Assembly (NCBI RefSeq): GCF_003058085.1
Contig: NZ_QBUD01000002.1
Location: 496,001 to 560,000 of the forward strand
Direction of reading: 5' to 3'
Origin: Yoonia sediminilitoris
Lineage (GTDB): Bacteria > Pseudomonadota > Alphaproteobacteria > Rhodobacterales > Rhodobacteraceae
Length of the DNA: 64,000 bases
Positions 1-64,000 of the stretch are shown piece by piece. The translations under genes were made by a program, and so were the position numbers. Under the pieces are notes generated by a model. That model had not been told where the DNA came from and did not search any database. It saw nothing but the letters and a program-made list of their open reading frames with translations. How positions within the stretch are numbered: position 1 is the stretch's first letter; each line of letters begins with the position of its first letter.

Positions 1-1
1 G

Positions 2-325
2 CAGGATGTGGCCTTGATGGCCCAGCAGGGCATTGAATCCATTCAGCTTTCCGGCGGCGGGTCATCTTCGGCCATGGCCCATAAGAACAACCCTATCGTG
101 GCAGAGCTTTTAGTGACACTCGCCGGCTATAACGCCACCCAACTTCCCGCGATGCATCACGCCATTGTCCATGAACAGGAACGGTCCGGTGCGGCATGGG
201 CGCTGGAGTGGATGACCCTGCCCGACATGCTGCGCGCAACGGGGGCATCCTTGCGCAATGCGATCCAGTTGGTCGGTCAGGTGACATATATCGGGGACAG
301 GGCGGACGCCAGCCTTTCGCGATAA
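2..325 (+). CDS. pcaB: 3-carboxy-cis,cis-muconate cycloisomerase family, C-terminal fragment
   Basis: The reading frame is open from the window edge, so the N-terminus lies outside. It contains GGGSSSAMAHKNNPIVAE, the fumarase/aspartase superfamily signature loop in the form typical of PcaB and adenylosuccinate-lyase-like enzymes, followed by a helix with the HEQERSGAAWALEW pattern characteristic of PcaB. PcaB acts in the protocatechuate branch of the beta-ketoadipate pathway in the cytoplasm. No other pca gene is visible downstream, so any operon partners lie to the left. The tail is short after the signature, as in alphaproteobacterial PcaB. Another lyase of the superfamily is possible. Confidence 0.7.
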   Translation, partial: QDVALMAQQGIESIQLSGGGSSSAMAHKNNPIVAELLVTLAGYNATQLPAMHHAIVHEQERSGAAWALEWMTLPDMLRATGASLRNAIQLVGQVTYIGDRADASLSR

Positions 326-432
326 CAGGCGAAAAATTAACCTTTTCTCGCGATTGTTAACCAATAATTCACCAATCTGCATTGCTCTGGACGCGCACGC
401 TCTTTGCGTCCGCTGCGGTAGGAGAATCCCGG

Positions 433-1767
433 TTGCGCCCCATTGTTCTTGTTCTTTTTGCATGGTTGCTGACAAATTGCGGCACGTTTTACCAAAGCCC
501 TGACGTCAAGAGTGGGCCGCAGGTCGCGATCATTCCGATGACCGCCCAATCCGTTGCGGCAGCAAACCAGAGCGGATACCAGCCGCGCGCGCTTCCTGCT
601 GCGTTTCGGCAGACCGCGGGGACGGGGGGAAACATGCAAGGGGCAGGTGCGCTACCCGATCTGCCGCCCGCCCCAAGCCCCCAAAGACCGCTGCGTGCCA
701 ATTTACCGCCGAAGCCTGATCCCGGCCCCTACAAGATCGGTGTTGGCGACATCCTGCAACTTGCCACCCCAAGTCCTGACGGGGCGATAGAACAACTCTC
801 CGGCCTGATGTCGCCGGAAAGCAACCAACAGGGGTTTGTGGTGCAAGATGATGGCGCGATCAACATTCCCAACGTGGGCCGCATCGACATGGCGGGCCAG
901 AACCTGCAAGAGGCCGAGGCCGTTCTGTTCCAGCGACTTGTCGAAAACCAGCTTGATCCGACCTTCAGTCTTGAGATTGCAACTTTCAATGCCCGTAAGG
1001 TGGCTGTCGGCGGCGCGGTCACAACACCGGCTGTGGTGCCCATCACGCTGACCCCGCTGTATCTGAGCGAAGCACTTGCCCATGCAGGCGGGCTTCGCCT
1101 GACGGATCAGGATACCGGTGCCCTGCGGCTTTACCGCGATGGCACACTGTATCAAATCCCTGTCGCGCAGTACCTTGGCAGCCCGGACCTGCAACGACTG
1201 CGCCTGCTGGATGGCGACAGCATCCACGTCGATGCGGGCACCGACCTGACGCGCGCACAGGCCTATTTTGAACAGCAGATCAGCCGTGCTGAGGTTCAAC
1301 AGCAGGCGCGCGAACTGGCCTTGCGCAATCTAACCACCCAAGTGGCATTGCGCAGGGATGAACTGACAGAAGCCCGCGAAAGCTTTGTCGCCCGCGACGC
1401 GATGGGGGCCGTCCGCCGCGATCATGTGTATTTGTTTGGCGAGGTTGGCGTGCAGGCCCGCTATCCGCTCCCGTTTGAGCAGCGCGTGACATTGGCCGAC
1501 GCTCTGTTTGAAGCAGGCAACGGCGTGCCAATTGAAACCGGTGATGTGTCGCAGATTTACGTATTGCGCCGCGCAGGCAGTACGCCCGTCACCGCATGGC
1601 AGTTGGATGGCCGCGATGTGACCAATTTCACTCTGGCGACAATGTTCGAACTGCGCCCGAATGACCTGATTTTCGTGGCTGAACAGCCGATTACCCGCTG
1701 GGGCCGCGTGATTTCGCAGATTTCCCCATCATTGATTACAACGGGTGTGACAGAGGCGAACAAGTAG
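433..1767 (+). CDS. Polysaccharide export lipoprotein, Wza/KpsD-like with SLBB domains
   Basis: Outer-membrane auxiliary family protein for capsule or exopolysaccharide export. I chose the TTG at 433 because GGAG stands 8 bases before it and the product then begins as a lipoprotein (MRPIVLVLFAWLLTNCG, lipobox Cys16); an upstream TTG at 382 would bury this signal. A Poly_export domain starts around residue 97 (YKIGVGDILQL), followed by SLBB-type segments. Between them a charged helical stretch (about residues 270 to 325) looks like a coiled coil. The gene stands alone without glycosyltransferases or a Wzc-type kinase nearby. Its stop codon directly abuts the stop of the convergent pbpC gene, leaving no room for a terminator. 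Confidence 0.8.
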   Translation: MRPIVLVLFAWLLTNCGTFYQSPDVKSGPQVAIIPMTAQSVAAANQSGYQPRALPAAFRQTAGTGGNMQGAGALPDLPPAPSPQRPLRANLPPKPDPGPYKIGVGDILQLATPSPDGAIEQLSGLMSPESNQQGFVVQDDGAINIPNVGRIDMAGQNLQEAEAVLFQRLVENQLDPTFSLEIATFNARKVAVGGAVTTPAVVPITLTPLYLSEALAHAGGLRLTDQDTGALRLYRDGTLYQIPVAQYLGSPDLQRLRLLDGDSIHVDAGTDLTRAQAYFEQQISRAEVQQQARELALRNLTTQVALRRDELTEARESFVARDAMGAVRRDHVYLFGEVGVQARYPLPFEQRVTLADALFEAGNGVPIETGDVSQIYVLRRAGSTPVTAWQLDGRDVTNFTLATMFELRPNDLIFVAEQPITRWGRVISQISPSLITTGVTEANK

Positions 1768-3759
1768 TCATTGGAACCGGACGTGCGCGGTATCGGACCT
1801 GCCGTGGGCATCTATCACCGTCAGCGACGAAAACCCGACACCGGGGGACGCGATATCAACCTGATTGCGATGCGTCCGGGCGACCGGTTGCCCGTTCGCC
1901 AGCCACACATAGGGGCCTGTTCCGTCGCGCACTTTCAGCGTCAGCCGCTCCCCTTCAAGGATCGCACCCTCGGGCGGAAAACTTATCGCTGGCAGGTTCG
2001 GTTGCAGAGCACGCGTATTGCCGAAATATTGCAGATGTGCTGGCAGTTCCGCGGTGCCGATGATCAGCGTGTCTGGCGGGGGCGGCATGATCGGGTCAAT
2101 CACAGATTTCGTGCGCGCAAATGCTGCAAACATCACGGGTGCTGCCAGATCACCACCAAAGGCACCGGGCACCGGCGTGCCGTCGGGCTGACCCATCCAG
2201 ACCCCTACCACATGCCTGCCGTCAAACCCGATTGCCCAGGCATCGCGGTGCCCATAGGACGTCCCCGTCTTGAACGCGATCCCTGTCCCCTTGACCCCAA
2301 GCGGGCGCGGCGTGTTCTGCAAGATATCGGCAAGATGCCATGCCGCGGCCCGGTTCATGATGCGCCGGGCGTGGTCATGTGCCGGGGCCTGCGCACGCCA
2401 GCGCAGATCAACGGCCTGACCGCCATTGGCGATCCCTGCGTAAAGCTGCACAAGGTCTTGCAAGCTTATCCCGACCCCGCCCAGTGCCACGGCAAGACCG
2501 GGCGCGCCCGAGGGCAGTTGCGGGTCCGTCCCTGCCCTGCGTAGGGCCGCCATCAGATGATAAGGCCCCAGCGCCTGCGTGACGGATACCGCCGGAATAT
2601 TCAGCGACTGCTGTAACGCCGTCCGGACCCGCAATTCACCCCGGTACAGCCCGTCAAAGTTCTGCGGTGCGTAGCCGTCAAAGTCGGTGGGCCTGTCGGC
2701 AATGAGCGTTTCAGGATGGATCAACCCGCGATCAAACCCCAGACCGTAGACCAGTGGTTTTAGCGTCGATCCCGGTGACCGCACCGCTTGTGTCAGGTCA
2801 ATAAACCCGCCGCGCCCGTCCGCGCTGTAGGCGGATGATCCGATATGGGCAAGGATTTCGCCGCTTTGGTGGTCTGCCACAATCATCGCGGTCTGCACAT
2901 TGTCAGAACGGCCCGCCACCGCATCTGATGCAAGCTGTTCAAGGGCGCGTTGCAGGTCCCGATCAACTGTCAGCGTCAGTTGGCTTGCTGCTGGGTCAGC
3001 GACACGGGCGCGGTCGGCCAGATGCGGCGCGATCTGCGGCAACCGGTGCCGCGTCTGGTCGATATGTTCAGCAAGGGCGTCGCTACCAAGGCGGGCCAGC
3101 ACCCTGTCGCGCGCCACCGCCGCAGTGTCAGGGAAACGGTCGGGCCTGCGTGCTTCTGGTGATTGCGGCAAAGCCACGAGCAATGCCGCCTGCCCCGGTG
3201 TCAGCAATCGCGGCGGGCGGTCGAAATAGGCGTATGACGCCGCGCGCACCCCTTCGATATTGCCGCCAAAGGGCGCATGGTTCAGGTAAAGCGTCAGGAT
3301 CTGGTCCTTGGTCAAGATCCGTTCCAGTGCCAGCGCAACCCTGATCTGGCGCAACTTGCCCGCCCAGCGCCCTGTGCTGCCATCCTCAAGCAAGCGCGCC
3401 ACCTGCATGGTCAGGGTTGACCCACCAGAGATGAATTTACCCTGCCACAGCGCCTGCCCGGCAGCGCGCAGCATTGCAACGGGATCGACACCGTTATGGC
3501 GGAAGAAGCGTTTGTCCTCGAACCGGATCAGCATCCGCAAATAGGCCGGATCAACCGCATCAGGCGTCACCGGCAACCGCCAGCGCCCGTCAGCCACGGT
3601 ATAGGCGCGCAACAGGTCGCCATTGCGATCAAGTACCTGTGTGCTGACCTCGGTCGCGAGGTCAGGCAGCACGGTTGCATCCACCCAAGCGTCCACCCTG
3701 TCGCGCCCGATGGCCCCGACCCAAAGGCACATGGCAAGGGTGATCAGCCACCGTGTCAC
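1768..3759 (-). CDS. pbpC: Penicillin-binding protein 1C (bifunctional transglycosylase/transpeptidase)
   Basis: Peptidoglycan glycosyltransferase and transpeptidase anchored in the inner membrane by an N-terminal hydrophobic segment (residues 3 to 18). The GT51 domain carries the catalytic Glu81 in RFEDKRFFRH and the GGSTLTMQ motif at 112-119. The transpeptidase domain has SxxK at 331-334 (STLK), SLN at 385-387 and KTG at 497-499, all intact. The last 90 residues form a BiPBP_C-like beta domain, which marks the PBP1C subclass. At 663 residues it is shorter than the E. coli enzyme. The GTG start overlaps the stop of the upstream macroglobulin gene by four bases, so the two are translationally coupled, a pairing seen across proteobacteria. 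Confidence 0.93.
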   Translation of the reverse strand: MTRWLITLAMCLWVGAIGRDRVDAWVDATVLPDLATEVSTQVLDRNGDLLRAYTVADGRWRLPVTPDAVDPAYLRMLIRFEDKRFFRHNGVDPVAMLRAAGQALWQGKFISGGSTLTMQVARLLEDGSTGRWAGKLRQIRVALALERILTKDQILTLYLNHAPFGGNIEGVRAASYAYFDRPPRLLTPGQAALLVALPQSPEARRPDRFPDTAAVARDRVLARLGSDALAEHIDQTRHRLPQIAPHLADRARVADPAASQLTLTVDRDLQRALEQLASDAVAGRSDNVQTAMIVADHQSGEILAHIGSSAYSADGRGGFIDLTQAVRSPGSTLKPLVYGLGFDRGLIHPETLIADRPTDFDGYAPQNFDGLYRGELRVRTALQQSLNIPAVSVTQALGPYHLMAALRRAGTDPQLPSGAPGLAVALGGVGISLQDLVQLYAGIANGGQAVDLRWRAQAPAHDHARRIMNRAAAWHLADILQNTPRPLGVKGTGIAFKTGTSYGHRDAWAIGFDGRHVVGVWMGQPDGTPVPGAFGGDLAAPVMFAAFARTKSVIDPIMPPPPDTLIIGTAELPAHLQYFGNTRALQPNLPAISFPPEGAILEGERLTLKVRDGTGPYVWLANGQPVARTHRNQVDIASPGVGFSSLTVIDAHGRSDTAHVRFQ

Positions 3760-6700
3760 TTGGTGATCGTCACAGCGGTTGTATCCGTATTTGCGCGCAT
3801 CTGCGGCCGGTACATATCCTCGACCGAGGCTGCCGGGTGATGGAACCGCCCCGGCGACACAGCCCGCACCACATAGGCCAGTTGAAATGGCTTGTCAGAG
3901 CGCCAATCGACTGCTGCCAGAAAACGATCAGTGCGGAACTCTGCATTTTGGGTGCCCGCCAGATTGAGCCCTTCGAGCAATGGCACATCGCCGCCTGACA
4001 TCAGATTGGGATTATCAATTTCGAACCCTGCTGGCAGCGGATCATCGACCATCAATCGGGCCTCTTGCCGTCCAAAGGGCACAACTGTCAGCACGGTGAC
4101 AAGGCGCGTGCCCGCAGCCACATTGGTAAGATCGGCGTCGCGTCCATCGAACGTGTAATAAGCCCGCCGGATCGCATAGCCATTCCCACCCGCAGGTTCG
4201 GGCACGATGGGCACACCAAAGGTGGTTACGGTAATTTCGGTCGCTGTGGTGCCGCCATTGGCAATCGCCACCGGTGCTGCCCCTGTCTGCGCATCACGCA
4301 ATTGCACAATTGGCCCATCAGGGCGTTGGCCGTCCACGGTCAAACCCGTGCCACGCAAATCGTCAATCAATGCTTTGGCGGCCAGCAGTGTCCATGCGGC
4401 CTCTTGCGTGGACGCACGGCTGGCGTTGTTCCCGACTTTGACCAGCAGATCATTGCGGTTGACGGCATTGCTGCCTGCCTCAACCGCAAGCGCCAGAATA
4501 CCGGCAGCGTCGCGCCGGTTGGTGCCATAGTCGCCGCGCCACAGCAGGGCCTCTTCCCTGTCAAACCGTGCCTGAAGTGCGCGGCCTGCACGGGCGAACA
4601 TCGCGTCCGCACGCTGCTGGTCGCCATATTGCGCCAGTGCCGCCCCGATTTGCGCCAAGGCCAGCGGCGAGTCAAAGGCGCTCGCTTTTTCATCGGCATA
4701 GTACCGCAGATCACTGACCGCTGCCGCCCCTTCGCGTGCCAGCACGAACAGGGCATAGGCCAGATCACGCCCGCCATCGTCAAAGTCGGGATAGTAATTC
4801 ACCCGGTTGCGCAAATTAATGACTGCATTGTCATATGCCACATCGGGCACACTGTACCCTTCGGCGCGCGCGCGGCTCAGGAAGTCGGTGACATATGCAT
4901 CAAGCCACATATCGCCAGAGCCGGGCCGCCACAGCCCAAACGCCCCGTTGGCAGACTGGTTTGCCGTAATCTGCGTGATGAACTGCGCGATTCTTTCGTC
5001 AATGTCATTGGGACTGGTCAGACCCATCGCGGTGGCCACACCGCTCAGGTACAACAGCGGCATCGCCCGCGATGTCATCTGTTCGGTGCAGCCATAGGGA
5101 TAGCGGTCGAGCGCCGACAAAAGCCCCGGCGCATCAAGCCGCGCCAACGGCCCCGCAGATAGCGTGGCCCGGCCAGTGCCGAATTGCAGCCCGTCAAAGA
5201 CATTGTCGTCAAAGCTGAAAGTGCTTCCGGCGGCCAGAGTAAAGCGGCTGATCCGGCTGACCTGAGGGTCATTGACCACCACTGGCACCGTCAGTTCCTT
5301 GGTCATGCGCCGTCCGTCGGGTGTAATCAGCACGAGTTCTATCGTGTGATTGCCGGGGTCGAGGGCGATGATTGGGACCTCGAACACAGCCTTTCCGCCT
5401 TGTGGCAGCGTGAATGTATCGGGGATTTGCGGCACCACCCGCAGGCCCTCGCCGGTGACACCGATGGCCATTTCGCCTGCGGGCCCATCTGCATGGACAA
5501 TTTCAAGCAGCATCCGGCTTTGGTCGCCTGGCGCAAGAAAACGGGGCACGCTGGCTGTCACCACCACAGGATCGCGCACAATCACGTCCCGTTCTGCCTG
5601 ACCGACACCCGTTTCAGACCATGCAATCGCCATCAGCCGCAACGTGCCGTTAAAGGCTGGCACATCAAAATTGATCTGTGCCTGCCCATTGCCATCAACC
5701 TGCACCGGGCCCGTGAAGAAGGTCACAAGTTCCTCGGTCGGTGGCGGGCTTTGCATGCCGGATTGCGCCACGGCATCCCCGCCAGAGCGGATATTGCCCA
5801 TGGACCCGTTCAGCCCGTCGATCAGGCGGCCGTAAACATCGCGCAGTTCGACGCCCAGCTTGCGCTGGCCGAAGTAATGGTCCTGCGGGTCGGGGGACTG
5901 AAATCCGGTCAGGTTCAGAATCCCCAGATCAACGGCGGCAAGGGTGACAAAAGCGACCTCACCCGGTTGCACCCCGTCGACCTGCACACCGATATTGATG
6001 GGCGCGCGGGGTTCCATCACGTCTGGCGCAGTCAAGGACAGGTTCAGTGCCTTGTCGCCCGGATCGACCTGCGCATAGCCCAGCCCCAACGCACGGGCGG
6101 GGTTGCGTTTGGCGTCAACATCCATGGGCCGGATCACTGATGCGCTGACATAGGCACCGGCCCCCCATTCTTCGGTCACCGGCAGGGTGATCAGGTTTTC
6201 ACCCGTCGTCACAGGAACCGTCTTCATCGTAATCAGCCGGTCCGACATGACTGTCACAACTGCGTTTCCTTCGTAACGCGGGACAATGCGGAATGTCGCC
6301 GTATCGCCCACAGCATAGCTTTCCGCGTCAAGCGAAGCCTCCAGCAAATCTGGCGTTTCATCGACTGTCGCGGGCGCATACCAGCCCGCGTAGAAATCGG
6401 TCGAGGCAACATGATATTCGGCCCCGACAGACTCGACCACGATTTCGTGGTGGCCCCATGTCACGTTGCCCGCAACACGCAGCGGCACATCACCAAGCGT
6501 GCCCTGACCAGACGCCACCGTAGTGCGGGTAGTGATCGGTTCCCAATCCCAACGCCCGTCCAGTGAATACCATTGATAGCGGGTGTTGACCTTGCTGATG
6601 GTCCATTGCACGGGCATATCAGCGGGCGACAAGTCCGGATTCAGGCCGATTAATTCAAACGGTGCGCTGCTATCCTCGGCGATCACCCCGTCAAACAACG

Positions 6701-9101
6701 GCTTGATACCGATCATCGGCTGGTTCGGCAGCACAGGTGACGTGATCTGCCGCTCGACCGGACGACCAGAGCCTTCTTTGACCCGCGCCGTCACCCGCAG
6801 TTCAAGCGGCTGGCCCGCACTGACCTCTGGCAGGTCTATGGGCAGGCTGGCAACACCAGCAGCGTCGGTTGTGGCGCTTTCAAGATAGGTCAGTTGCGGG
6901 TCAAATCCGGCGTCATATTGTCCAAAACGGAAGCCCGGATAGCCGTCAAGCGCGCGAGACGGACGCAACAGCGCCTCGCCCTCGACATCCAGCCCGGCAC
7001 CGATGGCACCAAACAGATAGCGCGCTTCGACCTGCAAATCGGGCACATCCCCCAGCCGGATTTCATCGGGCAGGGACAGGTCAAAGTCGATGCGCTCTGG
7101 CAGGAAATCCTCGACCAGCACGGTTGTATCAGCCAGCGGTCCCGCATCTTCGTCCACATGAACGGCGATTTTCCATGTGCCGCGCGGGACCGTGGATGCG
7201 ACAGGCAGGGCAAAGACATGGCCGCCCGCGCTGTCTACAGCCGAAGTGACGCGGCTGTATTCCACCCTGTCAGGGCGGGTCAGCACGGCGGTCAACGGAA
7301 TACCCGTCAGGCCCAGCGCCGTCTGGTCGCGCATCAAACCTGTCACATGAATTGTGTCGCCGGCGCGGTAGGCCCCGCGATCTGTGGCCAGAAACACATC
7401 AATCGGCGGGCTTGGTTCGCGCCCTTCAACCCCGCGATCAGACAGATCAAAGGCAGGGTCTGTCAGTGACAAATAGGTCATGTCCGGGCCATCGGCGACA
7501 GTCACCAGTGCTGGCGCATTGCCCCCTGTGCCCCGCGTCAGCCCCTCGGGAAAACGGGCAACACCATCATCGTCCGTCGTTGTCGTGCCAAGAATGCCAT
7601 TGCTGCGCGAAAGCAATGTCACTTCAGCCTGCGGGGTCGCATCAGCGCTGGCGAGCGAGCGCACGGCAACCGTCAGCCCGTCATTGCCAAGGTATGTGGC
7701 CACCCCAAGGTCGGACAACACAAACCATTGCGTCGTCGCCGGAATATCGCGATTGCCGTCACTGCTGGCCGCTGTCAGGGCATAAAGTCCCGCAGGTTCA
7801 CCGCGCAACACGTCACCCAAAGGCAGGCGGGTCAGCATATCGCGGTTCAACTCTTGTGCCACGTCAGCGTTGCCTGACCAGACCTGCACCCCGATTTCAT
7901 CGGACAAGGTGCCATTGCCGTAGCGCGAGATGGACCTGCCCATCAGGCCAGACTGGATCGTGCGCATCAGGTTGCGGTCATCGACGCGGGCAAGGGTCAG
8001 GGCAAGTTCGGTCAAATTCACCGTTTCGACCGGAATGCCGACATCACCGACACGGGGCAGCACGTAAGCGCGGCTGACAAAGCGCACCGCAGGGGACCGG
8101 TCGCGCACATAAAGGGTCAGTTCAGCAGGTTTGAGAGTCTTTTCGCCACTGGCAGAGGGCAAGCCATCGCGCACAACGATACGGTAGCGGCTGCCATGCT
8201 CCACGCCTACGACGCAAAGCCGGTTATCGCGGGTCTCGACGACCAATTGCGGGTCGGGCAGCTGGACAAACGGCGCATAATCGGTGCCCGCCTGAATCAG
8301 ATCTTCGCTGAAGATCGCACAGATCCGCGGGCTGGCGCTGTCACTTTCAACAGTGGTATCGACCACCCGAAACCCGTACTTTGCGATTGCTTTGTCCAGC
8401 GCGTCCTGGGTTTGCGGTGTAAAATCCAGCGCCTGCGCCAGACGAAGTGCGTCAATCGTACTGCGGCCGCGCCCCTGATCTTCCAGACGGTTTGCAATGG
8501 CCAGCACCGCATTGCGCCGTGTCACACCATCAAGCGACGTCAGATAAGCGCGGACAAGGGCCGGCATGACAAGCCCACGAATAGGTGTGTCTGCAACATC
8601 GGCTGTCCGGGCAAAGGCAAGCCAGTCCACCGACAGGTCAGATCGCTGGGCTTGGACCAATGCGGCATTCTGGCGCGGACGGATATTGCGAGGCGGCTGG
8701 TTGGACAATCGAAACAAACTGTCAGCCGATGCGAGGTCCGAGGCTCCAAGAAATGCCAATTCGTCCGCGCGCGCTTTTGCACCTGCCAGAACACGCGGGT
8801 CCGTGGCGACAACATAGCCAGATAAAGCGCCCGCAAATTCGGATGTTCCGGTGATATCCTTCTTGGGGAAACAGGCGTTCGAACGCTGGTTGAACGTGAA
8901 AGCTTCGCAACTGCTGTTGTTCAGACAGGCGGCCTGACAGGCCTCGAACGTTGTATCAAATATTTGCGCAAGGTCGGTGCCTGCCAGATCAATGTTGCGC
9001 AGATAGACGGTGCGACTCGGCGCGACCGGGTCGTCTGCAAAGACCTGCCCCCCTGTAACACACGCTAAAACAACAAAAATCAGTCGGATCAGATTGCGCA
9101 T
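3756..9101 (-). CDS. Bacterial alpha-2-macroglobulin, thioester type, with N-terminal PAN domain
   Basis: Large periplasmic protein (about 1,781 residues) thought to trap foreign proteases that enter through a damaged outer membrane, with the coupled PBP1C repairing the wall. I placed the start at the ATG at 9101 because AAAGGG lies just upstream and a clean signal peptide follows (MRNLIRLIFVVLACVTGG, cleavage near VFA). A cysteine-rich PAN/apple-like module (CQAACLNNSSC...) follows at about residues 30 to 95. MG-type beta domains fill the middle. The thioester motif CTEQ is intact at Cys1338-Gln1341 in YPYGCTEQM, followed by the helical thioester domain. No lipobox is present, so it is probably soluble or tethered some other way. 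Confidence 0.92.
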   Translation of the reverse strand: MRNLIRLIFVVLACVTGGQVFADDPVAPSRTVYLRNIDLAGTDLAQIFDTTFEACQAACLNNSSCEAFTFNQRSNACFPKKDITGTSEFAGALSGYVVATDPRVLAGAKARADELAFLGASDLASADSLFRLSNQPPRNIRPRQNAALVQAQRSDLSVDWLAFARTADVADTPIRGLVMPALVRAYLTSLDGVTRRNAVLAIANRLEDQGRGRSTIDALRLAQALDFTPQTQDALDKAIAKYGFRVVDTTVESDSASPRICAIFSEDLIQAGTDYAPFVQLPDPQLVVETRDNRLCVVGVEHGSRYRIVVRDGLPSASGEKTLKPAELTLYVRDRSPAVRFVSRAYVLPRVGDVGIPVETVNLTELALTLARVDDRNLMRTIQSGLMGRSISRYGNGTLSDEIGVQVWSGNADVAQELNRDMLTRLPLGDVLRGEPAGLYALTAASSDGNRDIPATTQWFVLSDLGVATYLGNDGLTVAVRSLASADATPQAEVTLLSRSNGILGTTTTDDDGVARFPEGLTRGTGGNAPALVTVADGPDMTYLSLTDPAFDLSDRGVEGREPSPPIDVFLATDRGAYRAGDTIHVTGLMRDQTALGLTGIPLTAVLTRPDRVEYSRVTSAVDSAGGHVFALPVASTVPRGTWKIAVHVDEDAGPLADTTVLVEDFLPERIDFDLSLPDEIRLGDVPDLQVEARYLFGAIGAGLDVEGEALLRPSRALDGYPGFRFGQYDAGFDPQLTYLESATTDAAGVASLPIDLPEVSAGQPLELRVTARVKEGSGRPVERQITSPVLPNQPMIGIKPLFDGVIAEDSSAPFELIGLNPDLSPADMPVQWTISKVNTRYQWYSLDGRWDWEPITTRTTVASGQGTLGDVPLRVAGNVTWGHHEIVVESVGAEYHVASTDFYAGWYAPATVDETPDLLEASLDAESYAVGDTATFRIVPRYEGNAVVTVMSDRLITMKTVPVTTGENLITLPVTEEWGAGAYVSASVIRPMDVDAKRNPARALGLGYAQVDPGDKALNLSLTAPDVMEPRAPINIGVQVDGVQPGEVAFVTLAAVDLGILNLTGFQSPDPQDHYFGQRKLGVELRDVYGRLIDGLNGSMGNIRSGGDAVAQSGMQSPPPTEELVTFFTGPVQVDGNGQAQINFDVPAFNGTLRLMAIAWSETGVGQAERDVIVRDPVVVTASVPRFLAPGDQSRMLLEIVHADGPAGEMAIGVTGEGLRVVPQIPDTFTLPQGGKAVFEVPIIALDPGNHTIELVLITPDGRRMTKELTVPVVVNDPQVSRISRFTLAAGSTFSFDDNVFDGLQFGTGRATLSAGPLARLDAPGLLSALDRYPYGCTEQMTSRAMPLLYLSGVATAMGLTSPNDIDERIAQFITQITANQSANGAFGLWRPGSGDMWLDAYVTDFLSRARAEGYSVPDVAYDNAVINLRNRVNYYPDFDDGGRDLAYALFVLAREGAAAVSDLRYYADEKASAFDSPLALAQIGAALAQYGDQQRADAMFARAGRALQARFDREEALLWRGDYGTNRRDAAGILALAVEAGSNAVNRNDLLVKVGNNASRASTQEAAWTLLAAKALIDDLRGTGLTVDGQRPDGPIVQLRDAQTGAAPVAIANGGTTATEITVTTFGVPIVPEPAGGNGYAIRRAYYTFDGRDADLTNVAAGTRLVTVLTVVPFGRQEARLMVDDPLPAGFEIDNPNLMSGGDVPLLEGLNLAGTQNAEFRTDRFLAAVDWRSDKPFQLAYVVRAVSPGRFHHPAASVEDMYRPQMRANTDTTAVTITK

Positions 9102-9243
9102 CGCAAAGGCCCTTTCATGCATATGCCAACAGGCTGACACGCAGCAGACCACCAGACAAGGTATGCATTCCCATAATGACGGCTGCCCTTGCCATGGCCC
9201 GCCTGCCTTGGTCTAACCGCATAAAGTTTGAGGACATTGTACC

Positions 9244-10536
9244 ATGGTCGATATCGCCACCCGCGTCTGGAATCACAAATGGAAGATCGACCCGATTGTG
9301 CGGTCGCTCATTGATACGGATTTCTATAAACTGCTGATGTGCCAGTCGGTGTTTCGCAACAAACGCGACACCCAAGTGACATTCAGTCTGATCAACCGGA
9401 CCAAATCCATCCGGCTGGCCGAACTGGTAGACGAAGCCGAGTTGCGCGAACAGCTTGACCATATCCGCACCCTGCGCCTGACGCGGGGCGAAAGCACATG
9501 GCTGCGCGGCAATACCTTCTATGGCAAACGGCAGATGTTCACGCCCGCTTTCATGGAATGGTTCGAGAACCTGCAATTGCCCCCGTATCAGTTGGAAAAG
9601 AAAGACGGGCAATATGAACTGACATTCGAAGGCACATGGCCCGAGGTCATGTTGTGGGAAATCCCCGCCCTCGCGGTCATCATGGAGCTGCGTAGCCGCG
9701 CTGTACTCAAGGATATGGGCAAGTTCGAATTGCAGGTGCTCTATGCCCGCGCCATGACCAAACTGTGGGAAAAGGTGGAACAGCTGCGGCCCATTCCCGA
9801 TTTGCGTCTTGCCGATTTTGGCACCCGGCGGCGGCACAGCTATTTGTGGCAGGACTGGTGCGTGCAGGCGATGATGGAAGGGCTGGGCGACAATTTCACG
9901 GGCACATCCAATTGCCGGATCGCCATGATGCGCGAGATCGAGGCGATTGGGACCAATGCCCACGAGTTGCCCATGGTCTATGCCGCGCTGGCCGACAGTG
10001 ACGACGCCCTGCGGCAGGCCCCCTATGACGTATTGGCCGACTGGCACGAAGAACATGACGGCAACCTGCGGATCATCCTGCCCGACACATACGGCACACC
10101 GCAGTTTCTGGCGGGCGCGCCGGAATGGCTGGCCGGTTGGACGGGCATCAGGGTCGACAGCGGCGACCCTGCGACAGGGGCCGAGCGGGCGATCAACTGG
10201 TGGAAATCACTGGGTGAGGACCCCCGCGAGAAGCTGGTCATATTTTCCGATGGGCTTGACGTGGACAAGATCATCGAGTTGCAAGAACAATTCGCAGGCC
10301 GCTGCCGGGTCTCGTTCGGCTGGGGGACCATGCTGACAAACGATTTCAAAGGGCTTGTGACAAACGACGGACTTGCCCCGTTTTCACTGGTCTGTAAAGC
10401 AGTCGCGGCAAACGGCAAACCCACCGTGAAACTCAGCGACAACCCCAACAAGGCAATGGGTCCAGCCGACGAAATCGCACGGTACAAACGGGTGTTCGGG
10501 GTGGGAGAGCAGGAGAAGGTCGAGGTTTTGGTTTAG
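9244..10536 (+). CDS. pncB: Nicotinate phosphoribosyltransferase
   Basis: Converts nicotinate and PRPP to nicotinate mononucleotide with ATP hydrolysis, the entry step of the Preiss-Handler NAD salvage route, in the cytoplasm. The 430-residue product has the family's N-terminal TDFYKLLM motif, the [12 protein letters not shown] active-site segment with the His that is phosphorylated in this family, and the phosphate-binding region RVDSGDP. The start ATG at 9244 gives the expected family N-terminus. The gene is divergent from the macroglobulin gene. A NAD synthase-like gene lies about 700 bases downstream on the same strand. Confidence 0.95.
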
Positions 10537-10552
10537 GAGCGTGAATACACAG

Positions 10553-10580
10553 AAATCGGTGCAAATATCCCGCCGATTTT
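10553..10580 (+). terminator. Possible weak terminator after pncB
   Basis: A 7-bp inverted repeat (AAATCGG / CCGATTT) with a 13-base loop ends in TTTT shortly after the pncB stop. The stem is AT-balanced and the T-run is short, so termination efficiency is uncertain. Confidence 0.35.
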
Positions 10581-11243
10581 AACCGCTTTCTCCCCCGTTC
10601 TCGCTGCCGCGTCGGTTGTTCAGTCACTAGAGGGATCGAAGAGCGACGCCGGGAAAAAATTCAACTTTTGCAGCGCCGTCTGTACATAGTTTGTCAGTAA
10701 TTAAAACGCGCCGAAACCTGAAATACAGCCAGAACGTTATCACGCGACCTTGAGCCAGCCCGTCATGTCGGACTTCTGGTACGCGAGCATGTGACAGTGC
10801 GCATGTCTGTTCACAGGTTCACCGGAGGTGTCGTTATAGACGCCGGTCTCGTGCGCGATGTATGACTGGATCTGAACGGCGCGCCGCCGAAGCGTGAGTG
10901 GATTAACGTGGCTGACCGGATCGGTGTATCGCCTCCTGCGCATTATCGGGAGCTGACGCGCAGGCGATAGGCTCGACCGTCTTGTCCTCGCTGACATAGC
11001 CTATGATTGGCCAATGAAGCGATAACATCGCACTGTTCGGCATTGTCAGGTTGCCTGTTCTATCCTGTGTGTCTGCGGCAGGAAGATGATTGTCTGTCGG
11101 CACCTACGATTGACCAGCATCAATGTCGCGACTGCCATTCTGATACAGCCTGCATAAGCAGGACAATATGACCGTGAATGCCGGAATAACATCAATGAAA
11201 TTCTTGCCAAACGCAGTCCTTTGAAAGCGCAAAAGGAAAAAAC
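10581..11243. other. 663-base intergenic stretch, no convincing gene
   Basis: No reading frame on either strand has a recognisable domain or a good ribosome site. Two overlapping short minus-strand frames (about 10740-10997 and 10903-11103) run through the middle; their products are rich in Arg, His and Pro and I recognise neither. Base composition is closer to random than in the flanking genes. The stretch could be a decayed gene. The last 12 bases hold the ribosome site of the next gene (AAGGA). Confidence 0.4.
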
Positions 11244-12212
11244 GTGCCAGATCTGGGAATCGATGCGGAGCAGGCAATAGACGCCATCTGTCGTGATATT
11301 GCCCACCATATTGAGCGTGAGGGAACGAAGGGGGTCGTTCTGGGCCTTAGCGGCGGGCTGGACTCGTCGGTATTGGCAGCCCTGGCCGTGAGGGCCTTGG
11401 GTTCTGATCATGTAACATTGGTCTATCTCTTCGATCATGACAGCGATCAATCAATAGCCGCCAACGCCCATCTCGTGGCCAAACATCTCAAAATCGAGTT
11501 GGAGGTGATAGATATAACCCGGGAAATACAGAACCGGGGCGTCTACAAGCCACTGTTCATCAAACTCCTGAGGCTTTCTACTATCGTGGCAAGGCTTAGC
11601 GCAGGCAGCTATCTTTTGATCTGTGGCGAAACACCATTCAAGTCCACGCTTCGTGTGGGTCGGGGGGAAGTCTTGAGGCCATGGTACAAGAGGCTACTAT
11701 TTGGACTGACGATGCACCATGTCGATTTTGGATTTTCACAACGCCACACGTTCCGTCGCGAAATTCTGGAACGGATGGCTCAAGAGAGAAGCCTCTCTCT
11801 GATCGGCGCTGCCAATTTCTCGGAATGCGCAGTGGGGTGGTTTGTGAAGGATGGTATTGATGATCTGGATTACCAACCCTTGAGCGGCCTCTTTAAGACA
11901 CAAGTGCGCCAGTTGGCACAGGCGCTTGAACTACCGAAGCCGGTATGCACCCAGCTTCCCTCCCCTGATATGGCAAAGGGCGTGACTGACGAGTTCGGCA
12001 TTGGACATGACTACAGCATTGTGGATATCGTGATTGATGGCTTCGTCAGTGGTCTCACCGACAAAGAGATTGCGGCTTTGGGCATTCCTCAAAAGGAAAT
12101 TGATGATATCCGCGATTTGATGGAGCTTTCTGACTGGAAACGTCAACGGCGGCATCACGAACCGCCCGTGAGCGGCAAGTACGGCAGCGCCTTGCGAAAG
12201 GGCGCGGTTTGA
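11244..12212 (+). CDS. nadE: NAD synthase-like amidotransferase-independent PP-loop enzyme, extended form
   Basis: NadE adenylates nicotinate adenine dinucleotide and amidates it to NAD. The PP-loop SGGLDSS is at residues 36-42, and the C-terminal family segment NFSECAVGWFVKDG...LSGLFKTQVRQLA is clear. There is no glutaminase domain, so ammonia would be the donor. The protein is 322 residues, about 45 longer than ammonia-dependent NadE, because of an insertion at roughly residues 120 to 170 (around ETPFKSTLRVGRGEVLRPWYK) where the normal enzyme has a short loop. Start is GTG with AAGGA upstream. Base composition is less GC-rich than its neighbours, suggesting transfer. The location after pncB supports NAD salvage, but a specialised adenylating role is possible. 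Confidence 0.75.
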   Translation: MPDLGIDAEQAIDAICRDIAHHIEREGTKGVVLGLSGGLDSSVLAALAVRALGSDHVTLVYLFDHDSDQSIAANAHLVAKHLKIELEVIDITREIQNRGVYKPLFIKLLRLSTIVARLSAGSYLLICGETPFKSTLRVGRGEVLRPWYKRLLFGLTMHHVDFGFSQRHTFRREILERMAQERSLSLIGAANFSECAVGWFVKDGIDDLDYQPLSGLFKTQVRQLAQALELPKPVCTQLPSPDMAKGVTDEFGIGHDYSIVDIVIDGFVSGLTDKEIAALGIPQKEIDDIRDLMELSDWKRQRRHHEPPVSGKYGSALRKGAV

Positions 12213-12708
12213 TGTGCCAAGTCGGCACCGTATAGGTAACTGGCAAAGACCAAAAATGTCTGCAAACGTGGTCTCTGCGCCACTTCAATCTGCGCAATTT
12301 CGCCCGACACCTTCAAAGCGAGCGATTTCATTTCGCGGAAGTCGGCGACAAATTACCCCCAATTTTGCAGCCCCCTGTGCCCCGGGCAAACGGTTGTGCC
12401 CATTGCTGGCAAAAATACAGCACTACCCCAAGCGGATGGATCACTTTGGTCAGCAGTTTCGCCTACCGTGCATGTGAGGGATATGGCCTTTTATGATGTA
12501 TGGTTTCCAACTGGTTCGACAGCATCGCCCAATATTTTGACAGCGTGAGGCATAATGACAAAAACTGGCGGAACGACCTGATCGAGAGCGGTCACGCCGC
12601 TTTGTAACGGCTTTCTGGATATCGTCAAAGCTTTGGATCGTTGCGATCACCCATAGCAACTCTGACCGGTATCGGGACAATCCGTATCATCAAACGCGGC
12701 CGAGGTCG
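12213..12708. other. 496-base intergenic stretch, no gene seen
   Basis: I see no supported coding frame, RNA gene or strong hairpin here. Short frames on both strands lack ribosome sites and do not resemble known families. It separates the plus-strand NAD synthase-like gene from the 3' end of the minus-strand Dpp-like operon, so it should contain the terminators of both, but no clear one is visible. Confidence 0.4.
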
Positions 12709-13458
12709 CTATTCGCGCTGATGCCCGGAAAGCGTGACAGCGACCGTTCCCAGCCCATCGATCCGGCCAAGCACTTCGCAGGGAAGCGCGACATAGGTCA
12801 ACGGGTGCAATGACCCGGTGATAACAACCTGCCCGACGTCCAGCCCGCCGCCGCGCGCACCGATTTCGGCAAGGAAGACACCAAGCGTGGTCAATGCGGA
12901 CCCACCCGGCACTTCGGCAGGGCCGTCCAAAAGGGTTTGATCCCCCGCAACCATTCGACCTTTTACCGCACCAAAGTCACGTCCATCCCAATCATCAAGC
13001 GGTCTGCCGATGATAACACCTTTGTTGATTTGAAAGTCAGCAAGCTTTGCAACGGGATCTTGCGCAACGGGTCCACGCAACCGGCAGTCGACCAGTTCGA
13101 TCACGGGGACCGGACGCACACAGTGACGCAGCTTGGCATCAAGATCACCGGCCGACGCCTCCGGCAAGGGCGCGATGATCTGCCACCCGATTTCAAGTTC
13201 CAGTCCCATGCTGTCGCCAATCGGGACGCTTGCCCCGGTTGCAAAGGCAAACCTGTCCAGAATTGGTGCCATGATCGTTGCCTGCCCCGGTTTCCGTGCG
13301 GTTTTGAAACCGGCGACTGGCCCTAACGCGGCGACGACCCGATCCTGAACATAATATGCTTCCGCAGGGGTCTTGGGAGCGAGACCTTTCGGAAAAAAGC
13401 CCTGGCCGTTTTGATGCGCGGTGATGAGGCCGTCTGCGAATGCATCAAGATGTCTCAT
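12709..13458 (-). CDS. 2-keto-4-pentenoate hydratase / fumarylacetoacetase-fold enzyme
   Basis: MhpD-like member of the FAH superfamily, cytoplasmic. Such enzymes hydrate 2-hydroxy-dienoates or decarboxylate/hydrolyse related oxo-acids in ring-cleavage pathways with a divalent metal. The metal-ligand pattern is visible as LELEIGWQI (two Glu) and a later Glu in PVIELVD; the C-terminal VITGSLHP segment matches the family. Length 249 is normal. It is the last gene of the Dpp-like operon and overlaps the preceding racemase-family gene by four bases (13455-13458). Its presence suggests that the imported compound yields an unsaturated or keto acid. The exact substrate cannot be read from the sequence. 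Confidence 0.8.
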   Translation of the reverse strand: MRHLDAFADGLITAHQNGQGFFPKGLAPKTPAEAYYVQDRVVAALGPVAGFKTARKPGQATIMAPILDRFAFATGASVPIGDSMGLELEIGWQIIAPLPEASAGDLDAKLRHCVRPVPVIELVDCRLRGPVAQDPVAKLADFQINKGVIIGRPLDDWDGRDFGAVKGRMVAGDQTLLDGPAEVPGGSALTTLGVFLAEIGARGGGLDVGQVVITGSLHPLTYVALPCEVLGRIDGLGTVAVTLSGHQRE

Positions 13459-14108
13459 GTCGGGTCCTTGAGTTGGGCCAGAATGCGCCGCGCTGCTTCA
13501 GGAATTGGCATGATGAGGTCACATGGCGCTTGTAGGCGCAGGCGTTCAGCGGCCTCTGCGAGGGGACCACCGCCAATGATCACGGCCTGGGCACCTGCTG
13601 CATACGCCCTGTGCGTCGCCGCAAGAAGTGCCGCATCAAGCCGGGCTTTATCCGCTGACACCGCTAGAGGATCGGCATCAGCCAGAAATGTCCCCAGATA
13701 GGCGCTTTGCGGGGCCGAGGCGCGCATCAGCGCATCAATGCTTGTCACCAGTCCGGGCGTGTGGGTCACAACCGCATAGCGCCGCCCGCCTTTCGCAGCG
13801 GCAATTGCGGCGGCTTCCCCGATCCCGACGACAGGGATTTCCAGTCTTTCAGCCAGTGCCTTCCGTCCCGGATCGCCGAAAGCAGAGACGATCACGCCGT
13901 CGATGTCGTTGGGGATACGGGCTGTGGCGACCAACGTGGCGGCAGCGTTCAGGTCATCCATTGTCGAGATCAAAGATGGCCCGGCAGGAGCGGTCCAGCT
14001 TGCGAGGCTTGGCAAGACATGCGCGGCGATCGTCACCATCGCCTGTGTCGTTGCTGCGTTGCTGTTGGGATTCATCAGCAGGACCCGTGGTTTTGGTGTC
14101 TGGGTCAT
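13455..14108 (-). CDS. Asp/Glu/hydantoin racemase family protein lacking both catalytic Cys
   Basis: 217-residue member of the Asp/Glu/hydantoin racemase superfamily, recognised by MNPNSNAATT at the N-terminus (substrate/phosphate-type loop), SAFGDPG in the middle and IIGGGPLAEAA near the end. In hydantoin and allantoin racemases those two loops carry the catalytic cysteines (ACFGDPG and LGCAGM). Here the positions are Ala and Gly, so a two-base cysteine racemisation is unlikely. It is coupled by four-base overlaps to genes on both sides. It might be a decarboxylase, isomerase or binding protein, or use other acids/bases. A paralogue with the same substitutions lies at 27514-28275. Confidence 0.8.
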   Translation of the reverse strand: MTQTPKPRVLLMNPNSNAATTQAMVTIAAHVLPSLASWTAPAGPSLISTMDDLNAAATLVATARIPNDIDGVIVSAFGDPGRKALAERLEIPVVGIGEAAAIAAAKGGRRYAVVTHTPGLVTSIDALMRASAPQSAYLGTFLADADPLAVSADKARLDAALLAATHRAYAAGAQAVIIGGGPLAEAAERLRLQAPCDLIMPIPEAARRILAQLKDPT

Positions 14109-14338
14109 TTCAGTTCAACCACTGTCTCTGTTTCGACCAACGCATTGGCGGGCAGAGATGCGACATTGACGGCCGTACGGGCACGGCGTCCGGCATCCCG
14201 CCAGAGGTCGATGAAATGCAGCAAGGCACCATTTACGATCAGTGGGCCATCCGGAGAGCCGGGGTCTGCGGCGGCACTTGGGACCGTGACAGGTTCATAT
14301 GGCATAAAGCGGTGATAGGGATCGGCTATTGTCAGCAT
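14105..14338 (-). CDS. Short RidA-like protein (possibly truncated)
   Basis: The last 26 residues (RRARTAVNVASLPANALVET...) match the C-terminal signature of the RidA/YER057c/UK114 family, including the Arg that binds substrate carboxylate and the Glu near the end. RidA proteins are about 125-130 residues; this one is 77, and the N-terminal half does not show the usual GPYSQA and SGQ motifs. It starts three bases after the stop of the upstream ATPase gene and overlaps the following racemase gene by four bases, so it appears to be translated by coupling. It is either an internally deleted RidA kept for coupling or a minimal variant. Confidence 0.5.
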   Translation of the reverse strand: MLTIADPYHRFMPYEPVTVPSAAADPGSPDGPLIVNGALLHFIDLWRDAGRRARTAVNVASLPANALVETETVVELK

Positions 14339-14341
14339 GAG

Positions 14342-15322
14342 TTATTGGGCCAAAACGGGTGCATTTTCGTGGATGCAGGCCACGCGGCGCCTGTCGTCCG
14401 GATGATGCACAGGGGGCAGGCTGGCTCGGCACTTCGGTTCGGCCAACGGACAGCGCTGTGCAAAGGAACACCCGTCTGGGCGCGTGTCCAACGGCGGCGG
14501 CGCGCCGGGGATGGCGTTCAGGCGCGCGCCACGCTCCGCATCATGAAGGTTCGCCGCCAGCAGACCACGGGTGTAGGGATGGCGCGGGTCTTTGATGATC
14601 TCGCGGGTGGTGCCTTCTTCGACGACCTGACCCGCATACATCACGGCGATACGCTCGGATACTTCGACCGCCACGCCGATATCATGCGTTACGAAAATCA
14701 CCCCCATGCCGAATTCCCTTTGCAGATCGCGCAGCAAAAGCAGAATCTGGATTTGTACCGTTGCGTCCAATGCCGTGGTGGGTTCGTCCGCCAGTAGCAA
14801 CTTGGGCCGACAGGCCAACGCCAATGCGATCATGACCCTTTGCAGCATCCCGCCAGAAAGCTCGTGGGGATAGTTGCGCAGCCGCCGTTCGGGCGAGGGG
14901 ATCCGCACGCGGCGCAGCATGTCGAGCGCGGTTGAAAGCGCATCTTCCTTCCGAATGCCCTTGTGGCGCATCACGGACTCGGCAATCTGATCCCCGATCG
15001 TATACACGGGGTCCAGCGCCAGCCCCGGCTCCTGAAACACCATCGATACTTCCTCGCCCCTGTAGGCCTGAAGCTTTTTGCCAGACAGAGAGAGCACATC
15101 CACGCCGTTCACAGCAATGTCGCCCTCGATCTGGCTGCGCTTGGGGGGCAGCAGTTGCAGGAGCGTTTTCAAGGTCACAGACTTGCCTGACCCGCTTTCG
15201 CCCAGCAAAGCCATGGTTTCGCCCTGCCTGAGGGTTAAGGTCAGGTCGTTGATCGCATGGACCGTTCGCGCCCCGTTAAAGCGGACGTTGAGATTGCGGA
15301 TATCCACCAGAGTGTCGGTCAT
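14342..15322 (-). CDS. Dpp/Opp-type ABC transporter ATP-binding protein (DppD-like)
   Basis: First ATPase of a peptide/nickel-type importer, peripheral on the inner membrane. Walker A GESGSGKS, signature LSGGMLQRV and Walker B KLLLADEPTTALD are intact, and the C-terminal oligopeptide extension with its cysteine-rich PDGCSFAQRCPLAEPKC motif is present (an OppD/DppD hallmark). Its start overlaps the stop of the DppF-like gene by four bases. In this context it probably energises uptake of a ureide, amide or amino-acid derivative rather than peptides. Confidence 0.93.
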   Translation of the reverse strand: MTDTLVDIRNLNVRFNGARTVHAINDLTLTLRQGETMALLGESGSGKSVTLKTLLQLLPPKRSQIEGDIAVNGVDVLSLSGKKLQAYRGEEVSMVFQEPGLALDPVYTIGDQIAESVMRHKGIRKEDALSTALDMLRRVRIPSPERRLRNYPHELSGGMLQRVMIALALACRPKLLLADEPTTALDATVQIQILLLLRDLQREFGMGVIFVTHDIGVAVEVSERIAVMYAGQVVEEGTTREIIKDPRHPYTRGLLAANLHDAERGARLNAIPGAPPPLDTRPDGCSFAQRCPLAEPKCRASLPPVHHPDDRRRVACIHENAPVLAQ

Positions 15323-16371
15323 GGCAACATTTCCTTTCCGGCCTTGCTGTGCCCCGACCCAAGGTCATGTAAATGGCAGGCAGCCAGATGTTCGGACCCC
15401 GCAGTCAGGGGTTTGAGTGCTGGCACGCGGGCCTTGCACACGCTTTCGGCAAAGCGACAGCGCGTGTGAAAGCGACATCCCGAGGGTGGATTGATCGGAT
15501 TGGGCGGATCACCGGCCAAGGGTGGTTCTTTGGTGCGGTTGTCGGGGTCCATTGATGGCATCGCCGAAAACAGCGACCGGGTGTAGGGGTGTGCCTGCGA
15601 TGTCCAGATCTGGTCGACGGGTGCGATCTCGACCACTTCGCCCAGATACATCACCAGAATGCGGTCCGAGATATAGCGCACCACGTTCAGATCATGACTA
15701 ATGAAGATATAGGTCAGGCCGAACTCGCGGCGCAGATCGGACAGAAGGTTCAGCACCTGCGCCTCGACCGATTTGTCGAGTGCCGAGACGGCTTCGTCCA
15801 GAACGACCAGCCGGGGCGACATGGCCAAGGCGCGCGCGATGTTGATACGCTGGCGCTGTCCGCCCGACACCTCGTGCGGATAGCGCTGTGCAAAGCGTTC
15901 CGGGGCAAGTCCCACGCGATCCATCAGTTTGCGGGCGCGCCCGACCGGATCAGAAAGCCCCTGCACGCGCGCGCCAAAGGCGATGGATGCTTCGATCGTC
16001 AGGCGCGGGTTTAGCGAGGCGTAGCTGTCTTGAAAAACCATCTGGACGCCGCGCCGCAGGTCACGCAGGGACAAACGGCTGCCAAGGGCCTGCCCGTCAT
16101 AGATAATTTCGCCTTTGTCCTTTTCCAAAAGGCCGATCAGCAGCCGCGCTGTAGTTGATTTGCCGCAGCCGGACTCGCCCACAATACCAAGAGTTTCGCC
16201 TTTCCTGACCTCGAACGATACGCCATCGACCGCCTGAACCACGGCCTTCTTTCCGCCCAATATCCCGCCTCTTACGGGAAAATACTTCACTAGATCGCGC
16301 ACGATCAGCAAAGGCTGGGCGGGGCCACCTTTATCGGGGGTTGTATCCGGCAGGGTCTTAGTCTCGGACAT
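15319..16371 (-). CDS. Dpp/Opp-type ABC transporter ATP-binding protein (DppF-like)
   Basis: Second ATPase of the same importer. It has Walker A GESGCGKSTTA, signature VSGGQRQRI, Walker B LVVLDEAVSALD and the C-terminal GCRFHTRCRFAESVC cysteine motif. The start ATG lies inside the end of the upstream permease gene (14-base overlap, 16358-16371) with an AGGAG ribosome site 8 bases before it. Length 350 is normal for DppF/OppF. Confidence 0.93.
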   Translation of the reverse strand: MSETKTLPDTTPDKGGPAQPLLIVRDLVKYFPVRGGILGGKKAVVQAVDGVSFEVRKGETLGIVGESGCGKSTTARLLIGLLEKDKGEIIYDGQALGSRLSLRDLRRGVQMVFQDSYASLNPRLTIEASIAFGARVQGLSDPVGRARKLMDRVGLAPERFAQRYPHEVSGGQRQRINIARALAMSPRLVVLDEAVSALDKSVEAQVLNLLSDLRREFGLTYIFISHDLNVVRYISDRILVMYLGEVVEIAPVDQIWTSQAHPYTRSLFSAMPSMDPDNRTKEPPLAGDPPNPINPPSGCRFHTRCRFAESVCKARVPALKPLTAGSEHLAACHLHDLGSGHSKAGKEMLP

Positions 16372-17245
16372 TCATTGCACTCCTGACGCCGTCGCTGAGC
16401 AGGTTGAGACAAAGCGAGGTGATAAAGATCATCACACCGGGAAGGGCAGACAGCCACGGGTTCACGTAGATGGCAGAGCGCAGCGTGTTCAGCATAAGTC
16501 CCCATTCAGGTTCCGGCGGGCGGACGCCGATGCCCAGAAAGCTAAGCCCGGCCGCAAGAATCATGCAAACGCTGGTCAGCGAGGTGGCATAGACAAAGAT
16601 CGGCGAGAGCACGTTGCCGATGACATGCACCCGGATCACGGTCAGTGTGTTGGCACCGGACGCGCGCGCGGCGTCGATATATTCCAGCGCGCGCACCCCT
16701 GATGTCACCGCTTCGGCGACACGGGTGATGGGCGGAATAAAGACAATCGTGAGCGACACAAGGCTGTTGACGATGCCTGCACCAAGCGCACCCGAGATGG
16801 CAATCGCAAGCAACACTGAAGGAAACGCAAAGAATACGTCTACTGTGCGCATGATCACCGTATTGACCCAGCCACCTGCATATCCCGCGACAATTCCCAA
16901 AGTGCCACCGATAAAAAAGGCCAGCACGACCGGAGTCAGCCCGATGAACAGCGTCAGCCTGCCGCCATAGATCAGACGGGCCAGCATGTCGCGGCCCTGT
17001 TCATCGGTACCGAGGATGTTTCCTTCGGTCCCGATCGGGGCGAGCCGTTTGACCATCGAGCCTTTGTAAGGATCGGCAAGGCCCAGATAGGGGGCAAAGA
17101 TAGCCGACAGGATCAGCAGGAGAACCACGCCAAGGCAGATCATCGTTACAGGATCGCGGATCAGGCGCGCGCCAACACCGGACCAGTAGCCTTTGCCTGC
17201 TTCGGATACGGGGTCTTCGACAAGTTGGGTATCGAGGGCAGCCAT
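16358..17245 (-). CDS. Dpp/Opp-type ABC transporter permease (DppC-like)
   Basis: Integral inner-membrane permease with about six hydrophobic segments and an N-terminal cytoplasmic tail. It has the OppBC-family pattern, with GTDEQGRDMLARLIYGGR in the first periplasmic/loop region and the EAA loop with EAVTSGVRALEYIDAARASG. I chose the ATG at 17245 (MAALDTQLVED), which has AAGGAG spaced nine bases upstream and begins four bases after the preceding permease stop; a longer frame to 17299 would lie inside that gene. Confidence 0.92.
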   Translation of the reverse strand: MAALDTQLVEDPVSEAGKGYWSGVGARLIRDPVTMICLGVVLLLILSAIFAPYLGLADPYKGSMVKRLAPIGTEGNILGTDEQGRDMLARLIYGGRLTLFIGLTPVVLAFFIGGTLGIVAGYAGGWVNTVIMRTVDVFFAFPSVLLAIAISGALGAGIVNSLVSLTIVFIPPITRVAEAVTSGVRALEYIDAARASGANTLTVIRVHVIGNVLSPIFVYATSLTSVCMILAAGLSFLGIGVRPPEPEWGLMLNTLRSAIYVNPWLSALPGVMIFITSLCLNLLSDGVRSAMNVRD

Positions 17246-17249
17246 TATG

Positions 17250-18203
17250 TCAGCTCCTTTTGATACGCGGGTCAATGGCGGCTTGGGCCACGTCAACAAT
17301 CAGGTTCATCGCGACAAAGAACAGCGCAAGCACAAGGATCGTGCCTTGCAGCAACGGCAGGTCGCGCTGGAAAATCGCATTGGATAGCAGAAAGCCGGAA
17401 CCGGGCCAGTTGAACACAGTTTCGATCAGGATCGACCCGCCCAACAGATAGCCCAGTTGCAGCCCCATGACGGAGAGTGCGGTTGCCGCCGCATTGCGGG
17501 CCACATGGCGCAGCACGTCGCCACGGCTCATGCCTTTGGCGTAAAGGGCCATGACAAAGTCTTGCGTCAAGAGATCACCGGCCAGCGCGCGCACGGTGCG
17601 TGCGACGATGCCAATCGGCACCACAGCGAGCGTCACGGCTGGCAAAACCAGATGGCGCATATGCAACCAGTCCCAAGCCCAATCCTGCGACCCGCCGGGG
17701 CCCGCGCCCATCGACGGAAGCCAGCCAAGATTGACTGAAAAGATGATGACAAGCACGATACCCAGCCAATAGTTGGGCACAGACACCCCCGCGATTGAAA
17801 TCGCGGTGACGGTCCGGTCCAGCAGTGTGTCGCGGAAGTAGCCCGCCAGAAAACCCAGAAATATCCCGATGGGAAAGGCGATCACCGCGGCACTGAACGC
17901 CAGTAGCAATGAGTTTTGAACTGCGCCGAACACTTCGCCCGCCACGGGCCGGCCGGTGGCAATGCTGTTGCCCATGTCGCCCTGAAACAGGTTTCCGATC
18001 CAAATGGCGTATTGCACCGGCAGCGGTTTATCGAGCCCGTAGATCGCGCGCATCGCTGCCTGCTCGTCGGCGGTGGCATCCACCGGCATGATCGCGGTCA
18101 ATGGATCGCCGGGGGCGATCTGCACCAGCAGAAAGCAGATGACGGATACGCCAAAGGCCACTGGCAACATCAAGATGACGCGGCGAATAAAATAGCGGAA
18201 CAA
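17250..18203 (-). CDS. Dpp/Opp-type ABC transporter permease (DppB-like)
   Basis: Inner-membrane permease of about six helices, first of the permease pair. The N-terminus FRYFIRRVILMLPVAFGVS and the ALRAI-like loop (KGMSRGDVLRHVARNA) fit the DppB family. I propose a TTG start at 18203, which has AAAGGA about nine bases before it; the frame extends upstream to 18251 but that segment overlaps a strong hairpin. Products of this gene and the following ones are probably made at lower level than the binding protein because of that hairpin. Confidence 0.88.
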   Translation of the reverse strand: MFRYFIRRVILMLPVAFGVSVICFLLVQIAPGDPLTAIMPVDATADEQAAMRAIYGLDKPLPVQYAIWIGNLFQGDMGNSIATGRPVAGEVFGAVQNSLLLAFSAAVIAFPIGIFLGFLAGYFRDTLLDRTVTAISIAGVSVPNYWLGIVLVIIFSVNLGWLPSMGAGPGGSQDWAWDWLHMRHLVLPAVTLAVVPIGIVARTVRALAGDLLTQDFVMALYAKGMSRGDVLRHVARNAAATALSVMGLQLGYLLGGSILIETVFNWPGSGFLLSNAIFQRDLPLLQGTILVLALFFVAMNLIVDVAQAAIDPRIKRS

Positions 18204-18231
18204 AACGCAGGTCCTTTTATCACAAAGAGGA

Positions 18232-18260
18232 CCCCGCGCCGACAGATGCACGGCGCGGGG
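18232..18260 (-). terminator. Intercistronic hairpin between binding-protein and permease genes
   Basis: A perfect 10-bp GC stem (CCCCGCGCCG with a 9-base loop) lies between the dppA-like stop and the dppB-like start. In transcription direction it is followed by TCCTCTTTGTG, not a pure T-run. Such elements usually protect the upstream binding-protein mRNA or cause partial termination so that the binding protein is in excess. Confidence 0.7.
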
Positions 18261-18269
18261 CGGTTCAGG

Positions 18270-19868
18270 TCATTCCATCGTGATCGACGAAAAGTTCTGG
18301 TACCAGTTTTGTGCCTGCACAAAACCTTTCACAGTCGATGCAAGGGCACGTGGGGCCACGTCATGTGTGACCATCAGGAAAAGCGCCTCATCCACATATT
18401 TTTCGTGCGTTTGGCGCATGACGGCATCCTGTTCTTCGGCGTCAAACGTGGTTTTGATCTGGTCAAACAAGGCCTGCATCTCGGGGTCGCAGTAATGTCC
18501 CCAGTTGGTGCCATTGGGCGCGATCAGGTCACATGAAAGGTGGCGGATCAGCCCTGTAAACGGGTCCTGAATGAAGTAGGTAAAGTTGATCGACATCGCA
18601 CCGTCGACCGAAGGATCTTCGGCTCCGGCACGCCACAAGTTGATCATCTGGTTCCATTCAACGACGATGAATTCGACTTCGATGCCCACTTCGGCAAGGT
18701 TTTGCTGGATGTATTCATTCATCGGCAGCGGCAACATCTGCCCTGACCCGGATGGCGAAATCAATGCCTTGACCTGAAGCGGGTTTTCCACGCTGTAGCC
18801 GGCCTCTGCCAGCAGTTCCTTGGCTGCATCGGGATCATAGCGCACATCAAAGGTCGGGTTGCCGAACCATTGTGATGATGGCGGCAGGAAACCTTTTGCC
18901 GGAACCATCAGCCCACCCAGAAGTGCGCTCATCCCGTCGCGGTCAATTGCCAGGTTCGCGGCCTGACGGACCCGGATATCATTCCACGGCGACCCTTCCA
19001 GACGCGACAGGTGCCATGTCCAGTTGTGTGGATAGGCGTTGGAGGAAATGACAAAACCGTTGGCCGTCATTGCCGGAATGGTGTCGGGTGCCGGTGCCTC
19101 GATCCAGTCGACCTGACCAGACAGTAGTGCGGCTGCACGCGCATTTGGCTCTGGCAGCGGGATTAACACCATTTTGTCGAGTTTCGGAATGCGGGTCTCA
19201 TCCCAATAATCTGTGTTCGGGACCAGTTCGGCCCGTTCGCGCGGCACGAATGTATCGAGTTTCCAAGGACCAGTGCCTGACGGGCTCGCGGCAAAGGCCT
19301 CCCAGTTTTTGCCCACCGCTTCGAACTGCGCAGGCGAGGACATCAATATCCATGCCAGCTGATAAGGCAGGGTCGCATCGGGTGTTTTTGTGACGATCTC
19401 GAGGGTGTAGTCGTCAATCGCCGTATAGCTTGCGACGGCTGGAATACGTGATTTGCCTTGGGCCGCCTGACGCGAGTCGTATTGCTCTGACGTCTCGTCC
19501 AGCAGTTTGTCAAAATTCCAGACCACATCTGCTGCGGTAAAGGTGCTGCCGTCGTGATAGGTTACGCCCTCGCGCAGGGTGAAGGTCCATTTGGTCTTGT
19601 CGGCCTCATCGACGGACCATTCGGTTGCCAACCCGGGGATGAGGACCGATGGCTGATCCGCGCTTGTCAGATCCCATTCGATCAGTGAGTCGTAGACCGT
19701 ATAGCCCATGAACCGCATCCCTTCGCCGCCCTGATCGGTCTGGCCGGTGGTCAACGGGATATCTGCGGCGGTCATGCCGACGCGCAACGTGCCTTGCGCA
19801 AAGGCCCCTTGCGCACATAGGGACGCTGCGACCAAAAGTGTCGCGAACCCCTTCTTGAAATGTTTCAT
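18270..19868 (-). CDS. Dpp/Opp-type ABC transporter substrate-binding protein (family SBP_bac_5)
   Basis: Periplasmic binding protein of 532 residues that determines substrate choice of the Dpp-like importer. It begins with a Sec signal peptide (MKHFKKGFATLLVAASL, cleavage after AFA) and has the SBP_bac_5 signature region around WTFTLREGVTYHDGSTFTAADV. A GGAG ribosome site stands ten bases before the ATG. It is the first gene of an eight-gene operon running to 12709. An operator-like palindrome lies 67 bases upstream of the start, shared with the ureide operon, so expression is probably controlled by the GntR gene at 34615-35301. Confidence 0.93.
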   Translation of the reverse strand: MKHFKKGFATLLVAASLCAQGAFAQGTLRVGMTAADIPLTTGQTDQGGEGMRFMGYTVYDSLIEWDLTSADQPSVLIPGLATEWSVDEADKTKWTFTLREGVTYHDGSTFTAADVVWNFDKLLDETSEQYDSRQAAQGKSRIPAVASYTAIDDYTLEIVTKTPDATLPYQLAWILMSSPAQFEAVGKNWEAFAASPSGTGPWKLDTFVPRERAELVPNTDYWDETRIPKLDKMVLIPLPEPNARAAALLSGQVDWIEAPAPDTIPAMTANGFVISSNAYPHNWTWHLSRLEGSPWNDIRVRQAANLAIDRDGMSALLGGLMVPAKGFLPPSSQWFGNPTFDVRYDPDAAKELLAEAGYSVENPLQVKALISPSGSGQMLPLPMNEYIQQNLAEVGIEVEFIVVEWNQMINLWRAGAEDPSVDGAMSINFTYFIQDPFTGLIRHLSCDLIAPNGTNWGHYCDPEMQALFDQIKTTFDAEEQDAVMRQTHEKYVDEALFLMVTHDVAPRALASTVKGFVQAQNWYQNFSSITME

Positions 19869-19934
19869 CGTACAACTCCATGTCTGTTCGGGGCATTTTT
19901 CAGCCGCCCCCTATCGGCTAGCGTGCGCGATCAA

Positions 19935-19952
19935 AAAATGGGATGCCATTTT
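19935..19952. promoter_or_regulatory. Operator-like palindrome upstream of the Dpp-like operon
   Basis: AAAATGGGATGCCATTTT differs by one base from the perfect palindrome AAATGGCATGCCATTT found twice at 33169 and 33314. Its position 67-84 bases before the first gene fits a promoter-overlapping site. The likely ligand is the GntR/FCD protein encoded at 34615-35301 (inference). Confidence 0.65.
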
Positions 19953-20105
19953 GGATAGCAGAGATATGATGTTGAAACGGGGGACAGGCGCAAAGCGATC
20001 ATTATTGGGGCGGCTTGCACGGGCATGATGCGTTAATAGGCAGGGTCCGTCTGGTGGGGACCGTTCATTGTGGGCGCAAATCGACGGCTTTTCCGGGCGA
20101 CAGAA

Positions 20106-21044
20106 TCAATCTGGGTGCGCAGTTCTTCCTGCGATCCGTTTGTAGGCATCGGGGCGGCGGTGCTGGGCAAAGTCAAAGATGTTGGTCCGAATTTCGGCGC
20201 AGCGGGCCAGATCGCAATCGGCCACAATAATCTCGTCACCCAGGGTTCGGGCTTGCGCGATGATTTCGCCGGTCGGGGCCACGATGGCAGAGCCGCCGAT
20301 AAGGTCGCACCCCTCTTCCAGACCGGCTTTGGCGACACCGATCACCCACATCCCGTTTGCATAGGCCCCCGATTGAAGGCTGAGATGATTGTGGAAATCC
20401 TGCAGGTGATCATGTTCCGGCGCGGGTGGATAATGGCGCGGCGTATTGTATCCGATCAGGGCCATTTCGGCCCCGCTCAGTGCCAGTTCACGGTAGGTTT
20501 CGGGCCAGCGCCTGTCGTTGCAGATGGCCTGACCGATCTTCCCGCCCAAAAGATCGACCGACTGAAACCCGAACGGGCTTGGATCGAAATAGCGTTTTTC
20601 CAGATGTTGGAAGGGGCGCCATAGCTCGTGGTTTGTATGGCCGGGCAAATGGACTTTTCGATAACGGTCAATGATCTGTCCCGCGCCATCCACCAAGATG
20701 GATGTGTTGAAGTGATGCAACCTGCCGTCGTGTCTGCAAATCTCTGCGTAGCCGAATGAAAATGCGATCCCAAGCGCGTGCGCCCGCGCAAACAGTGGTG
20801 CAGTCGCCGCGTTTGGCATTTCTGTTTCAAAATAGGCATCAACCTCGCTTTGATCCGGCATGAACCAGCGGGGAAAGAAACTTGTCAGTGTGAGTTCTGG
20901 AAATACAACAAGGTCGACCTTGTCGCGGGCGGCTTGTTCCAGAAGCTTGATCATGCGGGCCACGGCTGATGCGCGGGGTTCATCGCGTGCAATAGGACCC
21001 ATTTGCGCCGCGGCGGTCCGCACGACGCGGTTTTTGTCATCCAT
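20106..21044 (-). CDS. Carbon-nitrogen hydrolase, N-carbamoyl-D-amino acid amidohydrolase-like
   Basis: Nitrilase-superfamily hydrolase that would remove carbamoyl from an N-carbamoyl amino acid, giving amino acid, ammonia and CO2, in the cytoplasm. The Glu-Lys-Cys triad is visible: Glu50 in VVFPELTLT, Lys130 in RYRKVHLPG and Cys175 in GQAICNDRRWPETYR, the last being the D-carbamoylase form. I chose the ATG at 21044, which follows GCAGGGGG and overlaps the amidase stop (ATGGATGA). It is the last gene of the coupled ureide operon and, with the hydantoinase, makes the two hydrolytic steps of a hydantoin pathway. Length 312 is typical. Confidence 0.87.
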   Translation of the reverse strand: MDDKNRVVRTAAAQMGPIARDEPRASAVARMIKLLEQAARDKVDLVVFPELTLTSFFPRWFMPDQSEVDAYFETEMPNAATAPLFARAHALGIAFSFGYAEICRHDGRLHHFNTSILVDGAGQIIDRYRKVHLPGHTNHELWRPFQHLEKRYFDPSPFGFQSVDLLGGKIGQAICNDRRWPETYRELALSGAEMALIGYNTPRHYPPAPEHDHLQDFHNHLSLQSGAYANGMWVIGVAKAGLEEGCDLIGGSAIVAPTGEIIAQARTLGDEIIVADCDLARCAEIRTNIFDFAQHRRPDAYKRIAGRTAHPD

Positions 21045-22395
21045 CGGTGATGCCCCCTGCAATTTTGGGCCACGTGAAACCCTTTGCGCAACTCTCTGAC
21101 CACGCGATCAGGGCCGGTTCCGACCCCATCGGTCCCACCAGTTGCATGCCGATTGGCAAACCATCGGACGGGGCGGGGAAGGCGACGGCGGGCAGACCTG
21201 CCGCATTGATCCAGCCGGTATAGATCGCGTGGCCTCTTGGCCCGACACTTTGTCCCGCGATGGAAGCAGGAAACGGTTCTGCTGCAGGCCAAGGGTTGGC
21301 GGCGGCTGTTGGCATCAGGATTGCATCATATTGCTGGAACAGACTGGCGCTGTCGTTGCGCAGTTTGAAGACAAGGTCGAGGACGCGGTAAAGATCTGCC
21401 GCAGACTTGCCCGCGCCCGTCTCTGCAATTTTCAGATACTTGGGATTGGCACTCTCCCGCACATTCGGGTGATCGTTCAGATATGCGGCCAATCCAATTG
21501 CGCCGATATCTGTCCACAGGGCGTTCAGCTGATCAAGCTCCAGTGGCATTGGCTTTTGGGCGACGTGATGGCCCAATTCAGATAGTCGGTCGCAGGTTGC
21601 TGCAAAGGCTGCGCGGATTGTTGGGTCGCAAGGCGCATCGGCAAGCGTTTCAATGGCGAGAATTTTTAGACGGTCCCATGTGGCGGGCGGGTCTGCATTG
21701 CCTGAAAGGACGCGGTCAATCAGTGCAAGGTCGCGCGCGCTTCGGGCGATAGGGCCGACCACTTCGAAATCCAGCAGGACTTGCGGCAGCCCCCCGCTAC
21801 GGCGCACCCGACCAATGCCGGGCTTTAGGCCGAATAATCCGGTGTATCCTGCCGGTCGGCGGATCGACCCGCCGCCGTCCGTCCCGATGCCCGCAAAAGC
21901 CAGACCTGCTGCAACGGCGGCAACGACCCCGCCAGAGGACCCGCCTGGCGTCAGCGCCGGATCAAACGGATTGCGCGTGACGCCAAAGGTCAGATTGTCG
22001 GTGTATCCTTCGATAGCGAATTCCGGCGTGTTGCCTTTCCCCAGAAAAATCGCCCCTGCATCCCGCAAGCGCGCGACCGGCGCTTCGTCGTGCTGGGCAA
22101 TCTGGCTGGCCAGATATGCATTGCCCCATGCGGCGGGCATTCCTTTGGTGACAAGGTTGTCCTTGATAATCAGCGGAATACCATCAAGCAGTCCGGCAGG
22201 GGTACCTGCTTGCCAGCGCGTGGTTGCTGCGGCAGCTTCTGACAGCGCATGGTCGTTGCGGGCAGTGAAGGCGTTCAGCGCCGGGTTGATGGTATCAATC
22301 CGGTGCAATGTGGTTTCCATCGCCTGCAAGGGTGTCGTGCTGCCATCAGCGAAGGCGGCCAGCAAGGCGGTGACGTCAGCCTGCCACATGTTCAT
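21037..22395 (-). CDS. Amidase signature family enzyme
   Basis: Cytoplasmic amidase of about 452 residues. The Ser-cisSer-Lys machinery is present: Lys in IIKDNLVTKG, the glycine-rich GGSSGGVVAAVAAG with the cis-Ser, and the nucleophile Ser in DGGGSIRRPAG. Family members include allophanate hydrolase, aryl/acyl amidases and GatA; no GatB/GatC is adjacent and there is no allophanate-specific C-terminal domain, so a catabolic amidase is likely. The ATG at 22395 overlaps the TRAP large subunit stop by four bases. It may release ammonia from an amide intermediate of the pathway encoded by the operon. Confidence 0.88.
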   Translation of the reverse strand: MNMWQADVTALLAAFADGSTTPLQAMETTLHRIDTINPALNAFTARNDHALSEAAAATTRWQAGTPAGLLDGIPLIIKDNLVTKGMPAAWGNAYLASQIAQHDEAPVARLRDAGAIFLGKGNTPEFAIEGYTDNLTFGVTRNPFDPALTPGGSSGGVVAAVAAGLAFAGIGTDGGGSIRRPAGYTGLFGLKPGIGRVRRSGGLPQVLLDFEVVGPIARSARDLALIDRVLSGNADPPATWDRLKILAIETLADAPCDPTIRAAFAATCDRLSELGHHVAQKPMPLELDQLNALWTDIGAIGLAAYLNDHPNVRESANPKYLKIAETGAGKSAADLYRVLDLVFKLRNDSASLFQQYDAILMPTAAANPWPAAEPFPASIAGQSVGPRGHAIYTGWINAAGLPAVAFPAPSDGLPIGMQLVGPMGSEPALIAWSESCAKGFTWPKIAGGITDG

Positions 22396-23693
22396 CCCGC
22401 CAGACTGTTGGGCAGCCACATCACGATCCCGGGGTAGAGGATCAGCAGCGTTGCGAAAAGCAGCATGATGATTGCATAGGGGATCGCGCCAATTATTACG
22501 TCCATAAACGGGCCTTTGTCGCTCCGCACGCCCTGCACAACGTAAAGGTTCATGCCGACGGGTGGTGTGATCATGCCAAGTTCGCTCATCAAGACGACGA
22601 AAATGCCAAACCAGATCGGGTCAATTCCGGCGGCCACGACAATCGGCACGGCAATAGGGATAGTCAGAACCTGCATCGACAGCACATCCATGAACATCCC
22701 AAGGACCAGATAAAACAGCATGAGTACAAACAGCAGCGCAATCGGAGTCAGGCCCAACCCGGAAACCCAAGTGTTCATCGCATTTGTGATCCCGCCAAGG
22801 GCCAAGGTGACGTTCAGTGTAAAGGCAGCGGCGATGATTAACAGGATCATTCCCGTTGTCTTGGCCGTTTGGCGAAAGCAGACATCCAGAAACGGCAGCG
22901 TTAGGCGTCCTTCACGCCAGACGAAGAAAAGGGCGACGATCACGGCAAGGGCAGCGCTTTCGGTGGGGGTGGCGATCCCCATGTAGATCGACCCCATAAT
23001 GATAACAAAGACAACGGCAGGCGGAAAAAGATGCCGCAATGCGCTGATCCGCTCAGCCCGGCTGACGCGCAGGGGTTCGGTCACCGCGTCACGCCTCCAA
23101 TAATGCTGGAGGGCGATCAGCACCATGAACGACAGGGTCAGCAGAATACCAGGGATGATGCCAGCAATGAAAAGCTGACCGACAGACACGTTCGCGAGGG
23201 ACCCGTAGACCAACAGATTGACAGAAGGCGGGATCAGAATGCCCAGCGTGCCGCCCGCTGCCAGCGATCCCAGTGCGCGCGAAGCGGAATAGTTCCGCTC
23301 TTTCAACGAAGGCAGAGCGACGGTACCGACTGTTGCAGCTGTCGCAACCGATGATCCGGAGGTGGCGGCAAAGAGAGCGCAACAACCGATATTGGTATGC
23401 AGCAACCCCCCCGGCAGTCGCCCCAGCCACAGCGCCAGCGCGCCATACATGCGGTCTGCGATCCCCGAACGCAGCAGCAACTCTCCCAGAAGGATGAAAA
23501 GCGGGATGGCGGTCAGCACGTTCTCGTTTTGCACACCCCACAGGACCGGACCCATGCTTTCCAGAAGGACTGGACCATAAAGCAGCATCCCGCCCGCAAC
23601 CCCCATCGCGACCATGACGATCGCCACGGGAAAACCAATCAGCAGCATGCCCATCATGACCACAAAGCCGACAGCGATATCGAAGATGGTCAT
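22392..23693 (-). CDS. TRAP transporter large permease (DctM-like)
   Basis: Inner-membrane ion-transporting subunit of a tripartite ATP-independent periplasmic carrier. The 433 residues are almost entirely hydrophobic, with about 12 segments and the DctM pattern (GVQNENVLTAIPLFILLGELL near the N-terminus, EL...ITPPVGMNLYVV near the end). It overlaps the small subunit gene by four bases. It is the second uptake system within this operon. Confidence 0.94.
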   Translation of the reverse strand: MTIFDIAVGFVVMMGMLLIGFPVAIVMVAMGVAGGMLLYGPVLLESMGPVLWGVQNENVLTAIPLFILLGELLLRSGIADRMYGALALWLGRLPGGLLHTNIGCCALFAATSGSSVATAATVGTVALPSLKERNYSASRALGSLAAGGTLGILIPPSVNLLVYGSLANVSVGQLFIAGIIPGILLTLSFMVLIALQHYWRRDAVTEPLRVSRAERISALRHLFPPAVVFVIIMGSIYMGIATPTESAALAVIVALFFVWREGRLTLPFLDVCFRQTAKTTGMILLIIAAAFTLNVTLALGGITNAMNTWVSGLGLTPIALLFVLMLFYLVLGMFMDVLSMQVLTIPIAVPIVVAAGIDPIWFGIFVVLMSELGMITPPVGMNLYVVQGVRSDKGPFMDVIIGAIPYAIIMLLFATLLILYPGIVMWLPNSLAG

Positions 23694-24259
23694 TGATCAT
23701 GTCCCTTGCGTTTGTTGAGTTCTTGCAGCTCATCGGCGAGTTCCTCTGCCGCGCCCTTTGGATTGAATTCAGCAGTCAAGGTGTTGTAATCGCGTCTGAA
23801 GAATAGCCATGTGGCACGGAACGACAGCAAGATCGCCGAAATCGAAAAGACGGCCAGCGCGCCATACCAAGCGGTCTGCGGCCAGATCAGTGGCGTGGCC
23901 CATGGTGTCGCGGCGGTGCTGCCATATGCCAGCGTGTCCTTGAGGACGAACCAGCCGACATAAAGAAAAAAGCAACCCAATACGGCCATCGAAACGGCGG
24001 CGAGCCAGTCGATCAGGGATTGCATGAAAAGCGGAAACTTCTGGTGTAATACGTCTATGCGGATGTGTGCACGCTCGGCCAGTGTGACCACAAAGGCGAG
24101 CGATGAACCAAAGGCGAGCACATAGCCGCCCAGTTCGTCCGCACCTTGCAATGATGTATTGAATAGCTTCCGCATCACCGTTTCCAGCGCAACAAAAGCA
24201 GAGAGCCCTAACAGCGACCAGCCAAAAAGCCTGCTGATCCACGTTGCAACGAATTCCAT
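23690..24259 (-). CDS. TRAP transporter small permease (DctQ-like)
   Basis: Four-helix small membrane subunit that pairs with DctM. Pattern LAERAHIRIDVLHQKFP is typical for DctQ. I place the start at the ATG at 24259 (MEFVATW) with GGGA upstream; an in-frame ATG at 24271 is an alternative. Separated from the binding-protein gene by a strong hairpin. C-terminal residues after the last helix are unusually long and acidic/charged (DELQELNKRKGHDQ). Confidence 0.88.
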   Translation of the reverse strand: MEFVATWISRLFGWSLLGLSAFVALETVMRKLFNTSLQGADELGGYVLAFGSSLAFVVTLAERAHIRIDVLHQKFPLFMQSLIDWLAAVSMAVLGCFFLYVGWFVLKDTLAYGSTAATPWATPLIWPQTAWYGALAVFSISAILLSFRATWLFFRRDYNTLTAEFNPKGAAEELADELQELNKRKGHDQ

Positions 24260-24285
24260 GTTCAATCCCATGACTGAGGAAGAGA

Positions 24286-24307
24286 GGGGGCGGTCCGAAC
24301 CGCCCCC
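24286..24307 (-). terminator. Intercistronic hairpin after the TRAP binding-protein gene
   Basis: Perfect 9-bp stem GGGGGCGGT / ACCGCCCCC with a four-base loop, 10 bases beyond the dctP-like stop and about 27 bases before the dctQ-like start. No T-run follows, so mRNA stabilisation of the binding-protein message or partial termination is more likely than full termination. Confidence 0.7.
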
Positions 24308-24316
24308 GTCAAGCAC

Positions 24317-25348
24317 TTAGAAGTCTTTGGCGACGCCAACGGTTTCCATCCACGATGTGGAACAGTCCGGGTTTGTCGCGTCGCAGATTTCTTTCCATGC
24401 CGGGAAGGATACATCTGTCACGGCTGTGCTGATAAGGGCCTTGTCGGCATCGGTCACTTCGACCAGTGTCAGGTCATAAAGCGTACCTGTTTCGCATGGC
24501 TGCTGGCCCACGTTACATTGCACCGCATCCAGAAACAGCTCTTCGGAATATTCCCAGATATCATCAACCAGCGTGTCAAACGCCGCCTGCATCTTTTCCT
24601 GATCTTCGGCTGACAGTGCATTCCATTTGTCAAGGTTCATGCCATAGCCGTTCATCGCCATCTGAAACGCGATCGGCATCATGTAGGACGTGACCTCGGG
24701 CCAGCCTGCGGAGTTGGCCGAGGATGGCCCGGTGATCGCGCAATCAACCACACCACGTGCCAAGGATTGTTGGACGTCGCCAAAGGAGAGCGGTACCGGG
24801 GTGCCACCGACCAACGAGATGAAATTGGCAAGGTTTTGGTCGTAGACGCGCACCTTCAGCCCGTTAAGATCGGCAAGCGACGATATCTCGGGCTTGCAGA
24901 ACAAGACCTGCGGTCCAAAGGGCCAGACACCCAGCAGCTTTGTGTTGAACTGGTCTTGCAGCCGCGCATCGACAACGGATTCGAAGGCCGCAACGCTTTC
25001 CTTGCCGCTTTCGTAGTCAGGGTTCAGCCCAACAAGATCAAGGCCCAGAATGGTCGGTTCATCACGCGAAACCTGGCTCAGGCGCAGCGAAATAATATCG
25101 AACAGCCCACTTTTCAGCACGCGCAGTTGCTCTGTGTCTTTGATGCCGGTTACGTCGGCAGGCTGAAACTCTGCCGTGATATCCAGTCCGGTGCTTTTGG
25201 CGAAATCGGCAAAGAACGGACCTTCTACGTTGTTTTGGATAAGCCCGGTTGCAGCCGGTTGGCCCATCACCCGCATCGTGGTTTCGGCGCTGGCGGGTAT
25301 GGCAAGCGACAGCAGGGCGATTGTACTGAGTAGATTTGAAATTTTCAT
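24317..25348 (-). CDS. TRAP transporter substrate-binding protein (DctP-like)
   Basis: Periplasmic solute receptor for the TRAP carrier, which usually binds carboxylates through a conserved arginine. Sec signal peptide MKISNLLSTIALLSLAIPASA begins at the ATG at 25348, preceded by GAGAGAG; a longer frame to 25411 would overlap the previous gene. The segment LNGLKVRVYDQNLANFISLVGG is the DctP-family core with the ligand arginine. The start overlaps the upstream enzyme gene by four bases. The mature protein has four cysteines near the C-terminus (CNVGQQPC and CDATNPDC), which could form disulfides. Confidence 0.92.
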   Translation of the reverse strand: MKISNLLSTIALLSLAIPASAETTMRVMGQPAATGLIQNNVEGPFFADFAKSTGLDITAEFQPADVTGIKDTEQLRVLKSGLFDIISLRLSQVSRDEPTILGLDLVGLNPDYESGKESVAAFESVVDARLQDQFNTKLLGVWPFGPQVLFCKPEISSLADLNGLKVRVYDQNLANFISLVGGTPVPLSFGDVQQSLARGVVDCAITGPSSANSAGWPEVTSYMMPIAFQMAMNGYGMNLDKWNALSAEDQEKMQAAFDTLVDDIWEYSEELFLDAVQCNVGQQPCETGTLYDLTLVEVTDADKALISTAVTDVSFPAWKEICDATNPDCSTSWMETVGVAKDF

Positions 25349-26127
25349 GGTTTCTCTCTCTGTTGGGAAGGTTGGGGAAGCTGGGCGAAGCGTTGAAAGA
25401 CGGACCCCCATTCCGTCACGCGGGTGGGATCAAGCCCCAATTCACACATGCAGTGCGCTGCTGTGACCGATACGGAATCAAAAACCGGAATTCCGATTTC
25501 GGCCTCGAGGGCAGCGGCATGGGGCGCGCCCCGGAAATTGGTGCAAAGAATCGAAATGGCGTCGGGTCTGCTTTGGGCGACATCGCGGATCATCTTGGCG
25601 ATCTGCGCGGTTGAGTAGGTGCCAAAGGCGTGGTTGACCTTTTCCTCAAGCCGGGCATCGGCTGTCACCGCGATCCCTTGTGTCGCGTATTGGGTGATAA
25701 TCCGCTCTTGCACTTCACTCAGGTAGGGGGTCACAAGCCCCAGCGTTTTCAGCCCGATCCCTGCAAACAGCCGGTCATAAGCGAGGCTGGTAGAGGTCGT
25801 CTTGATCCCGGTCTCGGCCGTGATCATGGCACATAAGGCGCGATCTTTCTCGAGCCCCAGCCAACTGGCCGAGGTGCCGTTCCATGCGATCAGGTCAACT
25901 TCTGCCTCGGCCAGAGACTTGGCCGCCTCCAGAATGGGGGCGTCTGTAAACTGGCCCTGGCTGGCGTCCGACATGGAGATTTCAACGACCCTGAACCGCC
26001 CGAAGTGCGCTGAGGCCGCGTCTCCGAAGGGCGCGAACATCGCAGAGGTGTAGGGTTCAAGCACCGTGTTGGATGACGGTGTCAACATGCCGACGCGCTT
26101 GCCTGTGAGGCGTTCAAAAGTGGTCAT
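25345..26127 (-). CDS. Maleate isomerase / arylmalonate decarboxylase-like protein
   Basis: 260-residue Asp/Glu racemase-fold enzyme of the maleate cis-trans isomerase and arylmalonate decarboxylase (AMDase) branch: N-terminal RVGMLTPSSNTVLEP, central AWNGTSASWLG and C-terminal ISILCTNFRG. Maleate isomerases need two cysteines. Here the first loop has Asn-Gly-Thr-Ser (residues 83-86) instead of Cys, as in AMDase, while the second cysteine (Cys195) is present. That pattern points to decarboxylation of a malonate-type acid or to a one-base reaction rather than isomerisation (inference). It is coupled on both sides by four-base overlaps. Confidence 0.8.
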   Translation of the reverse strand: MTTFERLTGKRVGMLTPSSNTVLEPYTSAMFAPFGDAASAHFGRFRVVEISMSDASQGQFTDAPILEAAKSLAEAEVDLIAWNGTSASWLGLEKDRALCAMITAETGIKTTSTSLAYDRLFAGIGLKTLGLVTPYLSEVQERIITQYATQGIAVTADARLEEKVNHAFGTYSTAQIAKMIRDVAQSRPDAISILCTNFRGAPHAAALEAEIGIPVFDSVSVTAAHCMCELGLDPTRVTEWGSVFQRFAQLPQPSQQREKP

Positions 26128-27524
26128 AACAGGAATTCCGGCGCTGATCGGGACAGATAGTCGCCTGTGGCAGCACCAACGATTTCGCCTTCCTTGGCGA
26201 CGGTTTTACCGCGCAACAGGGTGCGCACAGGCCAGCCTGTGACGTTGAAACCTTCCCACGGCGTATAGTCGGAACCGTGATGCAAATCGGCTTGCCGGAT
26301 CGGCTTGGTCAGGGTTGGGTCCCACAGCGTGATATCCGCATCGGCACCCACAGCAATCGCGCCCTTGCGCGGGGCCAGCCCGTAAAGCCGGGCGTGGTTT
26401 GTCGCAGTGATCGCGGCAAAGCGGGGGAGCGTGATCCGACCTTTCATGACCCCTTCGGAGAACAGGATCGGAAGCCGTGTTTCGACACCGGGGATGCCAT
26501 TGGGAATGTTGCGGAAGGTCGCGCGCGCGCCGGGGGCGTCTTTGCCGGCGGTGTCTGCAAAGCGAAAAGGGCAGTGATCGGACGAGAAGAGGTCAAAATC
26601 GCCCTGCTCCAGTCCCGCCCAGATTGCGGTTTGTTCGGCTGTGTCGCGGGGCGGCGGGGAGCAGACATATTTTGCCCCCTCAAATCCCGCGCGGTCCAGA
26701 TCATCTGCGGTCAGCGTGATATATTGCGGGCAGGTTTCGGCAAAAACCTTTGCGCCACGACGGCGGGCGCGTGTGATTTCTTCAAGGGCCGGCCCGTTCG
26801 AGACATGCACGATCGTCAATGGAACGCCTGCAATTTCTGCCAATGAAATCGCGCGGTGCGTTGCCTCGCGTTCGGCGGGGACAGGGCGCGTGCGGGCATG
26901 GTTTACCGGGCCTGTGTTGCCTGCCTCTTCGGCCTTGTCGCGCAGAAACTCGATGGCGTCTTCATTTTCCGCATGAACCATGACCATGGCGTTGTGTGCT
27001 TTGGCCACGTCCATGACGTCGAGGATTTCCCGGTCAGAGAGAGCGAGCCCGGCGTAGGTCATGAAGACTTTGAAGCTGGTGTAGCCCGCTTCAAACAGCG
27101 CGGGCAGGTCCTGCCCGAGTGTCTGGCTGTCGGTGTCTTTGATGATCAAATGAAAGGATACGTCGATATGGCACTGGCCGTTGGCCTTGGCGTGGTAGGC
27201 GTTCACCGCCTGCCGCAATGTCGCGCCGTCCTCTGGCAGGCAAAATGGCATCACCGTGGTGTTGCCCCCGCAGGCGGCCGACCGTGTGGCGCTGGCAAAA
27301 TCATCGGCCATCTCAATGCCGGGACCAGAGGGCTGCGCGATATGCACATGACTGTCGATGCCACCGGGCAGTGCGATCAGGCCGGTGGCGTCAATCACCT
27401 CTGTCGCGTCGCCAAGGTCGTGCCCCAGCGTGGCGATGCGCCCCGCGCGGATACCGATATCGCAGTTTACAACTTCGGCGCCAGTGACTACCCGGCCCCC
27501 TTTGATGATCAGGTCATGGCTCAC
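26124..27524 (-). CDS. Hydantoinase/dihydropyrimidinase family cyclic amidohydrolase
   Basis: Zinc amidohydrolase that opens hydantoin, dihydropyrimidine or related cyclic ureides to N-carbamoyl acids. All binuclear metal residues are visible: His59 and His61 in DSHVHIAQP, carboxylated Lys152 in FKVFMTYAG, His184 in MVHAEN, His240 in TIVHVSNG and Asp316 in SSDHCPF. GTG start with AGGGA seven bases upstream, inside the end of the racemase-family gene (11-base overlap). Length 466 is close to family norm. With the carbamoylase-like enzyme at 20106 it forms the core of a hydantoin-type pathway. Side-chain specificity is unknown. Confidence 0.9.
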   Translation of the reverse strand: MSHDLIIKGGRVVTGAEVVNCDIGIRAGRIATLGHDLGDATEVIDATGLIALPGGIDSHVHIAQPSGPGIEMADDFASATRSAACGGNTTVMPFCLPEDGATLRQAVNAYHAKANGQCHIDVSFHLIIKDTDSQTLGQDLPALFEAGYTSFKVFMTYAGLALSDREILDVMDVAKAHNAMVMVHAENEDAIEFLRDKAEEAGNTGPVNHARTRPVPAEREATHRAISLAEIAGVPLTIVHVSNGPALEEITRARRRGAKVFAETCPQYITLTADDLDRAGFEGAKYVCSPPPRDTAEQTAIWAGLEQGDFDLFSSDHCPFRFADTAGKDAPGARATFRNIPNGIPGVETRLPILFSEGVMKGRITLPRFAAITATNHARLYGLAPRKGAIAVGADADITLWDPTLTKPIRQADLHHGSDYTPWEGFNVTGWPVRTLLRGKTVAKEGEIVGAATGDYLSRSAPEFLL

Positions 27525-28275
27525 CTTGCGTCCCTCCGTGGTTGATGGCGATCGCCAGCGGCGGGCTCAGTCCGACTGATCGCTTCGGCGCGGGTTTCGT
27601 GAAGCGTGGCGCGTCGGTGGCAGTGGCCGTCATCTGGATGAGTGTGACTGCTTGCAGGACGGCTGACGTGATCGGATCAACGACGATGGCGGGCACCTCC
27701 GCCGCAACCTGTGTGGCCAACCCCGCCAGCGGTGCGCCACCAAGAATGACAACATCCGCATGACCGCGGGTTGCCGCAGCAGTTGCAAGTGCGATCAGAT
27801 CGCTGCGCAGATCGGTTTGCACATCCAACAATTGTTCGGGCGCTTTTTCGGGCGAACGGACGCCCTTGAATCGGTTGCCCATGCCGGTGGAGTGCACGCA
27901 TTCGTCGTACCAGCGTTTCATAAGGGGTGAGAATGTGACAACCACAAAGCTGTCACCCAGCATCGCGGCGGTCATGACAGAGGCTTCGGCCATGCCGACG
28001 ATGGGCAAATCGAACAGGTCTCTGGCCCCGGCAAGCCCCGGATCGCCAAAGGCCGCGATGACGACCGCATCGACGGTATCTGCATGTTCCGCGATCATTT
28101 CCAGCACCAGTGCCCCTGCGATCTGGGCCTCGGCCCGGCTTGCGATGTAGGGAAAACCGCGTGTCGCCGTGACAGGGATGATCTCGGCGCGGTCGCCCAC
28201 AGCGGCGCGGGCGATCTGTGCCATGTTGTCGGTCATGGCCTGCGTTGTGTTGGGGTTCAGGAGCAGTATTTTCAT
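27514..28275 (-). CDS. Asp/Glu/hydantoin racemase family protein lacking both catalytic Cys
   Basis: 253-residue protein with the hydantoin racemase framework: MKILLLNPNTTQAMT at the N-terminus, AAFGDPGL in the middle and ILGGAPLAG towards the end. In characterised hydantoin and allantoin racemases the second and third motifs contain Cys; here they are Ala and Gly, so the classic two-cysteine mechanism is missing. A proline/lysine-rich C-terminal tail of about 35 residues is extra. The ATG overlaps the stop of the 66-residue gene upstream (ATGA). Despite the genome position where hyuE would be expected, its activity is open. Confidence 0.82.
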   Translation of the reverse strand: MKILLLNPNTTQAMTDNMAQIARAAVGDRAEIIPVTATRGFPYIASRAEAQIAGALVLEMIAEHADTVDAVVIAAFGDPGLAGARDLFDLPIVGMAEASVMTAAMLGDSFVVVTFSPLMKRWYDECVHSTGMGNRFKGVRSPEKAPEQLLDVQTDLRSDLIALATAAATRGHADVVILGGAPLAGLATQVAAEVPAIVVDPITSAVLQAVTLIQMTATATDAPRFTKPAPKRSVGLSPPLAIAINHGGTQGEP

Positions 28276-28472
28276 TGCATTGCCTTTATTCTGTTCCCTG
28301 TCAGGTCAGCAGTGTGAAGAGTGGTTTCAAAGGGTCGGGCGGTGGCCAGCAATGCGTGGTCGGCGATGCGTTGTCGGCCGACACGGGCCGTCACGACCAG
28401 TGCCGCGGCGATGGCTGGTTTCGCTTGGATTTGCACATCGGCAGCAATGTTGCGGGCGGCGGACAGGGTCAT
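28272..28472 (-). CDS. 66-residue protein of unknown function, coupled on both sides
   Basis: I do not recognise this protein. Its ATG at 28472 overlaps the stop of the deacetylase gene (ATGA), and its own stop overlaps the ATG of the racemase-family gene (ATGA), so it sits in the operon exactly like a real gene. It starts MTLSAARNIAADVQIQ and ends DLTGNRIKAMQ. It has no cysteine, no signal peptide and no membrane segment; alternating hydrophobic residues (AAALVVTARV) suggest beta strands. It may be a small accessory or an isolated domain that in relatives is fused to a neighbour. Confidence 0.65.
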   Translation of the reverse strand: MTLSAARNIAADVQIQAKPAIAAALVVTARVGRQRIADHALLATARPFETTLHTADLTGNRIKAMQ

Positions 28473-29350
28473 GTGGCAAGGCCCTTCCAATGGGCGGCGA
28501 TTTCGCGCCTTTGGGCAATCCAGACATTTGGCCTGTCTGTGATATGGGCAAGCACATCCTCAAGCCCTTTGATCCGCCCCGCCCGGCCGATAAGGCGCAG
28601 ATGCAACCCGATCGACATCATACGCGCAGCCCGTGCGCCCTCGGCATAGAGCCGATCGAAAGCGCCGATCACATAGTCTGAAAAATCCCGGTGCTGGACA
28701 AAGCCGCCGCCCGGCGAAAACCGCATGTCGTTGGTGTCGAACGCGTAGGGCAGGATGACGTGGTTGGCGTTATGCATCCGGGGTATGTCGTCGTCATAGG
28801 CGTCGCTGTCATATGCGAAACCACCATGTTCCAGCAGCAATTCACGGGTATTTACCGACGGGGCAGAGCGTGTGTGCCAACCAACCGGAGCTGCGCCACA
28901 GGCCCTTTCAATGGCGCTGTGTGTGCGGGCGATCATTACGGCTTCGTCGGTGCGGGCCATCTCGGCCTGTCGTTCCCAGCGCCAGCCATGGCAGGACACT
29001 TCGTGCCCGCGCGCCACGGCATCCTGCAACAACCAGGGCGACCTTTCCGCTGCTCGCCCGCAAGTGGAAAAGGTGGCCTTGGCGCCGAACCTGTCGAAGG
29101 TATCAGCGATGCGCCCATAGCCCTGACGGGTGCCATAGGTGAAATGGGTTTCCATGCAGGGATCTGGATGGCCAATCACCTCTTCACGGATTTCATAAGT
29201 TCTTTCATTGCGTTCGTCGCCATCTGCGATGGACAGCTCCGCGCCTTCCTCTACATTCACGACAATGGACACGGCCAGTCGTGCATCATTTGGCCAATTG
29301 GGTGCAGGCTCGGCGCCAAAGTACCCTTTGAAATCGCGTCGCTCGGTCAT
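28469..29350 (-). CDS. Polysaccharide deacetylase-family hydrolase, PuuE allantoinase-like
   Basis: NodB-fold hydrolase of 293 residues. The pattern WPNDARLAVSIVVNVEEGAE near residue 18, YGTRQGYGRIADTF and FDRFGAKATFSTCGRAAE, and HEVSCHGWRW match the PuuE subfamily, whose characterised member is a metal-independent allantoinase in Pseudomonas; others act on chitin or related amides. Cytoplasmic, no signal peptide. Overlaps the upstream permease stop by four bases. In an operon with a hydantoinase this gives two unrelated enzymes able to open a five-membered ureide ring, possibly for different substrates or enantiomers. Confidence 0.85.
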   Translation of the reverse strand: MTERRDFKGYFGAEPAPNWPNDARLAVSIVVNVEEGAELSIADGDERNERTYEIREEVIGHPDPCMETHFTYGTRQGYGRIADTFDRFGAKATFSTCGRAAERSPWLLQDAVARGHEVSCHGWRWERQAEMARTDEAVMIARTHSAIERACGAAPVGWHTRSAPSVNTRELLLEHGGFAYDSDAYDDDIPRMHNANHVILPYAFDTNDMRFSPGGGFVQHRDFSDYVIGAFDRLYAEGARAARMMSIGLHLRLIGRAGRIKGLEDVLAHITDRPNVWIAQRREIAAHWKGLAT

Positions 29351-30147
29351 GTGTCGATCATCCTGTTCAGCCCGACGGTGCGCGAGGCCACCATAAGGAC
29401 GACAATTGCCATCAGGATCAGACCTGACGACATCGCCGCAAGCGAAGGGTCCGGCTGTTCCTCAAGATATTGCAGCATCTTGATCGGCAGGGTCTTGTTG
29501 CGGGCGTCGGTCAGAAAGATCGAAATTGGATAGTTGTCCATCGACGCCAGAAAGGCAAAAAGCCCTCCGGTCAGATATGCGGGCGCGAGGCCGGGGATGA
29601 GCACCTTCAGGATCGCGCGCGGGTAGCTGAGACCCAATGTCCGGGCCGCATCAACCAACGAAAAATCAAACGCCTCCATCGCCGCCAGCAAGGTTCGCAT
29701 CACGAAAGGCAGTGTGATCACCACATGCGCAAGAAGGAGCGACCAATAGGCATCGCGCAGGCCAATCTCGCGAAAGAATTGCAGCATCGCCACGCCAACA
29801 ACAAGGCCGGGCATCATCAGGGGCGAAACGGTGAACGTCGCAATCGCGTCTTTCCCGCGAAAGTCCCCACGCGACACGGCGATGGCCGCCATCGTGCCCA
29901 GAACCATCGAAATCATGGTCGAAATCAGCGCAAGATTGAGCGAGAGTTGCACCGCCTCCCACAGCCCGCTCCGCCGCTCAATCGAGCGGTACCAACGCAG
30001 CGACCATTCCGGCGGTGGCAATGTGTAGACAGAGGATGAAGTGAAGGACGTGGCCACAGTAATGACGATCGGCAACATCAGGAAAATGATACAGCCGATG
30101 CCAATGACCCAGGCAAAGCCAAGGGTTATGCGATCTGTCTGGGTCAT
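29347..30147 (-). CDS. Spermidine/putrescine-type ABC transporter permease (PotC-like)
   Basis: Six-helix inner-membrane permease with the EAA loop (EAFDFSLVDAARTLGLSYPRA). I chose the ATG at 30147, which overlaps the previous permease stop (ATGA) and gives a normal 266-residue product; the frame extends to 30420 but that part lies inside the neighbouring gene. Partner of the gene at 30144-30974. Confidence 0.92.
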   Translation of the reverse strand: MTQTDRITLGFAWVIGIGCIIFLMLPIVITVATSFTSSSVYTLPPPEWSLRWYRSIERRSGLWEAVQLSLNLALISTMISMVLGTMAAIAVSRGDFRGKDAIATFTVSPLMMPGLVVGVAMLQFFREIGLRDAYWSLLLAHVVITLPFVMRTLLAAMEAFDFSLVDAARTLGLSYPRAILKVLIPGLAPAYLTGGLFAFLASMDNYPISIFLTDARNKTLPIKMLQYLEEQPDPSLAAMSSGLILMAIVVLMVASRTVGLNRMIDT

Positions 30148-30974
30148 TTGCGTGCCCCCAATCGACCGGCGAGCCAACTCGAGAACAGGACTACAAAGAT
30201 CGCGATTGCCAAAAGAACCGCCGAGATCGTCGACCCAAGTGGTTCGTTCCTCAGGTAGAGGAACGAGCGGGCGATCAGCATCGACAATGTCTGCTGCCGT
30301 TCCCCGACGATCAAAGAAGGGATCACATACATCGAGATCGCAAGCGAAAAGGTAAAGGCGGACCCGGCCACGACACCGGGCAATGTCAACGGCAGTGTCA
30401 CCCGCGTGAACCGAAACCATGGTGTGGCGCCCAGCGATGACGCGGCTTCCGGCAGGTTGCGGTTAAGCTGGCGGACCACGGTATAGATCGGCAACACCAT
30501 GAAGGGCAGGAACACATTTGCCGCCCCGATAATCAGTGCGGTTTCGGTGAACAGCATCCGAATGGGCTCGTCCGTTATGCCAAGGCTTTGCAGGCTGGTA
30601 TTGAGAAAGCCGTTCGACCGGAACAGGATCGACCATGCAAAGGCCTTGACGATCACACCCAGCGACATCGGCAGCACCAGCGCCACCAGAAATACGTTCA
30701 GCCAGATGCCTTTGGCCCGCGCCATGGCAAAGGCCGTCGGATAGGCAATGGCCAGCGCAAGCAACGTGGTCAAAAGCGCCACACGCAAAGTCCGCCACAA
30801 GACGACCTGATTGAATTCATCCCCAAAGAAATCAATGTAGGTAATAAGTGTCAGACCATCGACGCCCTGCACGCTTTTGAAAAGCAGTAACACCAGCGGA
30901 AGCGCATAGATCACCGCCAGAAATGCAAGCCCCGGTACGGCCAGCAATCCGATGCGATCCAACCGCATGATCAT
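30144..30974 (-). CDS. Spermidine/putrescine-type ABC transporter permease (PotB-like)
   Basis: Six-helix permease of 276 residues, with the EAA loop (PEAASSLGATPWFRFTRVTLP). The ATG at 30974 overlaps the ATPase stop by four bases, which fixes the start; a longer frame to 31019 would be inside the ATPase gene. It forms the channel with the PotC-like protein. Confidence 0.92.
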   Translation of the reverse strand: MIMRLDRIGLLAVPGLAFLAVIYALPLVLLLFKSVQGVDGLTLITYIDFFGDEFNQVVLWRTLRVALLTTLLALAIAYPTAFAMARAKGIWLNVFLVALVLPMSLGVIVKAFAWSILFRSNGFLNTSLQSLGITDEPIRMLFTETALIIGAANVFLPFMVLPIYTVVRQLNRNLPEAASSLGATPWFRFTRVTLPLTLPGVVAGSAFTFSLAISMYVIPSLIVGERQQTLSMLIARSFLYLRNEPLGSTISAVLLAIAIFVVLFSSWLAGRLGARK

Positions 30975-32065
30975 GCCGGCACCGCATGGATGAGCGTGTC
31001 GTCGACCGCCCAGCCCCATGTTACTGTCTGGCCGCGCTTGTAATCTGTCCGGATGCCGGAAAGTTCGCAGAGGAAATTGTCATCGTCGGTCGTGGCCCCG
31101 TGTAACACGGTCTTTGAACCGAGCGTCATCACATCGTCCAATTGTACGCTGATCTGGTTCATCTCGGCCGTTGGATCGGGCGTGATCAACTCGGGCCGGA
31201 CCCCCAGAAGCACGGGGGTGCCCGCCGCCAAGCCGGACCTTGCCCGCACGGGCCCGACATTGGTGGTGACAGTTGCAATGCCGCCCGCCTGTTCGGTCAC
31301 GCGACCGGACAGACGCGTCGAGAGCCCCACAAAATCCATCACAAATGGCGATGCTGGCTGTGCATAAAGTGTGGATGGTTCAGCGAATTGTTCGATCTTG
31401 CCTTTGTTCATCACAGCAATCCGGTCCGAGACACCCATGGCCTCGTCCTGATCGTGGGTCACAAAAATTGCGGTGATGCCCCGGTTGCGCAACAGAGCCT
31501 TCAATTCGATCTGCATGGTCTCGCGCAATTTGCGGTCCAGCGCTGAAAAGGGCTCATCCAGCAACAAAAGGTCCGGTGACACAACAAGTGCCCGCGCCAC
31601 TGCAACGCGCTGTTGTTGGCCACCTGAAAGTGCAGAGACCGGACGATCCGCAAAAGCATCCATGCGGACAAGGGCCAGCGCGTCTGCGACGGGTCTGGCA
31701 GCGTCCGCCTTGGAGGTGCCGCGCGCGCGCAGGCCAAAGGCCACGTTTTCGGCAACAGTCAGATGTGGAAACAGGGCGTAGTTCTGGAAAACAACGGAAA
31801 TATTGCGCTTGTGCGCCGGAAGAGACGACAGATTGCGGCCGCCCAACACGATATCGCCAGTATCAGCCTGTAACAGCCCTGCGATAATCCGCAGCAAGGT
31901 CGTCTTGCCACAGCCCGAAGGCCCAAGAAGCGAGACCAGCTCGCCCTTGGCCACCCGAAAGTTCATCTGATCCATGATTGCCGCGCCTTTGAAGGATTTG
32001 GCGACGCCGATGACATCCAGATACCGATGTTCGTTCGGGGGCAAGTGACTGGCTTGGCCTTGCAT
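30971..32065 (-). CDS. Spermidine/putrescine-type ABC transporter ATP-binding protein (PotA-like)
   Basis: ATPase of 364 residues with Walker A GPSGCGKTT, signature LSGGQQQRVA, Walker B LLLLDEPFSALD and a C-terminal TOBE domain (from about residue 280) typical of Pot/Fbp importers. It begins five bases after the binding-protein stop. Peripheral inner-membrane protein energising the import of whatever the periplasmic partner binds. Confidence 0.93.
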   Translation of the reverse strand: MQGQASHLPPNEHRYLDVIGVAKSFKGAAIMDQMNFRVAKGELVSLLGPSGCGKTTLLRIIAGLLQADTGDIVLGGRNLSSLPAHKRNISVVFQNYALFPHLTVAENVAFGLRARGTSKADAARPVADALALVRMDAFADRPVSALSGGQQQRVAVARALVVSPDLLLLDEPFSALDRKLRETMQIELKALLRNRGITAIFVTHDQDEAMGVSDRIAVMNKGKIEQFAEPSTLYAQPASPFVMDFVGLSTRLSGRVTEQAGGIATVTTNVGPVRARSGLAAGTPVLLGVRPELITPDPTAEMNQISVQLDDVMTLGSKTVLHGATTDDDNFLCELSGIRTDYKRGQTVTWGWAVDDTLIHAVPA

Positions 32066-32069
32066 GTGT

Positions 32070-33122
32070 CTAGAGCGCCATCAGCTTGTCGAAACGATCG
32101 ATCCATTCGGCCCTGTTTGACGCAACGAACGCCCAGTCTGGCGCATAGATCTGCACGCCCTCCGGTACGACTGCACCCGCAGTGACGGTTGTATTTGCAG
32201 GCACTGACGATGCGAAATCAGCGATTGCCGCTTGCATCACAGGCCCCAGCATTTCGTTGACATAAGCCTGCGCCAATTCGGGGTTTGGCCCGCCTTTGAC
32301 CAGACAGATGCCCGATGGCATCGCAAAGATACCTTCCGCTGGTGCCGCCAGATCAACAGGCACACCTTCGGCCTTGCGGGGCAGTGTGTAGGAAGAGAAG
32401 TTGCCGGAAAGCATGGAAATTTCGCCCTGTTCCAACAGGTTGAACGCTTGGCTCATGGTGGAATAGACGGTCAGCAGATTGGGTTTGAGTTCTTCCAGCT
32501 TGGCAAAGGCCGCGTCGATCTCGTATTGCGCTTCGGAAAAGGGCAGGCCTGATCCCAGCATGGCCGCAGACATCAATGTCCACATGCCTTCGGTGTTCTG
32601 CAAAGACGGGATGATGATCTGGCCCGCGTTGGCCGGCTCCCAGAGCGCGGACCATGAGGCGACGCCATCGGTCTTGTCGGTGTTATAGGCGATGCCTGCC
32701 CACGGCTGCACATAATTGCACCACATCCCGTCCATATGGGTGGCGTCAGTGCGCAGGTCGGTCATGTTCGGCACAGCGTCCGGCGTGATCGGTGTCAATA
32801 GATCGGCTTCAACAGCCTGAATCATCACCGGGTCATCCATTTGCACGACAGAAAGGTAGGGTGCGTCTTTGTTCGAGGACATCTTCTCGAGGTTCACGGA
32901 TGATTTCGTGCCTTCGAAAAGGATGTCTGCGCCGATGGTCTCTTTCATGTGGGGCGCGACGATGGTTTCCATCCATGCGGTGTGCGAACCGGCGCAGCCG
33001 ATAACCAGCTCGCTGGATTGCGCACGCAAAATAGATGGCGCGGCGAGCGTTCCCACTGTCGCCATCGCCGACGTTTTCAGAAGTGTCCTACGGGTCAGAG
33101 CCCGCGCAGTCTTATAGGTCAT
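32070..33122 (-). CDS. ABC transporter substrate-binding protein (PotD-like), Tat-exported
   Basis: Periplasmic solute receptor of 350 residues, first gene of the 14-gene operon. The N-terminus MTYKTARALTRRTLLKT followed by a hydrophobic stretch ending SILRAQ is a twin-arginine signal. The ATG at 33122 has GAGGA upstream; a longer in-frame start at 33224 would place the operator palindrome inside the coding sequence. The family binds polyamines, amino acids or related cations; here the ligand is probably the pathway substrate or a precursor. Confidence 0.9.
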   Translation of the reverse strand: MTYKTARALTRRTLLKTSAMATVGTLAAPSILRAQSSELVIGCAGSHTAWMETIVAPHMKETIGADILFEGTKSSVNLEKMSSNKDAPYLSVVQMDDPVMIQAVEADLLTPITPDAVPNMTDLRTDATHMDGMWCNYVQPWAGIAYNTDKTDGVASWSALWEPANAGQIIIPSLQNTEGMWTLMSAAMLGSGLPFSEAQYEIDAAFAKLEELKPNLLTVYSTMSQAFNLLEQGEISMLSGNFSSYTLPRKAEGVPVDLAAPAEGIFAMPSGICLVKGGPNPELAQAYVNEMLGPVMQAAIADFASSVPANTTVTAGAVVPEGVQIYAPDWAFVASNRAEWIDRFDKLMAL

Positions 33123-33168
33123 TATCTTGTCATCCTCTGTCAGGTTAGGGCCGCTCTTCTGGCGGATT

Positions 33169-33184
33169 AAATGGCATGCCATTT
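33169..33184. promoter_or_regulatory. Perfect 16-bp operator palindrome upstream of the ureide operon
   Basis: AAATGGCATGCCATTT is a perfect palindrome 47 bases before the PotD-like start, in the 181-base region between two divergent genes. The sequence type fits GntR/FCD operators. A second identical copy lies 145 bases away and a one-mismatch copy at 19935. Confidence 0.75.
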
Positions 33185-33303
33185 GACACAGATGACGAAA
33201 ATTGTGATGGATAGCGATGAGCAAGGCTTATTTTTAAGCTTTTCTTCACATCAGACCGGATTGACCGCAGTTTTTCAGCGAAGGCGCTCAAGGAGTAGGC
33301 AGA

Positions 33304-34623
33304 ATGAAAACTAAAATGGCATGCCATTTGAGAAACGTAGCCTTGCTGTGCCCGCAAGAGGGATTCGTTCCGCATGGATCGCTGACGATTTCGGATGGTG
33401 TGATCACGGCGCGCGGTGCCGCGCCGCTGCCGGGTGAGACTGTGATCGACTGCAAGGGGGCTTTGTGTCTGCCGGGTCTGATCAACACGCACAATCACTC
33501 GCCACTGATGAGCGTGCGCGGGATGGTCGAAGACTTGGGGTTTGCTCCTGCCTACACACCCGGTGTCCCGCAGGGGCATTGGCTCTCGGCGGAAGAGACA
33601 CACATCCTCGCGCGGCTTGGCGTGATGGAAATGCTTTGCGCCGGGGCGACGACAATTGTGGACTATTACCGGATGCCGGACGCGCTTGCCCGTGCCGCCG
33701 ACGCATTTGGCCTACGCGCCATGATTGGCGGGAGGGTCATGGATGCGGATACGGCCGCCTTGGCCAACGGTCAGTTTGTGCATGATCCAAAATTGGGCGA
33801 GGAAACTTTGGGCGCGGCGCTGGACCTGATTGACACATGGGATGCCAAGGGCAACGACCGCATCAGCACGATTCTGGCGCCACATGCGCCTGACACCTGT
33901 TCCAGACAGATGCTGCAAAGCTTTGCAGAGCTGTCGGCCAAGACCGGCAAACAGGTCCATACACATCTTGCGCAATCGAAGATGGAGGTTGCGCAGGTCA
34001 TGGCACGCGACGGTCTGTCGCCAGCGGAACTGCTGGAAGACGTTGGCCTGCTCTCTACTGATCTTGTGGCGGCCCACTGCATCTTTCTGGAACCCGACGA
34101 TATTCGCCGCGTGGGACAGGCCGGTGTGGTCATCAACCACGCGCCTATCGGAAATGCGGCCTTCGGGGCGGCGGCCCCTATATTGGCGCTGCATGATGCC
34201 GGGGCCACAATCACACTTTGTACCGATACCAAATCCGCTGACATGTTCGAGGCCATGCGGACTGCGATCTCTTCGGCACGCTGGCGCGCGGATATGGCAT
34301 TCGTTCTGGACGCAAAGACAGTTTTTGGCTGGGGCACTGTCGATGCAGCACGCGCGCTAAAAGGCCATCAGGGGACCGGGACGCTCTCAGTCGGATCGTC
34401 CGCCGACCTGATCTTGCTGGACCCGAATGCGGCTAACCTCAGACCTGTGATCGATGGCTTTGGCATCGTTGTGCATTCAGGATCAGCGTCCAATGTAACC
34501 GACGTCATGGTCGCTGGTGAATGGTTGGTACGGGACCGCCGACCAACGCGCGTCGATATGGAAACCGTCATTCAAGAGGCCCAGACTGTCGCCAAAGGCC
34601 TTTGGCAGCGGGCCTCAGCCTAA
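33304..34623 (+). CDS. Amidohydrolase, ATZ/TRZ deaminase-type
   Basis: Metal-dependent deaminase/chlorohydrolase-type enzyme of 439 residues. Metal ligands: His63 and His65 (NTHNHSP), His219/His221 (VHTHLAQS), His258 (AAHCIFL) and Asp308 (LCTDTKSAD). Relatives deaminate 8-oxoguanine, guanine, S-adenosylhomocysteine or s-triazines, so a purine-like or cyclic guanidine ring is a reasonable guess. The ATG at 33304 has AGGAG eight bases upstream. The operator palindrome occupies codons 4 to 9, and a TTG at 33328 would also give a family-like N-terminus but lacks a ribosome site. Divergent from the ureide operon; its end overlaps the convergent GntR gene by nine bases. Confidence 0.87.
   Translation: MKTKMACHLRNVALLCPQEGFVPHGSLTISDGVITARGAAPLPGETVIDCKGALCLPGLINTHNHSPLMSVRGMVEDLGFAPAYTPGVPQGHWLSAEETHILARLGVMEMLCAGATTIVDYYRMPDALARAADAFGLRAMIGGRVMDADTAALANGQFVHDPKLGEETLGAALDLIDTWDAKGNDRISTILAPHAPDTCSRQMLQSFAELSAKTGKQVHTHLAQSKMEVAQVMARDGLSPAELLEDVGLLSTDLVAAHCIFLEPDDIRRVGQAGVVINHAPIGNAAFGAAAPILALHDAGATITLCTDTKSADMFEAMRTAISSARWRADMAFVLDAKTVFGWGTVDAARALKGHQGTGTLSVGSSADLILLDPNAANLRPVIDGFGIVVHSGSASNVTDVMVAGEWLVRDRRPTRVDMETVIQEAQTVAKGLWQRASA
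33314..33329. promoter_or_regulatory. Second perfect copy of the 16-bp operator
   Basis: Identical AAATGGCATGCCATTT palindrome, lying just after the proposed start codon of the amidohydrolase gene (codons 4-9). A repressor here could block elongation or, by pairing with the copy at 33169, form a loop over both divergent promoters (inference). Confidence 0.75.
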
Positions 34624-35301
34624 TCCTTGACTGCGCAAAACATCGGTCACGCTGCGGCCTGTACTCAGCAGGTGCTGGCGCCAGACCTCACAGGCGGCCT
34701 TTGGGTCGCGATTACGTAGCGCAGTCATCAAGGCTTCATGCTCTTCGACGGCCGTGCGAAGGCGATCCGGGTCCATGATAGCCATGAACCGTCCGCGTCG
34801 CGCCCGTGCCATCAACTTGGTGTGTACCTGTTGCAGGATAGGGTTTCCGCAATAAGCGAGGATCGTGTCGTGAATTTGGGAATTCACGTCAAAGTAGTCA
34901 TCGGATTTGCCAGCCCCGTGAAAGGCTAGCATTTCTGCGTGCAAGGATTCGATCGCTTCCAGCTGTTCTGGTGTGATTGACTCTGCCAGACGTTCCGCAG
35001 CGAGGCTTTCGAGCGAAGCGATCACGTCGAACAATTCCAGTGCTTGTTCTGCGGAGTAAGCTTTGACCTGCGCGCCTTTGTGCCGCGAAATCTCGATCAG
35101 GCTGTCGGCGTGCAGCAATTTCAACGCTTCACGGATTGGCGTGCGCGACACATCCAGTTCAGCCGAGAGTTTACGTTCAACGATCCGCGCACCCGCAGGC
35201 AGGACGCCTTTGATAATGCGGTCACGCAAGACATCTGCCACCCATTGCGCAACCGCGGTCATGTCACCATCCGGTGCAGTTGGTGGCGATGTTGTATCCA
35301 T
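34615..35301 (-). CDS. GntR family transcriptional regulator, FCD subfamily
   Basis: DNA-binding regulator of 228 residues. The winged helix-turn-helix is at about residues 20-85 (KLSAELDVSRTPIREALKLL), the FCD ligand domain follows from about 95, with metal-ligand type Asp/His residues (DYFDVNSQIHDTIL and EEHEALMTAL). AGGAAA stands eight bases before the ATG at 35301. It is convergent with the amidohydrolase gene and the only local regulator in the ureide island, so it is the best candidate for binding the palindromes at 33169, 33314 and 19935. FCD proteins bind small carboxylic acids and usually repress. Confidence 0.92.
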   Translation of the reverse strand: MDTTSPPTAPDGDMTAVAQWVADVLRDRIIKGVLPAGARIVERKLSAELDVSRTPIREALKLLHADSLIEISRHKGAQVKAYSAEQALELFDVIASLESLAAERLAESITPEQLEAIESLHAEMLAFHGAGKSDDYFDVNSQIHDTILAYCGNPILQQVHTKLMARARRGRFMAIMDPDRLRTAVEEHEALMTALRNRDPKAACEVWRQHLLSTGRSVTDVLRSQGLG

Positions 35302-35579
35302 AGCGGCTTTCCTAACTTTACGATCACACTAGAAGGTCAGGCTCTACATCAAAAGGCACAACTTAAAATACGGTGCGTAAGATTGGCGGCAAGTCAGCCG
35401 TGAAAGCACTTCGGATGGCGATAAAAAAGCGGCTTAACAGGGCCGCAGTTTTCATCGGATTTAGGCGTTGGCCTTTCGAGGTTGACCAGATGGGTCTCGC
35501 AACATCAGCACGGTGACCGGTTGTCTGGCCCGCAAGAGGGGAGGGTTGGGGTATGAAAGGCTGAAAGCGGCCAGGGTAT
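35302..35579. other. Intergenic region upstream of the GntR gene, no gene seen
   Basis: About 280 bases without a supported frame. It should contain the GntR gene promoter on the minus strand; no copy of the 16-bp operator palindrome is present, so autoregulation through that sequence is not apparent. Confidence 0.4.
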
Positions 35580-35616
35580 ATGCACGCTGCCGGGCCGGGC
35601 CCAAGGCAGCGTGCAT
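35580..35616 (-). terminator. Strong hairpin downstream of the iorB-like gene
   Basis: Perfect 12-bp inverted repeat (ATGCACGCTGCC / GGCAGCGTGCAT) with a 13-base GC-rich loop, seven bases beyond the stop of the minus-strand oxidoreductase gene. No T-run follows on that strand, so it may act as a 3' stabiliser or a factor-assisted terminator. Confidence 0.6.
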
Positions 35617-35622
35617 CGTCTG

Positions 35623-37785
35623 TTACGCGAAGGCGACACCTGCATTTATCATCGGCAGATCACTGACGACTGTGCCAGTTTGCGCAATGGCGTTTGCCAA
35701 CGCGGGTGCCGATGGAGGCGTGCCCGGCTCGCCGATGCCGCTTGGGGCTTCTGCGGATGGCACGATGTGCGTCTCGATCGCGCGAATGTCCCGCATCCGC
35801 AACGGCTCGTAGTCGGGGAAGTTATATTGGTCGACGATACCCCCCGTGAGCGTGATTTCGTCGCGCATGACATGGCCGATCCCGTAGCCGACAGCGCCTT
35901 CGATCTGGGCCTTTATCACGTCAGGGTTCACCGCAATGCCACAGTCGACGGCACACGTGACCTTCTCGATCTGCACGCCAGAGTCTGCGTCGCCGGAGAT
36001 TTCCACGACTTCCGCCACGAAACTGCCAAAGGATTTATGCACAGCGATACCTTGGGTCCGTCCTGCGGGTGCGCTCCCCCAGTTCGCCTTTTCGGCCGCC
36101 AGAGTGAGCACGGCAGCTTTGCGTTTGGCGTCCGCACTGTCGCCAAGATGGGCGAGCCGGAATTCAACCGCGTCGCGGCCAGCCGCCTGCGCAGCCATGT
36201 CCATCATCACTTCCATCGCATAGGCCGTGTGGGTGTGGCCGACAGACCGCCACCAGAGTGTGCTGGTCGCCTTCCTGGTGTCGGTGAGCCCCACGTGGAA
36301 GCCCGGAATCGTATAGGGCGTATCGGCGACCCCTTCGACCGAGGAATGGTCAACCCCGTCATGTACGACGAACGCCTCGTATGCGGTCCCTTTCATGATG
36401 GATTGCCCTGCGATCCGGTGATCCCATGCGACGATTTCTCCATCCGCAGAAAGCCCTACCCTGACCTTGTGACCAAATGCTGGGCGGTAGTATCCGCCGC
36501 GCATATCATCTTCGCGGCTCCACACCAGTTTGACGGGGCGGCTTCGGTCGGTGATGACAAAGGCCAGAGCCGCCTCGACCTGATAATCTGCTGTTGGCGT
36601 CGCACGACGGCCAAATGAACCGCCAGCTAGCATTGTCTTGATGCGCACCTTCTCCATTGGCAGCTCAAAAATCTGAGCCAGCGCCATATGTGGCCCCGTT
36701 GGCATCTGTGCGCCGTCGTGCAGCGTGATGCCGCCATCGTCATCCGCCTCGATCGTGCAATTCAGCGGTTCCATCGGGGCGTGGGCCAGCAGGGGGAAGT
36801 AAAAGGTCTTCTCCACCACCTGCGCGGCCTGATCCATCGGGCCCGGCTCATTCTTCAGCACATTGTATTCTGCATCGCCTTCCAGTGCGGCAAGGATTTC
36901 ATCCTTGATTTGTGCACTGTCACGCGATTCAGCCGCCGACATATCCCATTCAACGGTCAGCGCATCGCGTGCCTGCATCGCGGCCCATGTGTTTTCGGCA
37001 TAGACTGCGACAGCCGCATTGTTGGGCAGGGTGGCTGCGCGGATGAAACCCTTGATCTCTTTCGCGGCGGTATCGTCAAAGCTGGTGACCAGCCCGCCGG
37101 TGCGTGGCGACCTTGCCAACATCGCGATCATCTGATTGGGCAGATGTACGTCCATAGCAAACATCGCCGTGCCGTTGCCCTTGACCTTGCTGTCCAGACG
37201 CCGAACATCGGGGTTGCCGATCAGGCGCCACTGTTCCGGCGATTTCAAAGTCGGCTCTGCTGGTGCCTCCAACCCGGTGGCGGCCTCAACGAATTCCCCA
37301 AGGGGCACCGCTTGCCCTGCGCCAGTCACCATACCGTCCACGATATCCAATGATCCGACATCGGCGCCAAGCGCCTCTGCTGCGGCATTCAGGATCACGG
37401 CACGCGCCGCCGCACCTGCCGTGCGGTACTGCATGAACGAGTTGGCCATTGCGGTTGACCCGCCCGTGCCCTGCACCTGCCCAAAGGCGAGGTTCGCGTA
37501 AAGCGCGGGGTTGGACGGCGCAAACTCATAGTCTATCTGGTCCATGCCCACGCCCAGTTCCTCGGCGATCAGGGTAGATAGACCAGTGGCCGGACCTTGC
37601 CCCTTTTCGAAGTGTTTGATGATGGCAATCACACGGCCATCGGAACCGACTTTTACAAATGGGTTTATCTGCGCGGCTGCGTTGCCGACGGCAAGCGCGC
37701 CGTCCGGACGAAGGCCAACGACCAGCACGGCACCTGCGGCGGCCGCTCCTTTGAGAAACCCACGACGTGATGTATTGAGTGTCAT
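35623..37785 (-). CDS. Xanthine dehydrogenase-family molybdopterin subunit, isoquinoline 1-oxidoreductase beta (IorB)-like
   Basis: Large molybdenum cofactor subunit, exported folded by Tat: MTLNTSRRGFLKGAAAAG has the twin-arginine motif. About 720 residues, two tandem Mo-binding modules as in IorB, with the active-site Glu in GIGEPGTPPSA near the C-terminus and glycine-rich loops such as GGSFGRRATPTAD. IorB-type enzymes hydroxylate N-heterocycles or oxidise aldehydes in the periplasm. GGAGGG overlaps the end of the iorA-like gene and sets the ATG at 37785. No cytochrome c subunit is adjacent, so the electron acceptor is encoded elsewhere or the small subunit passes electrons on directly. Confidence 0.88.
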   Translation of the reverse strand: MTLNTSRRGFLKGAAAAGAVLVVGLRPDGALAVGNAAAQINPFVKVGSDGRVIAIIKHFEKGQGPATGLSTLIAEELGVGMDQIDYEFAPSNPALYANLAFGQVQGTGGSTAMANSFMQYRTAGAAARAVILNAAAEALGADVGSLDIVDGMVTGAGQAVPLGEFVEAATGLEAPAEPTLKSPEQWRLIGNPDVRRLDSKVKGNGTAMFAMDVHLPNQMIAMLARSPRTGGLVTSFDDTAAKEIKGFIRAATLPNNAAVAVYAENTWAAMQARDALTVEWDMSAAESRDSAQIKDEILAALEGDAEYNVLKNEPGPMDQAAQVVEKTFYFPLLAHAPMEPLNCTIEADDDGGITLHDGAQMPTGPHMALAQIFELPMEKVRIKTMLAGGSFGRRATPTADYQVEAALAFVITDRSRPVKLVWSREDDMRGGYYRPAFGHKVRVGLSADGEIVAWDHRIAGQSIMKGTAYEAFVVHDGVDHSSVEGVADTPYTIPGFHVGLTDTRKATSTLWWRSVGHTHTAYAMEVMMDMAAQAAGRDAVEFRLAHLGDSADAKRKAAVLTLAAEKANWGSAPAGRTQGIAVHKSFGSFVAEVVEISGDADSGVQIEKVTCAVDCGIAVNPDVIKAQIEGAVGYGIGHVMRDEITLTGGIVDQYNFPDYEPLRMRDIRAIETHIVPSAEAPSGIGEPGTPPSAPALANAIAQTGTVVSDLPMINAGVAFA

Positions 37786-37788
37786 CAA

Positions 37789-38253
37789 TCAGCCCTCCAT
37801 GATTTCGGAAGCGCGCTGAATACCGGCACGAATCCGTTGATAGGTTGCACAACGGCAGGCATTGCCGTCCATATAGTCCTCAATTTCTTCCACATTTGGC
37901 TTTGGGTTCTGGGTCAACAGGCCCACTGCTGACATGATCTGCCCGGATTGGCAGTAGCCGCATTGCACGACATCCAACTCTTCCCACGCCTGCTGTATGG
38001 CGGCACCTGCCTTGGTCTCGGCAATCGCTTCAATCGTGGTAATTTCTGCACCTTCGACGTCTTCGATATAGGTCTGACAGGACCGCATCGGTTGTCCGTC
38101 CACATGTACGGTGCAAGCCCCGCAAGAGGCGACGCCACAACCAAATTTGGTGCCAGTCATCTTGAGTTCGTCACGGATGACCCACAGAAGGGGCGTCCCC
38201 GGCTCTGCCTCAACGGTGTGCTCGGTGCCATTCAACTTCAGTACAAGACTCAT
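37789..38253 (-). CDS. [2Fe-2S] subunit of the IorAB-type oxidoreductase
   Basis: Small iron-sulfur subunit of 154 residues. The N-terminal plant-type cluster is held by CGVASCGACTVHVDG with a following Cys, and the C-terminal helical-bundle cluster by CGYCQSGQ and CRCATYQRI. It transfers electrons from the molybdenum site. No signal peptide, so it is presumably carried out with the Tat-targeted large subunit. Starts the operon that is divergent from the TetR gene. Confidence 0.93.
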   Translation of the reverse strand: MSLVLKLNGTEHTVEAEPGTPLLWVIRDELKMTGTKFGCGVASCGACTVHVDGQPMRSCQTYIEDVEGAEITTIEAIAETKAGAAIQQAWEELDVVQCGYCQSGQIMSAVGLLTQNPKPNVEEIEDYMDGNACRCATYQRIRAGIQRASEIMEG

Positions 38254-38287
38254 GTCAGATCTCCTGATTTTGCTATTCTGGATTGAT

Positions 38288-38305
38288 GTAAACTAATAAG
38301 TTTAC
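38288..38305. promoter_or_regulatory. TetR operator candidate 1 (GTAAAC-N6-GTTTAC)
   Basis: Perfect 6-bp inverted repeat with a six-base spacer in the divergent promoter region of the TetR gene and the IorAB operon. A second copy with identical architecture lies 39 bases away. Confidence 0.75.
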
Positions 38306-38317
38306 CATAACAGCGAT

Positions 38318-38346
38318 TTGACAAGTGTAAACCCAAGCGTTTACCT
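38318..38346 (+). promoter_or_regulatory. Possible sigma70-type promoter for the TetR gene
   Basis: TTGACA at 38318-38323 with a 17-base spacer to TTACCT at 38341-38346. It overlaps operator 2, which would allow autorepression. The -10 match is poor. Confidence 0.4.
38327..38344. promoter_or_regulatory. TetR operator candidate 2 (GTAAAC-N6-GTTTAC)
   Basis: Same inverted repeat as at 38288 with a different spacer sequence, so selection on the half-sites is likely. Position just before the TetR gene fits autorepression and control of the divergent IorAB operon. Confidence 0.75.
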
Positions 38347-38379
38347 CAAAATACGGGGCTGAATTAACGGGATAAACAC

Positions 38380-38982
38380 ATGGAGCTGCGACCGCAGGCG
38401 AGCGCACAAAAGCGCGAACAGATTTATCAGGCAGCTGTTGTCGAGTTTCAGGAAAAGGGGTTCAGCGATGCAAGCATGGACCGCATTTCCGCGCGCGCCG
38501 GAGTGTCAAAGCGCACCGTCTATAAATACTATGAAAGCAAAGAGAAACTCTTTCAGGAATTGCTATGCAGGCATTGGGGGCGCTTCGCGGCAAGCCTGGA
38601 CGTTGTGTACGACAAAGACCGGGATATTCGCGATCAGTTGACAGCACTTGGACGGGCAGAGGGCGCGCTGCTGACAAATCCCGACGTCATGGCCATGACC
38701 CGACTGGTGATGAGCGAGGTTTTGCGCAGCCCGGAGCTTGTTGGAGAAAATGAGGAAAAAACCGACTTTCAGGCTGCGTTTGAAACGATGTTGCGCGAAG
38801 CAGATGCCGATGGCGTGCTCGAAATTGAAGATCCGAAAGTGGCAGCCGAGGAGTTCATCGCACTGATAAAAGGAAAGGCATTTTGGCCCGTGGTCTTTGG
38901 CGCGGCAATCGTCACAGCCGCGGAAATGGAAAAGATCGTTGAAAGCAGTGTAGAGATGATCATCTGCCGATACGGTGTATGA
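38380..38982 (+). CDS. TetR/AcrR family transcriptional regulator
   Basis: 200-residue repressor. The N-terminal helix-turn-helix spans about residues 10-55 (FSDASMDRISARAGVSKRTVYKYYESKEKLF); the C-terminal part resembles the AefR-like TetR_C group. Divergent from the IorAB operon with two matching operators in between, so it most likely controls that operon and itself. The inducer would be an aldehyde or heterocycle oxidised by IorAB (inference). Confidence 0.93.
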   Translation: MELRPQASAQKREQIYQAAVVEFQEKGFSDASMDRISARAGVSKRTVYKYYESKEKLFQELLCRHWGRFAASLDVVYDKDRDIRDQLTALGRAEGALLTNPDVMAMTRLVMSEVLRSPELVGENEEKTDFQAAFETMLREADADGVLEIEDPKVAAEEFIALIKGKAFWPVVFGAAIVTAAEMEKIVESSVEMIICRYGV

Positions 38983-39435
38983 CGGTACGGCTTGGTGTGC
39001 GGACGACCCACGCTGCACAAATCTGAGTGTTGCTGCAAGGTCGATGAATGTCGGCCCTATTTGCTTTCCAGAGGGTCAAGTCAGCCATAGGAGCAATCGT
39101 CGTGCAGGTCGCTCGACTTTGGGCGCATTGCCTTTGTCCCCTGAAGTCGAAGAAGAACTGATGAAGGTGCTCGGTTATCCATCGGATGATCGCTCATATT
39201 CCTGAAAGGGTCTCAACCTAGCGGCGGCTTTGCGCTTGAAGCTTTCACCTGCGGCGCATTGGAGCAGGTACATTCACTGGCTTTTTGGCGTACTCGCGGA
39301 AATCTGCAAACGCTACTCCCCGAAAAGTGCTCGAACGATCTTAAGGCTGCCGAATATCTCTCAGGTTAGAAATCGGAGACTCTCATTCGTCCGTTCTTCA
39401 TCGTAAATCTGTCCGGATATCTCGCCGGGAAAATT
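38983..39435. other. 453-base intergenic stretch, no gene seen
   Basis: Between the TetR gene and the convergent oxyR gene. Short frames are present on both strands but none has a ribosome site or a recognisable domain. I see no transposon ends, tRNA or strong hairpin. It may be decayed coding DNA. Confidence 0.4.
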
Positions 39436-40359
39436 CTACTTTTGAACACCACTAATTTTAGGGGGATTACCCTTGCTGCCCACTTGACGCACAACGGCTC
39501 CGACCTCCATCAACTTTTCGGCCAAAGGGTTCGTCTTGCGCCAGACCATACCGATGCTGCGCGCGGGGCTTGGCGGTGGAAAACGCGCGACAGAGACGGG
39601 TGCAACCCGGATTTCAAGTGGCAATGCCATTTCGGGTATGAGCGTCAGCCCCATCCCGGCCCCCACCATCTGAACCAGTGTTGAAAGTGAACTGCCCTCC
39701 ATCACATGGCGTGGCTTGGCAGTCGAAACTTCGCAAAAGCTCAGGGCCTGATCACGAAAGCAATGCCCTTCTTCCAGCAACAAAAGGCGCATGTGTTGTA
39801 GCATCTGCGGGCTTGGTACGGGTTTGTCTGCCTCACTCATCGGGCGTACCAATACAAAATCCTCGTTGAAAAGGGCAAATTCCTGTAGTGCGGGCTCCGA
39901 GATCGGGAGCGCCACAATTGCGGCATCCAGTTGCGAATCGATCAGGTCGTCAATCAGCGATTTTGTAACTGACTCGCGGGGATAGAGCTCAAGATCGGGC
40001 ATCCGCGTCGCCAGTGTGGTCATGATCTGCGGCAAAAGATACGGTGCCACCGTCGGAATGACGCCGAGCCGCAACTGCCCCGCCAGCGGCCCCGTCGCCG
40101 AGCGGGCAAGGTCCTTCAATTCGCCAACCTGCACGAGGATCTTGCGCGAACGCTCCAGAAAGGCGGTGCCCAGACTGGTGAGACGTACCCGTCGCGCATT
40201 GCGCTCTACAAGTGCTGCGCCCAATATCGCCTCCAACTCCTTGATCTGCACCGACAGGGCAGGTTGGGAGATGCCACAGGATTCAGCGGCATGTCCGAAA
40301 TGGGCATGGCGGGCCAGGGCATCGAAATAACGCAGGTGTTTGAGAGTAAGACCAATCAT
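39436..40359 (-). CDS. oxyR: Hydrogen peroxide-inducible LysR regulator OxyR
   Basis: LysR-type regulator of 307 residues with an N-terminal winged helix (LKHLRYFDALARHAHFGHAA...) and a substrate-binding-fold sensor domain. The two redox cysteines of OxyR are present at Cys200 and Cys209 in LEEGHCFRDQALSFCE, with the same nine-residue spacing as Cys199/Cys208 of E. coli. It is divergent from katG across a 113-base AT-richer region, the classic alphaproteobacterial arrangement, so it should activate katG on peroxide stress. Confidence 0.94.
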   Translation of the reverse strand: MIGLTLKHLRYFDALARHAHFGHAAESCGISQPALSVQIKELEAILGAALVERNARRVRLTSLGTAFLERSRKILVQVGELKDLARSATGPLAGQLRLGVIPTVAPYLLPQIMTTLATRMPDLELYPRESVTKSLIDDLIDSQLDAAIVALPISEPALQEFALFNEDFVLVRPMSEADKPVPSPQMLQHMRLLLLEEGHCFRDQALSFCEVSTAKPRHVMEGSSLSTLVQMVGAGMGLTLIPEMALPLEIRVAPVSVARFPPPSPARSIGMVWRKTNPLAEKLMEVGAVVRQVGSKGNPPKISGVQK

Positions 40360-40439
40360 AAGAATAAGTTATCGCATCAGTTAGAAGAATCAATTGGGAT
40401 TAATGATTTCGGCGAGTTAGAATGGTTCTAAGCTGCTGA

Positions 40440-42650
<2,211 letters not shown>

Positions 42651-42664
42651 GATGATCATGGTTT

Positions 42665-42684
42665 GGGCGGGCCTTGGCCCGCCC
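42665..42684 (+). terminator. Hairpin downstream of katG
   Basis: Perfect 9-bp stem GGGCGGGCC / GGCCCGCCC with a two-base loop, 15 bases after the katG stop. No T-run follows, so termination may need a factor. Confidence 0.65.
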
Positions 42685-42797
42685 GAACTGTATAAACCAC
42701 TCGAATTATTCCTATAATTAAGGGTTTGGGGTGAGTTTTCGACAGCCCATAACACCCCAGGGTAAAAGCCCGCGTCGTTCGTCAGATGATTGCCAAA

Positions 42798-43076
42798 TCA
42801 AGGACAGGGTGCGGTGTAGTATGTCCCGTCTCCGCGTGCGTAGGCGCAGGTTTGGGTTGCGTTGTTCTGCGCGACAATTGTACCTGCTGCCGCACCGACA
42901 AGCGCGGCTATCAATTTCCAGTCATCATCCGCCTTGAGCATATCAGCGGTTATCAGCCCCGCTGCCGCACCGGCGGTGACACCGACAACCGTGCGCTGTT
43001 CACTCGTGAGGTTTTCACAGCCGGGCAGTAATAAAACGCCACTTACGGCGACTAATTTCAAAAAATGTTGCATCAT
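42798..43076 (-). CDS. Small glycine-zipper lipoprotein
   Basis: 92-residue outer-membrane-type lipoprotein: lipobox LLPGC with Cys20, then a glycine/alanine-zipper (VVGVTAGAAAGLIT and ALVGAAAGTIVAQ) of the kind found in 17-kDa surface antigen and 2TM families. AAGGAGG stands eight bases before the ATG. Two cysteines near the C-terminus (TCAYARG and APCP) may form a disulfide. Function unknown; probably envelope structural. Confidence 0.8.
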   Translation of the reverse strand: MMQHFLKLVAVSGVLLLPGCENLTSEQRTVVGVTAGAAAGLITADMLKADDDWKLIAALVGAAAGTIVAQNNATQTCAYARGDGTYYTAPCP

Positions 43077-43170
43077 CTCGAATTCCTCCTTGGATGAGCA
43101 AGTTCAGTTACAGGGAAACGATGGTAGTGGTCGACTGACTGCACGTCGTCAGGCCCACCTTCTTTTTTGG

Positions 43171-43590
43171 CTATGCGTGATGATCAGCGACCGCGTGCAG
43201 CAACTCGCCCGATAGATCGCGGCCGACCGAATGTGCAACGTCGCCAAGGCTGAGCATCCCAACCAAACGTTTATTGTCGTCAAGTACCGGAAGCCGGCGA
43301 ATTTTCTTCTGATCCATCAGGTGAATGGCGTCTTCGACGGTTTCGTTGGTCCGGCAATAGACAATCCCCTCCGTCATCACGTCCTTTGCGGTGGTTGTTT
43401 TCGGGTCACGACCAGCGGCGACAACCCTGAGAGCGATGTCGCGATCCGTAATCATGCCAATCAATTTATCGTCCTTGCCGACGGGGACGGCGCCGATATC
43501 ATCTTTCTCCATCAGGTTTGCGATATCACTCACCGACGTGTCGGCGCTGACCCAATCGGCGTGCTCATGCATTGCTTTCGAGATTTTCAT
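43171..43590 (-). CDS. CBS domain-pair protein
   Basis: 139-residue stand-alone pair of CBS domains (residues about 8-60 and 72-130; motifs GMITDRDIALRVV and GMLSLGDVAHSV). CBS pairs bind adenine nucleotides and act as energy or redox sensors. AGGAGG precedes the ATG. Divergent from the Rrf2 gene, with an FNR-like box in between, so it may belong to the oxygen- or sulfide-responsive group. Confidence 0.9.
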   Translation of the reverse strand: MKISKAMHEHADWVSADTSVSDIANLMEKDDIGAVPVGKDDKLIGMITDRDIALRVVAAGRDPKTTTAKDVMTEGIVYCRTNETVEDAIHLMDQKKIRRLPVLDDNKRLVGMLSLGDVAHSVGRDLSGELLHAVADHHA

Positions 43591-43649
43591 CTATGCCTCC
43601 TTTTCTGGATTCCTGATTTCGCATCATAAACGGCTCAGCAGTCGCGGGA

Positions 43650-43663
43650 TTGATCGTCGTCAA
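43650..43663. promoter_or_regulatory. FNR/DNR-like box between CBS and Rrf2 genes
   Basis: TTGATCGTCGTCAA matches the FNR consensus TTGAT-N4-ATCAA with one mismatch. It lies 60 bases before the CBS gene start and about 100 before the Rrf2 start. A Crp/Fnr protein is encoded at 44223-44894, but a global FnrL could be the ligand. Confidence 0.5.
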
Positions 43664-43684
43664 TACGATAGATGCAGGATAAAT

Positions 43685-43700
43685 GGGTCCTGACCCTAAA
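43685..43700. promoter_or_regulatory. Operator-like 16-mer upstream of the Rrf2 gene
   Basis: GGGTCCTGACCCTAAA contains the inverted repeat GGGTC-N2-GACCC. The same 16-mer, inverted, is present at 51707-51722 upstream of the DUF2892-GerW operon. Lies 62 bases before the proposed TTG start, a normal operator position. The binding protein is not known. Confidence 0.6.
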
Positions 43701-43761
43701 CTGGTTATGTTTGCAAAAGCATTATTTCAAAACTATCTTTACGGTAAGAACAGGATGCACC

Positions 43762-44226
43762 TTGAAGCTGACCAGCTATTCCAACTACGCCATGCGCTCT
43801 TTGCAGCTTGCTGCGCTGAAATCTCCTGACCTCGTCCGGATCGATGACGTGGCGCGTATTCACAACCTGTCGCGCCCGCACATCACAAAGATCGTGTATG
43901 AGCTCGGGCGCGCGGGGTATCTAGAAACAGTCCGCGGGCGCGGCGGCGGCTTTCGGCTTGCGCGGCCGGCAGAGGACATCATCGTGGGCGATGTGATCCG
44001 CGTGACCGAAGGGCCACTGGATGTTGTCGAATGTTTCAACCCCGAAAAGAACACCTGCCCATTGATGGGTATCTGTGTACTCTCGCGGAAAATGCAGGAA
44101 GCTATGGCGGCTTTCATGGCGGTGCTTGATGATCTGACGATTGCGGATATTGCAGCCAACAGGGGCCAGTTGATGGAACGGATTGCGCCATTGGAATTGC
44201 CCCGCAAGGATAGGGCCGGATCATGA
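43762..44226 (+). CDS. Rrf2 family iron-sulfur regulator (NsrR-like)
   Basis: 154-residue Rrf2 protein: winged helix with MKLTSYSNYAMRSLQLAAL and SRPHITKIVYELGRAGYLETVRGRGGGFRLA, then three cluster cysteines Cys91, Cys99 and Cys105 in ECFNPEKNTCPLMGIC. This spacing fits NsrR-type regulators that sense nitric oxide or redox change through an iron-sulfur cluster. I chose the TTG at 43762, with AGGA seven bases upstream, because upstream residues do not fit the family. Overlaps the Crp/Fnr gene by four bases, so the two regulators are co-translated, and both precede the sulfide module. Confidence 0.88.
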   Translation: MKLTSYSNYAMRSLQLAALKSPDLVRIDDVARIHNLSRPHITKIVYELGRAGYLETVRGRGGGFRLARPAEDIIVGDVIRVTEGPLDVVECFNPEKNTCPLMGICVLSRKMQEAMAAFMAVLDDLTIADIAANRGQLMERIAPLELPRKDRAGS

Positions 44227-44894
44227 GCATGGAAACTGAGTGGGTTGACCGCTTTCCCGGCTTGTCGCGACTGGAAGAACCGGTCAAGCAGCTTCTTTTG
44301 ACGCGCAGCACGGTGATCAACGTCCCCGGCGGCACCACGATTTTCGGCCCCGGAAATTCGCCCGAGAATATGTTGTTTCTTCTGGATGGGACGGTGCGGG
44401 TGCAGCAGGTATCGGACACCGGCCACGAAATTGTGCTTTACCGTATCCATGCCGGGCAAAGCTGTGTGCTGACCACGGCTTGCCTGCTGGCCTATGAAAA
44501 CTACTCGGCCGAAGGGATCACCGAAACAGCCGTGCAAGCGGCCGCGGTGCCCCGAGATGTGTTTGATGATCTGGTGGCGAAGTCCAAATCGTTCCGCAAT
44601 TTTGTGTTTGCAGCTTTTTCCAAACGCATTACCGATCTTTTCCTGATGATCGACGAAGTTGCCTTTCAGCGGCTTGACGTGCGGCTTGCCGACAAGCTGA
44701 TCGAACTGGCCGCCGACAAGGACACGATCGCCACCACGCATCAAAAGCTGTCGGTCGAACTGGGCACAGCGCGCGAAGTCATCTCGCGCCAGCTTCAGGA
44801 ATTTCAGCGCCGGGGCTGGATCGAACAAAGCCGCGGCAGTGTGACATTGCTGGATCGCACACAGCTTGCCCGGCTTGCCGACCACAACAGCTAA
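44223..44894 (+). CDS. Crp/Fnr family transcriptional regulator
   Basis: 223-residue regulator: cyclic-nucleotide-binding-type beta barrel (GTTIFGPGNSPENMLFLLDGTVRVQQV), dimer helix and HTH_Crp at about residues 155-215 (KLSVELGTAREVISRQLQEFQRRGWIE). The N-terminus lacks the FNR cluster cysteines. Similar Crp/Fnr proteins control sulfide-oxidation genes in related bacteria. A palindrome 37-51 bases after its end, in front of the DUF2892 gene, is a good candidate site for it. Confidence 0.9.
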   Translation: MSMETEWVDRFPGLSRLEEPVKQLLLTRSTVINVPGGTTIFGPGNSPENMLFLLDGTVRVQQVSDTGHEIVLYRIHAGQSCVLTTACLLAYENYSAEGITETAVQAAAVPRDVFDDLVAKSKSFRNFVFAAFSKRITDLFLMIDEVAFQRLDVRLADKLIELAADKDTIATTHQKLSVELGTAREVISRQLQEFQRRGWIEQSRGSVTLLDRTQLARLADHNS

Positions 44895-44931
44895 CCCGCT
44901 TCAATAGAATTTGCCGCATCTCCCGCGCCTT

Positions 44932-44946
44932 GGTGACAATGTCACC
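44932..44946. promoter_or_regulatory. Crp/Fnr-type operator candidate before the sulfide module
   Basis: GGTGACA-A-TGTCACC is a perfect 7-bp inverted repeat around one base, with the GTGAC/GTCAC cores of CRP-like sites. It lies 59 bases upstream of the DUF2892 start, directly after the Crp/Fnr gene. Confidence 0.65.
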
Positions 44947-45004
44947 GACGTGCCGCGCGTAAAGGGCTATTCAAGATACAGCTTTAAAAAAAGGAGACGT
45001 CGCT

Positions 45005-45220
45005 ATGACTGCAAATGTTGGAACAATCGACCGCATTTTCCGCCTGATTCTAGGAATCGTATTGCTTGCATTGCCATTTGTCAGTGGGCTCGCGGTTTTT
45101 GACAGTACAACTGCAACAGTTCTTTCAGTTGGAGTGGGTATTGTGATGCTTGCCACCTCTACAATGCGGTTCTGTCCGCTTTACCGCATCCTTGGAATCC
45201 AGACCTGCAAAACACGCTGA
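45005..45220 (+). CDS. DUF2892 (YgaP-type) small membrane protein
   Basis: 71 residues: MTANVGTIDRIFRLILG, two hydrophobic helices and the conserved end FCPLYRILGIQTC. This domain forms the membrane part of YgaP-type rhodaneses and often stands alone in sulfide-detoxification operons. AAGGAGA ribosome site. The paralogue at 51397-51600 has the same ends. First gene of the sulfide module. Confidence 0.9.
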   Translation: MTANVGTIDRIFRLILGIVLLALPFVSGLAVFDSTTATVLSVGVGIVMLATSTMRFCPLYRILGIQTCKTR

Positions 45221-45280
45221 TCAAGACCGGGTTACGTAACAGCACTTCACCTGCTGGCTAATCCAAAAGAAGGAAACGAA

Positions 45281-46162
45281 ATGACCTACCCTGTAAATAT
45301 GTCCCTCAAACCTGAGGTTTCTGCCCATTTTGATGAGGCCACAAACACCATCAGCTATATCGTCAAGGATCCCACAAGCGATCATTGTGCCATTGTCGAC
45401 AGCGTGATGGATATCGATTATGCCGCTGGCCGGATCACTTATGGCCACGCTGATGCGTTGATCGCCGAGGTCGGAAAGCGCGGTCTGACCCTTGACTGGA
45501 TCATCGAAACCCACGTCCACGCCGACCACCTGAGCGCGGCGCCCTACATCCAGCAAAAGCTGGGTGGCAAAATTGGCGTCGGCTCCAAAATCATGGTGGT
45601 GCAGGATACGTTCGGCAAGATCTTCAACGAAGGCACTGAATTCCAGCGCGACGGCTCCCAATTCGACAAACTGTTCGAAGACGGCGACACCTACAAGATC
45701 GGGAATATGGAGGCCTTTGCCATCTATACGCCCGGCCACACGCCCGCCTGCATGGTGCATGTGATCGGCGATGCGGCATTTGTCGGCGATACGCTGTTCA
45801 TGCCCGATGGCGGGTCGGCCCGTGCCGATTTCCCCGGTGGGGACGCAGCCACGCTTTATGACAGTATCCAAAAGGTCCTGACCCTGCCCGACGATATGCG
45901 CCTGTTCATGTGCCACGACTACGGGCCGAACGGCCGCGACATCCAGTGGGAAACCACGGTTGGCGACGAAAAAGCGCATAATATCCATGTCGGTGCCGGT
46001 AAAACCCGCGAGGATTTCATCAAGTTCCGCACCGAGCGTGACGCGCAACTGGATATGCCCAAGCTGATCATCCCGTCACTTCAGGTGAACATGCGCGCAG
46101 GCGAAGTGCCCAAGGACGAGGATGGTAATCCGATGCTGAAGGTGCCTGTCAACGTCCTGTAA
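45281..46162 (+). CDS. MBL-fold persulfide dioxygenase (ETHE1/Blh-like)
   Basis: Non-haem iron metallo-beta-lactamase-fold enzyme that oxidises glutathione persulfide to sulfite. Metal motif THVHADHLSAA (His78, His80, Asp82, His83), then GHTPACMVHV and FVGDTLFMPDGGSAR and MCHDYGPNGRD typical of the ETHE1/Blh group. 293 residues, without the rhodanese-like part, which here is fused to the SQR two genes downstream. Cytoplasmic. Confidence 0.9.
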   Translation: MTYPVNMSLKPEVSAHFDEATNTISYIVKDPTSDHCAIVDSVMDIDYAAGRITYGHADALIAEVGKRGLTLDWIIETHVHADHLSAAPYIQQKLGGKIGVGSKIMVVQDTFGKIFNEGTEFQRDGSQFDKLFEDGDTYKIGNMEAFAIYTPGHTPACMVHVIGDAAFVGDTLFMPDGGSARADFPGGDAATLYDSIQKVLTLPDDMRLFMCHDYGPNGRDIQWETTVGDEKAHNIHVGAGKTREDFIKFRTERDAQLDMPKLIIPSLQVNMRAGEVPKDEDGNPMLKVPVNVL

Positions 46163-46192
46163 CAAGGCCCACAGAAAAATCGAGGACAAACC

Positions 46193-46678
46193 ATGTCTAA
46201 CAACACTACCATAGAGAACCTGAACAAGGCGCTTCAGATGGAAATGTCTGCAGCGCACCAGTATCAACTGCATGCACATGTGCTCGATGATTGGGGGCTG
46301 AACATTCTGGCAGGCAAAATGCGCGAGGAACAGGCCGAGGAACTCGGCCATTCCGACCTTTTCCTGGAACGTATCATGTTCCTGAAAGGCACACCGGAAA
46401 TCGCGTTTGCCAAACCCCCGCAGCGCGCCGAAACCCTACAGGACATGTTCAAGGCCGATCTGGCCGATGAGAAAGAGGCCATCGATTTCTATATCAAATC
46501 GGCAAAGCAGGCCAATGATGCCAATGACGTTGGTTCGCGGATGCTCTTCGAACAGATCGCGATGGATGAAGAAGGGCACAAAGCGTGGCTGGAACTGCAA
46601 CTCGACCTGATGGAACGCATTGGCGAAAAAGCCTACGGTGCCAAGCAGGTCTCTTTTGCAGCCGAAGAGAACGCTTAA
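46193..46678 (+). CDS. bfr: Bacterioferritin-like iron storage protein without the haem Met
   Basis: 161-residue four-helix bundle. Ferroxidase ligands align exactly with E. coli Bfr: Glu17, Glu50, His53, Glu93, Glu126, His129. The haem-ligating Met (Met52 of E. coli) is Leu51 here (AEELGHSD), so haem binding at the two-fold axis is unlikely. RBS GAGGA. Within the sulfide operon, it may supply or protect iron for persulfide dioxygenase or guard against iron-sulfide damage (inference). Confidence 0.9.
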   Translation: MSNNTTIENLNKALQMEMSAAHQYQLHAHVLDDWGLNILAGKMREEQAEELGHSDLFLERIMFLKGTPEIAFAKPPQRAETLQDMFKADLADEKEAIDFYIKSAKQANDANDVGSRMLFEQIAMDEEGHKAWLELQLDLMERIGEKAYGAKQVSFAAEENA

Positions 46679-46755
46679 GCGTAACTGTGCGGATTGGTGT
46701 TGGCCCGACGGACGCGGCCAACACCATTTCCACAAGATAAAGGATAGATCCGACT

Positions 46756-48429
46756 ATGAATATTCATCACATCGATAAGGCCTTTGCTGTTTCGGAACAG
46801 ATCACGCCCGGCGATATACCCGCCATCAAGGACGCAGGCTTTCGCGCAATCATCTGCAACCGCCCCGATGGCGAAGGTGCGGACCAACCGACATTTAACG
46901 AAATCGCCAAGGCGGCAAAGAAGGTCGGGATCGAAACCGTTTATCAACCGATTGTCGCAGGCAAGGTCGGCGATGAAGATGCGGCAGCCTTTGACAAGGC
47001 CCTGACCGAATTGCCCGGCCCGACGATGGCCTATTGCCGGACGGGCACACGCTCGGCCACGCTGTGGTCGCTCAGTCAGGCGGAAAAGCGCAGCCTTGCC
47101 GATATCCTCGCCGCCACCAAGGCGGCCGGATATGACATGGCCGGTGTTGTGCGGCGCATCGTCAACGGTGGCAAGACGCCCACGGATACGGGCGACGCCA
47201 GCTATGAAATTGTCATCGTGGGGGCCGGGGCCGGTGGAATCGCCGCCGCTGCCAGCCTGAAAAGCCGCAAGCCCGGACTTGAGATTGCAATCATTGACCC
47301 TGCCGATGTGCATTACTACCAGCCCGGTTGGACCATGGTTGGCGGCGGCATATTTGATGCGCAAGACACAGTGCGCACCATGGGGTCGCTAATCCCGCGC
47401 GGCGTGCATTGGATCAAATCGGCTGTCGCCGCGTTTGAACCGCAGAAAAACGCCGTCATTCTGGATGGTTGCCGCGTCGTCAAATACGAACGCCTGATCG
47501 TGTGCCCCGGACTCAAGCTGGACTGGCACAAGGTCGAGGGTCTGGTCGATACATTGGGCAAGAACGGTGTGACCTCCAACTACCGCTACGATCTGGCGCC
47601 CTACACGTGGGAACTGGTCAATGGCATGACGGAAGGTCGCGCGATCTTTACCCAGCCGCCAATGCCGATCAAATGCGCAGGTGCCCCACAAAAGGCGATG
47701 TATCTGTCAGCTGATGCCTGGCACCGGCGCGGTGTGCTGAAGAATATCGACATTCATTTCAACAATGCCGGAGGGGTACTGTTCGGGGTCAAGGATTACG
47801 TCCCCGCCCTGATGAAATACGTCGAAAAATACAACGCGCATCTGAATTTCTTTCACAATCTGGTTGCTGTGGATGGCCCCGCCAAAAAGGCGTGGTTCGA
47901 TGTGGCCAAGCCGGACACACCGGTTGAGCGGGTCGAAATGGAATTCGACATGATGCACGTCTGCCCGCCGCAGACAGCGCCTGATTTTATCCGTGTCTCG
48001 CCCTTGGCCGATGCCGCAGGGTGGATTGACGTGGATCAGGCCACGCTGCGCCACAAGACCTATGACAATGTCTGGTCCCTGGGTGATGTGATGAATGCAC
48101 CAAATGCAAAAACAGCCGCTGCTGCGCGGGTTCAGGCACCCGTTGTCGCGGAAAACATCATCGCGGACATGCGGGGCGGATCAGCTGTGGCGCAATATAA
48201 CGGTTACGGGTCCTGCCCGCTGACTGTCGAACGCGGCAAAATCGTTCTGGCAGAGTTTGGCTATGGCGGCACCCTGCTTCCCAGCTTTCCCAAGGCGATC
48301 ATTGATGGCACAAAACCAACCCGCGCGGCCTGGTTCCTGAAAGAGAAACTGCTGCCCCCTGTCTATTGGAAAGGCATGCTCAAAGGGCGCGAGTGGATGG
48401 CCAAGCCAGAAAAGATCACAGCCAAGTAA
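46756..48429 (+). CDS. Fusion of DUF442 sulfurtransferase/phosphatase-like domain and sulfide:quinone oxidoreductase
   Basis: 557 residues. The N-terminal DUF442 domain (residues 1-110) carries the loop YCRTGTRS at Cys94, a CRxGxR pattern like rhodaneses. The FAD protein follows: dinucleotide motif VIVGAGAGGIAAAA (from 153), redox Cys307 in PIKCAGAPQK, and C-terminal SPLADAAGW and TAAAARVQA motifs of type II SQR. The second redox Cys of SQR (GDC in eukaryotic enzymes) is Val445 (SLGDVMN); a Cys at 403 (HVCPP) is extra. It oxidises sulfide to a persulfide and passes electrons to quinone at the membrane face. Third enzyme of the sulfide module. Confidence 0.9.
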   Translation: MNIHHIDKAFAVSEQITPGDIPAIKDAGFRAIICNRPDGEGADQPTFNEIAKAAKKVGIETVYQPIVAGKVGDEDAAAFDKALTELPGPTMAYCRTGTRSATLWSLSQAEKRSLADILAATKAAGYDMAGVVRRIVNGGKTPTDTGDASYEIVIVGAGAGGIAAAASLKSRKPGLEIAIIDPADVHYYQPGWTMVGGGIFDAQDTVRTMGSLIPRGVHWIKSAVAAFEPQKNAVILDGCRVVKYERLIVCPGLKLDWHKVEGLVDTLGKNGVTSNYRYDLAPYTWELVNGMTEGRAIFTQPPMPIKCAGAPQKAMYLSADAWHRRGVLKNIDIHFNNAGGVLFGVKDYVPALMKYVEKYNAHLNFFHNLVAVDGPAKKAWFDVAKPDTPVERVEMEFDMMHVCPPQTAPDFIRVSPLADAAGWIDVDQATLRHKTYDNVWSLGDVMNAPNAKTAAAARVQAPVVAENIIADMRGGSAVAQYNGYGSCPLTVERGKIVLAEFGYGGTLLPSFPKAIIDGTKPTRAAWFLKEKLLPPVYWKGMLKGREWMAKPEKITAK

Positions 48430-48486
48430 CGCAACACCGCCGTTCTTGCATCCAGCGGGAACGGCTCCCAATTTGTCGAGAGAAAA

Positions 48487-50226
48487 ATGTCACCTGCCCT
48501 TATTCGGTTCCTGCCCATTTTGTCATGGGGGCGGACCTATAATCGCACAGCCCTGTCCAACGATCTTGTCGCGGCACTGATCGTCACGATCATGCTGATC
48601 CCGCAATCGTTGGCCTATGCGTTGTTGGCCGGATTGCCGCCAGAAGCTGGGCTTTATGCATCAATTGTGCCGATCGTGCTTTATGCGGTGTTCGGCACAA
48701 GCCGTGCGCTGGCCGTTGGCCCCGTCGCGGTTGTGTCATTGATGACGGCGGCGGCCCTGTCCAATATCGTGGAACAAGGGACAATGGGCTATGCGGTCGC
48801 AGCCCTCTCACTTGCGGGCCTGTCTGGGGCTATCCTGCTGGCGATGGGTCTGTTTCGTCTGGGTTTTGTGGCGAATTTTCTGTCGCATCCGGTGATTGCG
48901 GGCTTCATCACCGCATCGGGCATCATCATCGCCGCCAGCCAACTCAAGCATATCCTCGGGATTGACGCCTCTGGTCATAATCTGCTGGAGCTGGTGATTT
49001 CGCTGGTTGAACATCTGCCTGAAATCAACTGGATCACGACCATCATCGGCGTTCTCGCCACCGGCTTTCTGTTCTGGGTGCGCAAGGGGCTCAAGCCGCT
49101 GTTGCAGCGGATGGGTCTTGGCACCGGTCTGACGGGTGTTCTGGTGAAAACCGGGCCTGTCGCGGTCGTTGTCGTGACAACAGCGGCTGTCTGGCTTTTT
49201 GGGCTTGCCGACATGGACGTCAAGATCGTTGGCAGCGTCCCACAAAGCCTGCCACCGCTGACGCTCCCCTCATTCTCGCCTGCGCTTCTTGGCCAGCTCT
49301 TGCTGCCTGCATTCCTGATCTCGATCATCGGATTTGTGGAGTCCATTTCGGTGGCCCAGACACTTGCCGCCAAGAAGCGGCAACGCATTGATCCCGATCA
49401 GGAACTGATCGGTCTGGGGGCTGCGAACATCGGCGCGTCACTCACCGGTGGCTTTCCGGTTACGGGTGGGTTCTCGCGGTCGGTCGTGAATTTTGACGCA
49501 GGCGCCGAGACGCCAGCCGCCGGGGCGTTCACCGCCGTGGGACTGGCAATTGCAGCGTTGGCGTTGACGCCGCTGATCTTTTTTCTGCCCAAGGCCACTT
49601 TGGCCGCGACGATCATTGTCGCCGTCCTCAGTCTGGTCGATTTTTCGATCCTCAAGCGCAGCTGGGCCTATTCAAAAGCTGATTTTGCCGCTGTTCTGGC
49701 CACAATTGTGCTGACCTTGGCCATGGGTGTGGAGGCTGGCGTGTCCGCCGGGGTTCTGTTGTCCGTGCTCTTGCACCTCTACAAGACCTCGAAGCCGCAT
49801 ATCGCAGAGGTGGGGCAGGTTCCGGGCACAGAACACTACCGCAATGTCCTGCGCCACGAGGTCCTGACCGACCCTGCTGTTGTCACCCTGCGCGTGGATG
49901 AAAGCCTGTATTTTGCAAATGCCCGCTATCTTGAGGAAAAGATTCAAAGCCGGGTCGCAAAAGACAAGGATATCCGCCACGTCATCCTGCAATGCTCCGC
50001 GATCAACGAGATTGACTTCAGCGCACTGGAATCGCTGGAAATGATCAATGAGCGTTTGCGCGAAATGAACGTCAAACTTCACCTGTCAGAGGTCAAGGGG
50101 CCGGTAATGGACCGCTTGCAGAAGGCGCATTTCCTGTCGGACCTGACCGGGCGGGTCTTTTTATCTCAATTTGACGCGGCGCAAACCGTAAACAGGAAAA
50201 CCGACCTGGCCGCACCCGCAGGCTAG
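48487..50226 (+). CDS. SulP family inorganic anion transporter with STAS domain
   Basis: 579 residues: about 12 membrane segments (including the sulfate-transporter stretch YALLAGLPPEAGLYASI) and a C-terminal cytoplasmic STAS domain (from about residue 455). Carries sulfate, sulfite or bicarbonate; in this operon, export of sulfite/sulfate from sulfide oxidation is plausible (inference). The stop overlaps the stop of the convergent gene at 50223 by four bases (CTAG). Confidence 0.92.
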   Translation: MSPALIRFLPILSWGRTYNRTALSNDLVAALIVTIMLIPQSLAYALLAGLPPEAGLYASIVPIVLYAVFGTSRALAVGPVAVVSLMTAAALSNIVEQGTMGYAVAALSLAGLSGAILLAMGLFRLGFVANFLSHPVIAGFITASGIIIAASQLKHILGIDASGHNLLELVISLVEHLPEINWITTIIGVLATGFLFWVRKGLKPLLQRMGLGTGLTGVLVKTGPVAVVVVTTAAVWLFGLADMDVKIVGSVPQSLPPLTLPSFSPALLGQLLLPAFLISIIGFVESISVAQTLAAKKRQRIDPDQELIGLGAANIGASLTGGFPVTGGFSRSVVNFDAGAETPAAGAFTAVGLAIAALALTPLIFFLPKATLAATIIVAVLSLVDFSILKRSWAYSKADFAAVLATIVLTLAMGVEAGVSAGVLLSVLLHLYKTSKPHIAEVGQVPGTEHYRNVLRHEVLTDPAVVTLRVDESLYFANARYLEEKIQSRVAKDKDIRHVILQCSAINEIDFSALESLEMINERLREMNVKLHLSEVKGPVMDRLQKAHFLSDLTGRVFLSQFDAAQTVNRKTDLAAPAG

Positions 50227-50462
50227 GTCAACAATTCCGTTGCGGCGGGGCATAATGCCGTGACCCGATCAAGCGGGACGCGCGCGCCCATCATATCCAG
50301 CGCCTTGGTTGTGGCGCCATCCTGAACCAGCACAAACGCGGGGTGCTTGCCACAACGGCAAAAGGCACCCCGCTTGGCGATCTGCGCTGCGATGGTCTGT
50401 TCACTGATGATCGTAATCGCATATCTGCCAACCGTCTGTGATGATCCCAGAACATAGGTCAT
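50223..50462 (-). CDS. 79-residue cysteine-containing protein of unknown function
   Basis: I do not recognise this family. The ATG at 50462 overlaps the DUF2953 gene stop (ATGA), which supports it as a real gene. The product has a CRCGKHP motif near the middle and a third Cys near the end (TALCPAA), so it could bind metal or react in redox chemistry. No signal peptide or membrane segment. Last gene of the DUF2892-GerW-DUF2953 operon. Confidence 0.6.
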   Translation of the reverse strand: MTYVLGSSQTVGRYAITIISEQTIAAQIAKRGAFCRCGKHPAFVLVQDGATTKALDMMGARVPLDRVTALCPAATELLT

Positions 50463-51013
50463 TTGAATGGTCCCAAAAGCCGCCAGAGAAATCCCAACAT
50501 GGGCCGCACCAAGGCAACCGGAGTAACATGAAACTGCGCCGTCGCGGTCCCCCGCAGGCAAGCGCCACCAAAATCAGGGCGCAGGTTGACCTGCCCCAAC
50601 GGGCCATAGATCAGCGGGGTCAGATGCCCGAATAGCTGACCGGTGTCTGCCGGGTCATCCAGTCCGAAATCAGCATCGACCCGCAGAAAATCAAATTTAA
50701 TGGCGTGCAGCATCCGCCCGATCACGTGCGGCAATTCCGCAAGGACTTCCCCGCGTACTCCTCTCCGTCTTCTGCGCTGCATGCGCTTTTTTCGTTTCCG
50801 TGTTGGCTGTTTTTGTTTGCTTGGCGTGGGTTTCCGGCTGCTGTCATAGACCATGATTGAGGGGAATACGCCACCAAGCGGACGCAGAGAGACAGTCGCC
50901 CGCCTGATGACGTTCCACTGCAATGACATCTGGACGTAAACAGGCAGACTTACGAGTGGGAGGATCATAAGTGCCAGTGCCACGCCCGACCAAAGCAGGA
51001 TTTGCACGGCCAT
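50459..51013 (-). CDS. DUF2953 domain protein
   Basis: 184 residues: an N-terminal membrane segment (VALALMILPLVSLPVYV), a basic linker rich in Lys/Arg at about residues 60-88, and the DUF2953 C-terminal part (DFGLDDPADTGQLFGHLTPL and VNLRPDFGG). In Bacillus this family (YtfI) is the neighbour of GerW/YtfJ, exactly as here. Function unknown; membrane-anchored. Confidence 0.85.
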   Translation of the reverse strand: MAVQILLWSGVALALMILPLVSLPVYVQMSLQWNVIRRATVSLRPLGGVFPSIMVYDSSRKPTPSKQKQPTRKRKKRMQRRRRRGVRGEVLAELPHVIGRMLHAIKFDFLRVDADFGLDDPADTGQLFGHLTPLIYGPLGQVNLRPDFGGACLRGTATAQFHVTPVALVRPMLGFLWRLLGPFK

Positions 51014-51014
51014 C

Positions 51015-51362
51015 TCAGGCCTCTTTTGACGATCCGCTGCGCTGATCCAGGGCGTGTGCTGCCGCGTCGCCCAGAACTTCGGTCAGACCGGAAATCGCAC
51101 CTTTCACGGCTTCGACCCGCGCGCCCTTGTCATCAAGTATGATTGCGCCAATGGGTTTGATACCGCCGCCGCCGCCGGTACCGCCGGTATTTCCGGTCTT
51201 GCCGCCATCGCTGCCACCTGCCCCAAAGCCAAATCCGTAGCTGACGATGGGGATGACGGTGGACCCGTCTTTTTCAATCGGGTCGCCAAGGACATTCTTG
51301 GCATTCAGCAAACGGTCGAGTTCTTCAACCGTGTTCTTGAGTAGTTCTTCTACATTGTTCAT
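51015..51362 (-). CDS. GerW family protein (YtfJ-like, sporulation-associated family)
   Basis: 115 residues with the GerW pattern: VIPIVSYGFGFGAGG, a Gly-rich loop of about 20 residues, then IKPIGAIILDDKGARVEAVKG. The start is the ATG at 51362 (MNNVEELL); an ATG four codons upstream is also possible. First known in Bacillus germination, but present in many non-sporulating bacteria; the molecular function is unclear. Operon partner of DUF2953. Confidence 0.88.
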   Translation of the reverse strand: MNNVEELLKNTVEELDRLLNAKNVLGDPIEKDGSTVIPIVSYGFGFGAGGSDGGKTGNTGGTGGGGGIKPIGAIILDDKGARVEAVKGAISGLTEVLGDAAAHALDQRSGSSKEA

Positions 51363-51396
51363 GTGATGCTCCAACTACTGAAATTTTTCAGGACAT

Positions 51397-51600
51397 TCAG
51401 GTCTTGATGCCCAACAAGCTATACAGCGGGCAGACCCCCAAAAGCGCTGTGAGCGTCAAGATCCCGCCCACGACGATCATGACAAAGACAGCAATGGCGT
51501 TGCCCCCCAATCCCATGAAATTTGTCAAAGGAGCCACAATCAAAGCGACGCCAATCAGTAGTCGAACAAGACGATCCCATTTTCCAACATTTGTTGTCAT
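51397..51600 (-). CDS. Second DUF2892 small membrane protein
   Basis: 67 residues from the ATG at 51600, with GGGGG upstream: MTTNVGKWDRLVRLLIG, two helices and the conserved VCPLYSLLGIKT end. Paralogue of the gene at 45005. First gene of the minus-strand operon with GerW and DUF2953, and preceded by the 16-mer also found before the Rrf2 gene. Confidence 0.85.
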   Translation of the reverse strand: MTTNVGKWDRLVRLLIGVALIVAPLTNFMGLGGNAIAVFVMIVVGGILTLTALLGVCPLYSLLGIKT

Positions 51601-51706
51601 TTTTTCCCCCAACCATTCTGCTGAAGCGGACAAAGCCCGCCAACCTGACACCCAAGGTAGACCAGGCGTCCTTGTGCAGATTGACATACCTCAAGGGAGC
51701 GGCGCT

Positions 51707-51722
51707 TTTAGGGTCAGGACCC
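51707..51722. promoter_or_regulatory. Inverted copy of the 16-mer found before the Rrf2 gene
   Basis: TTTAGGGTCAGGACCC is the exact reverse complement of the sequence at 43685-43700. Lies about 107 bases upstream of the DUF2892 start. Identical length, palindrome core and orientation relative to the downstream gene suggest the same regulator. Confidence 0.6.
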
Positions 51723-51837
51723 TGAGCAGATATTGCGCCTCTTTCTGGGTTAATGATTATTTTGAAATAAACTTGCCAAATTTTCGCCATCATGCTTTGA
51801 AAATTGCATAGTTGGAAAAACCGAATGGATTACAATT

Positions 51838-52323
51838 ATGACCTTTTCTGAATCAGTGCGCACATGTTTGCGCGAAAAATACGCCACCTTTTCCGGCCGT
51901 GCGTCGCGATCTGAATATTGGTGGTACTTTCTATTCATCATGCTGGTATATTTTGCTTTGATCATCGTGATGGGTGTCTTCGGCGGCGCAACGGCCGCGA
52001 TCAACCCAAACATGGGCAACGGTGATCTTGAAAATGGCCTTGGTATGGGCATGATCATTAGTATTATCTTGATCGGTGTTTTCTGGTTGGCCGTTCTGTT
52101 GCCGTCAATCGCAGTTGTCGTGCGCCGCTTGCACGACCGGAATCTATCCGGGTGGTGGTATCTGGGTCTGATACTTGTCGGGATCGTGCCAATTATTGGA
52201 CCGATTGTCAGTTTAGTCGGCGGGATCGTCTTTTTCGTGATAATGTGTCTGAAGGGAACGGATGGCCCCAACAAATACGGTGCTGACCCGCTAAAAGGTG
52301 GCGAAGCGGACATATTTAGCTGA
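51838..52323 (+). CDS. DUF805 family membrane protein
   Basis: 161 residues with the DUF805 signature (FSGRASRSEYWWYFLF near the start; VRRLHDRNLSGWWYLG in the middle) and about four membrane segments. ATG at 51838 is preceded by AT-rich promoter-like DNA. Its stop overlaps the next start by one base (TGATG), so it leads the MoxR cluster. Confidence 0.92.
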   Translation: MTFSESVRTCLREKYATFSGRASRSEYWWYFLFIMLVYFALIIVMGVFGGATAAINPNMGNGDLENGLGMGMIISIILIGVFWLAVLLPSIAVVVRRLHDRNLSGWWYLGLILVGIVPIIGPIVSLVGGIVFFVIMCLKGTDGPNKYGADPLKGGEADIFS

Positions 52324-53066
52324 TGCCAAAGATAAACCGGCGCGGCTATCTGCGCCGGTTTCTGTTTTTTACGTGTGTTGCCCTGTCCGGGCTCATCGGC
52401 GGCGTGGCTGTCGCACAGGAAGAGACAACTTTTCTGACACCGGATATCGACCCTGATGGCCCTTATTTGCAGGCGGTTGACGGGCGCCGCACGGTATCAA
52501 CCGACCTGCGTTATGTGGATGAAACAAGCCTTGATCTGCTGACCGGCGACCGCCCGAGGGCCGCAGCCCGTCCGACGATTTCGCCGCCCAGCGGCCCCGT
52601 TTTCAGTCTTGGGTCCAACGGTGTTTTCATCATCGTGGCGCTATTTGCTGTCCTTTTGTTTTTGTTCCTGAAATTCGGGGCAGGGGGGGCGTTGCTCCGG
52701 CCTGATCCGAATGTGGAAAAGAAGCCGCGCAAGCGCGCCAAGGCGTGGGGTCTGACAGCGGCAGAAGGTTCGGCCGGTGACATTCTGGCGCAAATACGGG
52801 CGATGCCGTCGCGCCGCGAGGCGTTGATTTTGCTGTTGCGCCATTGCCTTTTGCAGGCTGCCGATGAAACCAACACCAACTTTCGCCGCGCTGACACAGA
52901 ACGCGAAGCATTGGGCCGGTTGCCCGATGGGTGGCGCCGCTACACGCAATTGAAAACCATCCTGACCAAGGCAGAACTGGTCCATTACGGCGGCCGCGAT
53001 ATCGGCGACGATGAATTTGAAGCCCTGCTACAAAATGGCGCGCAAATCCTGACAGAGGCGCGCTGA
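52323..53066 (+). CDS. DUF4129-like membrane protein of the MoxR cluster
   Basis: 247 residues: a Sec-type signal segment at the N-terminus, a periplasmic part, a single membrane helix near residues 98-118 (IIVALFAVLLFLFLKFG) and a cytoplasmic C-terminal helical domain resembling DUF4129 (LRHCLLQAADETN...EALGRLPDGWRRY). It is coupled to DUF805 upstream and the DUF4350 gene one base downstream. Role unknown; probably part of an envelope complex served by the MoxR ATPase. Confidence 0.75.
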   Translation: MPKINRRGYLRRFLFFTCVALSGLIGGVAVAQEETTFLTPDIDPDGPYLQAVDGRRTVSTDLRYVDETSLDLLTGDRPRAAARPTISPPSGPVFSLGSNGVFIIVALFAVLLFLFLKFGAGGALLRPDPNVEKKPRKRAKAWGLTAAEGSAGDILAQIRAMPSRREALILLLRHCLLQAADETNTNFRRADTEREALGRLPDGWRRYTQLKTILTKAELVHYGGRDIGDDEFEALLQNGAQILTEAR

Positions 53067-53067
53067 A

Positions 53068-54354
53068 ATGGGTGACAATAAATCAGGCTTCATCATCTTT
53101 GGTTGTATCACGGCGCTGTTATTGCTGTTCATGTATGGCGGCGGCGGGAACACGGGCATTGATCGTTCGCCTATCGGCACCACTGGTCTGTCGGTCTGGC
53201 TGGAAGAAAACGACATTCGCACCGACCGGTCGCATCGCCGGACCACATTGACAGAGCAGGACATCGCCTTGCGTATCCTGCCGCTATACGATGTTGAGTT
53301 GGACCGCGATGCTCCTGTTACGGCCAACCGCGAAGAACGCCGCAGTGGTGACAATCTGCGCGATATCGACAGATCGATCTATTATGAGAAGGTCAGATAT
53401 GTGCCCACATTGGTGGCCTTGCCCAAATGGCGGGCAGGTGTGCTCGAGTTGGGTCTGGTCGATAAGCAACTGCTGATCCCCACATTCCGGCTGAAGAACT
53501 TGCGCGCAAGTATGAACGTGCCAAATCTGCGGATCGTGCGCCCGACAGACAAGTTTCTGGCCGATCGTTCTGGTGTCACGCTTTATGCTCCGCAACTCTT
53601 TGAAACCGAGTCTGTGCGGGGGGATTGTCGACCGACCCTGTCGCTGGACGCAGGCGTGTTGATTGCGCAATGTGCCATTTACGATGCGATGCCGCATTAC
53701 ATCCTGTCCGATCCTGATTTTATGAATAATCACGGGCTGGCCTTGGGCGACAATGCCGCCATCGCACTGGATGTGATTAACGGGCTTGTCGACGGTCGTG
53801 ACGGCACCGTCTATATTGACACTGCGTCAGACATCTTGCTGGCTCCGACCCCTGATGCACCACGCGAAATCCGGCCCCGCACGACCGAGGAAATTTCGCG
53901 GTTTCTGACCTATCCGTTTTCGCTGATCTGGATTGGCGCATGCATCTGTTTTGTTGTGCTGCTTTGGCGTGGCCTGATCCGTTTTGGCCCCCCCGGCCGG
54001 GTGGGTGATGGGCGGATTGCGGCGTCGAAAACCGCATCCATCGAAAGCAAGGGCTATCTGCTGCGCCTCGCGGGCGAGGATCATGCGCTGCTGCGTGCCT
54101 ATGTCACTGACAAGATGGTTGCCGTCGGGCATGACATCATGGGCCGACATGTCCAGATTGAGCGCCCGAAGCTAATCAAACGCCTGAAAGCCATTGCCCC
54201 GAAAATTGCGCCTGATCTGGAGGCCGCGCTGGAGGCTGTTGACCAGATGGACGCCCAGACCACGCGCGCCGATCTGACCCGATTGGCCGAAAGATTTGAA
54301 GAGATTTACCGGAGATTACGTGATGAACTTGGACATGTTTCGCGACGTCGTTGA
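53068..54354 (+). CDS. DUF4350 domain protein
   Basis: 428 residues with a membrane segment near the N-terminus (FIIFGCITALLLLFMYG) and one near residue 295 (FPLIWIGACICFVVLLW), giving a large periplasmic domain in the DUF4350 style (SPIGTTGLSVWLEENDI) and a cytoplasmic tail. Starts one base after the preceding stop and overlaps the MoxR gene by 32 bases. Confidence 0.85.
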   Translation: MGDNKSGFIIFGCITALLLLFMYGGGGNTGIDRSPIGTTGLSVWLEENDIRTDRSHRRTTLTEQDIALRILPLYDVELDRDAPVTANREERRSGDNLRDIDRSIYYEKVRYVPTLVALPKWRAGVLELGLVDKQLLIPTFRLKNLRASMNVPNLRIVRPTDKFLADRSGVTLYAPQLFETESVRGDCRPTLSLDAGVLIAQCAIYDAMPHYILSDPDFMNNHGLALGDNAAIALDVINGLVDGRDGTVYIDTASDILLAPTPDAPREIRPRTTEEISRFLTYPFSLIWIGACICFVVLLWRGLIRFGPPGRVGDGRIAASKTASIESKGYLLRLAGEDHALLRAYVTDKMVAVGHDIMGRHVQIERPKLIKRLKAIAPKIAPDLEAALEAVDQMDAQTTRADLTRLAERFEEIYRRLRDELGHVSRRR

Positions 54355-55279
54355 GACGGCGCGCGCTGAAATCGGCAAGACCGTGCACGGTCAGGACGAG
54401 ATTGTCACCAGTCTGTTGGTGGCCGTCTTTGCCCGTGGGCATTGTCTGCTGGAGGGTCCTCCGGGAACGGCGAAAACGCTGCTGGCCAAAACATTGTCAC
54501 AGACGATGGCGCTTGATTTTGGCCGCATCCAGTTCACCCCGGACCTGATGCCGGGAGATGTGCTGGGGGCCAACATCTTCAATTTCCAGACCGGCTCGTT
54601 CACCCTGACCAAAGGGCCGGTGTTTACCGATATTTTACTGGCTGACGAAATCAACCGCGCCCCGCCAAAGACCCAGTCATCCCTGTTGCAGGCGATGAAC
54701 GAACGGCAGGTCACGATTGACGGGGTGACCTATCCGCTGGGCGCCGACTTCTTTGTTGTTGCCACCCAGAACCCGATTGAACAGCAGGGCACCTATCCGC
54801 TGCCAGAGGCGCAACTTGACCGTTTCCTTTTCAAGCTGATCGTCGATTTCCCCGACCGCGATGCAGAGGTGGAAATCCTGAGCCGCAACCGCAACAAGCC
54901 CGTTGGCGAAGAACGCACGACGGATGATGTCGCCAAGACGATCAGCGGCGATACGCTGGCTGCTGGCCGTGCGCTGGTTGATAGTATCCGGCTGGATGAC
55001 ACCATCCTGAACTATATCGTGGATCTGATCCGCGCGACACGGAATGATGCTGAAATCCGCCATGGGGCATCGACCCGTGCGGCGGATGCGCTGGCCTCTG
55101 CCGTGCGCGCCAAGGCCGCGATTGAGGGCCGCGACTATGCGATCCCCGACGATGTGCAGGCGCTGTTGATACCGGCGATGCGCCATCGCATCGTGCTTGG
55201 TCCGACCGCCGAAATCGAAGGCCGTGTGCCAGAGGACGTGCTGGGCAATATCCTCAATCGTATCGACGCGCCACGGTAA
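54323..55279 (+). CDS. MoxR family AAA+ ATPase
   Basis: 318-residue chaperone-like ATPase. Walker A GPPGTAKT at 45-52, Walker B LLADE at 105-109, sensor 1 in VVATQNPIEQQGTYPLPEAQ and an arginine-rich region. I chose the ATG at 54323 (MNLDMF), with GGAG eight bases upstream; an earlier start would extend into the DUF4350 gene. MoxR proteins work with DUF58 (VWA-type) partners on membrane-complex assembly. Confidence 0.95.
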   Translation: MNLDMFRDVVETARAEIGKTVHGQDEIVTSLLVAVFARGHCLLEGPPGTAKTLLAKTLSQTMALDFGRIQFTPDLMPGDVLGANIFNFQTGSFTLTKGPVFTDILLADEINRAPPKTQSSLLQAMNERQVTIDGVTYPLGADFFVVATQNPIEQQGTYPLPEAQLDRFLFKLIVDFPDRDAEVEILSRNRNKPVGEERTTDDVAKTISGDTLAAGRALVDSIRLDDTILNYIVDLIRATRNDAEIRHGASTRAADALASAVRAKAAIEGRDYAIPDDVQALLIPAMRHRIVLGPTAEIEGRVPEDVLGNILNRIDAPR

Positions 55280-55285
55280 GACAGG

Positions 55286-56590
55286 ATGCGCCCCTCTCGC
55301 CTTTTGGTCATCCTTTCGGTTGGCCTGTTGCTGATCACTTGCGTCGTGGCGATGACGCAAGCCGATGCAGGCTGGACGATCCGTATTATTTGGGGGGCAC
55401 TGGCGGCGGTTGCACTGTTTGATCTGGCGTTTTCGCGCACGGGCCGGTCTGTGCAGTTGCAGGCCAAGATACCTGATCAGATCTTTGCGGGCACCACTGC
55501 CGTTGTGGATATGACCCTGACCTCGACCAAGGGCGACTTGCCCAAAGGCCTTGGCATGCGGTTTCAGATGGCGCCGGAACTAACGGTGGAGCCATTCCAG
55601 TGGGATAACATCGGCCCAGAGGCCAGATTTGACCTGCCGTTGACCTGCAAGGCGCGGGGCAAGTTCATGTTTGAACGGGTCTGGCTGTTCTGGCCTTCGC
55701 GTTTTGGGCTGTTTGACATCATTTCAAGCAAGAAGGTCGATCACGAAATTGCAGGCGTGCCCAATATCCAGCCGGTGCTGTCGGGGCAGATTACCACAAT
55801 CGTGCAGGCAGAACTTTATGGCGTGAAGGATACCACCTTTCGCGGTGAAGGGTCGGAGTTCCACCAGTTGCGCGACTTTACCACGGGGATGGACCCGCGG
55901 TTGATCGACTGGAAACGCTCTGCCCGCCACGGCGGTCTGGTCGCGCGCGAAACCCATGTGGAACAGAACCACCAGATCATCATGTGCGTCGACAATGGCT
56001 ATCTGATGCGCGAAGAGATCGCGGGCCTGCCCAAGATCGACAGGGCCATCAACGCGGCCCTTGCCACAACATGGGCGGCGGGCATCGGCGGCGATATGGT
56101 CGCGTTTTTCAGTTTTGACAGCCGGCCACGGTCTTTCATTCCGCCTGCGCCGGGGCGCGCGGCGTTCAACCGGATCAGGGCCGAAGCGGCGGCGCTGGAT
56201 TACAGTAGCGTGGAAAGCAACCACACACTGGCCTTGGCGCATCTGAACGGACTGCTGAACCGGCGTTCGCTTATCATTGTCTTTTCAGACTTTGTGGACA
56301 GCATCACGGCCGAACTGATGGTCGAAAATCTGGCGGTGCTAAACCGCCATCACCTGCTGATCTTTGTGGCGCTGAATGACCCGGCCTTGCAGCAGATCAC
56401 CAACCCTGATGAGCTGACGCTCAACAACGTGGCCAAAGCGGTGGCGGGTGGCCAGATCGAAAAGGAACGGCAGCTTGTACTGGACAAGTTGCGCAGGCTG
56501 GGCGTGGTCTGTCTGGATATCAGCCCGGACCAACTGACGCCGGAGCTTGTCTCTGCCTATCTCGATATCAAGGCGCGGGAATTGATATGA
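55286..56590 (+). CDS. DUF58 domain protein
   Basis: 434 residues: two N-terminal membrane helices (residues 4-24 and 30-48), a beta-rich part and a C-terminal DUF58 domain (REYQ-like stretch GEGSEFHQLRDFTTGMDPRLIDWKRSA, and VFSDF near residue 333 as in VWA-like folds). The start is six bases after the MoxR stop. Partner of MoxR. Confidence 0.92.
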   Translation: MRPSRLLVILSVGLLLITCVVAMTQADAGWTIRIIWGALAAVALFDLAFSRTGRSVQLQAKIPDQIFAGTTAVVDMTLTSTKGDLPKGLGMRFQMAPELTVEPFQWDNIGPEARFDLPLTCKARGKFMFERVWLFWPSRFGLFDIISSKKVDHEIAGVPNIQPVLSGQITTIVQAELYGVKDTTFRGEGSEFHQLRDFTTGMDPRLIDWKRSARHGGLVARETHVEQNHQIIMCVDNGYLMREEIAGLPKIDRAINAALATTWAAGIGGDMVAFFSFDSRPRSFIPPAPGRAAFNRIRAEAAALDYSSVESNHTLALAHLNGLLNRRSLIIVFSDFVDSITAELMVENLAVLNRHHLLIFVALNDPALQQITNPDELTLNNVAKAVAGGQIEKERQLVLDKLRRLGVVCLDISPDQLTPELVSAYLDIKARELI

Positions 56591-57600
56591 CAAATGTTGG
56601 CACAACCACGGACCTGCGCTCTGTCAGGTTTCGCCGCGAACGCGAAGCAGGCTGGAAACGGCTTGAGGCGCTGGTCGCGCAGGTGGAACGCAAGGGGATG
56701 CGCCACTTGTCATTCGACGAGGCGCGCGAGCTGACATCGACATATCGCCAGACCATCAATTCCTTGTCTGTGGCGCGTGAGATTTCGCTTGATCATGCGC
56801 TCTTGACCTATCTCGAAAATCTGGCGGCGCGGGCCTATCTGGTGATCTACGCGCCACAGGCCAGCATTGGCAGTCTGATCACCAAACTGTTGGTGTCGGG
56901 GATACCCCACGCTTTTCGCCGTTCGGTCCCTGTGCTGACCATCGGTTTTGGGCTGATGATTATCGGTGCACTCATCGGCTTTGCGCTGGTGAGTGGTGAC
57001 AGCACCTGGTTCTATACCTTTGTGCCCGGTGAACTGGCAGGTGATCGCGGGCCGGGTGCATCCCGCGCGGCGCTGGAAACCTCACTCTTTGGTCAAGATA
57101 CTCTCCATCAAAACGCCTTGGCGGCCTTCGCGGCCTATCTGATTTCGCACAACACCCAAGTGGCGATATTATGCTTTGCGCTGGGCGTGTTCTGGACGCT
57201 GCCCACTGCTTTTTTGACATTCTACAACGGCACAATTCTGGGCGCATTTGTTGCCGTTTTTGCCGAAAAGGGGCTGGGCTACGAGGTGTTTGGCTGGCTC
57301 TCCATTCACGGCGTGACAGAGATATCGGCGATTTGCGTCGCCGCTGCGGGTGGCGCGCAACTGGGGTTGGCCATGCTGTTGCCCGGAGAGATGACGCGCA
57401 AGGACGCCCTGCGGGTCAGGGGGCGTGACGCAACGAAATTATTGATCCTTGCGGCGATCATGCTGTTCGCGGCGGGCATCCTTGAGGGGTTTTTGCGCCA
57501 GCTTGTGCAATCGACGGAACTGCGGCTGCTTATCGGCTGGGGCGCGGGCGCGCTGTGGCTGTGCTGGCTGTTATTCAGCGGACGGGGCGCCAAGGGATGA
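56587..57600 (+). CDS. Stage II sporulation protein M family (SpoIIM) membrane protein
   Basis: 337 residues. The N-terminal part is a charged helical domain; the C-terminal DUF95/SpoIIM region has about six membrane segments (LPTAFLTFYNGTILGAFVAV and SIHGVTEISAICVAAAGGAQLG are characteristic). Coupled on both sides by four-base overlaps. Despite its name the family is common in non-sporulating bacteria next to RDD and MoxR genes. Confidence 0.92.
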   Translation: MTNVGTTTDLRSVRFRREREAGWKRLEALVAQVERKGMRHLSFDEARELTSTYRQTINSLSVAREISLDHALLTYLENLAARAYLVIYAPQASIGSLITKLLVSGIPHAFRRSVPVLTIGFGLMIIGALIGFALVSGDSTWFYTFVPGELAGDRGPGASRAALETSLFGQDTLHQNALAAFAAYLISHNTQVAILCFALGVFWTLPTAFLTFYNGTILGAFVAVFAEKGLGYEVFGWLSIHGVTEISAICVAAAGGAQLGLAMLLPGEMTRKDALRVRGRDATKLLILAAIMLFAAGILEGFLRQLVQSTELRLLIGWGAGALWLCWLLFSGRGAKG

Positions 57601-58523
57601 GCAGGAAGCCGCAAAAATCCGCAGCAGAGTTCAACAGGGATCATCTGAAGCGCGAGCAGAAGAAGATGCTGCTGATCACGCCGCCGGAGGGTGTCCCGCT
57701 ATTGTTTCGCCGCGCGTCACTCGGGGCGCGTCTCGGGGCGCAATTGCTTGATCTGCTGATCACCTATGGCAGCCTTTTGTTGCTGGCATTTCTTGTGACT
57801 TACTTGTCCTGGGCGTCGTGGTTTTCCGAAACGACAGAGGCGCTCTTTGCCATTTTGGCGTTTCTGGTGCGTGCGCCCTACTACATCCTGACCGAACTGG
57901 TCTGGAACGGGCGCACCATTGGCAAGCGGATCGTCAAGATCAGGGTGATTTCGGTCAACGGCCGCAGGCTGGACCCCCATCAGGTCGTCGTGCGCAACCT
58001 GATGAAAGAGGCAGAGGTTTTCCTGCCCATCATGTTGGTGATCGGCGTGATGACATCGTCTGGCTGGGTCAAACTGGCGATGGCTGTATGGTTGCTTTTT
58101 GTGTTCGCGGTGCCGCTCTTTTCAAGGCAAAACCAGCGTTTGGGCGACATGATCGCGGGCACATGTGTGGTCGAGCAGCCGAAAATCGCCCTTGCGAAAG
58201 AACTGACAGAGCGGACCCACGTGGCCACTGAAAAGTTCGTATTTGAGCCGCATCATCTGGAACATTACGGGCGGTTTGAATTGCAGTCGCTTGAGCGCAT
58301 CTTGCGTGATCCGGCGCGGTCACAGGCGGCCTATGATCGGGACAAAGAGGTCGCCCGGACCATCGCCAAAAAGATTGGTTTCACTGACCGGATCGCTGAC
58401 ATGGAAGCCAGCGAATTCCTGTCATCCTTTTATGGAGCGCAGCGTGCGTCACTGGAATCGGGTCAGATTTTTGGGGATGTGCGTGAGGACAAGCTGCACG
58501 GCAAGAACGGCAAGTCATGGTAG
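57597..58523 (+). CDS. RDD family membrane protein
   Basis: 308 residues. RDD domain in the first half (RRASLGARLGAQLLDLLITYG with Arg/Asp pattern, three helices) and a cytoplasmic C-terminal helical part (FVFEPHHLEHYGRFELQSLERIL) that is typical of the SpoIIM-linked RDD proteins. The ATG at 57597 overlaps the SpoIIM stop by four bases. Last gene of the operon. Confidence 0.92.
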   Translation: MSRKPQKSAAEFNRDHLKREQKKMLLITPPEGVPLLFRRASLGARLGAQLLDLLITYGSLLLLAFLVTYLSWASWFSETTEALFAILAFLVRAPYYILTELVWNGRTIGKRIVKIRVISVNGRRLDPHQVVVRNLMKEAEVFLPIMLVIGVMTSSGWVKLAMAVWLLFVFAVPLFSRQNQRLGDMIAGTCVVEQPKIALAKELTERTHVATEKFVFEPHHLEHYGRFELQSLERILRDPARSQAAYDRDKEVARTIAKKIGFTDRIADMEASEFLSSFYGAQRASLESGQIFGDVREDKLHGKNGKSW

Positions 58524-58545
58524 GCCGCCCCGACAGGGACGGCCT
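58522..58545. terminator. Hairpin between convergent RDD and ABC binding-protein genes
   Basis: Inverted repeat AGGCCGCCCC-GACA-GGGACGGCCT (one mispair) between two convergent stops, followed on the plus strand by TGTTGTTTGTT. It can serve both directions. Confidence 0.75.
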
Positions 58546-58553
58546 GTTGTTTG

Positions 58554-59546
58554 TTACTTCAACGCGGCGTCAGTGATCGCGCTGGTCCACGCGCCCACAG
58601 GTTCGGCCGAGATCACGGGGTCAGACCCGCCTGCCAGCAAAGTTTCAACGGTGCGCTGGTAGTCGGCTTCGTCCAGTGAACCGTCCGATCCGGCTGTCAG
58701 TTTGGCGATCTCATTCATCATCCGCACTTGTGCGGCCTCTGACTGCGCGCCGGTTTCATCGTTGTCCAGCACGATGCCTGCGGCCTCTTCGACGTTCTCC
58801 TCGGCGTATTTCCAGCCTTTCATGGAGGCGCGGACAAAGCGGACCATCTTGTCAACAAAGACGGGGTCCTCGAGGTTCTCTTCCAGCGCATAGATGCCGT
58901 CTTCCAACGTTGCAACGCCCTGATCCTCGTATTTGAACGTGACCAGTTCGTCGGGGTTCACGCCCGCATCCAGCACCTGCCCATATTCGTTATAGGTCAT
59001 GGTCGAGATGCAATCTGCCTGCCGCTGCAACAGCGGATCGACGTTGAAACCCTGTTTCAGGACCGTGACCCCATCTTCGCCGCCATCGGTGGAAATTCCC
59101 TCTTGGCTCATCCATGACAGGAACGGATATTCATTGCCAAAGAACCAGACCCCAATCGTCTTGCCTTTGAAATCTTCGACAGATGTGATGCCGGTGTCTT
59201 TCCAGCAGGTCAGCATCAGGCCGGACGTCTTGAATGGCTGTGCGATGTTGACCACGGGCAGGCCCTTTTCACGGGCCGCCAGCGCGGAAGGCATCCAGTT
59301 CAGCATCACGTCAGCGCCGCCCCCGGCAAGCACCTGCGGTGGGGCAATGTCGGGACCGCCGGGCAAGATCGTAACATCGAGCCCTTCTTCCTCATAAAAC
59401 CCTTTGTCGAGTGCCACATAGTAGCCCGCAAACTGGGATTGCGTGACCCACTGCAATTGCAGTGTGACCGAATTGGCGTGCCCGTCCGCCTGGGCTGTCC
59501 CGCCCAAGCCAGCTGCCAGTGCCGCCGCCATCAGTAATTTCTTCAT
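58554..59546 (-). CDS. NMT1/THI5-like ABC transporter substrate-binding protein
   Basis: 330-residue periplasmic receptor with a Sec signal peptide (MKKLLMAAALAAGLGGTAQA). The NMT1 core (QLQWVTQSQFAGYYVALDKGFYEEEGLDVTI) is characteristic of receptors for pyrimidines, hydantoin-like compounds or thiamine precursors. Last gene of an operon with two permeases, an ATPase and a dihydropyrimidinase, so a pyrimidine or hydantoin is the likely ligand. Confidence 0.9.
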   Translation of the reverse strand: MKKLLMAAALAAGLGGTAQADGHANSVTLQLQWVTQSQFAGYYVALDKGFYEEEGLDVTILPGGPDIAPPQVLAGGGADVMLNWMPSALAAREKGLPVVNIAQPFKTSGLMLTCWKDTGITSVEDFKGKTIGVWFFGNEYPFLSWMSQEGISTDGGEDGVTVLKQGFNVDPLLQRQADCISTMTYNEYGQVLDAGVNPDELVTFKYEDQGVATLEDGIYALEENLEDPVFVDKMVRFVRASMKGWKYAEENVEEAAGIVLDNDETGAQSEAAQVRMMNEIAKLTAGSDGSLDEADYQRTVETLLAGGSDPVISAEPVGAWTSAITDAALK

Positions 59547-59568
59547 CTTTGACCTCCAAGTCGGTTTG

Positions 59569-60408
59569 TTATCTTTGTGACGGGTGCCAGAAGGTCACCC
59601 GTTTTTCGGCAAATGCCATCGCCCCGTAAAATGCGGACCCCGCCAATGCTGCGACGATAATCTCGGCCCAGACCATATCCATGGCAAGCTGTCCCACTGA
59701 GGTCGAGATGCGAAAACCCATCCCCACTGTGGGTGAGCCGAAAAATTCAGCCACAATCGCCCCGATCAGGGCCAGAGTGGTCGCAATCTTGAGCCCGTTG
59801 AACACAAACGGCAGGGCTGCGGGGATGCGCAGCTTGATCAGCGTCGGCCAGTAGCCCGCCCCGTAGGTGCGCATCAGATCGCGCTGCATGGCCGATGTGT
59901 CGCGCAACCCCGCCAGCGTATTCACGAGGATCGGAAAGAACACCATGACCGCCACAACCGCCGCCTTTGACTGCCAGTCGCTACCCAGCCATTTCACGAA
60001 AATCGGCGCGGTACCCACGATGGGCAGGGCCGCCATAAAAGCACCAACCGGCAGAATGCCACGGGTCAGAAAGGCGGACCTGTCCGCAAGAATGGCCACG
60101 GCAAAGGCGGCAAGCGTTCCCAGCACATAACCGACCAGCGCGCCCTTCAGGATCGTCTGTACAAAGTCGGCCCACAGCAGCGATAAGGACCCTGCAAAGC
60201 GCAGCGCAATATCTGTGGGGGCCGGCAGGATGATGGGGCTGATCTCCAGCATCTGCACCAGCACCTGCCAGATCGCAATCAGGGTGATCCCGAATATCGC
60301 CGGGATGGCAAGGCTGATGGCCGGGCTGTCGGCACCGTCTGTGTGGGCCAACCGGCTGTTCACCCACCAGCCAGCAGCCCAGATGATGCCTGCCAAGAGA
60401 TACGCCAT
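59569..60408 (-). CDS. ABC transporter permease (SsuC/TauC-type), second
   Basis: 279-residue permease with six helices and the EAA loop (MQRDLMRTYGAGYWPTLIKLRIPAALP). The ATG at 60408 shares a base with the preceding stop (TGATG), which fixes the start. Confidence 0.9.
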   Translation of the reverse strand: MAYLLAGIIWAAGWWVNSRLAHTDGADSPAISLAIPAIFGITLIAIWQVLVQMLEISPIILPAPTDIALRFAGSLSLLWADFVQTILKGALVGYVLGTLAAFAVAILADRSAFLTRGILPVGAFMAALPIVGTAPIFVKWLGSDWQSKAAVVAVMVFFPILVNTLAGLRDTSAMQRDLMRTYGAGYWPTLIKLRIPAALPFVFNGLKIATTLALIGAIVAEFFGSPTVGMGFRISTSVGQLAMDMVWAEIIVAALAGSAFYGAMAFAEKRVTFWHPSQR

Positions 60409-61328
60409 CAGACCGCCCCCATGCCCATGCGGCGCAGGGTCTGACGCTCGACCAAGCTTAGGATTGCAACAAGTGCCGCCGCCGTAATCGCTGCCGCAAA
60501 AAGCGCCGCCCATGTCACCAGCGGCTGCCCGTACTGGTCGCCCACAAGCATCCGTGCCCCAAATCCTGCCCGCGCGCCGGTTGGCAGTTCGCCCACGATT
60601 GCCCCAACAAGCGAGGCCGAAACCCCGATCTTGAGCGAGGCAAAGAGATAGGGCATCGATGCGGGCAGGCGTAGTTTCCAGAATCCTTCGCTGTTGCTGG
60701 CATTGTAGGTGCGCATCAGATCAAGCTGCATCGCGTCAGGACTGCGCAGGCCCTTCACCATGCCAACAACAACGGGGAAAAAGCTTAAGTAAGCCGAGAT
60801 GATCGCTTTGGGCAGCAGCCCCTGCACGCCAATTGATCCCAAAATCACGATGATCATCGGGGCCAGTGCCAGTATGGGAATTGTCTGCGATGTGATCGCC
60901 CACGGCATGACGGATTTATCCATCGTGCGGTTGTAGACAATCCCCACGGCGAGCAGGATGCCCAGCCCGGTGCCCATCGCGAACCCCAGCAGGGTTGCCG
61001 AAAGCGTCACCCACCCATGATAGACAAGACTCCGTTTGGAGGTGATCTTCTTGTCGATGACCGTATCATAAAGTTCAACCGCCACCTGATGCGGCGAAGG
61101 CAAGCGTGGCCTTTCCAGCGTGTAGGTCAGCGGAATGATCGCCGGGTTTTTCAAAGCCAGCACCAGCCCGGAATAATCCTGCCGGGCGGCGGGCGTGTCA
61201 GGGCTAAGGATCATGCCATCACGCTGCGCCTGATCGGCGGTCAGATGCGCATTCATCGGAATAACGCAAAGCGCCCAGAATAACAGGATCGCGGCGACAA
61301 CCGTCAGAATTGGCACAATCGACCTCAT
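60408..61328 (-). CDS. ABC transporter permease (SsuC/TauC-type), first
   Basis: 306-residue permease: an N-terminal helix and a long periplasmic loop before the BPD_transp domain; EAA-loop segment MQLDLMRTYNASNSEGFWKLRLPASMP. I chose the ATG at 61328 with GGGG six bases upstream. Paralogous to the next permease. Confidence 0.9.
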   Translation of the reverse strand: MRSIVPILTVVAAILLFWALCVIPMNAHLTADQAQRDGMILSPDTPAARQDYSGLVLALKNPAIIPLTYTLERPRLPSPHQVAVELYDTVIDKKITSKRSLVYHGWVTLSATLLGFAMGTGLGILLAVGIVYNRTMDKSVMPWAITSQTIPILALAPMIIVILGSIGVQGLLPKAIISAYLSFFPVVVGMVKGLRSPDAMQLDLMRTYNASNSEGFWKLRLPASMPYLFASLKIGVSASLVGAIVGELPTGARAGFGARMLVGDQYGQPLVTWAALFAAAITAAALVAILSLVERQTLRRMGMGAV

Positions 61329-61376
61329 GCGCAGCCCCTGACTTTCTTCGTCCAATCAAACTTCCGCCGGAGGCTC

Positions 61377-62156
61377 CTACCCATCAACATGCCCCGCCCG
61401 CAGCCCATCGCGCACGCGGTGGGCAATCTCGATAAACTCGGGACTATCACGGATGTCCAAAGGGCGCTCCCGTGGCAGCGGGCTGTCAATCACATCCGAA
61501 ATCCGGCCCGGACGGGGCGACATCACCACAATCTTGGTCGACAGATAGACTGCCTCGGGGATCGAATGGGTGACAAACGCAATCGTCTTTTCAGTGCGCG
61601 CCCAAAGCTGCAAAAGCTGTTCATTCAGATGGTCGCGCACAATCTCGTCCAGAGCGCCAAAGGGCTCGTCCATCAGCAAAATATCCGCGTCAAACGCCAG
61701 CGCCCGCGCGATGGAGGCGCGCTGCTGCATGCCGCCAGACAGTTGCCACGGAAATTTCTTTTCAAACCCGGCCAGATCGACCAGTTCCAGCACACATTTG
61801 ACCCTGTCAGCCTGTTCAGCCTTGTCAAATCCCATGATCTCCAGCGGCAGCCTGATATTGCCGCCAATCGTGCGCCAGGGATACAGGCCTGCGGCCTGAA
61901 ACACATAGCCGTAAGCACGCGCACGCCGCGCCTCGTCCGGCGTCATACCGTTGACGTTGATCTCACCACCCGTGGGCGTCTCCAACCCGGCGATGCAGCG
62001 CAGGAATGTCGTCTTGCCACAGCCGGAAGGGCCGATAAAGCTGACGAAGTCACCCTTGTTGACGTCAAGATTTACATCCTTGAGCGCATGGACAGGCCCA
62101 TCGTTGGTCTGAAACGTCAGGTTCAGGCCGGTCGCACGTATCGTCGGTTGCGCCAT
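61377..62156 (-). CDS. ABC transporter ATP-binding protein (SsuB/TauB-type)
   Basis: 259-residue ATPase with Walker A GPSGCGKTTF, signature LSGGMQQRAS and Walker B DILLMDEPFGALD. I chose the ATG at 62156 (MAQPTIRATG) with GGAG upstream; a longer frame would overlap the dihydropyrimidinase gene. Energises the NMT1-type importer. Confidence 0.92.
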   Translation of the reverse strand: MAQPTIRATGLNLTFQTNDGPVHALKDVNLDVNKGDFVSFIGPSGCGKTTFLRCIAGLETPTGGEINVNGMTPDEARRARAYGYVFQAAGLYPWRTIGGNIRLPLEIMGFDKAEQADRVKCVLELVDLAGFEKKFPWQLSGGMQQRASIARALAFDADILLMDEPFGALDEIVRDHLNEQLLQLWARTEKTIAFVTHSIPEAVYLSTKIVVMSPRPGRISDVIDSPLPRERPLDIRDSPEFIEIAHRVRDGLRAGHVDG

Positions 62157-62205
62157 CAAATTTCTGTCTCCGTGGCGTGCGGCGTCCTGCACCTCTTCTT
62201 CACGA

Positions 62206-63660
62206 TCAAACACCGGTTGCCGGAATCCCTGTACGTTCAACGGGCCGTGGGGCAGTCAGTTCTTTCCATGATGAAAGTGCTTTGTTTGTCGCCCCGTTGC
62301 CTGCGCGCTTCACGAACTCACCGTGGCCTTCCTGTGTGCGCATTTCACCGTCATGCACCGCCACATGGCCACGGGTCAGGGTAAAGCGCGGCAGGCCTTT
62401 GACCGTTTGCCCCTCGAACACGTTGTAGTCGATGGCAGACTGTTGCGCGCTGGCCTGAATGGTTTTTTCTTTTTCCGGGTCCCAGACCACCAGATCAGCA
62501 TCGGCACCGACCAGAACAGCGCCCTTGCGGGGATAGCAGTTGAGGATTTTCGCAATGTTCGTCGATGTCACCGCCACAAATTCGTTTGGGGTCAGGCGGC
62601 CCGTGGCGACACCGTGAGTCCACAGCATCGGCATCCGGTCCTCCAATCCACCAGTGCCATTGGGGATTTTCGTGAAATCACCCACGCCGTAACGCTTTTG
62701 TTCGGTGGTAAAGGCACAGTGATCCGTCGCCACGACAGACAGCGACCCGGCTTGCAAGCCCGCCCACAGGCTATCCTGATGTTGCTTGTTGCGGAACGGG
62801 GGTGACATGACACGGCGGGCGGCATGATCCCAATCCTTGTTGAAATACTCGGACTCGTCGAGCGTCAGATGCTGGATCAGCGGCTCACCCCAGACCCGCT
62901 TGCCTTGCTGGCGGGCGCGGCGGATCGCTTCATGACTTTCTTCGCAGGATGTATGCACCACATAAAGCGGCACACCGGCCATGTCGGCGATCATGATCGC
63001 ACGGTTTGTGGCCTCGCCTTCGACTTGTGCGGGGCGGGAGTAGGCGTGCGCCTCTGGCCCGGTATTGCCAGCGGCAAGAAGTTTGGCCGACAGTTCCGCC
63101 ACGACGTCGCCGTTTTCGGCGTGGACAAGTGCGATGCCGCCCAATTCGCCCAAACGGCTGAAGGATGCGTACATCTCGTCATCATTTACCATCAGCGCAC
63201 CCTTGTAGGCCATGAAGTGCTTGAAAGTGTTGATGCCATGGTCGTTGATCACGGTCGGCATCTCGTCAAACACCTTTTCGCCCCACCATGTAACGGCCAT
63301 GTGGTAGGAATAATCGCAACTGGCGAGGGTGGATTTATTGTGCCACGTTTTCATCGCATCAACGAGGCCCTGCCCCTGTCCGGGCAGGACGAAATCGACG
63401 ACCATCGTAGTGCCACCTGACAGGGCCGCCCGCGTACCGCTTTCGAAATTGTCGGTCGAGTAGGTGCCCATGAAGGGCATTTCCAAATGCGTATGCGGAT
63501 CAATCCCCCCAGGCATGACATAGCAGCCGGTTGCATCCAGCTGCTCATCACCCTGCAAATCCGGCCCGATCTCGATGATCTTGCCGCCGTCAATCAGCAC
63601 ATCCGCCTTATAGGTCAGATCATGGGTGATGATCGTGCCGTTCTTGATGACCTTTGTCAT
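62206..63660 (-). CDS. hydA: Dihydropyrimidinase (D-hydantoinase)
   Basis: 484-residue binuclear zinc amidohydrolase of reductive pyrimidine degradation: opens dihydrouracil/dihydrothymine to N-carbamoyl-beta-amino acids. His56 and His58 (GGIDPHTHLEMP), carboxylated Lys147 (TFKHFMAYKG), His180 (LVHAENGD), His in YVVHTSCEES and Asp in VVATDHCAFT are present. AAGGAGA precedes the ATG at 63660. Second hydantoinase of the window; closer to true dihydropyrimidinases than the one at 26124. Confidence 0.94.
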   Translation of the reverse strand: MTKVIKNGTIITHDLTYKADVLIDGGKIIEIGPDLQGDEQLDATGCYVMPGGIDPHTHLEMPFMGTYSTDNFESGTRAALSGGTTMVVDFVLPGQGQGLVDAMKTWHNKSTLASCDYSYHMAVTWWGEKVFDEMPTVINDHGINTFKHFMAYKGALMVNDDEMYASFSRLGELGGIALVHAENGDVVAELSAKLLAAGNTGPEAHAYSRPAQVEGEATNRAIMIADMAGVPLYVVHTSCEESHEAIRRARQQGKRVWGEPLIQHLTLDESEYFNKDWDHAARRVMSPPFRNKQHQDSLWAGLQAGSLSVVATDHCAFTTEQKRYGVGDFTKIPNGTGGLEDRMPMLWTHGVATGRLTPNEFVAVTSTNIAKILNCYPRKGAVLVGADADLVVWDPEKEKTIQASAQQSAIDYNVFEGQTVKGLPRFTLTRGHVAVHDGEMRTQEGHGEFVKRAGNGATNKALSSWKELTAPRPVERTGIPATGV

Positions 63661-63737
63661 GGAAGTCTCCTTTTCGTGGCCCTTCTTATGGCCAAAAATA
63701 TCCCGGGGGAGGCCCGAATGGGCCGGGGGCAGCGCCC

Positions 63738-64000
63738 CTAGTTTACAACCTCGGCCGTCTCGATCACCGCATGCATCAGCACATCCGTGCCCGCGGCAGC
63801 CCATTGCGGCGAAATCTCTTCCGCCTCATTGTGGCTCAATCCGTCGACACAAGGGCACATGACCATGGCAGTAGGATAGAGGTCATTGATCCAGCAGGCA
63901 TCATGGCCCGCACCGGACACGATATCCATGTGCGCGTAGCCTAACCGTTCGGCGGCGTCGCGCACGGCCTTGACGCAGCCCTCGTCAAAGGCGGGCGGGT
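63738..64000 (-). CDS. M20-type N-carbamoyl-amino acid hydrolase / beta-ureidopropionase, C-terminal fragment
   Basis: The frame is open to the window edge; the N-terminal part lies outside. The end matches the C-terminal part of the Zn-dependent carbamoylase/allantoate amidohydrolase family: SGAGHDACWINDLYPTAMV (His metal ligand) and GLSHNEAEEISP. Next to dihydropyrimidinase this is the expected second step, hydrolysis of N-carbamoyl-beta-alanine. It precedes the dihydropyrimidinase gene by about 75 bases in the same direction. Confidence 0.88.
   Translation of the reverse strand, partial: PPAFDEGCVKAVRDAAERLGYAHMDIVSGAGHDACWINDLYPTAMVMCPCVDGLSHNEAEEISPQWAAAGTDVLMHAVIETAEVVN

Follow-up and report, generated by a model that had tools for sequence, protein, structure and literature searches.

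Which regulator acts at three copies of one 16-bp palindrome that stand beside importer and hydrolase genes in the window (the whole stretch of 64,000 nucleotides of Yoonia sediminilitoris DNA analysed here), and in what way? As the initial annotation of this DNA had reported, AAATGGCATGCCATTT occurs twice exactly and once with one mismatch. The three copies are treated here as candidate operators:

33169..33184, no strand: O1, potD-proximal, exact AAATGGCATGCCATTT, 46 bp upstream of the potD ATG at 33122
33314..33329, no strand: O2, distal, exact, within codons 4-9 of the amidohydrolase gene
19936..19951, no strand: O3, one mismatch, 67 bp upstream of dppA

The start of O2 is 145 bp from that of O1. 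The copies had been placed upstream of the pot and dpp operons and at the divergent amidohydrolase gene start; the two upstream positions hold, but O2 lies inside the first codons of the amidohydrolase gene, whose ATG (33304) is preceded by AAGGAG. A scan of the window with up to 3 mismatches returned the same three sites only (shuffles gave a mean of 0.44, with 0 of 100 reaching 3), in agreement with the earlier remark that no further intergenic copy was noticed. In the whole genome (4,668,162 bases in 49 contigs), matches with up to 2 mismatches occur at these three places only, and 27 more places have exactly 3 mismatches. With at most one mismatch, three sites are observed against 0.024 expected from base composition, or 0.09 if the 3-mismatch count is extrapolated. 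The motif is thus not frequent elsewhere in the genome. Published papers holding TGGCATGCCA seem unrelated, judged by title.

The sites are surrounded by the following genes:

34615..35301, minus strand: GntR/FCD regulator of 228 aa, proposed repressor (PF00392, PF07729), with ortholog and palindrome in relatives
33304..34623, plus strand: amidohydrolase of the TRZ/ATZ-type deaminase/chlorohydrolase superfamily (PF01979), divergent from the pot operon
32070..33122, minus strand: potD-like periplasmic binding protein, probable start 33122 and not the listed TTG 33224
30971..32065, minus strand: potA-like ABC ATPase
30144..31019, minus strand: potB-like permease
29347..30420, minus strand: potC-like permease, listed start overlapping potB, true start probably later
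28469..29350, minus strand: CE4 / PuuE-like hydrolase (3cl6, PuuE, E 1e-64)
27514..28275, minus strand: hydantoin/allantoin racemase homolog (PF01177; 5lfd, allantoin racemase, E 5e-25)
26124..27524, minus strand: D-hydantoinase / dihydropyrimidinase (1nfg, D-hydantoinase, E 4e-121)
25345..26127, minus strand: Asp/Glu racemase / arylmalonate decarboxylase-like enzyme (PF17645)
22392..25411, minus strand: TRAP importer DctP-DctQ-DctM
21037..22419, minus strand: amidase-signature hydrolase (PF01425)
20106..21062, minus strand: N-carbamoyl-D-amino-acid hydrolase (8i99, E 1e-113), motifs FPEL, RKvHLPG and CNDRRW kept
14342..19868, minus strand: Dpp-like ABC importer DppA-B-C-D-F, behind O3 (dppA ORF 18270-19868)
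12709..14108, minus strand: Asp/Glu racemase (13455-14108) and 249-aa protein (12709-13458), possible end of the Dpp operon

Read from 33122, the potD N-terminus resembles those of relatives. The D-hydantoinase scores above the cut-offs of TIGR02033 (514.8 bits; cut-off 393.25) and NF009941 (730.4; 647). The carbamoylase matches eleven solved D-carbamoylase sequences at E below 1e-100, and its Glu, Lys and Cys positions, which we take to be the catalytic triad, align in the best of them. The racemase homolog is nearest to the allantoin racemase 5lfd and the putative hydantoin racemase 3qvk and matches none of the NCBIfam models, and the NCBIfam matches shown for the amidohydrolase are all below cut-off, the best with 25 of 35. 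The CE4 hydrolase reaches 266.2 bits against TIGR03212 (PuuE), below the cut-off of 424.6, and a purine/allantoin (uric acid) route with a PuuE allantoinase was set aside on this ground. A 66-aa ORF between the CE4 and racemase genes gave no convincing match as a remnant of the amidase found there in some relatives. Judged from the enzyme families, the pathway would most likely import 5-substituted hydantoins or related cyclic ureides and hydrolyse them in steps, first to N-carbamoyl-D-amino acids and then to D-amino acids. The ureide/amide regulon first proposed is supported in this narrower form, as hydantoin / N-carbamoyl-D-amino acid breakdown by D-hydantoinase, a hydantoin/allantoin-type racemase and carbamoylase; its "roughly ten enzymes" amount to seven in the two divergon transcripts, or nine with the two genes behind Dpp. 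These two are separated from the Dpp genes by a 233-bp gap, which leaves their operon membership uncertain, and the 249-aa protein has no Pfam match. The Dpp operon is the weakest member of the proposed regulon, resting mainly on one site in this genome. No site was seen at the same place in relatives, and the closest parallel to O3 is a 3-mismatch site in G071 that lies between dppA and gntR, much nearer gntR.

The GntR protein matches PF00392 (GntR winged helix-turn-helix; 56.9 bits, cut-off 27) and PF07729 (FCD effector domain; 96 bits, cut-off 24.3). Its predicted model (pLDDT 90.6) has VanR-group structures among the top matches, and the predicted effector domain has six helices (84-108, 111-129, 133-151, 154-175, 178-196 and 200-224). 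The available parts of two papers give the FadR group one effector-domain helix more than the VanR group (PMC4494728, PMC7797058). The residues of a predicted metal site (N140, H144, H188 and H210) and the DNA-contact positions R39, E42, S52, R53, T54 and R57 are invariant in 13 of 13 cases. Both domains, the six predicted helices and the site of one Asn and three His point to an FCD-type GntR regulator of the VanR group. A metal site of Asp/Asn plus three His is found in part of this family. The initial annotation had called it the only local regulator, which is slightly off, as a TetR gene (38380-38982) and an OxyR-like LysR gene (39436-40359) lie 3-4 kb further. Both were rejected as the regulator, with no match in 14 related loci (E <= 1e-15) or in nine loci (at least 38% identity), and the same searches gave no match for the xanthine-dehydrogenase-like pair adjoining gntR. 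The Salipiger stretch, on a separate note, holds other LysR genes.

The palindrome also accompanies gntR in relatives. Fifteen other genomes or plasmids that were read have a GntR ortholog of 51-79% identity, and 13 of them carry it with up to 3 mismatches, either at gntR or at the operon of pot and enzyme genes; the plasmid search contributed an Allorhizobium ortholog at 51%. The two exceptions (G775 and G013) have an in-frame TGA in gntR and 4-mismatch traces only, and potD was not found in them. None of five homologs of 40-47% identity had the palindrome in the stretches read, and no gntR ortholog beyond the family was detected at E <= 1e-42 among 385 genomes of the class. All six potD orthologs (at least 76% identity) in 394 family genomes, the window's included, have the palindrome upstream; in G083 and G778, gntR is not on the contig that carries the pot operon. 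The exact site is found in five genomes, each of which carries the cluster (G000, G125, G231 and G328 with gntR; G008, an assembly 82% complete in which gntR was not found, with the pot operon). Sites with at most one mismatch are present in 17 of 345 family genomes; that of G071 (one mismatch) lies at the cluster, which leaves 11 genomes, against 13 that have the reversed pattern used as control. On the opposing side, two-mismatch places off the cluster number one or two each in G071, G226, G328 and G083, and G055, which has only a 47% homolog, has eight against a control of 0. Conservation in relatives, named earlier as a check, is seen across genera and on plasmids, and together with the genome-wide rarity it supports the proposed GntR-controlled regulon at the level of sequence. 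Autoregulation was rejected for the window, where gntR has no site of its own (best score in 35302-35620 of -5.3 bits vs 28-31 for the three sites). It appears likely in relatives, where 3-mismatch sites lie beside gntR in G071, G226 and G776 and a weaker one in G777.

The core GGCATGCC is without the usual GT...AC: GC stands in place of the GT found in most GntR operators. Among 74 half-sites from 37 sites, T never occupies position -2, which holds C, A (12) or G (10), so the GT/AC pair is missing. These half-sites were drawn from places picked for motif likeness and from related copies; since this selection makes no distinction between A, G and T at -2, it does not produce the absence of T. 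The 37 sites include two 3-mismatch places set aside as chance (Boseongicola 11301 in the dctP region and G831 2154 in the hydantoinase region) and G083 14926, inside overlapping ORFs, and exclude places with at least 4 mismatches (the G777 middle site, the gntR-side sites of G777 and G778, and one in G083). The absence of GT...AC would count as atypical for this regulator class only if the palindromes are its operators. In the available parts of PMC4494728, GT...AC is a typical feature of GntR operators and not a defining one, with BioR and NanR reported as exceptions. By eye, O1 leads at its right end into TTGACA, which may be the -35 box of the divergent amidohydrolase gene. TTGACA stands right after O1 on the amidohydrolase strand in six of eight loci with the amidohydrolase adjoining (present in the window, G831, Boseongicola, G226, G777 and G778; absent in G071 and Allorhizobium) and in none of three with gntR adjoining instead (G776, Salipiger and G328), a tally that leaves out G008 and G083. 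A promoter consensus scan found none in 33050-33450 and one weak candidate, on the opposite strand, near the dpp site; no -10 box accompanying TTGACA was recognised.

The spacing of O1 and O2 bears on how they are used. Nine potD loci, among them the window's, hold more than one site, and in every one of them 143-145 bp separate the two outermost sites ahead of potD. O1 lies 35-82 bp from the potD start in these nine (23-82 bp over 13 potD loci). The neighbour of O2 is gntR instead of the amidohydrolase gene in G776 and on the Salipiger plasmid, two of these nine, and the spacing of 143 bp is kept. The spacers are strongly diverged and keep some similarity. Outside the window-Boseongicola-G831 trio, between-genus spacers are 44-53% identical in gapped alignment; of 29 between-genus pairs among the nine spacers, 13 score above 95% of simple shuffles and the other 16 fail to do so. 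Because some similarity is kept, the fixed length is less surprising than it would be with unrelated spacers. Its constancy despite the diverged spacer, the varying potD distance and the two loci without the amidohydrolase nevertheless suggests that the sites are used together, and joint action of the two divergon sites is more likely than one site per gene. The pair is not obligatory, since four of 13 potD loci (G328, G008, Allorhizobium and G083) have a single site. The case for a repressor loop between O1 and O2 is about evenly balanced, and helical phasing neither proves nor excludes one, as 143 bp amounts to 13.6 turns if a turn takes 10.5 bp, and to 13.0 if it takes 11.0.

That each site serves its own gene (O1 pot and O2 the amidohydrolase), with no loop and with a constant distance that reflects a compact, indel-poor intergenic region, is a serious if rather doubtful possibility. 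In the available parts of PMC4494728, 71 of 100 double-site FadR-subfamily divergons with a TF gene behave so, and divergons without a TF gene, as the window's, show solely this behaviour (FadR subfamily, n=46). The overlap of O2 with the amidohydrolase start, the single-site loci and the 13 spacer pairs above shuffles point the same way; the retention of O2 where gntR replaces the amidohydrolase, the spacing fixed beside a varying potD distance and the 44-53% identity of between-genus spacers outside the trio, with 16 pairs no better than shuffles, argue for joint use. It is scarcely credible that O2 is kept for the encoded protein (MxxHL at the amidohydrolase N-terminus) and not as an operator. 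The in-frame codons ATG GCA TGC CAT TTG are shared by the window and Boseongicola, and G071, G226 and G778 have similar ones, but the site remains in G776 and Salipiger, which lack the amidohydrolase there, and two homologs of the enzyme, in G231 and G125 (about 40% identity), have N-terminal sequences that differ markedly. The full proposal of a dedicated hydantoin-catabolism regulator is tentative, a little short of an even balance: a metal-site VanR-group GntR oligomer would hold two GGCATGCC-core operators in a loop of fixed length, 143-145 bp, which different genera have retained despite strong spacer divergence and flanking-gene replacement, with the distal operator carrying the divergent start codon in several genomes.

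Very probably, the palindrome serves the adjacent VanR-group FCD GntR protein as operator, and the protein would repress the divergon and the Dpp genes, and with them a hydantoin pathway, through paired operators. We infer binding, repression, loop, inducer and substrate from what is read in the sequence, namely the sites, their rarity and conservation with gntR, the fixed spacing and the enzyme families. Without inducer, GntR would most likely repress the divergent amidohydrolase and pot-CE4-racemase-hydantoinase-TRAP-amidase-carbamoylase transcripts, and O3 would extend repression to the Dpp importer. O1 lies in the region of the pot promoter and perhaps overlaps the -35 box of the amidohydrolase gene, O2 covers the first codons of that gene, and two linked repressor dimers would probably close a DNA loop between the two sites. 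A carboxylate intermediate, e.g. an N-carbamoyl amino acid, in the metal-site effector pocket would release repression. The direction of regulation is unreadable from sequence, and the protein might be an activator, or activator and repressor, of these operons. This is unlikely, as O2 downstream of the amidohydrolase translation start and O1 close to the potD start suit blocking better, and Atu1419, a VanR-group regulator with a solved DNA complex, represses (PMC7797058, available parts). It is highly improbable that some other, unlinked regulator uses the palindrome and that gntR is close to it by chance. The departure of the core from the GntR signature and the site in G008 would fit such a regulator, but the site accompanies gntR orthologs in different genera and on plasmids, no more than 4-mismatch traces are left in G775 and G013, where gntR has the TGA and potD was not found, and none of the window's other regulators recurs in the related loci compared.

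Among the titles and abstract openings listed for hydantoin or hydantoinase regulation, a set that takes in few subscription papers, none describes a GntR regulator of such genes. The nearest case concerns creatine utilisation in Corynebacterium, which is under AmtR control (PMC8864220, available parts). The enzymes of hydantoin / N-carbamoyl-D-amino-acid breakdown are used industrially for optically pure amino acids, as the available parts of PMC5466576 describe, and a probable, dedicated regulator and operator for this breakdown can now be named. Predictions of GntR operators gain a useful data point in the GGCATGCC core, and the pair kept at 143-145 bp is a natural case for probing repressor looping in FCD regulators.

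Hydantoin-utilisation (hyu) clusters encode racemase, hydantoinase and D-carbamoylase together. The cluster described here differs from them in the added Pot-like, TRAP and Dpp-like importers, CE4/PuuE-like hydrolase, amidase and adjoining GntR gene. The AlkR (VanR) structure 9isw, PmiR 7xp0 and Brucella 7u5q share the overall fold of the GntR protein (TM-scores to the query of 0.84, 0.71 and 0.80), a likeness of fold only at about 25% identity. According to the available parts of PMC4494728, FadR-subfamily operators resemble the sites here in an AT-centred palindrome (TGG/CCA arm) that departs at a single base from the TKGT/ACMA consensus with its 2-nt gap, and in the common occurrence of double sites in divergons; they differ in the GT/AC pair, which is missing here. 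The precedent for looping is Atu1419 of Agrobacterium fabrum, a VanR-group FCD-GntR protein whose hydroxycinnamate regulon serves a different pathway (PMC7797058, available parts), and no other VanR-group looping example was found among the literature matches listed. It is about 24% identical to the GntR protein here (TM-score 0.60-0.65), and its palindrome ATGTATACAT compares with ATGGCATGCCAT, its sites being 190 bp apart vs 143-145 here. A looping repressor of the Atu1419 kind would have two operators within looping distance in one control region, as the O1-O2 pair has here, and would form a tetramer in solution and a loop on DNA, features that are predictions for the protein here. Atu1419 has the same metal residues and is among the top structure matches of the predicted model, and its DNA contacts R31, E34, S44, R45, T46 and R49 correspond to R39, E42, S52, R53, T54 and R57. 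Its catabolic region likewise holds three identical short palindromes, two in one divergent intergenic region and one upstream of another gene, with a further degenerate operator inside an ORF (PMC7797058).

The initial annotation had placed three copies of the 16-bp palindrome, a candidate operator, in the window: O1 at 33169-33184 before potD, O2 at 33314-33329 at the start of the divergent amidohydrolase gene, and a third at 19936-19951 before dppA. All three positions are right, and no other place within 3 mismatches occurs in the window. O2 does lie in the start region of the amidohydrolase gene, but inside its frame (ATG at 33304 behind AAGGAG) and not upstream. Genome-wide, the window's own genome contains no further copy within 2 mismatches and 27 places with exactly 3. 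Extrapolating from the 3-mismatch count, one would expect 1.9 places at 2 mismatches and 0.09 at no more than 1; base composition predicts 0.59 and 0.024, and 0 and 3 are observed. A family-wide scan at <=1 mismatch detected the pattern in 17/345 genomes vs 13 for the reversed pattern. The exact palindrome occurs at seven places in 5 of the scanned genomes, every one at this cluster, and the 11 genomes with just one 1-mismatch place have no GntR match at E <= 1e-30. Overall, the finding is real, and its support is stronger than the initial annotation could have known.

The palindrome co-occurs with the gntR ortholog in most of the holders read. Searches with the GntR protein gave 44 of 394 family genomes at E <= 1e-30. 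Its own genus gave 2/56 at E <= 1e-50, the window's genome included, so the cluster is patchy; the genera of G071 and G226 gave 2/2 and 4/4. Among 385 genomes of the class, 2 matched at E <= 1e-42, both belonging to the family. Public genome contigs yielded Boseongicola aestuarii at 79% and a second match at 27%, and plasmids yielded 7 records. Fifteen ortholog holders (51-79%) were read, namely Boseongicola, G831, G071, G775, G226, G776, G777 and G778, together with G013, G125, G231, G328, G083 and plasmids of Salipiger sp. CCB-MM3 and Allorhizobium pseudoryzae; the site count leaves out plasmid matches H5-H7 and the remaining family matches. Conservation in relatives holds: in 13/15 the palindrome (<=3 mismatches) accompanies gntR or the pot/enzyme operon. 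The two holders without it, G775 and G013, have just 4-mismatch places. Their gntR frames (L085 9455-10090 and L055 about 9109-9711) contain an in-frame TGA, and potD was not found in them at E <= 1e-60; these two genomes may have lost the system naturally. No site with 3 or fewer mismatches turned up in the 17-21 kb covered for each of five homologs at 40-47% (G055, G168, G177, Defluviimonas, Paracoccus versutus).

Orthologs of potD at E <= 1e-120 exist in 6/394 family genomes, including the window's, and all six carry the palindrome 23-69 bp upstream (with 3 mismatches in G083). Operon and regulator are on separate contigs in G083 (potD C12, gntR C20) and G778 (C1 and C29), which argues that the site goes with the regulated operon itself, not just with the surroundings of gntR. 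Against this count 2-mismatch places away from the cluster in several relatives and in G055, where contig C1 has eight (reversed pattern 0) and the GntR homolog is only 47%. A GT...AC version of the same palindrome was seen at G000:C1:533078-533093 (GAATGGTATACCATTT) and G226:C61:54104-54119 (AAATGGTATACCATTT); a sister FCD regulator may bind there.

Nine potD loci have more than one site (two or three each), and their outer sites are spaced at one of two distances.

Distance between outer sites, start to start
145 bp: the window (O1 33169-33184, O2 33314-33329), G831
143 bp: Boseongicola, G071, G226, G776, G777, G778, Salipiger

The spacers measure 127 or 129 bp. That of Boseongicola matches those of the window and G831 at 62-66% identity, and the other between-genus pairs reach 44-53% in gapped alignment; of all 29, 13/29 between-genus pairs score above 95% of simple shuffles and 16/29 do not. 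O1 lies 35-82 bp from the potD start in these nine loci, and across 13 potD loci the range is 23-82 bp. In G776 and the Salipiger plasmid, gntR replaces the amidohydrolase gene upstream of the pair, with the distal site still at 143 bp. The G226 genus has an extra site between the outer two, 106 and 37 bp from them, in 4/4 genomes (4 mismatches in G777). In G125, two exact sites spaced 21 bp apart precede the racemase gene, and 4/13 potD loci have a single site. From the fixed spacing we infer, with confidence evenly balanced, that two linked GntR dimers would use O1 and O2 together, most simply through a DNA loop. In a published survey, double-site divergons without a TF gene act as separate sites (PMC4494728), which counts against such cooperation. 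In G226 (L054 8609), G071 (L053 10360) and G778 (L101 2742), translation of the amidohydrolase seems to begin at an ATG within the palindrome.

The half-site over 37 places within 3 mismatches is A-A-A-T-G-G-V-A, with C 52, A 12, G 10 and T 0 at position -2. The same survey gives GT...AC as usual for the GntR family and TKGT/ACMA as the FadR-subfamily consensus (PMC4494728). R43, additional to the contact residues of Atu1419 (an FCD-GntR repressor of Agrobacterium fabrum), is invariant in 13/13 proteins; it probably corresponds to FadR Arg35 and could read the extra G.

Encoded in the operon are a D-hydantoinase that scores above curated cut-offs (nearest solved structure 1nfg), an N-carbamoyl-D-amino-acid hydrolase, a racemase nearest to allantoin and hydantoin racemases, a CE4 hydrolase that is PuuE-like yet under the PuuE cut-off, an amidase, an arylmalonate-decarboxylase-like protein, and TRAP and Pot-like importers. 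These enzyme families narrow the "ureide/amide" class first proposed to a predicted substrate of hydantoin or a related cyclic ureide, with D-amino acids the likely product. In G231 one site directly precedes CE4, and a second precedes an unrelated importer that comes with an amidohydrolase homolog; Salipiger has a 3-mismatch site between gntR and a different importer. Thus the importers vary, but the regulator retains a good part of the enzyme core. The same regulator adjoins unrelated importers of SBP_bac_3 and NMT1 type (L058 5114-8837 and L090 7662-13499), which also travel with amidohydrolases.

Continuity of the pot operon across the 193-bp CE4-racemase gap is a weak point. A simple scan detected no terminator there. 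The following frame and other genes of the window were also observed.

28272-28472, minus: 66-aa frame that fills the gap and overlaps both the stop of CE4 (ATGA) and the start of the racemase; no convincing match
35623-38982: xanthine-dehydrogenase-like Mo subunit, 2Fe-2S subunit and TetR beside gntR; no palindrome, and unmatched in the related clusters compared
39436-42650: OxyR-like LysR divergent from a 729-aa peroxidase-family protein (catalase-peroxidase-like)
3756-9152: bacterial alpha-2-macroglobulin, 1798 aa, with PAN domain

At the gap position, some relatives have an amidase gene and Boseongicola has nothing. Membership of the Dpp operon is another weak point. A single 1-mismatch site precedes it at 67 bp; in G071, where Dpp adjoins gntR, a 3-mismatch site is closer to gntR. 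The 37 kb Boseongicola contig contains no dppA, just ATPase matches below 40%.

The GntR-linked regulon originally suggested agrees with the co-occurrence of the palindrome with gntR orthologs and potD upstream regions in relatives and plasmids, as judged from sequence. The system is a predicted local FCD-GntR regulon of a known kind; its operator core is unusual, and the spacing of the operator pair is strikingly constant. GntR has PF00392 and PF07729 domains, and its AlphaFold model (mean pLDDT 90.6) has six effector helices; the best PDB matches are 7u5q, AlkR 9isw and Atu1419 6za3. The DNA-contact residues of Atu1419 are retained, and the putative metal residues N140, H144, H188 and H210 match its N137, H141, H192 and H214 in kind and, by position, nearly in spacing. 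Atu1419 is reported to be a tetrameric repressor with loops visible by electron microscopy; 190 bp separate two palindromes in a divergent region, a third precedes another gene, and a further degenerate operator lies within an ORF (PMC7797058). The site layout in the window closely parallels that of Atu1419.
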